DNA of 64,000 nt from Arenicola marina (taxonomy: Eukaryota; Annelida; Polychaeta; Arenicolidae), in contig OZ025252.1 of assembly GCA_964019135.1 (NCBI GenBank), positions 46,970,959 through 47,034,958 on the forward strand, given 5' to 3'. This document shows, piece by piece, positions 1 through 64,000 of the stretch. Position 1 is the stretch's first letter; each line of letters begins with the position of its first letter. Below the pieces are notes generated by a model. That model was not told the origin of the DNA. It saw nothing but the letters and a program-made list of their open reading frames with translations, and ran no database searches. The translations under genes and the position numbers were made by a program.

Positions 1-94
1 ATCTACACGCGAAGTGGACCTTTTGTTAAAATCGACACGCGACATGGCTACCCCCCCTCAGGGGCCCTACTAAAGCACTCGACGTCTCGTCTCG

Positions 95-765
95 CGTCTC
101 GTGCTTTCTTTTGTTTATTTAGGCGAATGCGCTCCAGCTGGTTCTTTAACTAGTACGTAAATGGTCACTATTAAATCAGGTCAGGGGGGGGGGGGTTGGC
201 TCGAAAGAGATAGGGGGTGGGGGTGGGCGCTGGTTGGCTCTCGCCCGCTGAGCAATGAAGGGGGGGGGGATTTATAGCGGTTCGCAGGCCGGGTGATGTG
301 TCTGGGTCGCTGGGCTGGCTGGCATACTAGAGTGTCTGACTTGTTATGTCTCGGAAGCCGCTCGCCGGAAGAGGGGAGGGAAGGTGGGTATGGGCAGGCG
401 GGCCATTAACAGAAGCCAGAGGGAAGTGAGAAGTGGCGTTTGATATTATCGACCGCGAAACTTGTGACTGTGATTGCTTTCAGTTCTGACGGGATTGGCA
501 ACAGAGCGGCAATGGCTTTGGGGCTTCCACAGTAGGGGCGCGTGCGCTGGTGTCTTAAGATACAAGTATAACACCCTGAAGAGAACGGACACAGACACAG
601 ACAGAATCTGGATAATGAGTTTGATGACTTGGCATAGAGAGATCTTTCTCACTTCCCCCTTTCTATACTGATATTATAGTGAGTCATGTGGCAAGCAATA
701 GACTCAACCAGACAGGAAACAGAGAGTGTTTGTAGACATAACAAATTCACTCCCCCCCCCCCGCC
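95..765. repeat. Block repeated in inverted orientation at 56415-57110
   Basis: No gene is seen here. The block matches the reverse complement of 56415-57110. Shared landmarks are a CGAATGC-type stretch near 123, a G run near 185, a GGCTGGCTGGCA stretch near 313, a CAGTTCTGACGGGATTGG stretch near 480, and a C run near 750. Short reading frames inside it look like chance. In the other locus this block is inverted relative to the long repeat that follows it, so an inversion or an independent insertion has occurred in one of the two. Confidence 0.7.
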
Positions 766-788
766 CCCTCCGCCCGCCCATCAACCGG

Positions 789-1038
789 GGCCGGCGCGAC
801 AGCTCAGTGGGCTAGGACGCTCGCATTGAGTGCTCTGGTCACCTGAGAGCCTAACGGCACGTGGGTTGGTGGTTCGAGCCCTGCTGTGGCCATGTCTGTG
901 TGGTCGCAGGATAAAGATCCCATGTCTTTCTTCGTAAAGAGTAGGAGGTTACCCCCGGGGACATGGCTCCACTCTCCCTTTCTTCTCTCATTGACACGAT
1001 ATGACCGAAAGTGGTCAAAGCGTCTTGAAACAACCAGC
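789..1038 (+). mobile_element. tRNA-derived SINE
   Basis: A tRNA-like head contains an A-box-like stretch (AGCTCAGTGGGCTAGG, near 801-816) and a good B box (GGTTCGAGCCC, 871-881), which are the internal RNA polymerase III promoter elements. About 150 bp of non-tRNA body follows, ending near a GTCTTGAAACAACC stretch. The SINE sits exactly between the inverted block and the long direct repeat and is missing at the equivalent place in the second copy (about 57180), so it is probably a later insertion. It is too long and its arms too poorly paired to be a working tRNA gene. Family not identified. Confidence 0.65.
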
Positions 1039-2665
1039 CAGGGTGGAGGGTGAAAAGGCATGGGGGTAGTAGACATAAGTTTGATTTTTTTTTCTAAATC
1101 CCCCGCAAGGGTCAAGTCGTCCTGTTTATCCTCCATGAAAACAACTCCCCCTGAAAAGCAGTATTATTGTATCAAAGATTTTACTTTAAAATGGATCATT
1201 CATTTATGTCGGACATATATATCTCTCTATATATATATGGTACCTTTAGTAGAAATGGCATGACCAATGTCATACTGTTTCTCGTTCATTAGCGGCACCG
1301 GATATATATGCCATCGAAAACTGTCGAATTTCCATATATTTTTGCTTTCCAATCTAATACACCCCCACCCCTCTCCGCCTGGAGCTTAACGGTGACAATT
1401 CATTGTCTTGAATATCTAACAGTATCAGACCAGCTAGTTATGCTCAGCTCAGCTCGGCTCGATTGATTACACCGTGACATATTTTAAAAAAAATTGTCGT
1501 TATCCAGATATAATGCACAGTTTTTCCGTTCTTTATTTAAATAAAGAACACGTTAATGAAACACGGCTGGGTATGTTTTCCGACTCATTCTTTCATATCA
1601 TGAACACTTAAGACAAAGGCGTGACGTCACACAATTGTTTTAAAGCAGGAGAGAAAGTCCCTTGTGCCACACACCAGGGCCACACATCATATGCACTAGC
1701 CGTCCGCGCGCAAGCTTGCAGGTCTAGCCTGGTTCTCGGGCAAGCTTGCACGCATAGCCTCGTTCTCGCATGGGAATTCTCAGCATGTGCATAAGGCCAA
1801 TGCGATCAGGAATGGATTAGAAGTGGGTAAAAAATATAACATGTTAATGGGATGAAATACAAAATGACCAGTTGCAGTGACACTTGACGCTTTGTGGGCG
1901 GTGAAGCGTATAGCGGTGAAGCGCGAAGCGTCGGCGCGGTAATTCTGCATAGTGCCATTACTACCACCAGCCACTCCACCGACAAATGCTGTAATACTTC
2001 ACAAGGGCACCGTTTAATGTCAAAGCGGATTATATGTGGTGCGGTACCTGAGCCCGAGAAGTGTAGGCCCACCGTGCATCTCATTATTTCGGGAGATATC
2101 GAGGCTCGGTTCAGACCATTGGTTGCTAACACGTGGCGCAATTCCATTCATATTTGGGCGTCTACAATTTAGGAATTGAAGGTACAGTCGTGCGTCCGAA
2201 GGGCCCATTGCACGAGTATCCCATATGACCGTTTGCATGAACGAATAAAAGTCAGATTCGAGCATTTAACTTTGCGTGACTTAAATGTGGATGTCGTTTG
2301 GTAGAGTTTAGACTGTGTGACTTAATCAAACCCGAAGCAGATGCTTTAATAACGCTTTACCACGACTCCATATTAAATCCCCTAGACAATCATTTAATGT
2401 TTAGGGGGGCACTATTATACACATATGGGTGCCGAAGATAACGGTAAAGCATTGACAGATGTCACCCTGGGGGTACACAACAGCGAAACAGCAGAACCCT
2501 CACACCGGAAAGTGCGGCAGCGTTCTTGTTATCTGGCCAAAACAATAATCAAGGTTTCAGCCTTCCAAACCCATCAATATATCCCCCCACCCCCTTACTT
2601 AAAGTTCCCACAACGTCGGCGTTGGAGAGCTCCCGATATATAGCATGCACTAAAACGTAAAGCTG

Positions 2666-2804
2666 TATATCTACGGTAAAAGCCGCGTCCACTTTATCAG
2701 GCTGACTGCGTTAAGAGGTTCCGCTTAGTGGCTGAGTACGCCTTGGTAGAACCTCCTAAAGCAGTCAGCTTGATAAAGTGGTCCCGGTTTTTGCTGTAGA
2801 TATA
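2666..2804. repeat. Long hairpin (about 57-bp arms) in copy A
   Basis: The arm starting TATATCTACGGTAAAAGCC at 2666 pairs with the arm ending TTTTTGCTGTAGATATA at 2804. The arms are about 57 bp with a few mismatches, around a loop of roughly 25 bases. The same hairpin lies in copy B at 59249-59387, where the arms pair better. This looks like a small foldback or MITE-like unit carried inside the larger repeat. Confidence 0.75.
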
Positions 2805-2829
2805 GTAGCCCCCTAAAAATACGCATAAC

Positions 2830-3050
2830 CAAGTGCTTTGCATGCGGAATACAAGGTTAGACGTATTCCGCGAGCATAGCACCTGGCTATGCGTATCTTT
2901 GTATTCCGCATGGTGACACCTTGGTTTACTTGCCCTTGTATACCACATGGTAGCAACTGAGTACGCCTACCTGTGTATTCAGCATGCATATAACCTGGGT
3001 ATGCACATCGGATTCCTTGTATTCTGAATAGTGGCGCTCGAGAATTCACT
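2830..3050. repeat. Degenerate palindromic tandem repeat
   Basis: Several units of about 50-60 bp contain variants of TTGTATTCCGCATGG, one of them inverted (GCGGAATAC and GTATTCCGC around a 10-base loop near 2850-2875). The block is largely absent from copy B, which runs from the equivalent of 2845 almost directly to the equivalent of about 3205. No coding potential is seen. Confidence 0.5.
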
Positions 3051-5439
3051 GGGCACGGCCTATACATAACCTATATATTATGAAGTAAGGTGGTGGCGTG
3101 TAAGGATTGGTTTAGCTCCACCTACTAGCAGCTTCTGGTAGCGAAACGTATCCGACGACAGAATAGGTGTATAGCAAAATCGTACACACAAAAATTCTCC
3201 AAATTTGATAGAGAAATACGAGACATTGTGTGAAGGTAATATATGGCTACTACCATGGAGTACTGTGCTCATTATTTAGTTGGTAGGTTACGGTAGTTAT
3301 TATAATATTATATTCCCATGCACTCAGTCATCGTATTGTGTCACCATGACAGTGTATCATGTGACCATCGCAAGGCCATGGCAACAAGGGAGACGGGCTG
3401 AGGACAGTGTTATGTGTGACACGATTCGTGTACGTAAGTGCATGAACTCTTTCCACCGTGGAATCAAACTATGTCAACTATATATAATGCGAAATACGCT
3501 ATCCCTTGTCAGACCCTCAGGTAGAACTGCGGCGGATCGCGAGAGTGGCTTTGCCGCCCTGCACTCATCAGATTATATCACTGTAATATGCTACTCCCAA
3601 TCTTAGTGCTTCAAGTAAAGTACGTACGACTGTGTGCTTAGCCAAGATGCAATATATGTTTTATCTGACATTTAATTGCACCTCGTAACGTTTAGTTAAA
3701 GCCTGAAAAACAAACTGTGTAAGGCTGTCAGCCAGGACGAGTAAAGCAGGAAGTACTTGATATATAATAGCAGTTCATTGGCGATTGGCTGAGCGGTTAC
3801 CAACATGGTACAGTAGGCTGCGGGATCATTTGTGGATGATCCTGCAACGTTGGCAGTATAGCTATCGGAACTTTGTAGGACACTTGCCCTTGGTGACGTC
3901 ATCAGGTAAATAACTTGTTTTTTCTCCTCTCCATCAATTTCGTGTCCAATATTGTGCAATATTACGACAAATCCGTAGACAGGGGTGGATTTAGGAATTT
4001 GAAAATGGCAAGGGGATCCCATGGAAAACCTTATTATTCCCTAAAGGTGGTCACTCAACACATATGGACTTAACATCTCCAGGGTGAGCGGTTTGCCCCG
4101 CTACCCCCCCCCCCCCCCATTGGCCCCACTTTGGATACCTCACGTTTTACCTGTACGTGTTCGTGGCGTTCATTTACGTAGATCCATACACCATGTTTCA
4201 GATATCTAAGCCGCTGGATGTCTACCCGTAATGATGGTATAACTTCATCCTAGCGATAACCTTGGCAACTTATCTCAATAAGGGAGACAGGGATAATGAC
4301 ACTCTGCGTCAATGCTATAGCAATAACGGTCTGTGCTGCGTACCTTCAAGCGATTGTTTGCCTTCAATCACTTCACAAAACATAACGGCTAAAGCTGTCC
4401 TTAGGTGCACATCTCACCACTGAATGTTGCCTGTATCACGATTATAAACATCAGAGTAGGTTTATGGAATAAATACACAGTTAGACAGCTGGTGAACCAG
4501 AATGCGGCTGTTTAATGAGCGACTGTCAGTGGCAGGCGAGCTAATGTGTCGTATGGGTTTTTCCCTGCCGTAGGACTTAATAATCATCGTGCACAGCAAG
4601 TCTGCGCGCGGTATCTATGGTTACGTGCAATCGCTCCTTATATGGAATGATCAGGTGAGGACAATGGTGATCTATTTGTCGCAGAAATGTACACATCGCT
4701 GATATTCTTCACAGCAGAACATATGAAACGGACCAGATGCATCATAGAGAGATCAATGTGTTACCTTTGACAATATTAAGATTTAATAGTTACAAATGCC
4801 TGGACTGGAGCACACAAGCATAAGATGCATATTACATATATACTGTCCAGGTTACCACTTACGCAATCGAGATACCGGCTGTAATATAGGTGTAACCCGA
4901 TTTCGATATCTTGCCATACAGGTATCGTAACGCCGCTTGGGACAGGGACATTTGGTCCGCCCCCTAGATAGATTTTGTCCAAAATCACGGCGATCGAACT
5001 CGCAGTATTCGTTTCCAAGGCAACGGAAAATCTCATTATGAAAGATACAAATTTTACTTTTTTCCCTGTTTGACGCAGTTACAATGCACATAGCCTCACG
5101 CTACTTGGTACAGGCTGCCTAGGGGTCGGCCTTATATATAATGTGCAAGATGAATGCAATCGGACGGTTACTTTTTGTTTCCATGGCAACACAAAAATGG
5201 TTTAATAGTGAAAGATAGGACATTCTACAATTAACAATGAGCCAAAAAAATATAGAAACCTATAAGGTAACGCATCTCGTGTTAAATACAACGGTTATAT
5301 AAGGCAATATCTCAAAACTGACCGTCTTTCAACCACCTAGGTCATAGATCAAGGTCGTGACCTTGATTATTGTAAATTTCAAGTGCTCGGTTGTAGCTTG
5401 AAAACTAAAAGACACCTGAGCATCAAACTTGCACTGGTG

Positions 5440-5535
5440 GATAGAAGTGATGTAGCTAATGCCAAATCTCAGCTTGAATCCGGAGTGCGCAACGTCACGG
5501 TGCCAGAGCGAAGGGGGTTCGAATCCGACTTTTTC
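5440..5535 (+). mobile_element. Possible tRNA-derived SINE head
   Basis: A perfect B-box-like sequence (GGTTCGAATCC, near 5516-5526) follows about 70 bp that includes a weak A-box candidate (TAGCTAATGCC). The arms do not fold into a convincing tRNA, and a short AT-rich stretch follows. It could be an old SINE head or a chance B box. Confidence 0.3.
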
Positions 5536-7782
5536 AATTTTTAAGCTATCGCTCTCCAATAACTTTCACAAACTGGGGCATAAATTAGAACCTTATCTTT
5601 AAATTTTCACTAAAATCGGACTAGCGGTTATGACGTAACGGGTATTTCAATTTAAAATTAACGAAATTCACGGTGCCTTGACCGTACAAACTTGTAAATA
5701 GTATAGGACACTGAGGAATTGAATTGCCCGTAAGGAAAAAATATGGTTAAACTTCGCCGTGTTAACACTTTTGCATAAATCGACTAAAATACCGTTGCAA
5801 TGGTAAACTATACGGCGTTTCCGTTCGTATAACGCGACCCTCCCCGCCTCCCCCCCTCCCCCCGCCCCCACCTCAGCGCAATTACCAGAGGTCGAGGTGA
5901 CAGCCCAGATTTACCCAATAAAAGCTCTATTCTGCCCAAATTGTCAACTGAAGGCACTAATTGACCCCCAGATCCAGAATTGACCTCCAAGATCCAGATT
6001 TGACCCCTCCGATCCATCACATCCAGATTTAACTAACTTTTGACACTTTTTTCGGTCGGGGGGGGGGGGGGAGGGGTCACAAAAATGTCATGCAGTGGCA
6101 AACTAGGTCGGCGCTAAGATCTGCAATATCCATCCGCCCAAGCCGCTGACCTAATTCCAAGACTCCGTCCTGACCTTAAAGACACGCTTTTTTTCCATCT
6201 AAAGTTCGAACTAGGGGTCCCAACATGAGTAATATTCCGTTACCCTTTTTTCCCGCTCGCTCTCTCTCTCCCCTCCCTTCCTTACCTCCCTCCCTCCTTC
6301 CCTCCCTCCCCCTTGCCACGCTTTTTAATCCACTACCACCGTTCGAGAATGCCGCCTGCACTGCGAATCGGTTCATACGGCAGCAGGCGAGCTGCATAAG
6401 GCGGTGCTCTCTAACACGCCCGCGCGTGACCTATATAAATCCTCCATCTCCGGCGAGCTGCCTCACACATCAAATGGGCCCTACATCTCCCTGAGATCTA
6501 AGTATCCAAATCTAGATATGAGGGGTCAATTCCGTGTGTGTGTGGGTGTGTATGTCTCCGTAGGTTGCTGATTATAACATTTCCGTCATCATCCTTCACC
6601 CTGTGGGTCACCGTTCTCCTGTTAAATCCACGAAACGTTCTCATTCCATTAATGATCCACCTAGAAGGTCCTGTTTTGGCTTGAAATACGCAGCATGACG
6701 ACCCCCGCTAGTTTGTCAGCCATGCGTCATCAGACGTCCATTTTCGTCATAAGCTCTCAGCCGCCATGGTGATATGCCTTGTTTTTTGTCTCCCTGACTG
6801 GGCGCTTATTCAAACGGGCGCTTATTCGAACAGGAGCGTTTTTATTCAAGCAACTACGGTAAATACCGTATGCAGAACATAGGTGGCCGTCTAAATCCTT
6901 AGAAGGGTACTGGTTATGTGAAAAAAAATTCACCATTTGCATCAAAATAAACTTTTACTAGCACGTTCAATATCGTAAACGATATCGATCAAGTGGCCAT
7001 TTAATTTTGACCACGAAACTAGAGTTACGCGTGTTCAATATTGAACGTGAACACAGGAGAGAGGAGGGCGGTGGTGGGGGGTCTGAAACAGATGACATTT
7101 GTGACGAAAAAGATACTATAACGACATAAACAAAGATAGAGCAGATATCTTAAAATGAGTGGCCGGGAGGGGGGGGGGGGAATAAACCGAACGGGTCTGC
7201 AGGTGCATAGAGCGAATACATGGCTAAAAAGATACCCCGTCCGAGCGGATTTTGGAGGTCACAAAGGGGGGGGGGGGTGTACCGCGGTATTACTCCCAAA
7301 CCCAGCATGTATCAAGTATCCCAGGCCTCGCACGTACGCTATAGGTAAGGTAATATGCTACTTTTGAAATTTAAGTTACAAAATTGTGAATTTTTCATCA
7401 GATACATCTTTTTATATGCTTATTACAACGCGCTAATAAACAAAATGTGTTTTCAGGCTACTTTTTCCAAAAAGACGGTAACACATCCTGATTTTTGCAC
7501 AAGGAGTAATTTATTTTATGCTAGCTTTTATTGATTTTATTGAGGTTTTCATGCCAGTTCTTTTGCAATGTGAGCTTGAACTGTCCCACATGAACCCCCT
7601 ATGGGAACTCAGCGTTGTCGCTGACAAAATTTCAGGAATAAAAAAAAAGGCGAAACAAAATTGGCCAAAGGTCGTGATATTTTTATTATATGTTATTTAC
7701 TGGTAAATTGAATTAATATTGACATATCGAAAAGCAAAAACGCTCGCAAGGTCGCGAAAAGGTGACAACTAAGTATTACTCG

Positions 7783-7794
7783 TTAGGTGGCGCC
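7783..7794 (+). promoter_or_regulatory. CTCF-core-like site upstream of the first exon
   Basis: TTAGGTGGCGCC lies 85 bases before the start codon. It fits the AGRKGGCR core of the bilaterian CTCF motif (11 of 14 consensus positions in the wider window). A similar site lies in intron 8 at 20275-20287. Candidate by motif only. Confidence 0.22.
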
Positions 7795-7878
7795 ACGGTG
7801 ATCAGGCCTACTACCTCTAGTTAATGTTGAATCAAATAGAAAAACCTACTTTAACTATGCAGGTTCGCCACTGGTGCA

Positions 7879-7954
7879 ATGGCGGGCATATTTCCGATGT
7901 TGGTGCTGCTCCTGTTGCAAGCCGTTTCGAGTATCGCGACGACAGACATTTCTG
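7879..7954 (+). CDS. Exon 1: start codon and signal peptide
   Basis: ATG at 7879 has G at -3 and G at +4. It opens [20 protein letters not shown], a clear signal peptide with a hydrophobic Leu-rich core and small residues before a likely cleavage site near residues 19-21. The donor is TG|GTAAGT and the exon ends in phase 1. No other in-frame start lies closer to the hydrophobic core. Confidence 0.8.
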
Positions 7955-10900
7955 GTAAGTCTTGCGGACAAATATTCACATTACACAGTAGCATATCCAT
8001 AACTGACATCGACTTTTGCATGAGATGATATAATTTATACTGATGCACATAAAAAACAAGAAAACGTGGGATATTTTTGTATACTGAACTTTCAATAACA
8101 AGTTCTAGTTGTGGGGTTCTTGGCCTGCTGGTCACTTTCGCCTTTAATTGTTCCCGAAGCTTACATTCGCCTCGTGGACGGCCTTCCCGGTCGGAGCGGT
8201 CGTCTAGAGATCCTCTATGATGGCGAGTGGGGGACAGTCTGTGACGACGGATTCGACATCAATAATGCCACGTAAGCCACACAACCCACAGTGCACTAAC
8301 ACACCCACAGCGTCAACGTAAAGTGGTGCTTTACCCTGGCTTTTTTCCTTATTAAATGCCCTTCACGTCAGTTCAAGTATATTTTACCATATAATGTTGA
8401 AGAGATGGTTCTGGTGAGATGGTTTCGAAACTGGTGAAGAATATACCCAAGAGTATACCAACGTTTCTAGGTCACACAGTCATTATTTTTTCCGCACAAC
8501 CTCACCAGCATCCCCGCCTCTCCCGTCGAACGTTATTAGGACCTCCCCCCCCCCCCCACACATACACCACCCCGTTAGCAAATTTTTCACTTGATCCGCG
8601 TCTGGGTAGTATTAAAGCATGGTGCTCCCGCCACAATACATTCGAATGTTGATTCGTATGAGTCCTGTGAAATCACAAGAATAAAACGGTGGTGGGCAGA
8701 TGTGGTGGCAAGGAATCGCAGGAAACACAATTTGCTGAAGAATCACGTTTTGGAGTGGTTCGTTTCATCGTGATGAAATTAGGTAATTGCTGAACAAATA
8801 TCCAATATAACTCTTACCTTCATGTCCATTCCACGAGAAGTTGTACTTCGTTCCTGTATAATGATAAAGTAGTCAACGAAAGGCGCTACTTTTACATCAT
8901 TTAATATCAAATCAAAAACATCCTTCAAAGATGGAAAAGACGAAAGTTCCTCCTCCTACATCCGTTACAACGCGTAGCCATGACGCTCAATGCCAGGTTT
9001 TGTCATAACGTCCTCGATATTCCACATCCCCCCTTCCCCCAACGGGGAGGCCCGAAGTGCTAGGGCCGATGCGGCAGCTGTAGTCGTGGAAGGACCCACG
9101 GAGAGATGGAGAGAGGGCGTGGCGTGGACGGCGCTCTCGAGTGCTGCGGCGGGGCGGCTGGGGTGGGGGTAGCAGGTGTGTCGGCCTTGGGCGACGCCGG
9201 CACAGTCTTGGTGGGCACGAGGTCATTGACAACCGGCACGGCAGGAGGCGGCCCCTCGAGGACTGTCTCAGGGCAGACTACCCTCGAGTCCTCGAGATTA
9301 TTCTGCCCGGGAGGAGCGACCTGCGGGTCGGTGACCATGGGTGATGACGCAGCCGGGGTAAGGGGTAGGATTGTAGGTCGCGCATCGAAGGGTGTGTGCT
9401 TTCGTAGAAAGCGGCGGTTGCGTAAGGTGCACCAGCCCGATCCGTCCAAGCGAACGACATACTGATGGTGGTCACGTGACTCAACAATGCTGCCGGTTTT
9501 GTCCCAGCGCCGAGGATGATTGCCGGTCTGGTTCTGGACGGATACAAAGTCTCCAACCGTAAGCGGTGGCAGGAGGTTGGTGTGTTCGTTGTAGCGTTCG
9601 ATGGCCTTGATGTGACGGTGGGCGAGGGCTCGTTCTCGGTCCTCGGCCAGGGTTAGCCATTCCTTGAGGATCCGAAGCAGGCTGGGAAGATTGGGTATAT
9701 GGTCGCGTAGTGTGCGCCCGTAGAGCAGCTGAGCTGGTGACAGCTCTAGACCCGGCAGGGGTGTGTTCCGGTATTGTAGGAGGGCTCTGGCGAAGCGGTC
9801 GGTGTCGAGCCCGCCGTTTGCTGACATGTTGGACATCAAGAGGCGCTTCGCCGTCTTGACCGCGGCCTCGGCTCTACCGTTGCTCTGGGCATAGTAAGCA
9901 GAAGAGAGGCGCCATGTCACGCCCCACTGTTGGAGGAATCGCTGGACGTGATGGGAGGGAAATGGCTGTCCTCCATCTGTGGCAGCGTGCGGAGTTCTCG
10001 GCACAGGGATTTTGAATCGGTATGTAGAGAGTCGCATTTGGCGATTGACAACCATCCTGTGTACCGATCGGCGTAGGCTAGGTAGCGATGGCCTTGTAAG
10101 TCAAAGTAATCAGCGACAGCCAATTCGAACGGATAAGCTGGGGCAGGCGATGGCCTCATAGCTTCTGGGGCCTGTGATGGGGCGATCCTGTTGCAGGAGT
10201 GGCATTGTGCCCTGCGTGAGGAAATGGCAGAGTTCATCCCCGGCCAGAACACGCTGCGGGCGGCCCTGGCTTTCATGCCGGCGACACCCTGGTGGGCGGC
10301 GTGCAGGCCGTCGAGGATCTCCTTTCTGAGGGACGGCGGGATGAGGACACGATCATTGTAGGTGCATATGCCTTCGTAAGAGCTGAGGTGGTCCCGGTAG
10401 CGCCAGTATGGGCGGATCTCCTCTGGTAGCTCATTCTCTGAGTTGGGGAAACCGTTGGTGATGGTGGTCGAGAGGCACGTCATCGTGGCATCGGAGATGG
10501 AGGCCTCTCTGACGCGACCCAAAGTGATAGCAGAGGCGACGACGTCATCTGTATCATGAATGGCGTTTAGTGAAGCTAGGATGGATGAGTCACACTGACT
10601 GGCGAGGATGTCTGACTCAAGGCAATCAGTAGGTGAGGCTGCATCGCGGAGGGCATCGGCATGCGAGTTCCCTGTTGGGAGGCGGGAGCAGGCATCTGCG
10701 CTCTTCTGTGAGGCGCCAGGAATGTGTTTGATGTCGAAGGCGAACGGTAGGGTTTTCTCCTTTAGTCGGAATAGCCTGGGGTTTTTGATGGAATCTAGGC
10801 TCGAATCACCAAGAATTTTGACGAGAGGTTTATGATCAGTGGCGATGAGCAGGTCCTTGCAACCCAGAACAAACATACGACACTTCTGCAGGCCGTAGGC

Positions 10901-13900
10901 AACGGCAAGTGCCTCACCCTCAATAGGGGCGTAGCGGCTCTAAGGCCTAAGGAGTGAGACAACACGTGGGTAGCGCGACGCCAGGCCTTAGAGTTTTGGC
11001 GAAGGCTGTCAGCGGTATACGCCGGGTCTTGGGGAGTGTTTAAGGATAAGATCCATGAGGACGAGGAGGGGATAGCATTTACATCGCTCTTGATAGCCGG
11101 ATGTGACGCATCCACTTTCTTCCTGCAGACAGTCGCGAGGTGTGCCTTGATGCCGCAGTGGTCGCATATTGAGTCCCGCGCCGGGCAGTGTAGGTGGCGC
11201 GGGTGATCAGTGCCACGGCCATGTTCTTTGCTGCCACATCCTGGACAACCGACTGGTTTCAGTGCCTCCCTGTTCTTGTATTGCTGGGGGCCGCGTGATT
11301 TTTTAGACTTCTTGTATGAGGATTGTTGAGCAGCTAATGTCGAATCCCCACAGAGTTGTTCTTTCGCGCGCTTGCCGTCCTCCAGTGCTTGAACGAGGTC
11401 GAGCTTCTCTTGGAAAGAGCCCAACTGTGACGATTTAGCCAGGATTTCCCCTTGGATGTCTTTGTCCACCAGGCCTACGGTGAGCTGGTCGGAAACCATC
11501 TCCTGTGAGTAATTGTTGACGACGCCACAAGCGTGGTTGCAGCATGTGAAGGAGAAGTTGCAGTGTTCCGCCTTGGCTTTAAGTTTGGAGACAAATTGTT
11601 GGACGGGGCAATCTGGCTCTTGCTGTAGGGCATAGAATTCTTGGCGATGCACCGATTGGTTTTTGCCTTTAACTGCGAGCCGTTTAATGTTTTGTGTGAG
11701 GGCTTCTTCGGACAGCGTGTCTATGGTGCCCGCGCCCACGTAGTTGAACAGCTCCAGCCTGAGGTGCTGGGAGCAACACGCACGTAACTCTTCCGCCGCT
11801 GAGGCCGGTAGATTCGCCCTGCGCTTGTACAATTGCCACTCGTTGATGAAAAAAGCCCAGAATGACTCAGAGCAGCCCAGGTCTACTGATGGACGATCAG
11901 GGCGTTTGACAGACGTGGAGCCGGGTGCCGGGGGCGTGGTAGCTCTTTCCTGTTGCGTATGCTGAATCGTCAGGGTTTGGAGTAGCTGTGTGAATTGATC
12001 GGCCGTCAGGGTAATGGGGTTGGGGGTGGTGTTGCAGCAGGTGTCCCCGAGGAAGTGTTTGCTTCCTCTTTATCGCCCATGATGTGTGTGGGGTGCGTTA
12101 AACAGACCCGGATGCTTACGTGTATGGCGACGAGAGGACCGATGGGGGTGCTGAACAATCTGTGGACGTTTCTTATGCCGACTGCGCCATGTATAATGAT
12201 AAAGTAGTCAACGAAAGGCGCTACTTTTACATCATTTAATATCAAATCAAAAACATCCTTCAAAGATGGAAAAGACGAAAGTTCCTCCTCCTACATCCGT
12301 TACAACGCGTAGCCATGACGCTCAATGCCAGGTTTTGTCATAACGTCCTCGTTATTCCACAGTTCCCTCCAGTAAGCGCTTCGTTCTCACAACGTTGTAT
12401 CTCGCTTCCACCTCCAGTTGATATATCGTTCGCACGACTTATCCGGGCACTTTTGAAAGTCTGTAGAACACATTAAAATTAAAAGTAAGTCAACATGGGG
12501 GACTCCGTGTTGTAGTGCTTAGCACCCAACACAACAGATGCAGCTCAACTTTGCTACTGGACGGTCGGTGGAGGAGGGGTGGATGGGGGATGGGGGGGGG
12601 GGGGGGTCGGAGGAGGGAATAAAAGCTGTAACGCGGTCGTCCTCTCCTACTGCTCTGATACTAATGTATCGAGCTTTGTATTTGATAATTGATGGATGTT
12701 TGTCTGTTAAAGGGAAATGCCGGGCCCATACCATTTACATTTCCAGTTAAACTATAGGAATTAACTAAATATTACACAATTTTTTTATTTTTATTATCGT
12801 ACATTAGTGAAGTTCCAAGCACTTTTGCACGACCACCCAACCTATTTACGTCGCGTTAGAGTGTTTATGCGGATGGAACTTTCGGATGTATACAATATGG
12901 CGTAGCAAGAACAAATTTCACCAACTGATGATGTAATCGGGTATCAGTTTGAACCGGTAAGGGATCACGATAGTGGATTAGACATTGTTTATACAAGTTT
13001 TGACACATCGCGTAGTTAGTGAAGCCCTGTTGCATTAGAAGGGGGGTTGGGGGTGGGGGGGACGGGGGTTGAGAGTGGAGTCAGGGGTCCATCGTCGTCG
13101 TTGGCACGGTGCCCAATTCTGACTTGACTCATAGAGTGGCGGGCCATGGTTCGGGAAGCGTCAGTCGATGGTGTAACTTGATACAACTGCTGTCTTAGAA
13201 ACTCACTGCCACTGAAGGGTATATGGACAGAACGACCGTACTACCAGGTCGGTCGTATGGGTTGGGGTGGGTGGGGTGGCGGTCTATAGGAGTGGTGGAG
13301 AGTGGTGGAGGGAGGAGAGTTGATCTCGGATCACGTGTTCAGAACACCGCCACCCGTTGACGGGGGAAATCAGTATTTTATACTCAATGATGGTTTCTTT
13401 TTAGACAGAAAGTTGAACGGCAAATAAATTTTGTAGCAACAGAGTTTAAGTTTTATATCACATTGCAGCCGCCCCGTATTTTCTTTTAAAGGCAGTGTCC
13501 CCCACCATTTCGGCCTCGTTCCCACAACTTATTCTCAGGCATTCCAGTTTCCGTTATGATGAAGCATAACTATTTTCGGCCAGTGAAACGTCGTAGCTGA
13601 AGAAATGGTGAATCTACCGCTTTGCTTTTCAACGGTTTACTTTAAGCTGTTAGCGTTCCCGTTTACTACATACTACTTAAAATTTATTAAAGGTCAATGT
13701 TGACGCAATCTACTTCCGTCAATACCCGTCAATACCCGTCGGTCTATGGTGTGTATGTTATTTTATCTCTGGCGCCTTAATTGCAGTCTGATATGCCATC
13801 TCCTTGGCTACCCGGACGGCGGGATACCGTACTGCTGTGCCACGTTCGGCCCTGGCACCGGCCCTATCATCTCCAACCAAATAGACTGTCCCCCGGGCAC

Positions 13901-16900
13901 CACGGACTACAATGAGTGTTCCATGAATGAAGTGGAACGCAACAACTGCAGCCACAGTGATGATGTAGGCATCAGCTGCGGGCCGCGCATCGACCCAGGT
14001 ATGGGCGGACTATCCATTCCAAAGTGTCGGCCGCTCTTGATTTTGGCTTTTAATTCTGACATATTAATGAGAGCTAGACAGAGTTGACAGAGTTGACAGT
14101 AGACAGAGTTGATTCCATAAAAGCAAATATCTGAGAGGGAACTACATTCTGAGCTCCGCTCTCTAATAATTGTGCGGGAGGAGGGGGGGGGGCTTTGATT
14201 TTGCGGGGAAAACGCCATTCTTCCTGAAAAAGGCTCATTGAAGATTTCGTCTTGAACATTCATTTGCTTGAGGGGGTGGGTGAAAGCCCCCCTACCCCCC
14301 TAGATCCGGTTGCAGCTACAACAAGCTACTTTGCGATGTACTTCGTCGTGAAGCCCAACGTTTACAGTGAATGCTAGTTCACAAGGGTTGGGCTCTACCC
14401 ACGGACGGGTCTACGGGGTTGGTCCAGGGCGTCCACGGGTCTGCTCCCTTCTTTTTGAGGAAGAATGCCATTTTTCAATTCAAAATTGTAACCATCTGAG
14501 GCGTGGACCCCCCCCTCCCTCTATCGTCAAAAATTTGAATTGGTTGAGCCCCACCCGTCCAAATTTTGTTCCCCACCCCCCTGCCTCATTAATCGCAAGT
14601 TTGTAGTGGACCTCTCTCTTTACAAATTCCTGAATCCACCCTTGCTACCCGTGCTCACCTTGACATGTACTGCTCAACGCTACCTGGCGACGTTAAGCTT
14701 TTTCCGTGTGTGTACTTCTGTCACCAGAGGATGACACTCAACTTCTGTCTAGTTGGGGTTCCTCTGCCACACATTCTGTTATTATATCCTGACACTCTAC
14801 TGGCTGCGACAGGTTTGGTCTGCTGAAGTAGATTATTACCTTCATCATTAAAGAGTTCAAAAATGAGGCGTCATTATCCGGTAGCTGTCAGATGGCAGCA
14901 TAACTCAACGTCTAATTTGGTCGCCACGCCTGGCGAAGCGATTCACTTTCGAGATTGAGTTGCGGACTTAAGGAAGAGTAAAAACTCAGATGAGATGAGT
15001 CTTAAGTTGTTTGTAGAATATCATTAAGTTTTAAATCTTATCCTACCCAGAAAATTTAGATAAAGTGTAACATGTTATTTAAGCTTATGATGCATGCAGA
15101 ATACGGGTCCTGGAAATAATTTTTGACTCAAGTGTCCTCAGTAATCACAGATCATAGTAAATGTCCATAGCTGCCTGCTCCCATGGCCACGTACGCCAGG
15201 GGCACGGCGTCATCCCTCGTCACTGTAAAGTGACCAACCTGGCCTAACTATTGTGGCGAGATAAAGGTCATGTATATATGTACCTTCTTTTCAGAACCCA
15301 TTCGCCTGGTGGACGGCGTTTCCGGTCGGAGCGGGCGTCTCGAGATCTTTCATGACAACCAGTGGGGCACAGTCTGTGACGACAACCTTGGGACAAACGA
15401 AGCCAGGTAATCTTTCTCAGAGTAATTAGGCTAACAAATATTTTTCCGAACGGATATGAAGTTGGGCATAATGTATAAAAAACAAATAGGCCAACATCTA
15501 ACGTCTACCACATATATTGTTATCGATAAGTAAATAAGTTATCGAGGTAAGTAAACGAGTCGCATTGGTTAAAAGAAATAGACGATTTCCAGGGCGCATA
15601 TGACAGCTAACGGTGAAAATATAAACTAAGGTGTTGGGTCGCTTGGTTGGGACCCAAACCCGGACTTAACAATGTGAATAACCAGTTGGGATGTATTTGG
15701 TAGGTAGAAGAAATATATAAGCGGAAAAGTTAATTGTAAATGTACCTCCTCCTTGCTCAGTCTGTCTATTGATAACTAACTGATTTCTACATCAACAACC
15801 GTTAGTAGATTTTTGTAATATGTAGGAAATATTCCATCAAGCAATATTTTTATATCTATCTTGGTGGCAAGTCTAGCATTTCCCATGCAGTTAAATGACG
15901 CTTATATTAGAATCTTGCATTGTTTCCCGGCGCGGTTTTCAGCGCCGTGTGTCGACAGTTGGGCTACCCAGATGGAGGTGTGGCAGCATGTTGCGCAACT
16001 TTCGGCGAAGGCAATGGAACTATCTGGGCGGCCGACATAGACTGTCCTCCCGGAGCTTCCAGCCTAAGCCAGTGCGTATTCCCAGGTTGGGGCACTCACA
16101 GCTGTTTACACAAGGAAGACGTCGGTGTCAGCTGCATTCAGAACGTTACAGAAGGTAAGGGAATTTGAATATCCCTCCAAACCCTATATGAATGTGTGTT
16201 TGGGGATGGGGGGCGACTTGATGTGCAAATGGGTTTGTGCTTGGTAGTCTTGTAACATGGCCCACCTGTCGTCGGGCGGACCGGAGGGCTATGGATTTCT
16301 GAGCACGGCCTGTCGCCCGATAGCAGGGGGTGGTGACAACGATTTCTGGATTCCACACAAATGTAATGAAGCTATCACCTATATGTCACATATTCATGTC
16401 CAGGATACATTTATGAATAGTTAGGCACAAAGATTAAAGGCATCAAGCGCTACTCGCGAATTTATCGGCCAGCATAGGTGTGTGTGTGGGGGGGGGGGGG
16501 GTCTGATCACGAGGTTAATCAGACCCTGTTCCCAAATCACGTAAAATAAAAAAGGTCGATCCCGAGGAACCTGGATACCCCAAGCCATTTTGCACATCAA
16601 GTCGCCCCCCTCCGCAAACACACACCCCAGCCGCAGGGCATACGAGTAACCAGGAAAGATGGAATATTCAATGAGGAAAATACTTCTTATCGTATTGAAT
16701 GTATATGTAGTGATATCGTGGCTCGTAAAATGGAAACTTCATTTCTTATTGACTCTTTATTGCTTATCCACACATCCGCACTGATTCATTATAGACCGAT
16801 CCAGACCGGCTGTCAATCATTTATTGACGTCACTGTTGCTTTTATGCAATCATGTGGATAAAAAGGTCTTCCATGTGCGTTATGTTCGACAATCCCAGCA

Positions 16901-19900
16901 GCATGTCACTTTCTTGTCAGTTTTAGACATGAGAACTTAAGCGGGGCTTAGCTCGGAGTGTGGAACGGTGTTTTAAAATCCGACTGCCTGTCAGACTGGG
17001 GGACACTCCCCAGCCTTCTGACAGCAGACATCCTCAAACACACATATACGAAATCAGCTCATTTGCACAAATCGCTCACATTAAACTCATCATGAAAAAA
17101 ACAAAACAATGAGAACAACTCACTAAAATACTACATGTAGCTCTTTCACTCATGATAATAACACTGTATATCTTCGTGTTTGTTCTTGCGATACAGGTTC
17201 AGTTCGCCTGGCAGACGGCGAGCCCGGTCGGAGCGGGCGTCTCGAGATCTACCATGACGACCAGTGGGGCACTGTCTGTGATAATGGCTTCGGATTAAGT
17301 GAAGCTAAGTAATTACATGAATCAATACATTTTTGTCTTTTTTAAGATCTAACTATAAATCTAACTAACAGATCTAACTTCTGTTGTTATAATACAAAGC
17401 GACCAATCGTTTATGCATATATGTTATGTACATATTACATTATTATTTATATCACCACACGTCTATCATTTACACGGATTGGACTTGTCAGCCCTGATAA
17501 CAGTATAGCGCCCTGACACTATGCCTGTTTTATTCTCAAATGAACGTCTTTATTTTGTGGCATTGTTTTCTGATATTGAGCGTTCTTTTTCAGGGTTACG
17601 TGTCTTCAGCTTGGCTTCCAAGAAGGTCGTCACGTAAGCTGCTGTGCCCAATTTTTCCCTTTTCCTGGTTCCGACCCCATCTGGTTGGACAACGTGGACT
17701 GTCCTCCGGAAGCCACGGATCTCAATCAGTGTTCCCACTCTGGGTGGGGCAACCACACCTGTAGTCACTACAATGACGTGGTGGTGACCTGCGGCCCGCT
17801 CATTCCGGAAGGTAGGCGTTCCACGTATAGTACCAATCTGCACATATTTCCCCAAACGTAGGTGTGTGATACGTTTGGGACAAGCTGTTCTGTCAGTTAG
17901 CAAGGGTCACACACAATTGAATCGCCTACGACAGACACGGTTGTGGCATTATGAAACGATTCGAATGTTCATATTGGTACATCATGTTGTTATTTATTCC
18001 ATCTGCATTAGGGCCAAGATTCTCGGGTTGGCAATGAAGACACAACAAAGAAAATCAAAACAAATAGGCATAGGTCATAGACCTATGTCCTTCCTGGGTC
18101 TAGGGTGTAGCCATAGTATAAATATTTGACTGGTAAAACAACTAAATTATATAATTATATCAATACAAAAGGTAATTTGTATTGTGTACCGACATATTAT
18201 GAAATTGAAAAAATTGAAAGCCGCTGGCGCTGCTAGGAAACTCATCATCCTCGAAAGACATGATAGGAAATCAAATTATATAACTTGCCCCACCCCCATC
18301 CCCAGCGGTGCTGCTGATATCAACGTTAATCGTGTGTCCATGTCTGCCCAGGACCCATTCGTCTGGCGGACGGAGTTCCTGGTCGGACCGGCCGCCTCGA
18401 GATCTACCATAACAACCAATGGGGGACGGTTTGTGACGATGGCTTTTCCAGAGATGAAGCAAAGTGAGCTCTTTCATTTATACGTTCAATGTCATATTCT
18501 GCCAAATTGAGTTTCGTATCTTGTCAATGCCCCCGCATCCTCTCAGTCAACGTGAAATGGTTTCCCCAAATTCATCACGTCCGATTTTTTCTCCTTATCT
18601 AAAGTTTTGGTTCAACGACGACGCTGCATGTGGAAGAAAAAAACAAATGAATTTCAATAACAAACAAAACTCATTCATCAAGATAATCCGGCCAGTTTGT
18701 TTCTTGGCCAATTGCATAAGAGCGTTATACTTCCAAATTACTCAATGATGTCACAAAAGTGACACGTGAACTTTAATGCTGTACACAGGCATATGTTGTC
18801 AATGGGAGTGTGTGGCCTTTATGGTTGAGTGTTGTCTGTTGAGATAAAGCCAATGAAGATGGACGAGCATAGAGTCAGAATGAAAACATGTGGGTTTGTG
18901 TTTCTGTGACATAATTTCCCCCCTCATTGAAATTAAACTAGAGTGCGATTGTAACGTGCCGAGGGGGTGTCGTGTTGTGGCGGCTGCGCAGATATACTTG
19001 TCTTGGTAGGGGCTGGGGTTTCAATTCTTCAGTTCAGCATTTTCACTAGTCGGTTATCGGTTTAACGGTTTTTCGCATTCAAACGAGTTTCGATATTGTA
19101 ACCAGCAAACATACAAGATGAAGAAAATGCGAATATACTGTTCCAGTATTTATTTATAGATATCAGCTTTTGCAAAAATATAGGTTATAAAAGGCAAATA
19201 ATATACGGCTGATCTTAACCAAAACTATACACTATTCCGCTTATATCCTGCCTCTCAGACCTTTCTCCACATACATTAATACTTGATATATGACGAATAT
19301 CACTTCAACGTCAATACTGTGTCACCATAACAAAAATAGGGCTGAGAAACGACACTCCGAAATAAAACCCATTAATGCCGCGGCTACTGCGGCAAGCTTA
19401 TAGCAAGTCGGATCCCTGGGGTCTTCTTCACTGATAGCCAATAGCACCCTACAGTAACTAATAGCTCCCTATGGTAACTAATGGCACCCTATATTAACTA
19501 ATAGCACCCTATATTAAATCATAGCACCCTATACTAACTCATAGCACTCTATATTAACTCATAGCTCCCTATATTAACTAATAGCACCCTATATTAAATC
19601 ATAGCACCCTATACTAACTCATAGCACTCTATATTAACTCATAGCTCCCTATATTAACTAATAGCACCCTATATTAACTCATCGCACCCTATATTAACTC
19701 ATAGCAGCCTATATTAACTCATATCACCCTATATTAACTAATAGGAAGGGAGAGCACCTCGCAAATAAAGAATACGCCCAAGGTACCAGACCCAGAAATC
19801 ACACTCACTACAGCCGCGGCTACTGCGGCAAGCTTATAGCAAGTATAACCCCTGGAGTCTGCAGCAACTTCTTTCCCGAGCCTCTCAGACGCACCCCTAT

Positions 19901-22900
19901 TTATACCAGCCCGAGCCCCAAGCGTCCCCCAGGCTCTCAGCCAATGAGCGATAATCAAAGTAACCGTATACCTACGCTTGAAAATAGAACTAAACTGTGC
20001 CTGGCTACACTTCAAATTTCATGAGAAACCCTCTAGATAACCTACATAAAAAGATAACTAAACTGTTCATAAAGATACTCATGTTAATAACCTTGATTCT
20101 TCGCTTCTTCTCTCTCTAAGCCTTCTCTCTGTCTGTTTTCTCTGCTGGCGGAAGTTTACAAATTCAATCTCACCCACGTCCCCTACCGAGCTACCATCGT
20201 GCCTCCTGTCCTGCTACCCTAACTCCCCCTAGAGAGTGTTATTCTACCTATCATGACATACACTGCCGCTATTCGCTAGATGGCGCCACTGGGGTAAGCT
20301 CAAACCGTTACACTATGAAAATGTCTACTAAATGGCCATTATAAGTGGACAGGTTAGCTGATACACACCTGACGATAATATAAGCTACAGTTTACTTGTG
20401 TCTGATCTGTTACTTGATGTACAAAACGTGGTTGGTGAACGTTGCATATAATAACACTGTTTTAAACACTGAACTGACATATGGGCTTATAATTTATAAG
20501 TTGACACAAATACACGTTTGTTTTGCGTAATTACACAGGATGTATGAAGGATTGTTTACCAATATGTGTAATAATAGTTAAAGAAAAATTAATACCAGAT
20601 GTTAAATGTAGGAGTAAATAGAATTGGTTGTTTCGATGTATAGCGTTTAACTGAAACCTGTAATATTGCACATCTTGGCAGTGAATTCCAGACAAATATA
20701 CCTAACTCAAACTTTGACGTCACTACTTGTTTCTTAAGTTTCCCGATGGGATCTTGCTTCTAATGTGATATTACAATTTATCTTACAGCACGGTGTGTCG
20801 CCAGTTGGGGTTCCCCGAGGGCGGAGCGGCCTACCGCGAACCCCATTTCGGCCCGGGTTCAGGTCCCATCTGGGCTGACGACGTCAACTGTCTGCCTGGG
20901 GCGACCAACCTTACTGAGTGCTCATTCCGTGGTTGGGGCGTCCACAACTGTTGGCATTCGGAAGATGTGGGAGTTCTATGTGACCCGCAACTGCTTGAAG
21001 GTGACCATGTCGAGGCATCCGTATGCATTTTTTAAAATATTAATTGGACAAAACATGCACTCTCGTGTCTAAAACTCAAAGGCGACAGGTGGGGGAACAT
21101 CACCCCCCCCGTCCTCCCACTATCGGCATCACCCTATTCGGCCATGCAGACGGAAGTAGCCAGAAGCAAGTCCATACGCCAATAAGTAGAACTTCCACGT
21201 AATAAGTCCATGCACCAAGATAATAAGTAAAACGTCCAGATAATAACTCTATACATAATGATAATAAGTAAACATTCCACATAATGAGTCTATATATAAC
21301 AATAAGTAGACCTTTCTGGTGATATGCCTATATACCAATATAATATGTAAACCTGACAGGTAACAAGTATAAACAACGAGTCAATAAGTAGACATTCGGG
21401 GAATAAGTCTATACACCAAGATAATTTGTAAACCTTGTAGGTAATGAGTCTGTACACCAAGCTAATACATGACATACATCAAGATAATAAGCAGCTAGTA
21501 AATGCCTCCCACTGGAAAATACAGCCTTCCACTTACAAAATGAGAAGATAACATGTCGATCAACAGTGATAATAAATCATAATCACATTGGTAAGATAAT
21601 TTAATCATCTAACCAAGATGAGCACATAGATAAATGTGCCCCACTTGCCAATAATAAGTCGACCACATTAATTAATAACTCCCAATCTCTATTGAATCAG
21701 ATGGTAACTTGAAGTTCCAGATAGCAAGTCGATGTGTGATTAATCGTCGATCGGAATGATAAAAATAGATCGGCCAATGGGATCATCTTCAGTTCAATGA
21801 AATACCGTGGTTATATTATATCTATATAATGTCAATCATGTATACTAATGAACAGCAAAGGAAGCGAATACACATTATTTGGAGCCGACCTATGTAGTCT
21901 TTTCCTGCAACGTAGCTCATTATTACCCTGGAATTTAAAACGGTATTCCTCATGACAGCTTATTTTAAAGATTTTCGTTTGCACTCTTGGCAAGAAACTG
22001 TAAAATTCGACATGAAAATGCGCCGTGTCAACAATAATCTACCATATATGGCTTTATGCGGTACATAATACATATATACACACCACAAAGAGAAACTTGT
22101 ATTGACTATGATGTCCCTGAATTGTTATATTGCTTGTTTAAGATGGTAATGTGTATCATATTATGGCCATTGTGGACCAAATGTGAGCAAATGCAAGATT
22201 TCGAGAGGCATCAAGTAACCGATGAATAGGATCAACATTAAACCTTAACCCCCTACTAACTTACCCCTATTATGTTACATGGTTATTTGTGCACCTTTTA
22301 TGGCCATCCGTGATTGCAATAAAAAAGTGATTTGTACACTTATCTGCCATTATCACCGTAGGACCTATTCGCCTCGTGGACGGCGTTCCCGGTCGGAGCG
22401 GTCGTCTGGAGATCTTCCATGACAGCGAGTGGGGCACAGTATGTGAGCACCTCTTCGGGGACTTCGAAGCAAAGTACGTGGGCCCACTGTACGTATGTTT
22501 AATGACTAAATGAATTAGAAATGTCAATCTTAATGACGACGTAAATTGCGAAATGGGTGTTCCAAATAAAGGCGGTAGGTTAGCTAGGAAGTCATTACTC
22601 ATTAACGTCAAATGCATTAAAGTTTACCATTTGTATAAGCCAGTCAATTGTATTCCAGTGTGGTGTGCCGACACTTAGGCTTTGCCGGTGCAGCCATACC
22701 ACGCTATAACGCCGCGTTCGGAGAAGGCAATGGAACCATCTGGGCTGACGGCATAGTGTGTCCCGATGGCGCCTCAGATTTCAGTAATTGTTTGTTCCCG
22801 GGCTGGGGCGTCTACAACTGTACCCATGAAGACGATGTGGGCGTCAGCTGTGATGTTCTAGAAGGTAAGGCTGATTGACAGATTTGGGATGCGCGGGATC

Positions 22901-25900
22901 AGAGGCATGGATTGGGAGTGGGGGGAGGGCTTGTCTCGGTGTGACCCGGGCAGATGCTGTCTCGTCAAAGGCTTCCAACCTTACTAGGGTCAAGGGCCTC
23001 TAAATGTAAAAGAACACTTAATCAATGTGAAAGAAGGCTTTCTAACGTCGAAAACGTCTAACATTAAAGGCGTCCTAACGTCATAAGCGCTTTAACCACA
23101 AAGACGTCGTATCGCCAGAAACGTCATAAAGTCATATACGTCTTAACCTCAAAGACGTGTTAACGTCAAATACTTGTTAACGTCTTATTAAAGTCGAGGA
23201 CGTCTTTGCGTCAATGACGTATTGACGTCCAATACATTTTAACAAGACGTTGGCGGCCATTAATCCAACTGACAGCTTATAATGGATTAATATAGCAAAA
23301 TGATGCCTGTTTGTAAGATATACAAGAGTAATGGAGGTTGCCATACTACAGTCAGGAACTATGCATGGTATGCGTTCATAATGTGCTCTCTTCCCAGGGT
23401 CCATTCGTCTCCAGGACGGAATTACTGGTTTTAGCGGGCGCCTTGAGATCTTTCATGACGGCCAGTGGGGCACAGTATGTAGCGATGGTTTCTACGAAGC
23501 TGAAGCAAGGTACTTATTTGATTCATGTTTAAAGGACATTGAAGTCGCAATCGCATCTTGTTGGCGTTTGCCTCACTCTCATCGTGTTAGCGTCTGCCCA
23601 ATCAACCCGATTATTTCTGATACAAAATCCTGATTCCTATGTACTTTTTGAGATTTGATAATAATCATATATATGTGTGGTTACCGTATATCAAATTAAA
23701 GTAAATTGATATAATAATATGATATAAAAGTGAGCAGTATGAACACATGTCCGTTATTTAATTGCCGCATGTTTGATCAAGAGCGTTACGATGTTAAGTA
23801 AAATATGTAAAACGCAAACTACATTTAGTCATAACCAGGTAAAAATTAATATGGTTACTTTGGTTCAGCACGGTTTGCCGACAGCTAGGCTTGCCAGAGG
23901 GCGGTGTGGCGTACCACTCCGCCTTCTTCGGCCCGGGTTCAGGTCCCATCTGGGCTGACAACGTCAACTGTCCCACTGGGGCAACCAACCTCACTGAGTG
24001 CTCGTTCCGTGGTTGGGGCGTCCACAACTGTAATCATGATGAGGATGTGGGCGTCAGGTGTCTTGATAGTGCAACTGTCGCCACCGGGCCGGTGACCGCC
24101 ACAAGCACCACAACGACGGACATCAATCCGATGGGCACTACAACGATGGACACCACAATAATGGACACCACAACGGCTTTTCCAGGTCAGTTACTTACAG
24201 TGAGATTAATATGTTACAAAGCAGGAAGAATGCTGGTTTAAGGTATTGATGCGTTACTCTTGAAGTGGACAGCATTCATAGATACCATCGCTAAATCCAT
24301 GAAATACATGAAAATAAGCTGAAATCACCCTGATATGTCACTGAGTATTTTATTCATTTCGCTCCGAATGACCAGGTGGTGTTTCTCCTGAAAGAATTAA
24401 TTAGTAAACATGCTCCTTAAATACATCATCAATAATAATCTCCGTTCTTTTCAGTGTCATATGTTTATTAATTGCTTTCAGATTACACCACAAGTTCTCC
24501 CATTGGTTGGTACCACATAAATTGTTCAAATGTCAGTGACGTTGGTTACTCTGACTTGCAATGATTACAAATCCCAGTTGATAATACGACGATTGATTTT
24601 GTTTAAGTGAATTCACGAATGCAGATAATAAATATTTGTTCCTTTATTGATTTTCTTCAGCCTTACATGAACGCAAAGTGACCGAAAATACATTTAAATT
24701 AATTAATTAATGTGTTTACAATTTGTGTGCATAGGGGAATAATGATCGAGTTTGTTGCATATAATGTCCCACTGTTGTCCGACGCCTACTTATCTACCGA
24801 GGTAAAATTGCGTAGCCTCACAACATATCCTTTCCATCGAATGTGCCAAAATCCAAAGAGATGATACCGCCACTCCAGGATAAATTATCAACCATCTATG
24901 CCTCACAACTATCTGCATTTCCCAGCCCGTGCCGCAAAAGGAATGCTCCATTGTTTTCTATTGGCGCTCCTTCCAACCAGTCCCAATGCGAGCCAATACC
25001 GTATCACTGCTTTTCTGTCCGGTTATGCTAACGAAAGCACCAATGCTTGATTACAGACACACTCATGTGTGGCAGCGGAATATGCGGTCACATCTGTAAC
25101 AGCACCAATGCCGGCTACACGTGTTCGTGTTACGATGGTTACATCCTGGAGATGAACAATGCGACTTGTCGGGGTAACTTTCAGTTCTATCTGCGCTCAT
25201 TACCAACGCTAGAGTGCGTGATGCTGTGCTGTCACGCTACATGCCGTGATGCGGAGTTGTAGAGGAGTCTTAACATCATAAGCTATGGCGCCGCGCAGTT
25301 GGTAACCAAACTGATATGCAGATCAATAGGTCAAGAGTACCAACCCTCGCTCCTTGGATCTGGGGCAAGTCTCCTCCAAGTCATTGTGCTGCTAGATTTC
25401 TTTGCCTATTTTAGTTTTTATTTGCGCAAAAGCGTTTCATTTCATGTTTCTCTGTGGAAGCCTCCCTGTCAATGTCACGTAATGTATGTGGACTCCTGTC
25501 AAGCGAATTTGCAATCACTTAAAATCTCACTTATTGTGTTCCAGGTCCGTGTCCAGCCGGTACTTCCGTTACGGGAGACACGTGCTTCCCTTGTCCACAC
25601 GGACAATACCAACAGTATCGGGAGAAGCCTCAATGTGGCTCTTGTCCCGAAGGCCACAACACGTCAGACACCGGTTCCACGTCACCAACCCAGTGCAGGA
25701 GTAAGTACACTGAAATGTATGTCTTACCGTAAATAGTCTTACAGAAGCCGTGGCGTATTCTGGGTGGGGGACCAGATTATCACATTCACTTCCGGCCCCA
25801 CTATATGAAATAATGTCACCCCCCATCATGACGATGCGTCATCTGCCTGCCCTGCCTCCGATCTTCAGTTTATTTCAACCTACATCAGCCCCCCCCCCTT

Positions 25901-28900
25901 CCCACCCTAACCCGCGGGATCCGCGCCTGAGAAGATGTCTTGGTAAATGGAGCATCTAATGATACAGACAGATTATACAGCGGAAATATTAGCAAACTCA
26001 GGGACGTCATTCATATATGATTAACACCTGAATATGTTTAATCTACACATCGTCAATTATATCTAACCATCGTTGTTTGGCAGCTCTCTGTGACTTGGTC
26101 TTCGGTGAGTGTGAGAACGGAGGGCGGTGTGTGGACGATGGAGGACGGCCCTCGTGTGACTGCGGAGAGACCGGATTCACTGGACAGACGTGCGTCACAG
26201 GTAGGCAGAAGTACTCCATGAACACTTTCCACAGGTTGCTTTACCGTATGCAGTGACGACACATGGCCATTGGTAGCAACAGTTGTTATATCACCGGGGA
26301 CGCGACAGCTTGGGGCACATATGACCTTCGCCTCGACAATACATACACTATGAACAATGTATTTCCACGTCGTGTGTGGAGTCGACACATTCAAGTCATT
26401 CGTACAATGGTAAGGTAATCATGAAGCAAAATCCAGTAATTTTGACCTCCTCAAAACCTCGTAACCTATCACCATTTACATCCAAATTGGCATATCTAGG
26501 GCGGCCTGCCTTAAACTTTAAATGGATCACATAGTTATTTTTGCAGTTTTTATTAGCAACATATAATACTGACAGATGTCCCATTTATTGCCAAGAGGAA
26601 AGTGTACACTGATGAACTTTGTTCTTCAGATATCGACGAGTGTTTACCCAAGCCATGTCGACATGGCGGACAGTGCACCAACACCCCGGGCGGGTATGAG
26701 TGCCAATGTCAAAAGGAAGCAGGCACCACATATGCGGGTGCTACCTGCTCTAACGGTAAGTGTTACAGTGTTAGAAAGCATAAAATGTAGGGGTATAGTC
26801 TTGGGTTTTTTTTGTACTTTTTTGTACTTTCAACACCATAAGTATGCAACAAATTCACCCTTTGTGAGATAAATAGACCACTAATAACGCCGGTTTCGGC
26901 CCTTCGCCTCGAATACATATAATATAAAAAGTTTGTTTCCATGCCGTTAAGGTGTTGAATAAAAGCGTCTACACATTCAATGCTCATTCCTACAATGGTA
27001 CGTTAAGCATGAAGCGAAATCCAGTAATATGACATCATCGTAATCACGAAACCTTTACATCCAAACTGGCATTTCCAGGCCGGCCTACTCCGGAATCTCT
27101 ATGCCTGTTATGACAACTGGTTCCTGCCGTGACCCACAAACAGAATATCGTTTGTTATGCGCGTGCGTTGTGGAACTGCTTTCTCGTGTCCCTAATATAG
27201 ATATTATGATTGAAACTTAAACCGACGTTAAAGCGACATCGGTTCCCGCATCCTGCAACACAGCCAGAAAAAGACTTGGCGAAAAGGTTGCGGGGAGATC
27301 GCATTTGGGGAGCTGGAGTCAGTTCTTCGACAATCTCGCAAAAATCTTGGTTGATGGGGGGTGGGAGAATCCCAAAAATGGGTCTCCACGCCGAGGATAG
27401 CGTACATTTAACATTGAAAATGAGTATCCGCGCTCATCCCCATTACAGCGCAGAAGCCAGGTGGAGGACCTGTATTCTTGCATATCATTATTAGGAACCT
27501 TGTGGGTGAGGATTGCGCAGGAAACATGCCGGAACGTGAATCATGTAATACAGACCTAAAGTTATGTACTACTATGTGTTTATTTCTCTCGAACCACCAC
27601 CACTACGAGCACCCCTGTCACAGCGACTTGAATATGAAGTAACATTACTACCAATATAACATAACAAGCGAAAGCTCGCGTAAATTCATGACTGACAAAC
27701 GTTTCCAAACCATATGGAAATACTAAGTAATAAAAATACCATTTAGTACCAATATCAAATAATAGAAATGTGGCTTAGTGGAAATATTACTTATCATCTA
27801 ACTACTATAGACGTAACATACTATTTGAGGAAAATGCCACTTAGACAAGGTACATATAAATCGATATCCCATTCAATGGAAATATCCCTCATATATAGAC
27901 ATCTGTCGCCTCTGTGTTTCTCTTCATAAATATATATATGTGTGTTTCTCAATATTGTAGTGGTGAACAGGGAGCCGGAAGCATTAGATGTAACGCCCCT
28001 CTTCGGGCCGGTGGCGGGCGGAACGAATATTACCGTACTTGGTAATAACTTCGATGCTGGGTTTCAGCCAATACGCTTGCGCCTGCAAGGCGACAAGTAC
28101 GCGTGCCCAGTCTGGCAAAGGTGAGTTCCAGCACAAAGGTGTGCGGGCAAATATACATGTGTGTTATCATCTAAACGTATCTTGTTTGATGGGAAGCTTC
28201 AGGAAGGTTAATTGTTTTAACTTTTGTTAATTCTAAAGTGGTTACGCAAGAAGTGTAATTAAGCATCCGGACTGTCTGCAGTAGAATATATTTAATGTAA
28301 TAGAAACGTTGATCTGACACCAATATTGAGTTTTACATGCAGAATGGCATCCCCGCCTATTGGCATCTCACATAATTAATGACGCGCACAATTTTCCGCC
28401 AGCGCTAATATAAAACAGACCTGCAATACATTGATACATATCTCTCCGTGATGTATGACGTTGTTTTTGTGTCACACGAAGCAATGGGACGTATCTCGTG
28501 GCGACAACACCGCGCGGAGAGGACTTGGACGTTGGCGTGCCGCTATCCATTGAGGTTGTCTTCGAGGGGGGTCTGACAATCTCCACCCGGAAGTCATTCG
28601 AGTACCGCGCCAACCCGGAGATCACGTCGTTGTACCCAAACAACACCCTCCTCGAGTGAGTGGACCTGTCTTTATCCCTTTTCTTGCATTCGATGCCCGC
28701 TAGACATCAATTATTTTATTATTAAGAGAGTAGGTTTTAAGCTATGTATTAACATAGTTTTGAATCTATATATTATACTTACATTTTAATCCGTGTAATT
28801 TACGTAATTTCTAATCTATATAAGAAAGTTAATTTTGCTTCTATTTAATACTTAATACGCGTTATCCAGTATTGCATGTTTTTCCCAGAGCTCATAGATG

Positions 28901-31900
28901 TCCCATGTACCGATAATGTTGGTCCTTTATTTCATCCTCACCACTCATGCAATTATACATGCTTTATATATCTACTGTCCATGTGTATAAAATATCAAAA
29001 CAGGCGCACCTAGTAGACAACAACTCCTTAATTATCAGCGTTATTGAGGCACATGAAGTGCCATGCTGCTAGATGCCACCTTACGACTGATGGTGTAGTT
29101 AGATGCAACAAAATATAACTGACATCGATAATATGTGATTGCCAAAATTACATTCTAACGATAATAGCTTTAACACAATTATATCCATTTAACTGCTTGA
29201 CACAGGGGCGGTTCCACCTTAACGGTCGATGGCCAGGGACTGATGTCTGTGGACACTCCTTATCTAGAAATTACGATGGAAATAAACACAACAATTCATG
29301 AAACCTTCAACGTTATTATTGAAACAATCAGGAAATACTTTAGGGAGGTAAGATCGAGTGGTCATCGATCGAGATCATTCACCCACATTCCTACCGTCAT
29401 CACCATTATTTTGGTTACGGGTGTGATCGTGAATCACTGAGTTATAGTTTTAATTATAATTGCTATGACTGGTCTTGAATAGATATGAATGCGATTACTG
29501 CAAATCGTTTTAGAAACATTATTATCAAATAATCGTATTGTTATTATTTCCATATAATGTATGCGAATCATTTCTATTATTAGCTTATGGCTATTATAAA
29601 TAGTTATTATATTTAACCTTCTCCGCAGAGATGTTTTGTCCTAACCAACGAGAGGGCAGAGTGTCTCACTCCGGCGGTCGTGATACCGGACAGCTTTAAC
29701 GCATCAGACGAACATTCAACGCTGGCTTTGTATGCTGGGTTCATACTCGACGGGTATGAGAAATACCGGAATCTGCAAAACACCTCCCTGGAGTCGAGCC
29801 GAACGTTGGGATATGTCCCGGTACACAACATGACGCCGCGGACGAAAGTTTTTGTCTACAAAGGCCAGCCCCTAATTCTACGGGTAAGTTTCCGATGTAT
29901 TGATTTGAGTATAGGACGCTTTAACCAGAATAGGTCATATCGCGACAACGGGAAGGGTCAAGGAAGGGAGGAGTCATGTCACCATAGTAACCCACCTACT
30001 CTTTAAGAAGGAAGATCCGGGATATTTATCCTGGGCAAACAGCAGCATGTGTACAGGTGGGAGTCTAACCGCTTGCACCTGGCCCAGCACATAACACACG
30101 ACAGTAGCCGCACGCGCTATTTACAAAGATAGGGGCGACCCCAAGTCTCCCTTTAGCCATTGGCGAGTAGTCGTTGCATCCTCCAATGCACAGTTTGCAT
30201 TGCGCGTTATATTTGCTCATTATTGATAAAATCTTCATGTACTTATGTAGTCTGCAAATATGTAAGCATGATAAATTTAAATTTATTCTGATTTTGGGAC
30301 GAAGCGAACTTTTATTTGCATCTCTAAGATGTACTAATGGCGTATATGGATGTCAGGTCATATAGATCAGTGCGTCACAGTTCCATGCGGCAGAGATTGC
30401 CATGCATATAACCAGCTTTTATCTCAACCCATATCTCAACTGTGTCTACGTAAATCCCACGCAGGGTGCTCGTATCGACCCAGGCGCGGAATACTCAGTG
30501 CTGATTGGCCAAGGCGACTGTTTAATCACAGAGAAGACTTCTACGTCAATCCACTGTGATGTGCCGAAAGAGCCTCCTCAAAGACTCCCTTTCAGCGTGA
30601 GCAAGTACCACACGATAACGGTAAGAGAATCAGAGTTATTAATAGTGAACTATTTTTCACATGTTCCTTATCAGAAAGAAGAGACACGTCTGTGTATACA
30701 TACCAGTGTAGAAACTATTGGATTTAACAAGAATGTTTTCCACAAAAATATAGACAACTAACCCTTTCTGTAAGTGTTATGTCATAATGTCTCCTGCTGA
30801 ATTGCATAGTGTCATTGCACGTGTTATTAATTTAAGCAGCTACATTTAAATCTCTGTGATATTTTTATGATACAATATTATTGCGAGTTGATCGTCGTGT
30901 TACCTAGTATAATTCTGAAGGCCGCTAAAATCCTGTAAGCACCAGACCCCCCTTCGGCCTTTGCCCCAGACAATCGTTACCATAGTGACTTGGCGTAGAA
31001 TAATGAAATATTACGTCAAACACAAAATAATTGTGGTTGTTTAAATAGGGTATGTAAGTGTGTCACGAGACAAAACGGGAAACCGCGAGATTGTTTACTT
31101 CCGGGTACATGACCTGTGTACGGGTTCACCAGGTCACAGCCTAGCCGTCTAGTTGCCTAGCTATGCGTGCCGTTTCTTGCTCAGGGTATACTGATATATA
31201 CTTATATGGTGTAAAAAAGGCGAGTGGCTCACAAGATATGGGAAGGCTTGTAAGCGTTAAACATTTTACTTCGAACGTTGTATGCGAATTAAACCAAAGC
31301 AGCAAGGAGATGTTAACGCTCAGCAAATATGTGAGGTAAATTGGAACTTAAATTCAACTCGTAATAATAATAATAATAATAATATATTTATTGTCATAAA
31401 GGGGTTGCATAATACATTGTAACGGTAAAAGTACACAGTATAGAATATGACAAAAGTTGAAGCCGACGCCTATACGAGATAATAAAAATCCTTCTCCCCC
31501 CCCCCCCAAAAAAAAAACAAACAAAAAACATAAAAACCAACAAAAAAACATATATACATACTACATGTGACACTTTAATTACCTCGCGTGTCTACAGGTA
31601 CTATACACTTTAGTAAAGATTTTTGTACTTTCCTTTTATTTAGTGTCATAGAAGATCTAAATTCTACTTCACTGAACCACTTATTAAATAAACATATGCT
31701 TTGGTACTTAAACGACTTTTTAAATTTCTCCGTTTTAAACTTAGAGAGATGCAAACATTGGACTGACCTCGTTTGATACTTATGTAATTCAAAATTGTTA
31801 CTATATAAGTCAGCTATAGACTTCGGTACATCATTATTGAAATATATTATACCTACAAATAATTACGCAATATTCCAATATACAAGATACAGGCAAGATG

Positions 31901-34900
31901 TTATGTTTGTAAAATATAGGCTATATAGAGTGGGCGAGTATCTATTGCAACCGTCAATTATACGTGCAGCTCGTTTTTGTAAGACTACAATGGGATTCAA
32001 ACACGAATCGCATGACGCCCCCCATATTTCAATTGCATAACTTAAGTATGGATATCTAAAACTGTAATACAGAGTAGGGAGCGTCTCGCTTGTCAGCACC
32101 TTCCTCGCCTTGGTAATTATTGCCAATCCTCTTGATATTTTCACTTTTATATGATATTTTATGTGATATATGGTGTTTCCATTCTAACCCACTATCCATA
32201 TACACACCCAAGAAGTTGATAGATGTAACCTGCTCGATTGTATGTCCGGATATCTCTACACGCCGTTCGACACTTAGTTTCTTTCGCGGTGACTTAAATA
32301 CCATACATTTAGCTTTGCTGAGATTAAGAGTTAACTTATTCAGTTGTAGCCACTTTTGAATGTTCTCTAATTCTGTGTTTAATGTTATAATCATATCATT
32401 GATATCCCTCCCTGTTAGAAAAAAAAATTGAGTCATCAGTAAATCGAATGCAGAAAAATTTAGTACTGACGTTGGCCAAAACATTAATGTAAGTTAGGAA
32501 AAGTAATGGTCCTAAGATTGAACCCTGTGGAACTCCGCATCTTACCCTTAAGCTGGTTGATTTAGCGATGTCATATTCCACATATTGTTCCCTGGAATTC
32601 AAACAACTTTGGAACCACTTCCCTGCTATACCCCTCACCCCGTATTTCTCCAATTTTGATAACAATATCTCGTGGTTTACCGTGTCGAGCGCGTTCGAAA
32701 AATATAAGAAAATACCTAAGGCGCATTCCCCTTTATCAATGGCTGATGCGATCTTATCTACCAGGAGTATGAGCGGCATCGTGGTCGAGTGTTTTGGTCT
32801 AATGCCAAATTGATTATTATTAAGGACTGAGAAGTTGTTCATAAATTCACATTCTGTTGTGCATCAGTTTTTCAAGTATTTTAGACAAGGTTGGCAAGAC
32901 TGATACAGGTCGGTAATTGGTCAATAAACTCTCGTCCCCACATTTGCGTATGGAAATCACTCTTGCAAGTTTCAATTCCCCCGGAAAGTAACCCTGTTGG
33001 AAAGAGAGATTAAATATGTGTCTAGGAGGTTGCACCAGGCTACACAGGATTCCCTTAATTACTGTCGGCGCACTATAATGCCACCCAGCAGAGTTACTCT
33101 TCAGTGCTCCAGTCATATCGTAGATTTCATTTTCTGTGACAGAGCTTAAAAACATACTCTTTGGGCTATCTTTACTTTTTTAAATCAGTGGCGAATCTTC
33201 GCTCTTCGCAATATTTTCAGATAGAGAGACGCCCACATTTACAAAGAAGTTGTTTATTATGCATTGGTAATAGTATTCCCATCGGAGACTAGACTATCAT
33301 CTATGTTAAACGTTGATTGCGACTTTCGTAACTTGTTTCTGTTGACGACTTCTTTAATAACTGGCCATGTCCTTGCCATATTATCTGGATACACTTTCAA
33401 CAAAGACAGATAGTGAAGCTTCTCTGCTTGCTTTAACGTGCGTAACAACGCACTTTCTATACTTCATACTTTCTATATTGATGATCGTAGTGTTCATCCT
33501 TTAGTGTCTTACATTTATGAAATATACGATTTTAAACTCTTATGAACTTTTTCAGACCTTGGGTAAGCCATGGCTTTCGGTTCTTGTAATTCGAGGTGGA
33601 TTTTATGACTGGAAAGCAGTCATCGTAGTGTTTGATCAATGTACTATGCAGCTTAGCAAATGCTTCCTGCGTGTCTTCTGTTGTTACTACATTACCCCGA
33701 TTTTGGTTTGATAAGATATGTTTAAATTTAGCCAGATTAATTTCACTAAAATTTCGTTTGATCAATAGTTGGTTACGCTCTATGATCTTGTTATGGCTGG
33801 ATATACAAAATATAGGAAAGTGATCAGTAATATCGGTATACATGATGCCATGGAAAGAATTCGTATTACAGCCATCATTTGTGAAAATATTACTAATGAG
33901 AGTTGCAGTCTTGCAGTATCCGGTGGTCGGTATACCAGCCCGATGAAAACAGTCCTCTCGCTTGTTATATTACACTTGTCTAATTCGATAAACACTGCTT
34001 CCATATTAGGAGTAAACACTTCAAGTTCTTTCTTAACAGTAAACTGTACATCTTTCTTAATGAACAAGGACACACCGCCTCCCCTTCTGTCAGTGCGGTA
34101 ATTGCTCACTGAATTGTACCCTTCAATGCCGTGTAATTCGACATTGTCATCATTAAACCAGGTCTCCGCGAGCGCGTATACAGTGAAGTCGTGAGCTAAA
34201 TTGCTGAGGTAACCTTTGAAATGCGATAAGTTTTTTTGAGCACTTCTTATATTCATATGCATCACTGAGAGGGTTGTGCTATTAAGTTCCTGTAATATGC
34301 TCTTTGTTAGAGTAATTCTCCAGATAATAGTTACAATTGGTTATGGAACCTTGATATTCTTGATAGAAATTGACATCAGGGTCAATATCAAATAGGGGTG
34401 AGTTATCAGATTCATGCAGCTCAAAAGGATTAAATAATTGTTGTTCAATCGCCTGAATCGGCATATCTAGATTTTGAGGTGAACTTGGTGCCATTTCATC
34501 AACATCAGATATGTTGTTAAATAGAAGCATTCGACACACGCATTTGGTGCACTGCCACATACAATTTGACTGATCACTGTCAATACGATTTTTGTTACCA
34601 TCGTATGATAAACAACCAAGATGACACGTTAAGTTGCAGATGTTGCACTTAATAACGTTAAGCGGTTCTGTTATTGCAGTAAGAAATTCAAGGCAGTTTA
34701 AATTCACTTGCATCTAAAGAATTCCAGCTTAACCAAATCCCAGTATGTGGAGACGCGACATCCTTGTAGAATAAACTGACACACGTAGACACGCGTAGTG
34801 GAGACAAAAAACAACAACACAGGAACACACACAAACAACAACACGAAACACACAACGCTCCCCCCCCCCCCCATAAACTTGTTAATAAACACGCATACCA

Positions 34901-37659
34901 GATACCTTGCTACACAACTCTAGCAATATCCCTATATAGATTGAAAGGCCTGACAGGTTGGCCCAGCGGCTCACTATGGTCATGCTGCTGTTAATTACGA
35001 TGCATGTCAATTTCCACTCAGATGCTAGCTACTTGTCTTACCAAGGCAATTAAGGCAATTAGCTTTGTGGTCAAGTAAATATGCACAGGATTGCAATGAC
35101 TCGCGTTATACAAGATATCGATTTTCTAATGACTCGTACTGACCGACATTTCGGATGAATGAATGAATGAATGAATGTACTTTATTCCTCCATTTGCTGG
35201 AGAGTCAGGAACGTGGAACATTAACAGTAAAATATTTACAAGGTACAATTCCAAAAGAATGACCGATATTAGTCATTTGAAAATAGTAATGCAGATTAGT
35301 CAAAAATATTTCAGTGCATGGTCATAAGATGCTCTATGCCAGCAAGATGCACTAATGCTTAACATGTTCTCAAATTCCTTCTCGTCGATCTCAATATTGG
35401 GCGGTTTTCTAAAATATGGGCTGTTAGTGACTCTTCTTCGGCATTATATAAATATGAGCTGAGGCGTACATTGCATGTATTGACAATTAAATTCCAAAAT
35501 AGTTTTCTTGCCTCGCTGTACTTTTCGCAGTGATGAAGGAAATATGGTAGCATGTCAATGCGGGGCATTGTGCAGTGCGGGCACGATTGCATGGATGGTC
35601 CCTGGCTTACGACACAGTTAACTTTGGCAAGGTATCTAACATGTTTCTTATGTCCAGGCAGCTCGTATTCCAATTTCCGTCTACTGTGGATATGTGGAAG
35701 GTCACCATACACATTATTAAAACGCGCATACTTAGGATGCTGCAGTTTTGTAGACATTCTTCCACATCTGTTTATACGGAAAGCTGCATTCATAACGGTA
35801 CCGGTCGAGATACCCTAACAATTCGTATTTGCCGAGAACACCCACAATATTTACTAAAAAACCACGAGCACGACGCGTTTGCTGCTGAGAGGGCTGGAAC
35901 AAGCGTTTTAAAAATACATTCTTCCCCAGTGTCGAGTGGCGCAATCGGCAGAGCCTCCCGAGGAACAGTAACTGCTTAATGTCAATTTCACAGTGCAAAG
36001 TTGCTTGTTCAGTGACATAGTGGCGCTGCTGTATTTTGGCAATCCCTGAATAGAAAGTATGCAGAAAGTATGGGCACGTTCGAGTTTAGAAGTTTCAGCT
36101 TTTGAAAGTGCATACTATAGTTCTGCACCGTATAGGGCGCGGGGAAGGACAATATTACGGTATTATTTAAGGGCACAAAGAGTACTCATACTGCTGGAGA
36201 GCGTGTTAGCTCCCTTTACTTTTTGGAACCCTTGTACAAAGTGTAGATGAGTCCTTTCTTTAGCTTTTCCGGGACATAACCACAACGATACATGGCGTTT
36301 TAACAGGTTGGTTATAATCTCAAGCAATACTGGAGAGTTTGGGGCAGACTCCGCGTGACGACGGTTGTCGGCGCTGACGTCACGCCCTCCGCGAGAGTTC
36401 GGGGCAGACTCCGCGTGAAGACGGTTGTTGGCACTAACGTCGTGGTCTATGGGGGATATGGGACCGGATTCCCCATGACGACGAAGCGATATTTCGTCTG
36501 ACTGTTTTATCACCACGTTACGCAGTAGAGTCAGCTCACCTGCTATGTCCTTAATTTGAGTTGGCCGAGAAGCAATCAGACCTGTATTTTCCCCGGCCCC
36601 TTCTTCTACTATGGTCAGTCGGTGCTTCTCCTGGCTTATGGTTAATCCGTCGAGTTTTTCGTGTATTCCTTCCACAAGGTGCGTGATGGTTTCAAGGCGT
36701 TCATCCACTCCCGCTATGTTGGTAACCAGGGCTTTGTTTACTTCTTGGGGATTATCGCTCATTGCTTGTGAAGTTTTTCTCTTTTCTCCTTTTAGATTCG
36801 GCCTTTTGTTTTCTCTATCGTCGCTTTTAGTCCTATGACGTTTCTTGGCAGCTTTTATTGATTTGGTATCTATGTATGCAAGTTATTTCGTTGTGGAATT
36901 TACATATTTTACTGCCGCCGGGTCTCTGTTGCCGCACTCGACCAGCGCCATTACGTCACCCCGAATAATAGTAATAGCGCAAGTTTTGCAAGGCGTTTGA
37001 AATTTAATTGGCCCTTCGTCAAGCTGTAGCAGCCCTTCATTTTCATTAATGAAAATTGACGGGCTGCTACAGCTTGATTTCGGGCAAGTAAGATTGCCTA
37101 ACGCCCCGCTAACTCGCGGTATTTCTATATTATGCGATTTTGTGATATTGCCGCGACATAATATTTTGCATTTTCCTCCTCGATATTGTCATTATATAAT
37201 AATGTTATGATTGTTATTACGCATTGTCATATATGTATTTCTTTGACATGAGTATTATGTCTGTAATATCACTACGCAATGATTAATTAATTGCAGCTGA
37301 ACATTTTAAGGAGTCTCAACTACACGATGGGAGAGGTGCAGTACCCCCCTGAGGAAGGCCTAGTGATCGGTCTCCCTGTTGCGGCGGCCGTCATCTTGGC
37401 TCTCGCTATCGTTGTCACGGTGGCCATAGTCGTCACTAGGAAGAAAAAAGCAGCGCAGAGGAAAACCGCGAAACGTATGGAAGAATGGATCGTCTTGCCA
37501 GCGCTACCCTCAGGCATTGCAGACAGCACCAGCAGTGACGACCCTGTTCCGATGCCGATTGACAATATCCGACTGCAGCGGGAGCGTGCGCGAGACTTAC
37601 AGCTGCAGCAGCATCTACAGGCAATGCAGCAGGACTGGTCGTGGAAAGCCACCTCGTGA
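7879..37659 (+). CDS. SRCR-EGF-IPT single-pass receptor, 23 exons, 1,296 residues
   Basis: Exons: 7879-7954, 8160-8271, 13787-13998, 15295-15406, 15943-16154, 17197-17308, 17594-17811, 18352-18463, 20789-21000, 22362-22473, 22659-22864, 23398-23509, 23869-24185, 25057-25173, 25545-25700, 26084-26200, 26630-26755, 27961-28120, 28482-28655, 29206-29347, 29629-29883, 30465-30620, 37297-37659. All introns are GT-AG and the sum is 3,891 nt in one frame. Order: signal peptide, six SRCR domains (26 to about 668), Thr-rich stalk (to 708), EGF (709-747), ephrin-receptor-like Cys-rich module (748-799), two EGFs (800-880), IPT region (881-1176), membrane helix (about 1198-1223), 73-residue tail. SRCR proteins often bind microbes or extracellular ligands, so a cell-surface recognition role is inferred. 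The IPT and juxtamembrane part resembles plexins and MET/RON, but Sema, kinase and RasGAP domains are absent. SRCR and EGF modules have phase 1 borders; the IPT part uses phases 2 and 0. Exon 22's start is the least certain boundary. Confidence 0.82.
8160..13998 (+). CDS. Exons 2-3: SRCR domain 1
   Basis: Exons 8160-8271 (112 nt) and 13787-13998 (212 nt) encode residues 26-133. The domain opens with [16 protein letters not shown] and EWGTVCDD, then [10 protein letters not shown] and the Cys-rich second half. It has the six cysteines of group A SRCR domains plus an adjacent Cys pair (YCCATF). The usual GWG after the sixth strand is replaced by a MNEVERNN stretch, so this is the most divergent of the six. 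The domain is split by a phase 2 intron of 5.5 kb, by far the longest in the SRCR part, which carries a Gypsy-type insertion. Confidence 0.82.
8855..9026 (-). repeat. LTR of the intronic Gypsy-type element (downstream copy)
   Basis: 172 bp, almost identical to 12190-12361. A purine-rich tract lies just inside it (about 9028-9045 read on the minus strand), which marks this as the 3' repeat of an element in minus orientation. Confidence 0.88.
12190..12361 (-). repeat. LTR of the intronic Gypsy-type element (upstream copy)
   Basis: 172 bp matching 8855-9026. On the minus strand it starts TGTGGAATAACG and ends CATTATACA, followed directly by the TGG of the primer-binding-type site. GTTCC just outside matches the five bases outside the other repeat. 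Confidence 0.88.
12362..13786. other. Remainder of intron 2
   Basis: No exon is recognisable. It holds a long G run near 12592-12605, GGGGTGG-rich sequence at 13040-13300, and a short tandem GTCAATACCC repeat at 13717-13740 just before exon 3. Confidence 0.45.
15295..16154 (+). CDS. Exons 4-5: SRCR domain 2
   Basis: Exons 15295-15406 (112 nt) and 15943-16154 (212 nt) encode residues 134-241. Motifs in order are [50 protein letters not shown], the CVFPGWG turn and KEDVGVSC. There are six group A cysteines plus an adjacent Cys pair. The phase 1 / 2 / 1 intron pattern is the same as in all the other SRCR domains. Confidence 0.87.
16194..16628. mobile_element. MITE-like inverted-repeat element in intron 5
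   Basis: GTGTGTTTGGGG..GGGGGGCGACTTGATGTG near 16194-16230 matches the reverse complement of 16580-16628, giving inverted repeats of roughly 40-45 bp about 435 bp apart. There is no coding potential. The target duplication is unclear. A G run of about 14 lies inside near 16488. Confidence 0.55.
16629..17196. other. Rest of intron 5
   Basis: AT-rich sequence with no recognisable exon or repeat. It ends in the acceptor before exon 6. Confidence 0.4.
17197..17811 (+). CDS. Exons 6-7: SRCR domain 3
   Basis: Exons 17197-17308 (112 nt) and 17594-17811 (218 nt) encode residues 242-351. Motifs are [42 protein letters not shown] and [11 protein letters not shown]. The second exon is two codons longer than in domains 1, 2, 4. 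It keeps the adjacent Cys pair, and Trp is present in the PIWLDNVDC stretch. Confidence 0.85.
18352..21000 (+). CDS. Exons 8-9: SRCR domain 4
   Basis: Exons 18352-18463 (112 nt) and 20789-21000 (212 nt) encode residues 352-459. Motifs are [61 protein letters not shown] and EDVGVLC. It has six cysteines and no adjacent pair. The second exon is very close at DNA level to that of domain 6. The 2.3-kb intron between its exons holds the 20-bp minisatellite. Confidence 0.86.
19431..19745. repeat. 20-bp minisatellite in intron 8
   Basis: About 15 units of the type ATAGCACCCTATATTAACTA. A group of four variants (80 bp) is repeated twice exactly in order, a higher-order repeat. A 32-bp sequence starting GCCGCGGCTACTGCGGCAAG occurs at 19377-19408 and again at 19813-19844, bracketing the array. 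Confidence 0.85.
20275..20289 (+). promoter_or_regulatory. CTCF-core-like site in intron 8
   Basis: GCTAGATGGCGCC fits 12 of 14 positions of the CCASYAGRKGGCRS consensus in its wider window. It is a motif match only, paired in core sequence with 7783-7794. Confidence 0.22.
21160..21490. repeat. Degenerate tandem repeat in intron 9
   Basis: Units of roughly 45 bp contain variants of CACCAAGATAATAAGTAAAC and AATAAGTCTATA. They are strongly diverged. No exon is seen between 21001 and 22361. Confidence 0.6.
22362..22864 (+). CDS. Exons 10-11: SRCR domain 5
   Basis: Exons 22362-22473 (112 nt) and 22659-22864 (206 nt) encode residues 460-565. Motifs are [59 protein letters not shown] and DVGVSC. 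The usual acidic pair after the first Cys is changed (EHLFGD). The second exon is two codons shorter than usual. Six cysteines. Confidence 0.86.
22985..23235. repeat. ACGTC-rich degenerate repeat in intron 11
   Basis: About 250 bp hold more than a dozen ACGTC or GACGT units at a loose 15-20-bp spacing (for example AACGTCT, GACGTC, TGACGTC). The same half-site is used by CREB/ATF factors, but a simple degenerate minisatellite explains it equally well. Confidence 0.55.
23398..24185 (+). CDS. Exons 12-13: SRCR domain 6 and Thr-rich stalk
   Basis: Exons 23398-23509 (112 nt) and 23869-24185 (317 nt) encode residues 566-708. Motifs are [61 protein letters not shown] and DVGVRC. After the last Cys the second exon runs on for about 38 residues rich in Thr, with MDTT-type repeats ([15 protein letters not shown]). 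This is a likely O-glycosylated, mucin-like spacer that separates the SRCR head from the EGF part. Donor CCAG|GTCAGT, phase 1. Confidence 0.86.
24186..25056. other. Intron 13
   Basis: No exon or clear repeat is seen. AT-rich, with an AATTAATTAATT stretch near 24700. Confidence 0.4.
25057..25173 (+). CDS. Exon 14: EGF domain 1
   Basis: Residues 709-747, with phase 1 on both sides. Six cysteines: [10 protein letters not shown], then [16 protein letters not shown], then ATC. The NSTNAGYTC stretch resembles calcium-binding or factor Xa-inhibitor-like EGF modules. An NST and an NAT are potential N-glycosylation sites. Confidence 0.82.
25545..25700 (+). CDS. Exon 15: ephrin-receptor-like Cys-rich module
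   Basis: Residues 748-799, phase 1 on both sides. The pattern [23 protein letters not shown] and a final QC fits the short Cys-rich repeat found in Eph receptors, SCUBE and SVEP1 (GCC2/GCC3 or ephrin-receptor-like family). It acts as a structural spacer in known proteins. Confidence 0.8.
26084..26200 (+). CDS. Exon 16: EGF domain 2
   Basis: Residues 800-838, phase 1 on both sides. Cysteine pattern [26 protein letters not shown], a classical EGF with the GFTG turn. It has no DxDE calcium motif at its start. Confidence 0.84.
26370..27100. repeat. ~130-bp repeat in introns 16 and 17, on both sides of exon 17
   Basis: The stretch at 26370-26515 (with AAATCCAGTAAT and CATTTACATCCAAATTGGCA) recurs in the same orientation at 26965-27100 (AAATCCAGTAAT, CTTTACATCCAAACTGGCA). 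It may be a dispersed element, or a trace of a tandem copy of an EGF exon with its intron. Confidence 0.55.
26630..26755 (+). CDS. Exon 17: calcium-binding-type EGF domain 3
   Basis: Residues 839-880, phase 1 on both sides. It begins [16 protein letters not shown], followed by [11 protein letters not shown], which carries the Asp/Glu and Asn...Tyr pattern of calcium-binding EGFs. It differs well from exon 16, so the two are not a recent copy of each other. Confidence 0.85.
27101..27960. other. 3' part of intron 17
   Basis: No exon could be supported. Ordinary unique-looking sequence that becomes AT-rich before the exon 18 acceptor. Confidence 0.4.
27961..28655 (+). CDS. Exons 18-19: IPT/TIG domain 1
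   Basis: Exons 27961-28120 (160 nt) and 28482-28655 (174 nt) encode residues 881-991. [20 protein letters not shown] is the classic IPT opening (P..GP..GGT..T..G.NF). The second exon continues to [19 protein letters not shown], where the ITSLYP start of the next IPT unit appears. Entry is phase 1, the internal intron phase 2, and exit phase 2, so the symmetrical 1-1 module pattern stops here. In plexins and MET/RON these immunoglobulin-like folds form the stalk under the Sema domain. Confidence 0.8.
28656..29205. other. Intron 19
   Basis: AT-rich, no exon or repeat recognised. Confidence 0.4.
29206..29883 (+). CDS. Exons 20-21: second IPT unit and plexin-like linker
   Basis: Exons 29206-29347 (142 nt) and 29629-29883 (255 nt) encode residues 992-1124. 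[13 protein letters not shown] opens the IPT fold, and [16 protein letters not shown] carries the usual strand with two cysteines. [18 protein letters not shown] matches the GF(I/V)xDG..S...L pattern before the last IPT of plexins. [10 protein letters not shown] and GQPLILR lead into the next domain, like the plexin segment that ends in LILKG. Exon 20 ends in phase 0, as do all later introns. Confidence 0.78.
30465..30620 (+). CDS. Exon 22: membrane-proximal IPT unit
   Basis: Residues 1125-1176. [19 protein letters not shown] continues directly from the LILR of exon 21, recalling ILKG..IDP..Y.VLIG..C of plexins and MET; the exon ends in SKYHTITV. I chose the acceptor CCCACGCAG at 30464 because it has a good pyrimidine tract with two CTCAAC branch-like sites and gives 156 nt, the same as the homologous exon at 49185-49340. 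An in-frame acceptor at 30380 would add 28 residues. Confidence 0.72.
31360..34730 (-). mobile_element. Non-LTR retrotransposon (CR1/L2/Jockey-like group), defective
   Basis: Read on the minus strand: a Cys-rich PHD-like ORF (34713-34282; [13 protein letters not shown]), an apurinic-type endonuclease (34265-33532; [30 protein letters not shown]), then reverse transcriptase pieces (33155-31863; [31 protein letters not shown]). The 3' end is AATAAA followed by an (ATT)n tail at 31361-31383. Frames are interrupted several times. Catalytic sites are damaged: the first RT aspartate of the usual D-F-S-K-A-F-D motif reads YFSNALD, and the FADD box reads FTDD. The 5' end is uncertain and may extend to about 34900. 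The group is judged from protein motifs only. Confidence 0.82.
35155..36960 (-). mobile_element. Second LINE remnant in intron 22: ORF1 and 3' end
   Basis: On the minus strand an ORF1-like frame (36762-36163) with coiled-coil character carries an internal repeat of HAESAPNS, encoded by a tandem duplication near 36335-36450. It is followed closely by an ORF2 C-terminal piece (35998-35359) with CPHC...HHC zinc-knuckle spacing. The 3' end has a (CATT)n tail at 35155-35177. Endonuclease and reverse transcriptase are not present, so the middle is lost. Confidence 0.68.
37019..37077. repeat. Near-perfect 59-bp palindrome in intron 22
   Basis: TCAAGCTGTAGCAGCCC at 37019 pairs with GGGCTGCTACAGCTTGA ending at 37077. 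The arms, about 29-30 bp, meet in the middle (TTTTCATTAATGAAAA) with essentially no loop and one or two mismatches. No associated gene. Confidence 0.8.
37297..37659 (+). CDS. Exon 23: transmembrane helix and cytoplasmic tail
   Basis: Residues 1177-1296 and the TGA at 37657. [15 protein letters not shown] is followed by a strong membrane helix ([19 protein letters not shown]..) and a basic stop-transfer stretch ([13 protein letters not shown]). The 73-residue tail has MEEWIVLPA (37477-37503), an acidic Ser-rich patch (STSSDDP), and a Gln/Arg/Leu-rich helix-prone end ([16 protein letters not shown]). It contains no tyrosine, so no ITAM or ITIM. The basic start followed by a helix recalls the plexin juxtamembrane region, but no RasGAP domain follows. 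Confidence 0.87.
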   Translation: MNILRSLNYTMGEVQYPPEEGLVIGLPVAAAVILALAIVVTVAIVVTRKKKAAQRKTAKRMEEWIVLPALPSGIADSTSSDDPVPMPIDNIRLQRERARDLQLQQHLQAMQQDWSWKATS

Positions 37660-37700
37660 CATGTGAGCAAAGCAATCTGATATTTGCTGCATTGAGGCGT

Positions 37701-37736
37701 TAACCATCCAGATATTTAGTAGATATATGGATGGTT
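37701..37736. other. Hairpin just after the receptor stop codon
   Basis: TAACCATCCAGATAT and ATATATGGATGGTTA pair with one mismatch (15-bp arms, 6-base loop) 41 bases after the stop codon. It lies in the probable 3' UTR. No clear AATAAA signal was seen in the next few hundred bases. Confidence 0.55.
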
Positions 37737-37744
37737 ATCTACAT

Positions 37745-38515
37745 CATTCATGCCTCAGTCGTTTAGGGGCCTGCGCAACTGATGCCTCAGTCATCCAGGG
37801 ACCTGCCTAATGCATTACACATCCAGGGACCTGCGTAATTCAAATTTCAATCATCCAGAGACCTGCATAATTCATATGTCAACCTTGTATTGACCTGCAC
37901 AACTGGTGCCCTAATCATCCAGGGGCCCGCACAATTCAGGCTTCAATCATCCATGGATCTCAATAATTCAGGCTTCAGTCATTCAAGGACCTGCATAATT
38001 CAGGCCTTAATCATTATGGGATTTGCATAACTCATGCATCAAACATCCAGGAACCTGCATAATTCAGGAATTAATCATCCACGATCTGCAAAATTCTGAT
38101 TTCAATCATCCCGGGCTCTGCATAATTCAGGCTTTAGTCATCCAGGGATCTGCATAGGCCTTAACGATCCAGGGATCTGCATAGGCCTTAAAGATCCAGG
38201 GATCTGCATAAATCAGATTTCAATCAACCATGAATCTGGACAATTTATGCATCAATCATCCACGGAGCGGCATAACTCGGGCAATAATCATTCAGGATCT
38301 GCATAATTGAGAATTCAATCATCCCTGGCTCTGCATAATTAAAACCTTAATCATCCAGAGATCTGCGTAGGCTTCAATCATCAAAGATCTGCACAATTTA
38401 GGCTTCAATCACTCAGGGCTCTGCACAAGTCATGCTCAAACATCCAGTGTTGTTAAATCAAACATAATTCAGGTATTAATCATCCAGGATCTGCCCAATT
38501 CTGAGTTCAGCCATC
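37745..38515. repeat. 32-bp minisatellite, left part
   Basis: Degenerate copies of ATAATTCAGGCTTCAATCAT plus CCAGGGATCTGC (32 bp). They start about 85 bases after the receptor stop codon and end abruptly where LINE coding sequence begins near 38517. The same unit resumes at 44713-45045. Confidence 0.85.
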
Positions 38516-38517
38516 AA

Positions 38518-39358
38518 ATGATCTGCGCTGACGAGAGCACCGAGTCATTGGTGCGGGCCGCCCTGGACAATCTCAAGCTTCTCGACGCAGCCACTGTACC
38601 TATTGACAGAGCAAATCGCTTGGCGGGTAAGAAGAGAGGACCAGCCCGCCCCATTGTCGTGAAGTTGTCACGTTCCACTGATGCTGCAAGAGTTTTGGAT
38701 CTCGCTCGAAAATCTAAGCAGCCAAATCAACGACCCACTATCACACGACAGACCCACCCACAAACTTCTGCAGCAGCGCCGTGAACTGTAGAGTAAGGCT
38801 GATCGCGCCAAACGGGTGGATCCAAGCGTAAAAACACGAGTGGTCGGAAAGGATCTATATGTCAACAACCAGCTCCAGCGAGAGCCACTGCCAACCCCCA
38901 AGCCGCGTGGTATACTGACCATGTCTGACCGAGACCGGTCCGAGGTCAGCGACATCCTGCTGATCCAGGGAGACACGGTGCGCGGAGGATCATTCACCGC
39001 CACTGCATCAATTGCAGCCACCGGATCATTGGATGCGGCCCGAAAGGCATACACGAGACTCCTACTATACCCAGAAAACTTCGGAGCCGCTCATCGGGTC
39101 GCCGTATCGCGTCTGTACTCCCCGCAAGGAGCAAAGGTCACTGAGTACACCCAGGATGACAAAGCGTTCGGCACCAGTCAAGTCATCGTCAAGCTTCTTC
39201 AAACGAAACACCCATCGGTTACCAACATCACCGTATTTGTTACGGTCAACAAGACGCCACTTCGAGAATCTACCAACATCATCGAAAAAGCTGTCGATGC
39301 AGCGATGGTTCTGTGGGACAAGAAACTCGCCATGGATAAAACGGATAAGAGCGCGTAG
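38518..39358 (+). pseudogene. LINE ORF1: L1-type RNA-binding domain plus IMPACT-like domain
   Basis: The first part (38518-38784) has DRANRLAGKKRGPARPIVVK and a KLSRSTDAARVLDLARK stretch, the pattern of L1-type ORF1 RNA-binding domains (I.RaHRlG..rPRpIivkf). After a frame change near 38785-38795 the second part (to 39358) starts RAKRVDPSVKTRV and LYVNNQLQREP, typical of the ORF1 C-terminal domain. It ends in about 115 residues that resemble the IMPACT/UPF0029 fold: SFTATASIAA, AAHRVAVSRL, QDDKAFGTSQVIVKLLQ, TNITVFVTVN. The RWYGG-type motif usual in IMPACT proteins is not kept. The 5' end is cut at the minisatellite border. Confidence 0.55.
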
Positions 39359-39740
39359 TTGCCATCACGCCGGGGGCAGCTGTCCCGTTGACTGAATAAG
39401 ATTAGTGGGGTTCACTTGAACTGAGTGTAATTTCTTGCCAAGAAATTGTACCAAGAAGCTTGGTATTATTAGTCTTGATATCTAGGGTGGCAATGTGGAC
39501 ATGCCCTTAACGTGAGTAGTCGCATTTTTAGTCACTCGAACTGCACTCGGAGTGTAAGCTTCTGCTGGTATTTTGAGTCTTGTTTCAATTGGCAACTCAG
39601 CGCCAGCTTGTTTACTATTTACTATTATCTATTCAACCAAAATAAATTATCTCTCAGTAGGCTGCAAAGACCTGATATGGTATATACGTTATACATACAT
39701 GAATATTGGTTATTCGGTGTCCTACTGCGTTCTGCAGTTG

Positions 39741-41225
39741 TAGTCAGTCAGTCAGTCAGTCAATAAGCATTTATTTTCACTATACATACATTTACATAAT
39801 GGCAACGAGGTAACAAATAAACATCCACTATCCGGTCTGGTTGAAATAAAATGAAATTAACATATAGCTTGTTATACAGGGGTGAATAAAGATATGCATA
39901 CATAACTATGCTTATAAATAGAATAATCATACAGATAATAGTGATAATTTTAAGTCATACTAATTGCCATAATGAGAAAATTAATCATATCCATGTGTAA
40001 TAAATAATAGTGCAGGAGACTCCAGTTAAGACCGCACAGGGTCGCTATCACTAGAGCCACCTGCCAGGTTAATTTTAAATCATACACGCAATAACCAAAC
40101 TGAGTGAAAAGACAATGAAAATACGCACCTATTATAATTTCAGTTTTAACACAAAAAAATAGTATTTGAGAGAAAAAAAAGAAAGAATATATTATAATAA
40201 CCCAAAAGAGATTAAGTCAAGTAAACGAAAACAAAAAAACGACAATAAGAAAACTACACTACTACATTCAATCAGATTTCCGTAAATCTATCTGTGAGCA
40301 CAACCAGAGATAACAGAGCACTTTGATTAGATCTCAAAAATGTACAATATATAAAATTAAGTGGCTTGACATACATAACAGTTTTGGATATGGCTATCAA
40401 GTGAGTATTTGCTTAAGAGATAATTTTTGACATATTTTGCGAAACCTTGTAAACTATGTGTATGGACTTTATCAACAATGTCACTAGATTCTGAGTTTAT
40501 AATGCTAATTAAACTATATCTGATACACTTGGTTGTAAAATCACGATTGGCCCGTGTGGTGCGTACCAGTCCCTTAGTCCTTGTGTTGTAAGAATGTTGA
40601 TCAGAGTTACGTATCATTGGTATTTGGGTGAAGTAATGTGGCAAGTTTGCATTGATCAATTTATGGTAAAATTTAAGCTGTTGTAGCCGATGAATATCAT
40701 CTATCTTTAACAGATTTAATTTCTTAAATAATGGTTCAGTATGTGATCAGAATTTACTGAGAGTTATTACTCTAACAGCTTTTTTCTGTAGTTTTGTGAT
40801 CCGGGATGTACAGTAGCCCCAGGCAAGAATGCAGTAATTTAAGTGTAGCACTACAAGTGAATTATAAATTGTTTGGAGAGTACGCTCGGGTATTGTATAT
40901 TTGAGTTTGTTCATTACAGCTATTACCTTTGAGATCTTATTTGCTATTTTATTTGTGTGACTATGCCACTTCATATTGCTTTGTATTGTGAGGCCTAACA
41001 TATTAAACTCCTTCACGCGTTCTAGACGGATGTTGTTTATGAAGAGATCAGAGACCTGCATTTTCTTCCCGGGCATGTGAAAAACCACGAATTTAGTTTT
41101 CTTCACGTTTAATGATAATTTATTGATATTAAGCCATTCGTTTATGTATTCGTTCGTGTATGCTTTTGTATATACGTTAACCATACTGGTTTCACCTTTA
41201 AATCGGACCTTTTGCTGCAAGACAA
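39741..41225 (-). mobile_element. 5'-truncated minus-strand LINE nested in the plus-strand LINE
   Basis: The 3' end carries an (AGTC)n-type tail at 39741-39761. Read on the minus strand, 41220-40747 encodes the part of reverse transcriptase after the FADD box (NEWLNINKLSLNVKKTKF, MLGLTIQSNMKWHSHTNKI, LNYCILAWG) and 40659-40357 the C-terminal end (HSYNTRTKGLVRTTRANRD). The catalytic motif and endonuclease are missing by 5' truncation. A clear target duplication was not found by eye. Confidence 0.75.
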
Positions 41226-41291
41226 GTTACAGTTCCATAATAAGTACCAAGCAAATGAGAATCGGAATTAATGTAAACACTCGTTACAATT

Positions 41292-44200
41292 ATGTCACAT
41301 ATGTCCCGTGGTAATATCAAGGATTTCAGTGTATGTCAATTTAACGCATGGAGTCTTCTCAGTGACCGCACTGGAGCCCTTGCGCCTCTCTGTGAACAGT
41401 GTACGAAACTAGATGAAATGTACCAGTCCTATGTATTGGAACACGACTTCGATGTCATTGGTGTGTCCGAAACCTGGTTAAATGGTGATATTGTTAAGGA
41501 GCTAATTGAAATGCCTAATTACCAGGTCCACAGACACGACAGAGTGACCCGGGGTGGTGTTCTGGTTTACGTGAAGGATGAGTTAGCCTCGGTTCGACGT
41601 TACGACTTGGAAGATATGATTACTGAAAGTGTATGGCTCGAGATTAAAATGAACGACAAACGAGTTTTAATAGCGAACTATTACAGACCTCCTGGCACAG
41701 ACTATGATTTGACCATAGGTTTTCTTGAGGCTCTTCAAAATTCCTTAAATCTGGCATTTTCTGAAAATCCCTCTCTTGTATTAATCCTGGGGGACTTTGA
41801 TGACAGGTGCTACCCTTGGAACTCTGAACACAGGTCTAGTAAAAGCGATCTAAAAAATGACTTGATTGATATGGTTAACGGTAACTTGCTCTCCCAACTT
41901 ATATCCGAGCCAACAAGGTATGCAGGCGACCGAGGGTATATTCTAGTTCTTATCATTGCAGACGCCCCCGCATACGTAATTGAGTCTGGTTTTCTACCGC
42001 CACTCTGTACTTTGGATCACTGTGCGATTAACTGCAAATTAAAACTGACTTCTAAAAGACCGTTCGTTAAGGCGCAAAATCTACCATTATGCTTTGGCGG
42101 ATTTCGTCGGACTGAATGAAGCCCTAACGCACGCACCTTGGCATGTCGGAACTGACATGTTTGACAATGTCAACGATGCTGAAAATTACTTTACGTCGTG
42201 TTTTAATGAAACAGTTGATACTTATGTTCCACACCATATCATAACTGTGAGACCTAGAGACAAGGAGTGGATGACTGGAACTATCAAAAGATTAGAGACA
42301 ACGTCTGTGGAAGCGTTATGCTCAAACCAAGAGAGGAGACCATTACGACATATTTAAACGTGTTAGAACTGAAGTCAAGTTTGCTATAAAAGAACGAAAG
42401 GACGAATTCTACGCATCACTTGCTCAACGGCTTAGTGATCCTTCTGTTCCACAACAAGACATTTTCAAGATCACTAAACGCTTTGATGGTGAAACGATGA
42501 AGGTGAGCGTTCCTACAATGATTGAGGAAATGAAAGGTCTCGTTCACAAGTGCGGTTGATAAGGCCGGGTCATTTAATGAGTTTTTTGCTGCTAACTCTT
42601 CGATGCCTGAAGCTAGTGATGGGTTTGCATTGCCGCCGTTATTACATAAAACTGAAGCAAGAATTTCTACTGCTCAATTTGAACCTGAGGGTGTTTACGT
42701 GATCCTTAGTCGTCTCGATGTAAATAAATCTAATGGTCCCGATGGGGTAAGTAACAGTCAGCTGTAAGAGCTACGGCCTCCGCTATAAGTAAGCCACTGT
42801 CTGATTTGTTCCAAATGTCTATGCCATTAGGTTCAGTTCCTAGCGAATGGAAAAGGGCAAATTACAGATCAATATCATTGCTTTCCTGTACCGGAAAAGT
42901 AATGGAGAGACCAGTATTTAAAGCTCTGTATCACCACTGCTCAGAGAATAGTCTCCTAACTTCGCGTAATTCCGGATTGAGACCCTTGGACTCGACTGTT
43001 AACCAGTTAATTCATCTAATGCACCTGGTTTATTCTAATATCGATTCTGGTATTGACGATCACGCTGGTGCTGACGTCTGCATTGTGTTCTTGGATATAT
43101 CGAAAGCCTTTGATAAAGTGTATCATGTAAGACTTCTTCACAAGTTAGAGTCGGTTGGTGTCACTGGCCACCTTCTCCAGTGGTTCAATAGTTATTTAGG
43201 TGATCGCAAACTGAGAGTTGTTGTTAAAGGTCAGAGTTCTTCCTGGTTGCCTGTAACTACGGGTGTGCCACAAGGCTCAATACTTGGCCCACTCTTATTG
43301 CTTATATTTATTAATGACATTGTCGATGATTTAGAGACGAATTCGTTTATATTTGCTGACGACACGGCGATACTGGAAATACTGCGCAACCCTATTCGAG
43401 ATATCGCTAAGATTAACAAAGATCTCGAACATCTGGCTTCTTGGTCCATGCAATGGAGGCTCACGTTTAACCCTCATGAGACTGAGTATTTCATATTCAG
43501 CACAAACTCACCACCGGTCGACTACCCGCCGTTATATTTAGATAGTGTACCTCTAAAACGTGTCGCAAACCATTGCCACCTGGGTTTGACTTTAACCCAG
43601 AACCTGACCTGGGAAAACCATGTAACGAATATCACTTCCAAGGCTATGCATTCTGTGAACCTGTTGAGAAGAATGAGTAGGAAAATCGATCGCAAATCTA
43701 AATTAAATATTTATTATATGTTTATTCGACCCCTTGGAATATGCATCTGTTGTCTATGACTCACTTCTGACTCATAGTCAGATCCAGTCACTGGAGCGAG
43801 TCCAGAGACAATGCTTGCTCAGTATTACAGGTGCCTAATAAAACAAAGCCTTCGGCATTGCTCGGCGAGGTTGGCGAAGTGTCACTACAGGTACGAAGAA
43901 AATACTTTAAACTCACTTACTTCCACAGGATTAGAACGGGTAAAGCGCCCCCTTATTTGGTACAACTCTGTCCGCAATTAATCGGGGAAACTGTTGATTA
44001 TAATCTGCGCAATATGGGTGATATTAGAAATTTCAAATGCAGAACTGCGTCATTTAAAACATAATTCTTTCCGTCAGTTATAGATGAATGGAATCGGCTC
44101 CCTCGTGGTTCTGAGTCGCTGTCTCTCGGTGTATTTAAAGCCAGCTTGAAGACGTCTATGTTTCTCGCTAAACCATGGAATAACAATATTGGTATCGGCA

Positions 44201-44510
44201 ACGGTGCAGTCAACCACGCACGCCTGCTCATGGGGCTAAGCGCTTTAAATTCTCATCGCAAACAGTATAAGTTTATCCAAGACTCGTCATGCCCCCGCTG
44301 TTTATTTAAAAATGAAAATGTTACACACTTTTTATTCCACTGTCCAAGCTACAACGTTGAGAGAGCTACCTTGCTACATGATAATCGCGGTTTTCGATGC
44401 AAACTGACACTAAATTTATTTTGGAACACGTCCTGCTTTATGGGTCCCCTGATCTGTCTTTCTCCGACAAGGAAACATTATTTGGTTTTATGCAAGACTA
44501 TATTGTAGCA
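41292..44510 (+). pseudogene. LINE ORF2 remnant: endonuclease and reverse transcriptase
   Basis: 41292-42119 encodes the endonuclease (QFNAWSLLSD, GVSETWL, NYYRPPGTDYD, LGDFDDR, TLDHCAI). After broken sequence at 42120-42800, 42806-43759 encodes reverse transcriptase with intact catalytic boxes ([35 protein letters not shown]). 44146-44508 gives the C-terminal zinc-knuckle piece (CPRCLFKNENVTHFLFHC). There are several frame interruptions, so it is not functional as it stands. CR1/L2-like group by motif. Confidence 0.8.
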
Positions 44511-44712
44511 TCTAATAGATTCTAATTAGCTGTGTAGTAGTCAGGAGTCACATACATATATCTGTAATAATTGTATTATATTTTCTTCCGTTTCTTTGCA
44601 TGTAACATCAGGTCTGTGTGTATGTATGTTATCGTTCTTGTTCGAGGTGACCCTGCCCGATTGCATCCCTTTCAGGGAAGCCTCAGAAAAAAAATCATTT
44701 TTTTAAAATAAA

Positions 44713-45045
44713 AGATGCACAATTGAGGCGTCAATCCTCTCGGGACTGCAATAATTCAGGCTTTAATTATCCAGGGATCTACATGATTCAGGTTTCCATT
44801 ATCTAAGGACTGGCACAAATTCAGGCTTCAATCATCCAGTGATTTGCATAATTCAGGCTTCAATCATCCAGTGATTTGTATAATTCAGGCTTCAATCATC
44901 CAGTGATTTTCATAATTCAGGCTTCAATCATCCAGTGATTTTCTTAATTCAGGCTTCAATCATCCAGTGATTTGCATAATTCAAGCTTCAATCATTCAGT
45001 GATTTACATAATTCAGGCTTCAATCATCCAGGGACTTGCATCGGC
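44713..45045. repeat. 32-bp minisatellite, right part
   Basis: The unit is the same as at 37745-38515. The copies at about 44826-45035 are nearly identical (AATTCAGGCTTCAATCATCC then AGTGATTTGC), more uniform than the left part. Confidence 0.88.
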
Positions 45046-46800
45046 TGTGAGTGCTGTAAACATCGTAGAGAAATTACCATGACGTACAGATTACAAGGGG
45101 GCATATGATTGTACATATGTCCATTGCGTTCATTGTGATATACTTTGCAGTGGTTATCGCGATGTACATCCGTTTCCCACAAATTGAAGGCAACCTCGGA
45201 CATGACGGCTGTACATAGACTGAATACGTATTATAAGTATAACATATATAAAGGTTACGATGTTGTACATGGATTATCGATAACCGCATAACCACTTCCA
45301 TGCTAAGTGCGAGACATAGAAAAGTGATCAAATATAAAATGCATGCTCAAACTGCGACTGGGCAAGGACCAATGCTGATTGCACTGGAACAAGATCCGAA
45401 CTGATATGTGATATTAAAATGAAGTTTTGTTTCTTGGATTTAATGCATACGGTATGACTTCATAAGGTATGGCTTGTCATGTACAATAACCAGTCTCCAC
45501 AAATGCTTTGAGTTTTTGTCGGCCAATTATCGGTCTCTTTTAAAACCTTTATTTCGAATTTGAACAGGGTTTTTATTCGACCACTTAAACGCTTTTATCG
45601 GGCATATTAAGATTTAATTTAACTCGCTAACAGCTGATTGCAGAAACATTTGTTAGGGTTATGGGGCAGGTCTTGGTGAAACATTCATCAGATGCATGTA
45701 CATTTAAAAAAAAAGACTCACGTAACGTAAATTAGCATCCACCAAATAACATTTTTATAACCCGTTTCTAAACGTCTCTGACCCGAAAATAAAACGTGTT
45801 TCTAGTTGCCTGGGTATATATCATATTTCGGGATTGTATTGCACACGAATAGTGAATAAAATCAAATTAATCGTCAGTAAGCAGTTTTTCTTACCTTGCG
45901 GTGGCGCGAATTCAACAAAATTGAATAAGCTCGAAAACACGTTGTGTTGTACGCGGAATGTGACATCTGACATTATTGACATGCCTCGTGCACGTTGCGA
46001 CATGATACTATAATCTGCACCTATAAAATGTAGATCGCCAAAGCATATCGGATGCCTGCTACGTATCTACTTTACACTTAAGAGGCAAGCACTTAAAATG
46101 CTGCTGACAAGAATTTTAAGAGATATAGTTTAAGCAAGTTGCCAGTTTCATATCGTGTCAGCCTGTCAGGAGTGCAAAGGAGAAAATACATGACATGTAA
46201 CTAGCGTACCTAGGAATACATGAATAACAAACATACCTGCAATAGATCCATTAGATACTTGCTACATTCTGATACAAATGACGGTTAAAACCTAAACACT
46301 TGGCAGTTTTGACCTGTATCGAGTCTGATTAAAGCTTAGTATTATTGACAGACTGCAGACCAAAGATGCATAAACATACTTGCCTGCGTGTTAAAGACCT
46401 ACAATAAAAAAAATCTTCATGCAAAAAGCCTTAGCAATTGATTATCTACCGTTTCTAGAGAGGAGATGACTTCCACTTTGTACTGGGGTGTTCGTTTTTT
46501 GTTTCTATTATTATAAATTTTTCGCAATTTGTTGTGATACTAAATGTAACCTTTGCATTTTTTAATATATAAAACATAGATATACAACAATATATAAAGC
46601 ATACAACATAGGCATAATATATATTTTGCTTATTTACAATTACAATATTGAACACCAATATTAGGTACATTCATCTTAATTGCACCATGGTAGTAGTTAC
46701 TGGAATAACACACAGCGCATAGCAGGTCTCGAATAACACGCCACACAAAATAATTAAAACATCTTGAATATTGAATAAGTCTCAGCTGGAATGCCTTACT
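45046..46800. other. Intergenic AT-rich stretch
   Basis: No coding exon, RNA gene or clear repeat was recognised on either strand. Short frames have no recognisable domains. Confidence 0.45.
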
Positions 46801-46939
46801 GAAAAAATCAACACACATCAGGAGCCACGTGTCTCGACTGACATATATTAGTTGACCACAGACTTATTGAGGACCACGTGTCTAGACTGTGCGAAACATT
46901 TTCTCCACAACATTAAGCCACCTGTCTGAGGTGAAACAT

Positions 46940-47430
46940 TGTACTAACACATTGAGAACCACGTGCCTCGGCTGGCGTGCCTCACTCAAAAATAAACATA
47001 CATCGAGAGCCACGTGTCTCGGCTGGTGTCTCTCACTCAACAATAAACACACATCGAGAGCCACGTGTCTCGGCTGGCGTCTCTCACTCAACAATAAACA
47101 CACATCGAGAGCCACGTGTCTCGGCTGGCGTCTCTCCCTCAACAATAAACACACATCGAGAGCCACGTGTCTCGGCTGGCGTTTCTCCCTCAACAATAAA
47201 CACACATCGAGAGCCACGTGTCTTGGCTGGCGTCGCTCACTCAACAATAAACACACATCGAGAGCCACGTGTCTCGGCTGGCGTCTCTCACTCAACAATA
47301 AACACACATCGAGAGCCACGTGTCTCGGCTGGCGTTTCTGACTCAACAATAAACACACATCGAGAGCCACGTGTCTCGGCTGGCGTCTCTCACTCAACAA
47401 TAAACACACATCGAGAGCACACGTGTCTCG
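46940..47430. repeat. 51-bp minisatellite with a CACGTG in each unit
   Basis: About nine copies of a 51-bp unit (CACACATCGAGAGCCACGTG, TCTCGGCTGGCG...). Because 51 is a multiple of three, long frames are open on both strands (46882-47457 minus, 46889-47447 plus); these are shadows of the repeat. Degenerate relatives lie at 46820 and 46870. The array starts about 120 bases beyond the paralogue stop codon. Confidence 0.9.
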
Positions 47431-47550
47431 CGCAACATGCCGTTTGAGGCGCGTCACAATCCTTTTTGACCCCCTTCGGCCTTTAGTTCGTATTCATGTG
47501 ATTGCGGTTGGAGCTGTAAAGTAGCCAATTGCCCTGCAGTCCCTGATCAC

Positions 47551-49340
47551 TTAGCCGCTTCCAGCCTCGGCGCTCTCTCTGTAAGGGAATGTAATCGTCA
47601 CGACTCGTTCCCGCTCCCGCGTATCAACGTCCTTCCCGAAGTGCATGCTTCCACCCAAGCTGTGATCAGAAAGCGAGGCTGGCAGTACGACCCAGTCATC
47701 CATGTTGTGGGGGGGGGGACTGTGTCCCTAGCCCGCCCAGCCGATCCTTGTTTCTCCTCCTCCTCTTCTCGACCACCACCACGGCCGCGATGATGACGAT
47801 GACCAAGATGGCGGCCGCTGCCACAGGCACACTGATCACCATGCCAAGGTTGCTAGGATATTCCAAGTATCCCATGGCGTAGTTAGCCGTCTGCGCAATG
47901 CGTAGTTACAAAAATCAAACTGAAATGAGTGTCAATGATTTGATCGACATAGGTTAATTATGCCAGAAATACCTCAATACATTAATACAAGTTCAATGAT
48001 GAATGATAGGGTGGATGATTGGTTAAGATTATATAATGATAAAAAAGTGACATTTCCAACAACTTAGGCTGAAGTGGTTAATCGAATTAAGGACATCACT
48101 ATTGCCGATAATCACGGTGACCAATTGAAATATTGTCAATAATCACGGTGATCCATGCTACAGATTGTCCGAAATTCCACAGCGTTAAGAGACTCGCAAC
48201 AACGTTTTAATGGTTTTATTGAGACTTATGAAGATTTGCTTTGTCCTTGCCGTATATTGCGAGTTCTAACTGCAAGACAACAAACATTACATCAGTTCCT
48301 GGTATTATAACTGCCAATCATAAATAACTATGTCTTGAAGTGAATTTGTGCGAATACAAACAAATATAAATAATAATAAGCAGTTCACACATTCGGCGCA
48401 CCATACTAATTTTAACATTAATAGGGCCGATTTGGCGTGCCATACCTGATTTAATAACAATACCGTTATTTGACAGATTAATCGCCGTTGGATATGATGA
48501 CCATTTAAACATTGATACAAATAATGAAACAGTTATAAATCGGAAACAATATAGTAATTATCAGCCAAATGCTTACAAATGCTGGCTTGTCTGAGCAATT
48601 AAATTCTTGCTGATGTTGACTGTCAACCTTGAAACGTCTGTTTACCTTTGTTGCTAAGCTGTTCCAAAACGAGGCTTCAGAGGCTAGGCCAAGACAACAT
48701 TAAGGCCGCACAAACACATATGGCTACACAACTTAAATTACGTAAGAAAGCGCATGTGGTAAACAACATCATAATCATATAATGTAATAATATAATATTC
48801 TGGTCGTTACAATGATCATTTGTAACATTAACAATAATCATGTTTATCAATTGAAATTGTGACAATAATCCCGGCGACCAATTATATATTGGCAATATCC
48901 AAGGGTATCACTAGTAATATTATCGATAAACAGGATGACCAACTATCCGTGCAGCAAGGACGCTGGTTAGTAGATTTTTCCTTATAATTTTCATGCAAAT
49001 GATGTCCACGGCAATATCATACGATATATATTCAAATAATCAAACATTAATATATATGGCATATTGAAATAACGTTCGATTTTTTTATTTACGGTACGTG
49101 GCTGCGTTATATTTCATGATCGTCAATGAAGTTACCTTCAATGTTGAAAAAAACGTAAATGCTGGGATTTCGGTTGCGCTCTACCGTTATTGTGTGATGG
49201 CTGTACGCGCTGTGAGGAAGCTTGGCTGGAGCACGTGACGGCACCTCGCAATGAAGTGAATTTTCACCCCTGTCCAAGATCTTGCACACGCCTTGGCCAA
49301 TCAGTACCGAATACTCTTCTCCGGTGCATAGCATATCGTC
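47551..49340 (-). pseudogene. Paralogue fragment of the receptor: last two exons only
   Basis: On the minus strand, exon 49340-49185 (156 nt) encodes a [16 protein letters not shown] stretch and ends SAYSHHTITV. It is homologous to exon 22 and has the same ATAACG|GTA donor position. After a 1.3-kb intron, exon 47890-47551 encodes NYAMGYLEYPSNLGMVISVP, a membrane helix (VAAAAILVIVIIAAVVVV) and EKRRRRNK. A run of ten C then shifts the frame: the original frame stops within a few codons, while the next frame continues MDDWVVLPASLSDHSLGGSM to TAA at 47551 and matches the main gene. Nine C would keep one frame, so this is either an assembly homopolymer error or a true lesion. No upstream exons were found, so the copy is probably truncated, with the 21-bp minisatellite at its edge. 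Confidence 0.78.
47891..49184 (-). other. Intron of the paralogue fragment
   Basis: GT-AG intron between the two recognised exons, 1.3 kb and AT-rich. No mobile element is recognisable in it. Its size equals the LINE-free size of intron 22 of the main gene. Confidence 0.55.
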
Positions 49341-49429
49341 CTGCGGCACAGAATTTAAAAATCGATGTTCAAAGACTATGCACATTGCATACGGTGTTCT
49401 TCAACGCATGGACCAACATATATTGTGAC

Positions 49430-50490
49430 AGTGACGGTGACACACCACGGGCCGACAGTGACACACCAGGGGTGAACAGTGACGCACCAGGGGTGAACAG
49501 TGACGCACCAAGAGCCGACAGTGACACACCACAGGCCGACAGTGACACACCACAGGCCGAGAGTGACGCACCATGGGATGACAGTGACATACCACGGGCC
49601 GACAGTGACACACCACGGGCCGACAGTGACACACCACGGGCCGACAGTGACACACCACGGGCCGACAGTAACGCAACGCGGGCCGACCGTGACACACCAC
49701 GGGCCGACAGTGACACACCAGGGGTGAACAGTGACGCACCAGTGGGAAACAGTGACGCATCAAGGGCCGACAGTGACACACCACAGGCCGAGAGTGACAC
49801 ACCACGGGCCGACAGTAACGCAACACGGGCCGACCGTGACACAGCACGGGAGCACAGTAACACACCACGGGATGATAGTGACATATCACGGGCCGACAGT
49901 GACACACCATGGGTCGACAGTGACACACCGAAGGCCGACAGTGACACACCACGGGCCGACAGTGACACACCACGGGATGATAGTGACATATCACGGGCCG
50001 ACAGTGACACACCACGGGATGATAGTGACACACCACGGGATGATAGTGACATATCACGGGCCGAAAGTGACACACCACGGGATGATAGGGACACACCACG
50101 GGCCGGCAGTGACACACCACGGGCCGACAGTGACACACCACAGGCCGACAGTTACACATCACGGGCCCACAGTGTTACACCACGGGCCGACAGTGACACA
50201 CCACGGGCCGACAGTTACACACCACGGGCCGACAGTGGTATACCACGGGCCGACAGTGACACACCAAGGGCCGACATTGACACACCACGGGCCGACAGTG
50301 AAACACCACGGGATGATAGTGACATATCACGGGCCGACAGGGACACACCACGGGCCGACAGTGACACACCACAGGATGATAGTGACATATCACTGGCCGA
50401 CAGTGACACACCACGGGCCAACAGTGACACACCACGGGCCGACAGTTACACACCACGGGCCGACAGTGACACATATATAGAGGCCAGTAC
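49430..50490. repeat. 21-bp minisatellite, about 50 copies
   Basis: The main unit is GACAGTGACACACCACGGGC plus C. A second unit type has GATGATAGTGACATATCACG, and others carry GGGGTGAACAGTGACGC. The unit is a multiple of three without stops in several frames, so long frames are open on both strands (437 residues of DSDTPRA repeats on plus). No start context, splice sites or flanking coding sequence support a protein. Confidence 0.92.
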
Positions 50491-50801
50491 TGCCAAGCGT
50501 TGATGCTTTCATCGGAACTTAGCAAGTATTTCGTGAATCTTTTGCATCTAGGTAACGTTGCGCGCAGTATCTATATGAAGCCATAAAATAAGTGTTACAT
50601 AACCTGCCACTCATGCCGTGATAATTACCATTCAACCTTCAACAATGTACTCGATCTCCCGGCACAGGGGTTCCGATTACGCTATAGTCCCTCTGCCCCA
50701 CGTCAAATTTAATCATCTTTTTTAACAGTCAGTTAATGTTTTCGAGTTCGATCGAAGTCAAACGAGTAAAGCGCTTTGAAATTCGACCCCGCGTTATTTT
50801 G

Positions 50802-50921
50802 TTTGTAATAATTCGACAACGGAATGTCTGCATTTCTCTAATTCTGTTGTTTAGGTTAAATCTTATATTTTCGATGCAGGATTTGAAAAATATAGACATT
50901 CCGTTGTCGAATTGTTACAAT
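50802..50921. repeat. Inverted repeat with perfect 18-bp core
   Basis: ATTCGACAACGGAATGTC at 50811-50828 is matched exactly by its reverse complement at 50895-50912, and pairing extends weakly to about 27 bp. The 66-bp spacer and right arm resemble 58258-58335, so this is probably part of a dispersed element. Confidence 0.7.
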
Positions 50922-52150
50922 GGATCAAAGGGCTTATGCCCGCTTTTTCAAGGATCTCTGGCAGACCGTTTGCGCGTCACTCCAGACATTTATGTTTCAG
51001 AGGACAGTTGGTTTAGTTAAATTATCTGACACACTGTGCGAAAAGTCACTAAGCACAACGGGTGAAGGAGCATCGTCTAATATATTTTGTGTGTGTGTGG
51101 GGGGGGGGATGTTTTAACGTTGTAGCCATATCATTATTTGCAGGGGCGTAGCCAGAGACTTGAGCGAGTGTACGATGCACAAGATGTGACAAAACATCCT
51201 CGAACAACAGGTTTGCAGGTACCGACACATCCGAATATGTACGCACGTGCGCACGTGCGTACGACTGGCTACGCTCATGATTTGGGGCTTGGCAAGTGAG
51301 ATGCCCCCACCCCTGTTCCCCCGATTCCGATTGGCATGTGTATGGCTTTTCATTTTCCGCCTTGTAATCATCGCCGTGAGATACGATGTCGCACATTTGC
51401 ATGCGTTGATGACGGTTGGGCCAGTTTGCAAATTTCTGAGATATCGCAGATGAATTTCGCAACAATATATCAGACTCAAATCCCATAGCTTTTACCTTTT
51501 TGCTGATGTTGTGGGTTGGTATTGTACACAATGCATATTATCATTCTTTGTAGCAGCTGTCTTCATACAGTTATATACATTAATGTTGTAGTTAGTAACA
51601 TTTGTTCGGGTTGTATTATGTTCCTTTTGCTTTTCTGTCTCGCCGGCCAATGTAGTACAAACAGAGTTTCGAATGTATTTATACATCGTTTAAAGGCCAG
51701 CCTCTGTCTAAATTATTTCGTACAATTAATATAATAAACCCATAAAAGAGTAAATATTGAGGCGATCTGGGTGGTTATGTAAAATATATGGCTCACATTA
51801 AGAACGTATGCCATGTATTAGTCACGAAATCTGAACAAACTCGGGCATCAACTTTGAAGGACCAAAGCCGTCATTTTCGCGCCAAGGGACGTAGATACAG
51901 ATTCCGGTACTATTGTTGATCACGCTAAATATAAGCAGGTGAATGTTGTATGTAGATATTTATATTTATTTATAAATTGACATTTTTGAGAAAGGAGGCA
52001 ACTATTGCAGGGGTTCCATAAATTTAATTCGTAATATCTGGAAAAGTGTTTTAACCTCCGATGTTGTCTTTCGGAGTTTTTAGCGACGGATCAGGACGGA
52101 CCGGCGACGGGACCAGGACGACGACATAACGCGACAGTAGACAGGAGACC
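50922..52150. other. Intergenic stretch
   Basis: No exon of the paralogue or any other gene could be supported. A G run lies near 51101, with GTGTGTGTG before it, and a palindromic GCACGTGCGCACGTGC stretch near 51245. Confidence 0.45.
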
Positions 52151-53907
52151 TTACATATAACGGAAACTTTTAACTTTCGGGCAGTAAGTAGCCACGAAAT
52201 ATACAATGCACTTAAAGGCATTGACGTGTCGAAGGCTAGTGGCTACGACAAGATACCTCCGAAGCTTATCAAGCTGGGAGCTGCCATCCTGTGTGAGCCA
52301 TTAAGGTATGTGTTAAATATGACGATTAATTGTAATACGTTTCCAAAAGAACTAAAATACGCTGAAGTCACACCAATTTTCAAGAAGAAGGACAACTTAA
52401 ATAAGGAAAACTACAGGCCAGTAAGTGTTCTCCCCTGTATCTCCAAGATATATGAAAAAATATTGTGTGACCAGCTTATGTCCTTTATGGAACCCAGGTT
52501 ATCACCCAGACTATCTGGGTTTAGAAAGGGACACAGTTGTCAAAGTCTACTGATGCGCTTAGTTGAAGACTCCAAAAATGCATTAGATAATAATCAAGTT
52601 ATGGGAGCTATACTAATGGATCTCTCAAAGACATTCGATTGTCTTCCACATAGATTATTGATTACCAAGATGAACGCTTATGGCATAAGTAAACAATCAT
52701 GTACGCTAGTTGCAAGCTATCTTACGAACCGCGAACAGAGGGTAAAACTAGGACATAATCGGAGCGAGTGGCTTACCCTCAAGAAAGGAGCACCACAGGG
52801 ATCTGTTTTTGGTCCACATCTGTATAATGTACTTACGAATGACCTGCTTGTATCCACCGCACGGGGAACCGATAAGTATAATTATGCTGATGATAATACT
52901 GTGGCGGCTCAAGGTAAGGAGTTTAACAAGGTTAAAGTAACTCTAGAGAAGGCGTTATCGGAGATAACAACGTGGTTCGTCGACAATTACATGAAAGCGA
53001 ACCCAAGTAAGTACCAGGCAATCGTGTTTGAAAAGAGAAACGAATTAAGTCAGCACAGATCGTTTTCGATTTCTGGAACAGAACTGGCAGCACAACAGGA
53101 AGTAACATTACTAGGTATTCAACTGGACGCTAGGTTAACTTTCGGCAACCATATATCAAGTTTATGCAAGAAGGCTGGAAAAAGTCTCAATGTCTTAGCT
53201 AGAGTTTCTAAATTAATGGATGTTGATAGCAAACTTACGTTATTTCATGCTTTTATTCTTTCACATTTTAATTATTGTCCCGTTGTATGGCATTTTTGTG
53301 ATATGAAAAATATGCGTAAGATTGAAAAGATACAGGAGCGGGCATTGAGGTATGTGTTTAATGACTTTAGATCAGAATACGCAGAGTTGAGGAAGAGAGC
53401 GGGTAGACCATTGCTATATGTTGAACGATTGCGCTGCATATCATTAGAAGTTTACAAGAGTATCAACAAGATTGGGCCTAGTTATCTTCAGGACATGTAT
53501 AACGTGAAGGAAAACAATTACATTTTAAAAAATGGGCCAAATTTATGTATGCCACGCGTTAAGACAACAGCTTATGGCCATAATTCATTGAAGTATCAAG
53601 GTAGCAAGCTAGGGAACATGCTCAACAAGGAAACGAAGTTAGCCAAATCTGCCAAGCAATTTAAAACAACGCTGTCAACCTCGGATGCGTTCTTGTGTCA
53701 CTGTAATTCGTGCACATTATGTAACATAGCTAATGGGTAAGGTTTTATGAGATGCAAAGATTGTTATATTTTCATTGTCATATGTATATATATCTCATCC
53801 GCTCATGTCATTTTATCATTGTCGGTCAATAGCACGTGTGCTAATGTTTATTGTTGACTTTTACATACCGACGTTAAATAAAACTTTATCTTATCTTATC
53901 TTATCTT
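52150..53907 (+). mobile_element. 5'-truncated LINE with a long open reverse transcriptase frame
   Basis: One open frame runs from about 52160 to 53740 (504 residues from 52226). It covers most of the reverse transcriptase and its C-terminal domain: [62 protein letters not shown], and a FNYCPVVWHFCDMKN stretch near the end. Both catalytic Asp boxes are intact. Endonuclease and ORF1 are missing through 5' truncation. The 3' end has AATAAA and a (TTATC)n tail at 53875-53907. CR1-like group by motif. The unbroken frame suggests a fairly recent insertion. Confidence 0.85.
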
Positions 53908-54835
53908 AATGTCATTGGTGTCAGGATCGCGCTTTATGGATAAATTAGGCTACAACGTCGACTTAATTAAATAAAGGACAATTAATAACACACAACTAAA
54001 ATACATATCAATTTTATTCTCTTTACAACGGCAAGAATAAAAGGCAAATTCAGATAATAATTCACATGAATATAGTAGCCCGTTGAGTTATTGCCACGTA
54101 CTTTATCATAAAAACAAAGGAGTTTTTTACTCGAGAACTTGAATCTGTGTAATGTAAGTTGTGTTCTGGTAGATCGTGAACCGAACTATCACGATGAGCT
54201 GTGCTTGCCTTTGATGAGCTATTTTATCGCTAGAAATAGGCAACGAATCGATTTATCTCGGCATACTGACATAGATGACACAATGTCTTTCCGGGAACCG
54301 CTGCCAGCGAGCGGCCTCTGGTTGTACTGGCCCCATGGTACTAGCATCTACGCCATAACATATAGTACGGTTTGCTCAATTTATTTAAAGCAATGTACCT
54401 ACAGGCGCCATCTTAGATATCTTTTGTTATTTGAATCAGATCTTAACTCTCTTGCATATGTTTTATATCTCGTGGAGCCTGTAAAACAACCTTTTCAACA
54501 TAAAACTGCGCGGAATATTTTCTCGTGAGCGGATATGATGGAGCGAACTATTTCGCAACAAGACAGATGGTACATGTAAACAGGCGAGCTATTCAGAATT
54601 TCTACAAAGATAGTTCAAATTATAAGAAAGTGATCCGATATATATTCTTTAGATAATATTAAATTACAAGGTCCCTTAATTTTGCATGTGTCACTGAACG
54701 AGAAATGCACACTATCTATTCCAATGATATGTCCTCATATATGAGAGGTTTTCAGGACACACGCTTTGTCAAGCGTATTCTGCATATATAATTGTAGAAC
54801 AGTTTGATCGGTTAAATTAGAGCATTGAGGGCGGA
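53908..54835. other. Intergenic stretch
   Basis: A 129-codon frame at 54139-54528 has no recognisable domain. Nothing else was seen. Confidence 0.4.
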
Positions 54836-54839
54836 GAGA

Positions 54840-55090
54840 AACAACTACCTAACAAACACGGAATATTCGCGTAATATTCGCTCAATGTTATTTCCATGTT
54901 ATGTTACGGACGAACATTCCCGTAATATTCACAGAATATTATTTCTGTGTTATGTTACGGACGAACATTCCCGTAATGCTCGCTCAGTGTTGTTTCCGTG
55001 TTACGTTAAGGACGAATTACGAGGATGCTTTGCGAATGGTACGCTTGCAAGTCAATTTTGTTACGTTATATGCAATGAAACTTGCGACAG
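54840..55090. repeat. 51-bp tandem repeat with CATTCCCG motifs
   Basis: About three units, each with GTTACGGACGAACATTCCCG. The stretch at 54990-55090 matches the reverse complement of about 60395-60490, so this belongs to a dispersed family. Confidence 0.65.
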
Positions 55091-55479
55091 GAGGGCGGGG
55101 TCTCTGAACAAAATTGCGAACCAGTGTCCACGACAAATTGCAACCGCGGGGGTCCACGCCTCAGATAGCGTTCCCCCCCCCCCCCAATGTGTGTGTGTGT
55201 GGGGGGGGGGAGGGTCCGATCCCCTAGATGACATAAAGTTTGTATTAAAAAACATCATTCTTTTTCAAAAGAGAGAGGGGTCCAGGGGATCCGGACCTGC
55301 CCCTCTTGGGTCCCCCCATGGGCTGCGATGCACATGAATACAATTTTTTTGGCATATTCAGAACTTTTGCGACGCTTTCTCCTGGAGGATATTGGCAATA
55401 ATGAAGACGTTAAAAATGTTAAACGGCTTTCTGATTCATTTCTGTGAGTGCACCATCATGTTCTGAAAAGGTTCGCTCG

Positions 55480-55650
55480 TAATATTCGCAAAAAACATTC
55501 CCTGGATATTAAAAAAACTGTCCTGGAAAAACATTCCCTGGATATTGAAAAAACTATCCTGGAAAACATTTCCGGAATGTTTTTTGAAATATTTCAATAA
55601 CATTAGCGGAATATTCGCAGAATGCTCGGAGAATATTATTTTTTATTTTG
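55480..55650. repeat. AACATTCC / GGAATGTT palindrome cluster
   Basis: Repeated ACATTCCCTGGATATT units followed by a TTTCCGGAATGTTTTT stretch, related to the repeats at 60225-60840. Confidence 0.55.
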
Positions 55651-56162
55651 TTACCTTGGGGAGCACTGTTATACCAGTTGGTATACCAATCGGGGGGGGG
55701 GCCCGGGTGTCCCTTGGTGTCTGATAGAGCGGACATTTGTGATCAAAAAGATAACCCGAAAGGGGGGGGGGGCGGAAACTTGGGACGGGGGGGGGCGAGA
55801 GGTGTGCGTTCATAAAGCTCGTGTTTGCCCGGAAAAAACATAAACCGAGCGATGTCTGCATGTAAAGACATAGAGAGGGTCAGCGAAAAAAATACCAGTT
55901 CCGAGTGGGTTTTGGCGGTAAAGCGACCCGACCGAACGGCTTTTGGATATAAAAGGGGGGGGCGGGGCTTTAAGTACCCCCTCCTCACCCACCCCCCTCC
56001 CCCCCCCCCCTCCGGGCGCTTGTTGTCGCGCCAGCGGCTGAATGACGGCAATATACACATCTTTGCCAACAGAGCTTGCTCAACTCACTCAAAGCTCTAG
56101 CGAGCGCCCTCTGAGAGTGAAAATTGAATCCGGTTTGACTTTAACGCAAAACGTTTTCATAC

Positions 56163-57110
56163 GTTAGCGGCTCGCAGGCGGGGTGGTGTTTGGGTTGGCG
56201 GGCTGGCTGGCAAACTTGTATAGTGTCTGACTTTGATGCCTGGGAAATTTGGAGGGGAGTTGGGGGATGGATGTTAGTGATTACGGCTTGCGCGTTAGGG
56301 TGGTGGGGATGATTATATGTAGTTGGCCACTACTAACAGAAGCTGGCAGCCGATTTGTTTAGTCTGAAATGAAATAGGAAGATGAACCATAAGATTTCAC
56401 CGGTTTGGGACTAGGGTGGTTGGGGGGGGGGGTGATTTGCTATATCTACAAACACTGTTTCCTGTGTTGTGTCTATTAATTGCCACATGACTCATTATCA
56501 TATGAATATGGAAAGGGAAAAGTGAGAAAGACTAAGTCCAAGTCATCAAACTTATTATCCACATTCCGTCTGTTTTTGTGTCCGTTCTCTTCAGGGTGGT
56601 ATACTTGTATCTTAACACACCAGCGCACGCGCCCCCACTGTGGAAGCCCAATGGAAGCCGCTCTGTTACCAATCCCGTCAGAACTGAAAGCAAGGATAGT
56701 CACAAGTTTCGCGGTCGATAATATCCAACGCCACTTCTCACTTCCGTCTGGCTTCGGTTAATGGCCCGCCTGCCCATACCCACATGTCCTACCCTCTGCT
56801 GGCGAGCGGCTTTCCAGACATAACAAGTTCAAAGTCAGACACTCTAATATGCCAGCCCGCCCAGTGACCCAGACACACCACCCCGCCTGCGAGCCGCTAT
56901 AACCCCCCCCACCCCCACCCCCAAACCCTCCATCGTTTGGTGGCCGAGAGCCGACCCGCGCCCACCCACATCTCTCGTGAGCCCACCCCTCGCACCCCCC
57001 CCCCTGACCTGACTTAATTGTCACCATTTAGGTACTAGTTGAAAAACGAGCTGGAGTGCATTCGCCAAAATAAAGCACGAAATGCAATAGCGTCGAGTGT
57101 TTTAGTTGGG
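56163..57110. repeat. Block with inverted ends, partner of 95-765
   Basis: 56163-56350 (GCGGCTCGCAGGCGGGGTGG, then GGCTGGCTGGCA) has a second, inverted copy at about 56760-56912. The part 56415-57110 matches the reverse complement of 95-765. Together this looks like a roughly 0.75-0.95-kb element with long inverted ends, or the product of a local inversion. Confidence 0.55.
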
Positions 57111-57184
57111 GAATGCACGACGGCGAGTCCGGTAAAAGAACTACCGGTCAACTACCGGTCAACTAATGCACTAGTCAATGTGAA

Positions 57185-60100
57185 GCCCCAGGGTGGAGGG
57201 TGAGAAGGCATGGGGGTAGTACACATAATTTAGATTTTTTTCCTTCTAAATCCCCACACAAGGGTCAAGTCGTCCTGTTTAACTTCCATGAAAACAACTC
57301 CCCATGAAAAGCAGTATTAGTGAATCAACGATTTTACTTTAAAATGGATCATTTTAAAATGGATTATCATTATATATATATATATATGGTACCTTAGTAG
57401 AAATGGCATGATCAATGTCATACTGTCCCTCGTTCATTAGCGGCACCGGGTAAATATGCCATCGAAAACTGTCGAATGTTTGCTTTCTGATTTAATGCCC
57501 CTCCCCCCCCCCCACTCCGCCTGGAGCTTAACGGTGACAATTTATTGTCTTGAAATGTGCAAGTTCTGACAGTATCAGACCAGCCAGCTATGCTCAGCTC
57601 AGCTCGGCTCGATTGATTGCACCGTGACGCAGCGGAGTCAATATTTAACAAAAAATGTTCATTATCAAGATATAATGCACAGTTTTTCCGTTCTCTATTT
57701 AAATAAAGAACACGTTAATAAAACAAGGCTAGGTCTGTTTTCGGACTCATTCTTCCATATAATGGATACGTATGACAACGGCGTGACGTCACACAAGGCA
57801 GGAGAGAAAGTCCCTTGTGCCACACACCAGGGCCACACATCATATGCACTATAGCCGTTCGCGCGCAAGCTTGCAGGTAAAGCCTCGTTCTCGCATGGGA
57901 ATTTTTAGCATGTGCATAAGGCCAATGCGATCAGGAATGATTTAGAAGTGGGTACGCATATAACACGTTAATAGGATGAAAGACAAAATGACCCATTGCA
58001 GTGACACTTGACGCTTTGTGGGCGGTGGAGCGTATAGCGGTGAAGCGTGAAGCGTCGGCGCGGTAATTCTGCATAGTGCTATTACTACCACCAATAACTT
58101 AACGATAAATACTGTTATAATTCACAAGTGCACCATGTTAAAGCGGCTTATCACTCTGCTGGCAGAGGGAGCTCGTTCCTCACCTCACCTCTGTCCCACG
58201 TCACCGCCCACCTCACGGTTGACCCCAACGGTCATGGGGTCCCGAATGGTTTTAGAGGGGTTTTTTTAGATTGAATATTGAATTTTTGATGCAGAATTTA
58301 TAAAAATTATATATCCTGTTTTGGATGATCACAATGGAAGAGTTAAACAACAAAATATTTCAAAAGGACACGCGGTCAAAGTTCAAAACGCTTCACGCCT
58401 TTGACCTCGACCGCACTAGAAAACATAGTTCGAAAGTAACATGGCTTCAAATTAATCAAACTCAAATGCATTCGTCAGGTATGGTACCAGTTGCACAGTA
58501 AATTCTAAACAGTGGCGTATTTGACGCCAAACTGCGGATTTATCTTCGATCAAATTTATTTCAATTTTCGCATATGAAGGATAATTCTGAGGTGAGGTAC
58601 GTGAGCCCGAGAAGTGTAGGCCCACCGTGCATCTAATTATTTCGGGAGATATCGAGGCTCGGTTCAGACCATTGGTTGCTAACACGTGGCACAAAGCCAT
58701 TCACATCTGGGCGTCCACAATTTAGGAATTGAAGGTACAGTCAGTACAGTACAGTCATGCGTCCAAAGGGCCCATTGCACGAATATTCCATATGACCGGT
58801 TGCATGAACGAATAAAAGATGCGATCATTTAACTTTGCGTGACTTAAATGTGGGTGTCGTTTGGAAGAGTTTAGACTGTGTGATTACTCAAACCAAGAGG
58901 CGGACGCTTTAATAACGCTTTACCACGACCCCATATTAAATCCCCTAGACAATCATTTAATGTTTAGGGGGGCACTATTATACACATATGGGCGCCGAAG
59001 TTAACGGTAAAGCATTGACAGTTGTCACCCTGTGGGTACACAACAGCAAAACAGCAGAGCCCTCACACCGGAAAGTGCGGCAGCGTAGTAGTTACCTGGC
59101 CAAAACAATAATCAATGTTTCAGCCTTCCAAACCCAACAATATATCCCCCCACCCCCTTACGCAAAGTTCCCACAACGCCGGCGTTGGGGAGCACCAGAT
59201 ACATAGCATACACTAAGATTACTGACACGATGAAGGGTCTAAATGCTATATATCTACGGTAAAACCCGCGTCCACTTTATCAACCTGGCTGCGTTAAGAG
59301 GTTCCGCCTAGTGGCTGAGTACGCCTTGTTGGAACCTCTTAACACAGTCAGTTTGATAAAGTGGACGCGGTTTTTACTGTAGATATAGTGACCCCCTAAA
59401 ATAAGCATTACCAGGTGCTAGGTATGCGAAATACAAGGGTACCAAAAAATCGTCTAACTTTGATCGCGAAATACTGGGCATTGTGTGAAAATACTATATG
59501 TCTGCTACCATGGAGTATGCTAATTATTGTGTTGGTTAGTTACGCGGCAGTTATTATAATATTATATTCCTATGCACTCACGCATCGTATTGTGTCACCA
59601 TGTCACTGTATCACGTGACCATCGCAAGGCCAAGACAACAAGGTGGAGGGAACGACATTGGTATGTGTGACACCGTTCATGTACGTGAGAGCATTAACTC
59701 CTTTCACGGTAAAAATCTAAAGTAAAAACTACGTCAACTATGTATATGTAACACCGTCAGGTAGAACTGCGGCGGATCGCGAGTATGGCACCGTGCGTCT
59801 CCAAGACGCAATATATGTTTTATCTGTCATTTTATTGCCCCTCGTAACGTTTTGTTTTAAGCCTCAAAAACAAATCTTTGTCTACATGTATTGGCCAAGC
59901 TAACACTCGAAGACGTGACTGGCTTGCAAGTGCACGGCGTTTAGGCTGCATGCCAGGTCGGCTGAAGCAGGAAGTACTTGAGATATAATAGCTGAGTTCA
60001 TTGGCGATTTGCTGAGCGGTTACCAACCTGGTACAGTTGGCTGGCGGATCACATTTGGATAATCCTGCGACGTTGGCAGTATAGTTATCGGAATTGTGTA

Positions 60101-60205
60101 TGACACTATCCCTTGGTGACGTCATCCGGTAAGTAACTTGTTTCTTGCCTTTCCATGTTATCACTTTCGTGTTCAATATTGTGCAATATATCGACAAATC
60201 CATAC
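57185..60205 (+). repeat. Copy B of the ~3-kb direct repeat
   Basis: Same order and orientation as 1038-3985. It lacks the SINE in front and the palindromic block at 2830-3050, and has extra sequence at about 58140-58590. The 72-codon frame at 58988-59206 corresponds to 2425-2643. Confidence 0.75.
59249..59387. repeat. Long hairpin in copy B
   Basis: Arms of about 57 bp (TATATCTACGGTAAAA... and its complement ending GTAGATATA) with fewer mismatches than the copy at 2666-2804. The loop region is CGCCTAGTGGCTGAGTACGC. Confidence 0.75.
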
Positions 60206-60224
60206 TCAGGTAACAAAGTATTCT

Positions 60225-60840
60225 CAGAATCTTCCCTGAATATTTCGCCGATGCTGCGGGAATAATACCACGAAACATTCCCGGAATGTTTTTCAGGAAA
60301 GTTTCCTTAGTATTCACCGAATATTTTTTGGTAATATTCCCGTAACATTGACATGTTACAGCCCCTGCCCCCCCCCCCCCCTGTCGCTGTTTCAATGCAT
60401 ATAACGTAACAAAATTCACTTCGGTTGTGAAATCGTATCATTTGCAAAACATCCTCGTACCGTGTCCGTAACGTAACAAGAAAAGACCACTGAGAGAACA
60501 TTACGCGCATGTCCCGTGTTTGCTGGACCCGGCAAACAAAATAACATTCCGAGATTGTTCGCCGAATGTTGTCGCTAGGTTTCGGGAACATTCCGCGCGA
60601 ACATTCCCAGAATGTTCTTCAGAAAAGTTTTCTTGACGTCCGCCGCATGTTCGCACGGAATGTTACGAGGGGACATTCTGCGAATGTTTTTCAGGAAAGT
60701 TTTCTTGACCTCCTCCGAATATTCGCAAGAAATGTTACGCGGGAACATTTCGCAAATATTTCACATGAGAGTTTTCTTGACGTCCTTCGAATGTTAGCAT
60801 AGGACATTATCAGGGAACGTTCCGCGAATGTTTTTCTGAT
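60225..60840. repeat. Palindrome-rich repeat including a 72-bp tandem unit
   Basis: 60590-60835 holds about three units of 72 bp with GGAACATTCCGCGAATGTTT and AGTTTTCTTGACGTCC. 60225-60345 has further AACATTCCCGGAATGTT palindromes. Two plus-strand frames over it show a 24-residue period, which only reflects the 72-bp unit. Confidence 0.7.
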
Positions 60841-61950
60841 GTGTCATGGAATAACAGAGAAAAGATATCACAGTCAACATGTTTATTAACAACACACCCA
60901 TTAATTAATCAAAACTAATTATGCGCTATAAAACATCTGTAGAAACCGACGTCCATGCATGTCGTCCATTTATGCCATGATATCCTCAAGCTGCCCCTGA
61001 AAAAGGAAAACAGTGCTAAAACTATCTCAGGCAAAGTATACTGCAATTTGTTCAAATATAATCACATTACGCTCCTATGGCTTCGTCAGGATCAGTAGAA
61101 CATTCAAATAGTCTCATCAAGAGGCACATTTAAATCGTTAGCAAGTTGATTCGATCATTGAAGGAAATGTATACGAAGGGAATCAAGTTTTCAACATACC
61201 TTGACTTTCCCCAATGTGGGGCATTTCGAAGTGTGTCAGTGATCACGGCGTCCACGTCACAAGTTTTTGCTCCGCGTTGCGCTCAACTGCTTGCTTCTGC
61301 AAATAAAAGGATCCGACTTTCGAGACTCTCAGTTCACGAAGAATTATTTTCCTGGTTCCCAGTGCACCGTTAAATGAAGAGCCAGTCCCCGAGGAATGAA
61401 AATACCCCTTGCCCTCCTCCCCCGACAGGCCGGTATAAAACAGCCTGATAGCATGGTATACAAATGTAAGTCAACTTACACAAGAACATACAACTTAGTC
61501 GCTTTAATTAACCCTATGCCACACAGCGAACGAACAATCAAGCCACATGTATAGTTGTGTTACGAATCTGACGGTCTCATTTATTCTATAAGCTTATAAA
61601 TATAGGGTTTGACACTGAGCTGAGTGGCATCTGGTCTGCTCATGTACACAGGAATGAGCCACCACCCTCCCCCTGGCGCATGGGCCTGACGACATCAATA
61701 TTAACGGGGGTTGGTGTCAGAAGTGTCAAGTTTACTGGGCTACCCACCTCCCCTCCCCCCACCCACTGCTTTGCCTGCTCTGTGCTGTGGAGCGAATATC
61801 CCGGATAAACCAGTGAGAGGCTAGCTCTGAAATAGGTCTGCTATGCAGGTGTACCCTCTACAGATACAAAGGAGCCCCCCTCCATAGTCGCAGAGCGGAA
61901 AAGCCAGCTGGCAGGGGGATTCATGCAAGAGTTTCATGACGTAGATCTAT
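60841..61950. other. Flank without recognised genes
   Basis: A 75-codon frame at 61146-61373 has no recognisable domain. No repeat was identified. Confidence 0.4.
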
Positions 61951-61956
61951 CTTGTA

Positions 61957-62427
61957 CGGCAGCGTATTAGGTCCATGTCACCACACTTTCCTAAGTCGAA
62001 ATTTCGCGTTGGTGAAGTCGAAATTACGTGATCGGAAGTCGAAATTTCGTGATCGGAAGTCCATATTTCGTGAGCGGAAGTCGAAATATTGCGTTTATGA
62101 AGTCGAAATTGCTCGTTGGTGAAGTCGCAATTTCGCTTTGGTGAAGGCGAAATTTCATAATTAGAAGTGCATATTTCGTGACCGGAAGTCGCAATTTCGC
62201 GTTCATGCAGTTGAAATTTGCGTTCATGAAGTCGAAATTTCGCGTTCATGAACACGAAATTTCGCGTTCAAGAACTCCAAATTTTGCGTTGATGAATTTC
62301 GACTTACGGTCACGAAATTCCGCCTTCACCAGCGCGAATTTTCGGGTTCCGATCACGAAATTTCGACTTCACCAACGCGAAATTTCAACTTCGGAAAGTG
62401 TTGTGACATGGCCCTAATACGCGGCCG
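61957..62427. mobile_element. 471-bp MITE-like element with long inverted repeats and TA ends
   Basis: The ends CGGCAGCGTATTAGG and, inverted, CGGCCGCGTATTAGG are part of about 80-bp terminal inverted repeats with a few mismatches. TA on both outer sides (61955-61956, 62428-62429) fits a TA target duplication, as in Tc1/mariner-type or similar elements. The interior is made of 18-21-bp units around the palindrome CGAAATTTCG, running one way up to about 62215 and the other way after about 62285. No coding capacity; short frames are shadows. Confidence 0.8.
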
Positions 62428-62429
62428 TA

Positions 62430-64000
62430 ATCTTGTGAGTTGCCTTGTTCGACTGGAGTAGAGAATTCAGTATTCTGTCCGCGCATAAACGAATAGACCT
62501 ACAGCCACTAAACTACTTGAGTCGATTGGTGCAGTTGGAGAATATCCCCCGATACATAAGGCACCAGTCCTTAAGTTGACAAGTTGCTTGACCTTTGACG
62601 TTGGCGTTAGAAATAAAAACTGAAATACAACGCATGAGCTGCAGACCAGTAGACAATGTAGAGGAGAACGTCAAGCGTACCTTGAGAAGGGAGACGAAAA
62701 TCTGGGGATAAGTGCAACTGGAATATATATAGCGAGTGCCGACTATGTACATGCATTACTGACAGAGTATAGGCCGAAATGTCAGCGCGCGGTGAGTCAT
62801 TTGGGTTATCGAAGGTCTATAATGGGATCGGCCATGTTATTTTGTTTTGTTTTTTTGCTTGCAAAGCACTGGTCTGATTTGAATGGTATTTGGCACGCAT
62901 GATGTCAGTAATATTGGCACATATTCCACCACATATAGGTGATCTACATGTATTCATGTAGTCACAGCGATTTTTTTTTTCATTTTTATTCGGGTCAAAT
63001 TTAACCAATCCAATAGCTCGAAAACTATAAATGTGAGGTGAAATCTGAGACCACATTTTTCTGTGCCTCTCTCAGAAGAATACTTTGAGACAAACCGCGG
63101 ATCTCTAGCCAATATTAAAGGAGCTACAAAGAAAAACATGATGCGTGACCTTGACCTTGTTGTGACCATAACCTTGGATGCGTGACCTCGGTGAATATAG
63201 TCATTCGCGTCCAAATACTAATGTCATCTAATACGCAAGGCACCGTTTGTCTGACTTGTCCCCATCACGGAGAAATGGAGGGTTTTTTTCCCGCCAAAAT
63301 TCTCTCATAGGATGCCATGTTAAAGTTTGGGATTTTTTGCACAAACACTATACGGGCGATTTGCTACATTTTCAAGACCGTATTCAAGGTACCCTCAAAC
63401 CCAATACTTGAAATACTCTGCAGTGTGATTACATGTAATTAATGTGAACGCTATAGCTATTTTTTCGACTTTTGGTCCTATCTCCCAATGGCTAAGCGAA
63501 TGTCACTTCGGTTCATTTTTGACCATCGAATAACTCGAAAACTATTAACGAGACCTGTGACCTTGTCTTTTGATCTACATGGCCCATCTTCGAACTTAGC
63601 ATTACACTGGGCTGTGGCATTATTTCTGCAGAAGGAAAACTTCCGTATCTTGTAATTGAAAAAAAACAATTGCAAATTCTCAACAGCCCGTAGCGCGAAA
63701 AAGTTTCATCCTACGTCAAATTTGATGCAAGTAACGCGAAAGATTTTGAGTATTTTGACACTAATTGCGGATCTCTAGCTGTAATATTAAGAGACCTAGG
63801 GCGCAAAATGTGTTTTCGACGTATGACGTCACCGGGACGTTGACGTTTGAGGTACGTTGCCCATCTACGAACTTGACCTGATGACGGTCTGTCGGAATGT
63901 TTTGGTAAACGGGGAAAATCGGTATCTTTAGGCATCCGACAGATATGGCGCGACAAGACAAACAGACAGACAGACAAACCGAACACACTGACATAAGACG
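62430..64000. other. Right flank with diverged repeat
   Basis: No gene is seen. Phrases recur with drift: GCGGATCTCTAGC at about 63099 and 63768, AACTCGAAAACTAT at about 63531 and a variant at about 63015, and CCCATCTTCGAAC / CCCATCTACGAAC at about 63582 and 63861. This suggests an old repeat of several hundred bp that may continue beyond the window. Confidence 0.4.

Follow-up and report, generated by a model that had tools for sequence, protein, structure and literature searches.

Gene structure at the locus

The window analysed here is a stretch of 64,000 nt from Arenicola marina (C5:46970959-47034958, contig OZ025252.1), taken from a genome of 867 Mb in 762 contigs. It carries a gene on the plus strand at 7879-37659. 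Rebuilt from the raw sequence, the gene has 23 exons, 22 GT-AG introns, and 1,296 codons followed by a stop (Table 1). Intron phases are consistent across the gene, and the reconstructed exons hold a single stop, at the very end. Each of six SRCR domains is flanked by phase-1 introns and contains a phase-2 intron, and phase-1 introns also flank every EGF or ephrin-receptor-like module. Along the IPT exons the phases are 2,2,0,0,0. This independent rebuild reproduced the coordinates, the exons and introns with matching phase, and the product length given in an earlier sequence-only reading of this DNA. The gene is real, and it is known here from genomic sequence.

Table 1. Features of the gene (window positions)
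Feature	Position	Strand	Evidence
Exon 1: start codon and signal-peptide-like stretch	7879..7954	+	exon rebuild, hydropathy
SRCR domain 1 (exons 2-3: 8160-8271, 13787-13998)	8160..13998	+	exon rebuild, Pfam
SRCR domain 2 (exons 4-5: 15295-15406, 15943-16154)	15295..16154	+	exon rebuild, Pfam
SRCR domain 3 (exons 6-7: 17197-17308, 17594-17811)	17197..17811	+	exon rebuild, Pfam
SRCR domain 4 (exons 8-9: 18352-18463, 20789-21000)	18352..21000	+	exon rebuild, Pfam, PDB match
SRCR domain 5 (exons 10-11: 22362-22473, 22659-22864)	22362..22864	+	exon rebuild, Pfam
SRCR domain 6 plus Thr-rich linker of 41 residues (exons 12-13: 23398-23509, 23869-24185)	23398..24185	+	exon rebuild
Exon 14: EGF-like (FXa-inhibition type) module	25057..25173	+	exon rebuild, Pfam
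Exon 15: ephrin-receptor-like module	25545..25700	+	exon rebuild, Pfam
Exon 16: EGF module	26084..26200	+	exon rebuild, Pfam
Exon 17: calcium-binding-type EGF module	26630..26755	+	exon rebuild, Pfam
Exon 18: first part of first IPT; preceding intron phase 1 (plexin: phase 0)	27961..28120	+	Pfam, intron comparison
Exon 19: rest of first IPT, beginning of second	28482..28655	+	intron comparison
Exon 20: second IPT	29206..29347	+	intron comparison
Exon 21: GFILDG linker (29737-29754), beginning of third IPT	29629..29883	+	PDB search, intron comparison
Exon 22: third IPT	30465..30620	+	PDB search, intron comparison
Exon 23: membrane helix (about 37357-37434), cytoplasmic tail, stop	37297..37659	+	hydropathy, intron comparison
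Conserved tail motif (13 protein letters)	37477..37515	+	tail comparison

The gap between exon 13 and the following EGF exon is under 1 kb, both in the window copy and in the paralog B2. Intron 22, before the membrane exon, is 6.7 kb long in the window and contains retroelement-like sequence. In B2 the same intron measures about 760 bp, so the distance in the window casts no doubt on exon 23. The retroelement-like sequence in intron 22 (31860-34710, minus strand) comprises several frames that by eye resemble non-LTR reverse transcriptase. Intron 2 holds long open frames (9060-12069, minus strand) that look gypsy-type-retroelement-like by eye and have no match in the B copies. Tandem repeats lie between the gene and the window end, at 46947-47430 (unit about 51 bp) and 49431-50431. 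A partial relative at 47554-49400 on the minus strand retains the third IPT exon, the membrane exon, and the MDDWVVLPASLS motif in a shifted frame. Elsewhere in the assembly, codon use in mitochondrial COX1 (contig C762) fits the invertebrate mitochondrial code: AGG occurs 0 times in 519 codons, and AAA falls at Lys sites, ATA at Met sites, and AGA at Ser sites, judged by universally conserved residues. This codon use speaks against an echinoderm source, which the SRCR expansion had at first suggested. Matches beyond 30 Mb occur on contigs numbered as high as C20.

Domains of the predicted receptor

A Pfam search of the 1,296-residue product recovered SRCR in six stretches (E 7.7e-153, 498 bits against a cut-off of 26.1), TIG in three stretches ahead of the membrane segment (E 4e-20), Ephrin_rec_like (2e-06), and EGF (2.9e-06). 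The six SRCR, EGF, ephrin-receptor-like, and IPT modules proposed by the sequence-only reading are therefore confirmed. Its plexin-type GFI.DG linker is present as GFILDG. As it had also said, a Sema domain and an enzymatic part are missing: Pfam found no Sema, PSI, kinase, or RasGAP/plexin cytoplasmic domain in the product at E up to 1. Hydropathy agrees with the proposed signal peptide, single membrane helix, and short tail, giving a hydrophobic N-terminal stretch within residues 1-26, one strong membrane segment at 1194-1226, and 73 residues after it. The ectodomain contains 20 N-glycosylation sequons.

In SRCR group A, each domain is spread over two exons and has six Cys. All six domains here are split over two exons. 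Domains 4-6 have six Cys each, and domains 1-3 have eight each. The earlier description as six group A domains stands in number, with a correction to the Cys count, which is that of group A in domains 4-6.

A tandem family on C5

The gene belongs to a large tandem family, a point absent from the first reading, as is the occurrence of the EGF-IPT-membrane part elsewhere in the genome behind other modules. Units of the family were defined by three genome searches, with the IPT-tail part (at least 102 matches; best 100 of 289 candidates scored), the EGF part (at least 54 matches; best 150 of 594 candidates scored), and the tail exon (all 107 candidates scored, giving 69 matches with E no greater than 1). 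Among the matches listed, C5 carries at least 14 EGF-IPT-membrane units in three clusters, with eight at 46.64-47.07 Mb, three at 39.0-39.2 Mb, and three at 26.4-26.6 Mb; this count leaves out an isolated tail at C5:39.22 Mb. One further unit lies at C1:59.17 Mb. Same-strand SRCR matches are found between the unit and the previous unit for 13 of the 14 C5 units, among the SRCR matches listed, with the nearest at 0.6 to 41 kb. Every plus-strand C5 SRCR match among the best listed (83/83) is upstream of a unit, and none is inside one. The unit at C5:39.01 Mb has no SRCR upstream among the matches listed, and the unit at C1:59.17 Mb has none within 8 kb upstream, so some members of the family may lack an SRCR head.

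Additional exons for the missing plexin and MET domains were looked for in the genome. Sema gave seven matches, none on C5, and plexin RasGAP gave 11, all on C1. No kinase was found in C5:46.6-47.1 Mb among the matches listed (best 115 of 1179 candidates scored). As far as sequence reaches, the two refuting conditions named in the sequence-only reading, such extra exons and a split into two genes (considered below), both turned out in the gene's favor.

Some other features of the clusters were observed. In the C5:46.64-47.07 Mb cluster, seven of the eight units are followed by a tail match on the minus strand, and two minus-strand tails resembling that of the window occur in the 26-Mb cluster. 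The arrangement would fit an ancestral tail-to-tail pair of which each cluster lost one member. At C5:26373282-26393670 there is a row of SRCR matches spaced about 1-3 kb apart, eight of them with near-equal scores at about 2.1-kb intervals, which we read as a probable recent expansion of SRCR exons within one unit.

Selection, duplication, and the integrity of the gene

The paralogs B1 and B2 are mostly 85-92% identical in DNA to the window copy. Against B1 and B2, respectively, dN/dS is 0.22 and 0.24 in SRCR exons 2-8, 0.40 and 0.42 in exons 14-17, 0.33 and 0.14 in IPT exons 18-22, and 0.23 and 0.30 in exon 23, where the one stop counted is the natural stop. The count omits exons 1 and 9-13, and the B copies differ in SRCR layout over exons 9-13. 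These values (0.14-0.42 against two diverged copies) indicate purifying selection on head, stalk, and tail.

A much closer copy, A2, also exists. Window positions 1-52086 are duplicated at C5:46844699-46897001, 126 kb apart, at about 98-99% identity in long pieces, and the window unit and A2 share about 99% identity over more than 40 kb with transposon-like sequence included. Either the duplication is recent or the assembly may have retained two haplotypes. The family holds regardless of this question because B1, B2, U1, and the 39- and 26-Mb units diverge far more. Between the window and A2, the IPT exons differ by 10 nonsynonymous and 4 synonymous changes, concentrated in exon 18. That exon is 94.4% identical to A2 and 98.3% to B1, and the other exons are 98.6-100% identical to A2. 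Gene conversion between units is the likely cause of this pattern.

A decaying locus, in which a pseudogene copy stays in frame by chance, might be considered on account of the retroelement-like frames seen by eye in introns 2 and 22 and of the partial inverted copies within the window. It is scarcely credible, since comparison with three tandem copies shows neither an internal stop nor a net frameshift in the exons covered, and dN/dS is well below 1 against both diverged copies. Very unlikely, though a little less so, is the reading of two neighbouring genes, one for the SRCR domains and another for the EGF-IPT-membrane part. In its favor, the nearest SRCR match listed is 36-41 kb away in some units at C5:39 Mb, one C5 unit has no listed SRCR, and the rest of the receptor occurs elsewhere in the genome without a listed SRCR. 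In the window gene, however, the phases match at the junction, and the exon carrying the last SRCR part and linker is followed by the EGF exon within 1 kb, as in B2. In B1 and B2 the last SRCR exon lies in an open frame of 643 and 678 codons; the exon extends as a Thr-rich linker of 566 and 601 residues with TTTMD-type repeats, ending at a donor (G/GTCAGT, the slash marking the exon end) identical in B1, B2, and the window copy with its 41-residue linker. The two-gene reading was rejected because of the matching junction phases, this long open linker exon, and the order repeated in 13 of the 14 units.

Plexin-like introns in the IPT stalk

True plexins, recognized by their RasGAP exons, occur in this genome at C1:11.48 and C1:20.65 Mb only (the 11 matches above). 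The window gene was compared with the IPT-membrane exons of the plexin at C1:20.65 Mb, whose exon ends were picked by eye, guided by the window gene, and whose first intron is GC-AG. From the IPT region to the membrane exon, the intron phases are equal at five of five positions (2,2,0,0,0 in both genes). The second, third, and fifth introns fall in the same alignment column, and the first is 2 columns off. The fourth lies at the same motif glycine as in plexin but is 7 columns off in the automatic alignment; it was counted as matching because of the motif and the plexin-A1 alignment. The genes differ at both ends of this segment. The head-joining intron has phase 1 before exon 18 of the window gene and phase 0 in plexin, and the join appears to lie at this intron, whose phase-1 side is typical of SRCR/EGF modules. 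The membrane exon of plexin ends at a donor and the gene continues, whereas that of the window gene ends in a new tail and a stop. We take the IPT-membrane segment to share common descent with plexins. The SRCR head on a plexin-type IPT stalk, as first proposed, is thus supported by Pfam, by the ranking of PDB matches, and by the five shared phases.

The SRCR head

A PDB sequence search found SRCR domain 4 strongly similar to the SRCR domains of CD163, SCARA5, MSR1, MARCO, and DMBT1, with CD163 the best match. By eye, domain 4 keeps the acidic cation-site residues (TVCDD, WADDV, HNC, HSED) and is the only one of the six with the full acidic set. The key Asp pair, also mapped by eye, is complete in domains 1 and 2, reduced to one Asp in domains 3 and 6, and absent from domain 5. 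DMBT1 and MARCO SRCR domains bind ligands through cation sites, and in a SALSA/DMBT1 domain mutation of either of two Asp abolished binding (PMC7043408).

The cytoplasmic tail

The tail has no Tyr among its 73 residues, and Tyr-based signaling motifs were rejected for this reason. Having neither an enzyme nor a Tyr, the tail would require a docking partner if it signals. Thirteen tails and plexin were compared. Ten tails (two of the 46-Mb cluster and one each of eight others) align, with G, L, and P invariant. After the helix lies a motif, [DE]xW(I/V)xLPxLP, that is not found in plexin. Four tails read from units that SRCR matches precede retain it, as does the tail at C1:59.18 Mb, and all five of these C5/C1 tails contain EEWIVL, DDWIVL, or DDWVVL. 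Outside C5 and C1, W is replaced in five of eight families, and relatives including those at C6:9.14 and C3:45.25 Mb lack the aromatic residue. Because the query that found the relatives contained the motif, its conservation among them partly reflects ascertainment; the evidence is more independent only for C4:38.03, C18:15.82, and C6:43.75 Mb, where other exons of the receptor were also read. The relatives at C6:9.14 and C18:31.3 Mb have single-exon tails of more than 300 residues with LYPE stretches.

The consensus of a W-type LIR, the motif that interacts with Atg8/LC3 proteins, is acidic residues followed by a W..L core. EEWIVL, DDWIVL, and DDWVVL, one of which stands in each of the five C5/C1 tails, fit this consensus. 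The tail might accordingly be an LIR that binds Atg8 and ties uptake to Atg8 conjugation on phagosomes, as an outside chance of the order of a die throw; LC3-associated phagocytosis has been described (PMC11810923). An endocytic or SH3-type adaptor is as likely a partner as Atg8, and a PxxP or other adaptor site would also fit. LIR was not accepted as a certain function of the tail because W is missing in several relatives.

Relatives on other chromosomes

Weaker tail-exon matches occur on C4, C6, C18, C13, and C3. EGF and calcium-binding-type EGF modules are found at C4:38.03, C18:15.82, and C6:43.75 Mb (by eye, with Pfam for C4 alone), and IPT exons at C4 (TIG 4.8e-09) and C6 (by eye). Upstream at C4 there are EGF repeats (1.6e-06), and in the PDB the IPT part of this relative resembles MET and plexins. 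An apparent Thr/Pro-rich linker at C4 was dropped because it is the same DNA as the EGF exon in another frame. At C18:15.82 Mb, ephrin-receptor-like repeats share a frame with a Thr-rich stretch (by eye), and at C18:31.29 Mb a row of such repeats (2.5e-39) lies 7 kb ahead of the tail match. At least four more candidate pairs of ephrin repeats and tail were found, with weak tail matches (E 0.0055 to 0.93). No SRCR lies within 0.5 Mb of the places on C4, C6, C18, C13, and C3 among the matches listed.

These relatives suggest, tentatively, a wider reading. In this lineage a plexin that lost its guidance head and RasGAP may have become a general receptor chassis of ephrin-receptor-like/EGF modules, three IPTs, a membrane helix, and a [DE]xW(I/V)xLPxLP docking tail. 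It would carry interchangeable heads, namely SRCR arrays on C5, EGF repeats on C4, and ephrin-receptor-like repeats on C18, and would use one shared intracellular partner, possibly an Atg8 protein linking recognition to phagosome maturation. Loss of the C4 linker makes this head-swapping reading somewhat less probable. If true, it would describe an innate receptor superfamily with swappable heads and a common intracellular partner.

Proposed origin and function

The best explanation, to which we assign a probability of roughly 0.7, is that this is one gene for a type I receptor formed by exon shuffling, with an SRCR-EGF head on a plexin-like IPT-membrane cassette, later expanded in tandem and with a role in recognition or uptake. 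Exon shuffling would have placed a head made of a signal peptide, an array of six SRCR domains, and EGF/ephrin-receptor-like modules before a plexin-like part that kept its last three IPTs and its membrane exon but not the Sema head or RasGAP. The resulting gene would then have expanded in tandem. The SRCR head is predicted to bind ligands through cation-bridged acidic sites, and the Thr-rich linker (41 to about 600 residues, depending on the copy) and EGF-IPT stalk would hold the head at a distance from the cell. Inside the cell, an adaptor may dock on the conserved [DE][DE]W(I/V)VLPxxP motif and lead to signaling or uptake. Most likely, then, this is a lineage-expanded receptor that recognizes or takes up microbial or altered-self material; the ligand, uptake, and docking partner are inferred.

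Two other readings, both unlikely, concern the source of the stalk and the use made of the receptor. Instead of plexin proper, the source of the IPT part may be a receptor of the MET/RON type or an ancestor shared by plexins and MET. MET (7mo7) is among the best PDB matches of the IPT part at 3.6e-09, and the IPT part of the C4 relative matches MET best (4.6e-07, with plexin-A1 at 5.2e-07). For the window gene, plexin-A1 scores best (3.1e-12, followed by plexin-A4 at 1.6e-09) and aligns over all three IPT domains while MET aligns over about half, and five intron phases are common to a plexin, all of which argues for the plexin side. The receptor could alternatively modulate semaphorin-plexin signaling or cell-cell (allorecognition) signaling, its stalk pairing with true plexins or with family members. 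The whole IPT-membrane segment is plexin-like, the pre-membrane exon included, and an expanded family with a highly variable linker length is expected of self-recognition genes too. Against such modulation, the Sema head and RasGAP are absent, and the tail motif is missing from plexin. Recognition and uptake by an SRCR-headed receptor remains the preferred reading.

To our knowledge, how SRCR heads signal is mostly unknown, and invertebrate SRCR expansions are a long-standing puzzle of immunity. Here the heads are carried by a recognizable cassette of probable plexin derivation, whose tail is short, conserved, and without an enzyme, and this makes it feasible to fish for the partner directly. 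The shared introns indicate that the stalk of a guidance receptor was re-used for another kind of receptor, and the changes of head can be followed in a single genome.

Comparison with known systems

No description of SRCR and IPT in one protein was found in the openly accessible literature covered (including PMC10855680, PMC8242945, PMC7663992, PMC13409769, PMC6374515, and PMC5094078). In PMC5094078, IPT belongs to NF-kappaB, and in the main text of a survey of 29 metazoans (PMC10855680) IPT, TIG, and plexin do not occur. Predicted proteins of the SRCR-IPT kind may exist unnamed.

CD163-type scavenger receptors resemble this protein in their row of SRCR domains and include the closest PDB match of domain 4. 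CD163 is not known to have an EGF-IPT stalk. Group A of the SRCR superfamily (DMBT1/SALSA, MARCO, and the sponge and sea-urchin expansions) shares two-exon domains, tandem clusters, a variable number of domains, and EGF partners with the family described here (PMC10855680), but the anchor of this gene is a plexin-type IPT-membrane cassette. Plexins have in common with it the last three IPT domains, the GF(I/L).DG-type linker, the pre-membrane and membrane exons, and the five intron phases, whereas this gene lacks Sema, PSI, and RasGAP and has an SRCR-EGF head and a new tail. The MET, RON, and Met-LP receptors share the IPT stalk and single membrane pass, and differ in their Sema head and kinase, neither of which is present here. 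Met-LPs are another case of a plexin ectodomain fused to a new partner (PMC6374515). Judged by its sequence features, the protein is best placed as a variant of the SRCR superfamily by its head, with an anchor probably derived from plexin, and by defining features it is neither a plexin nor a MET.
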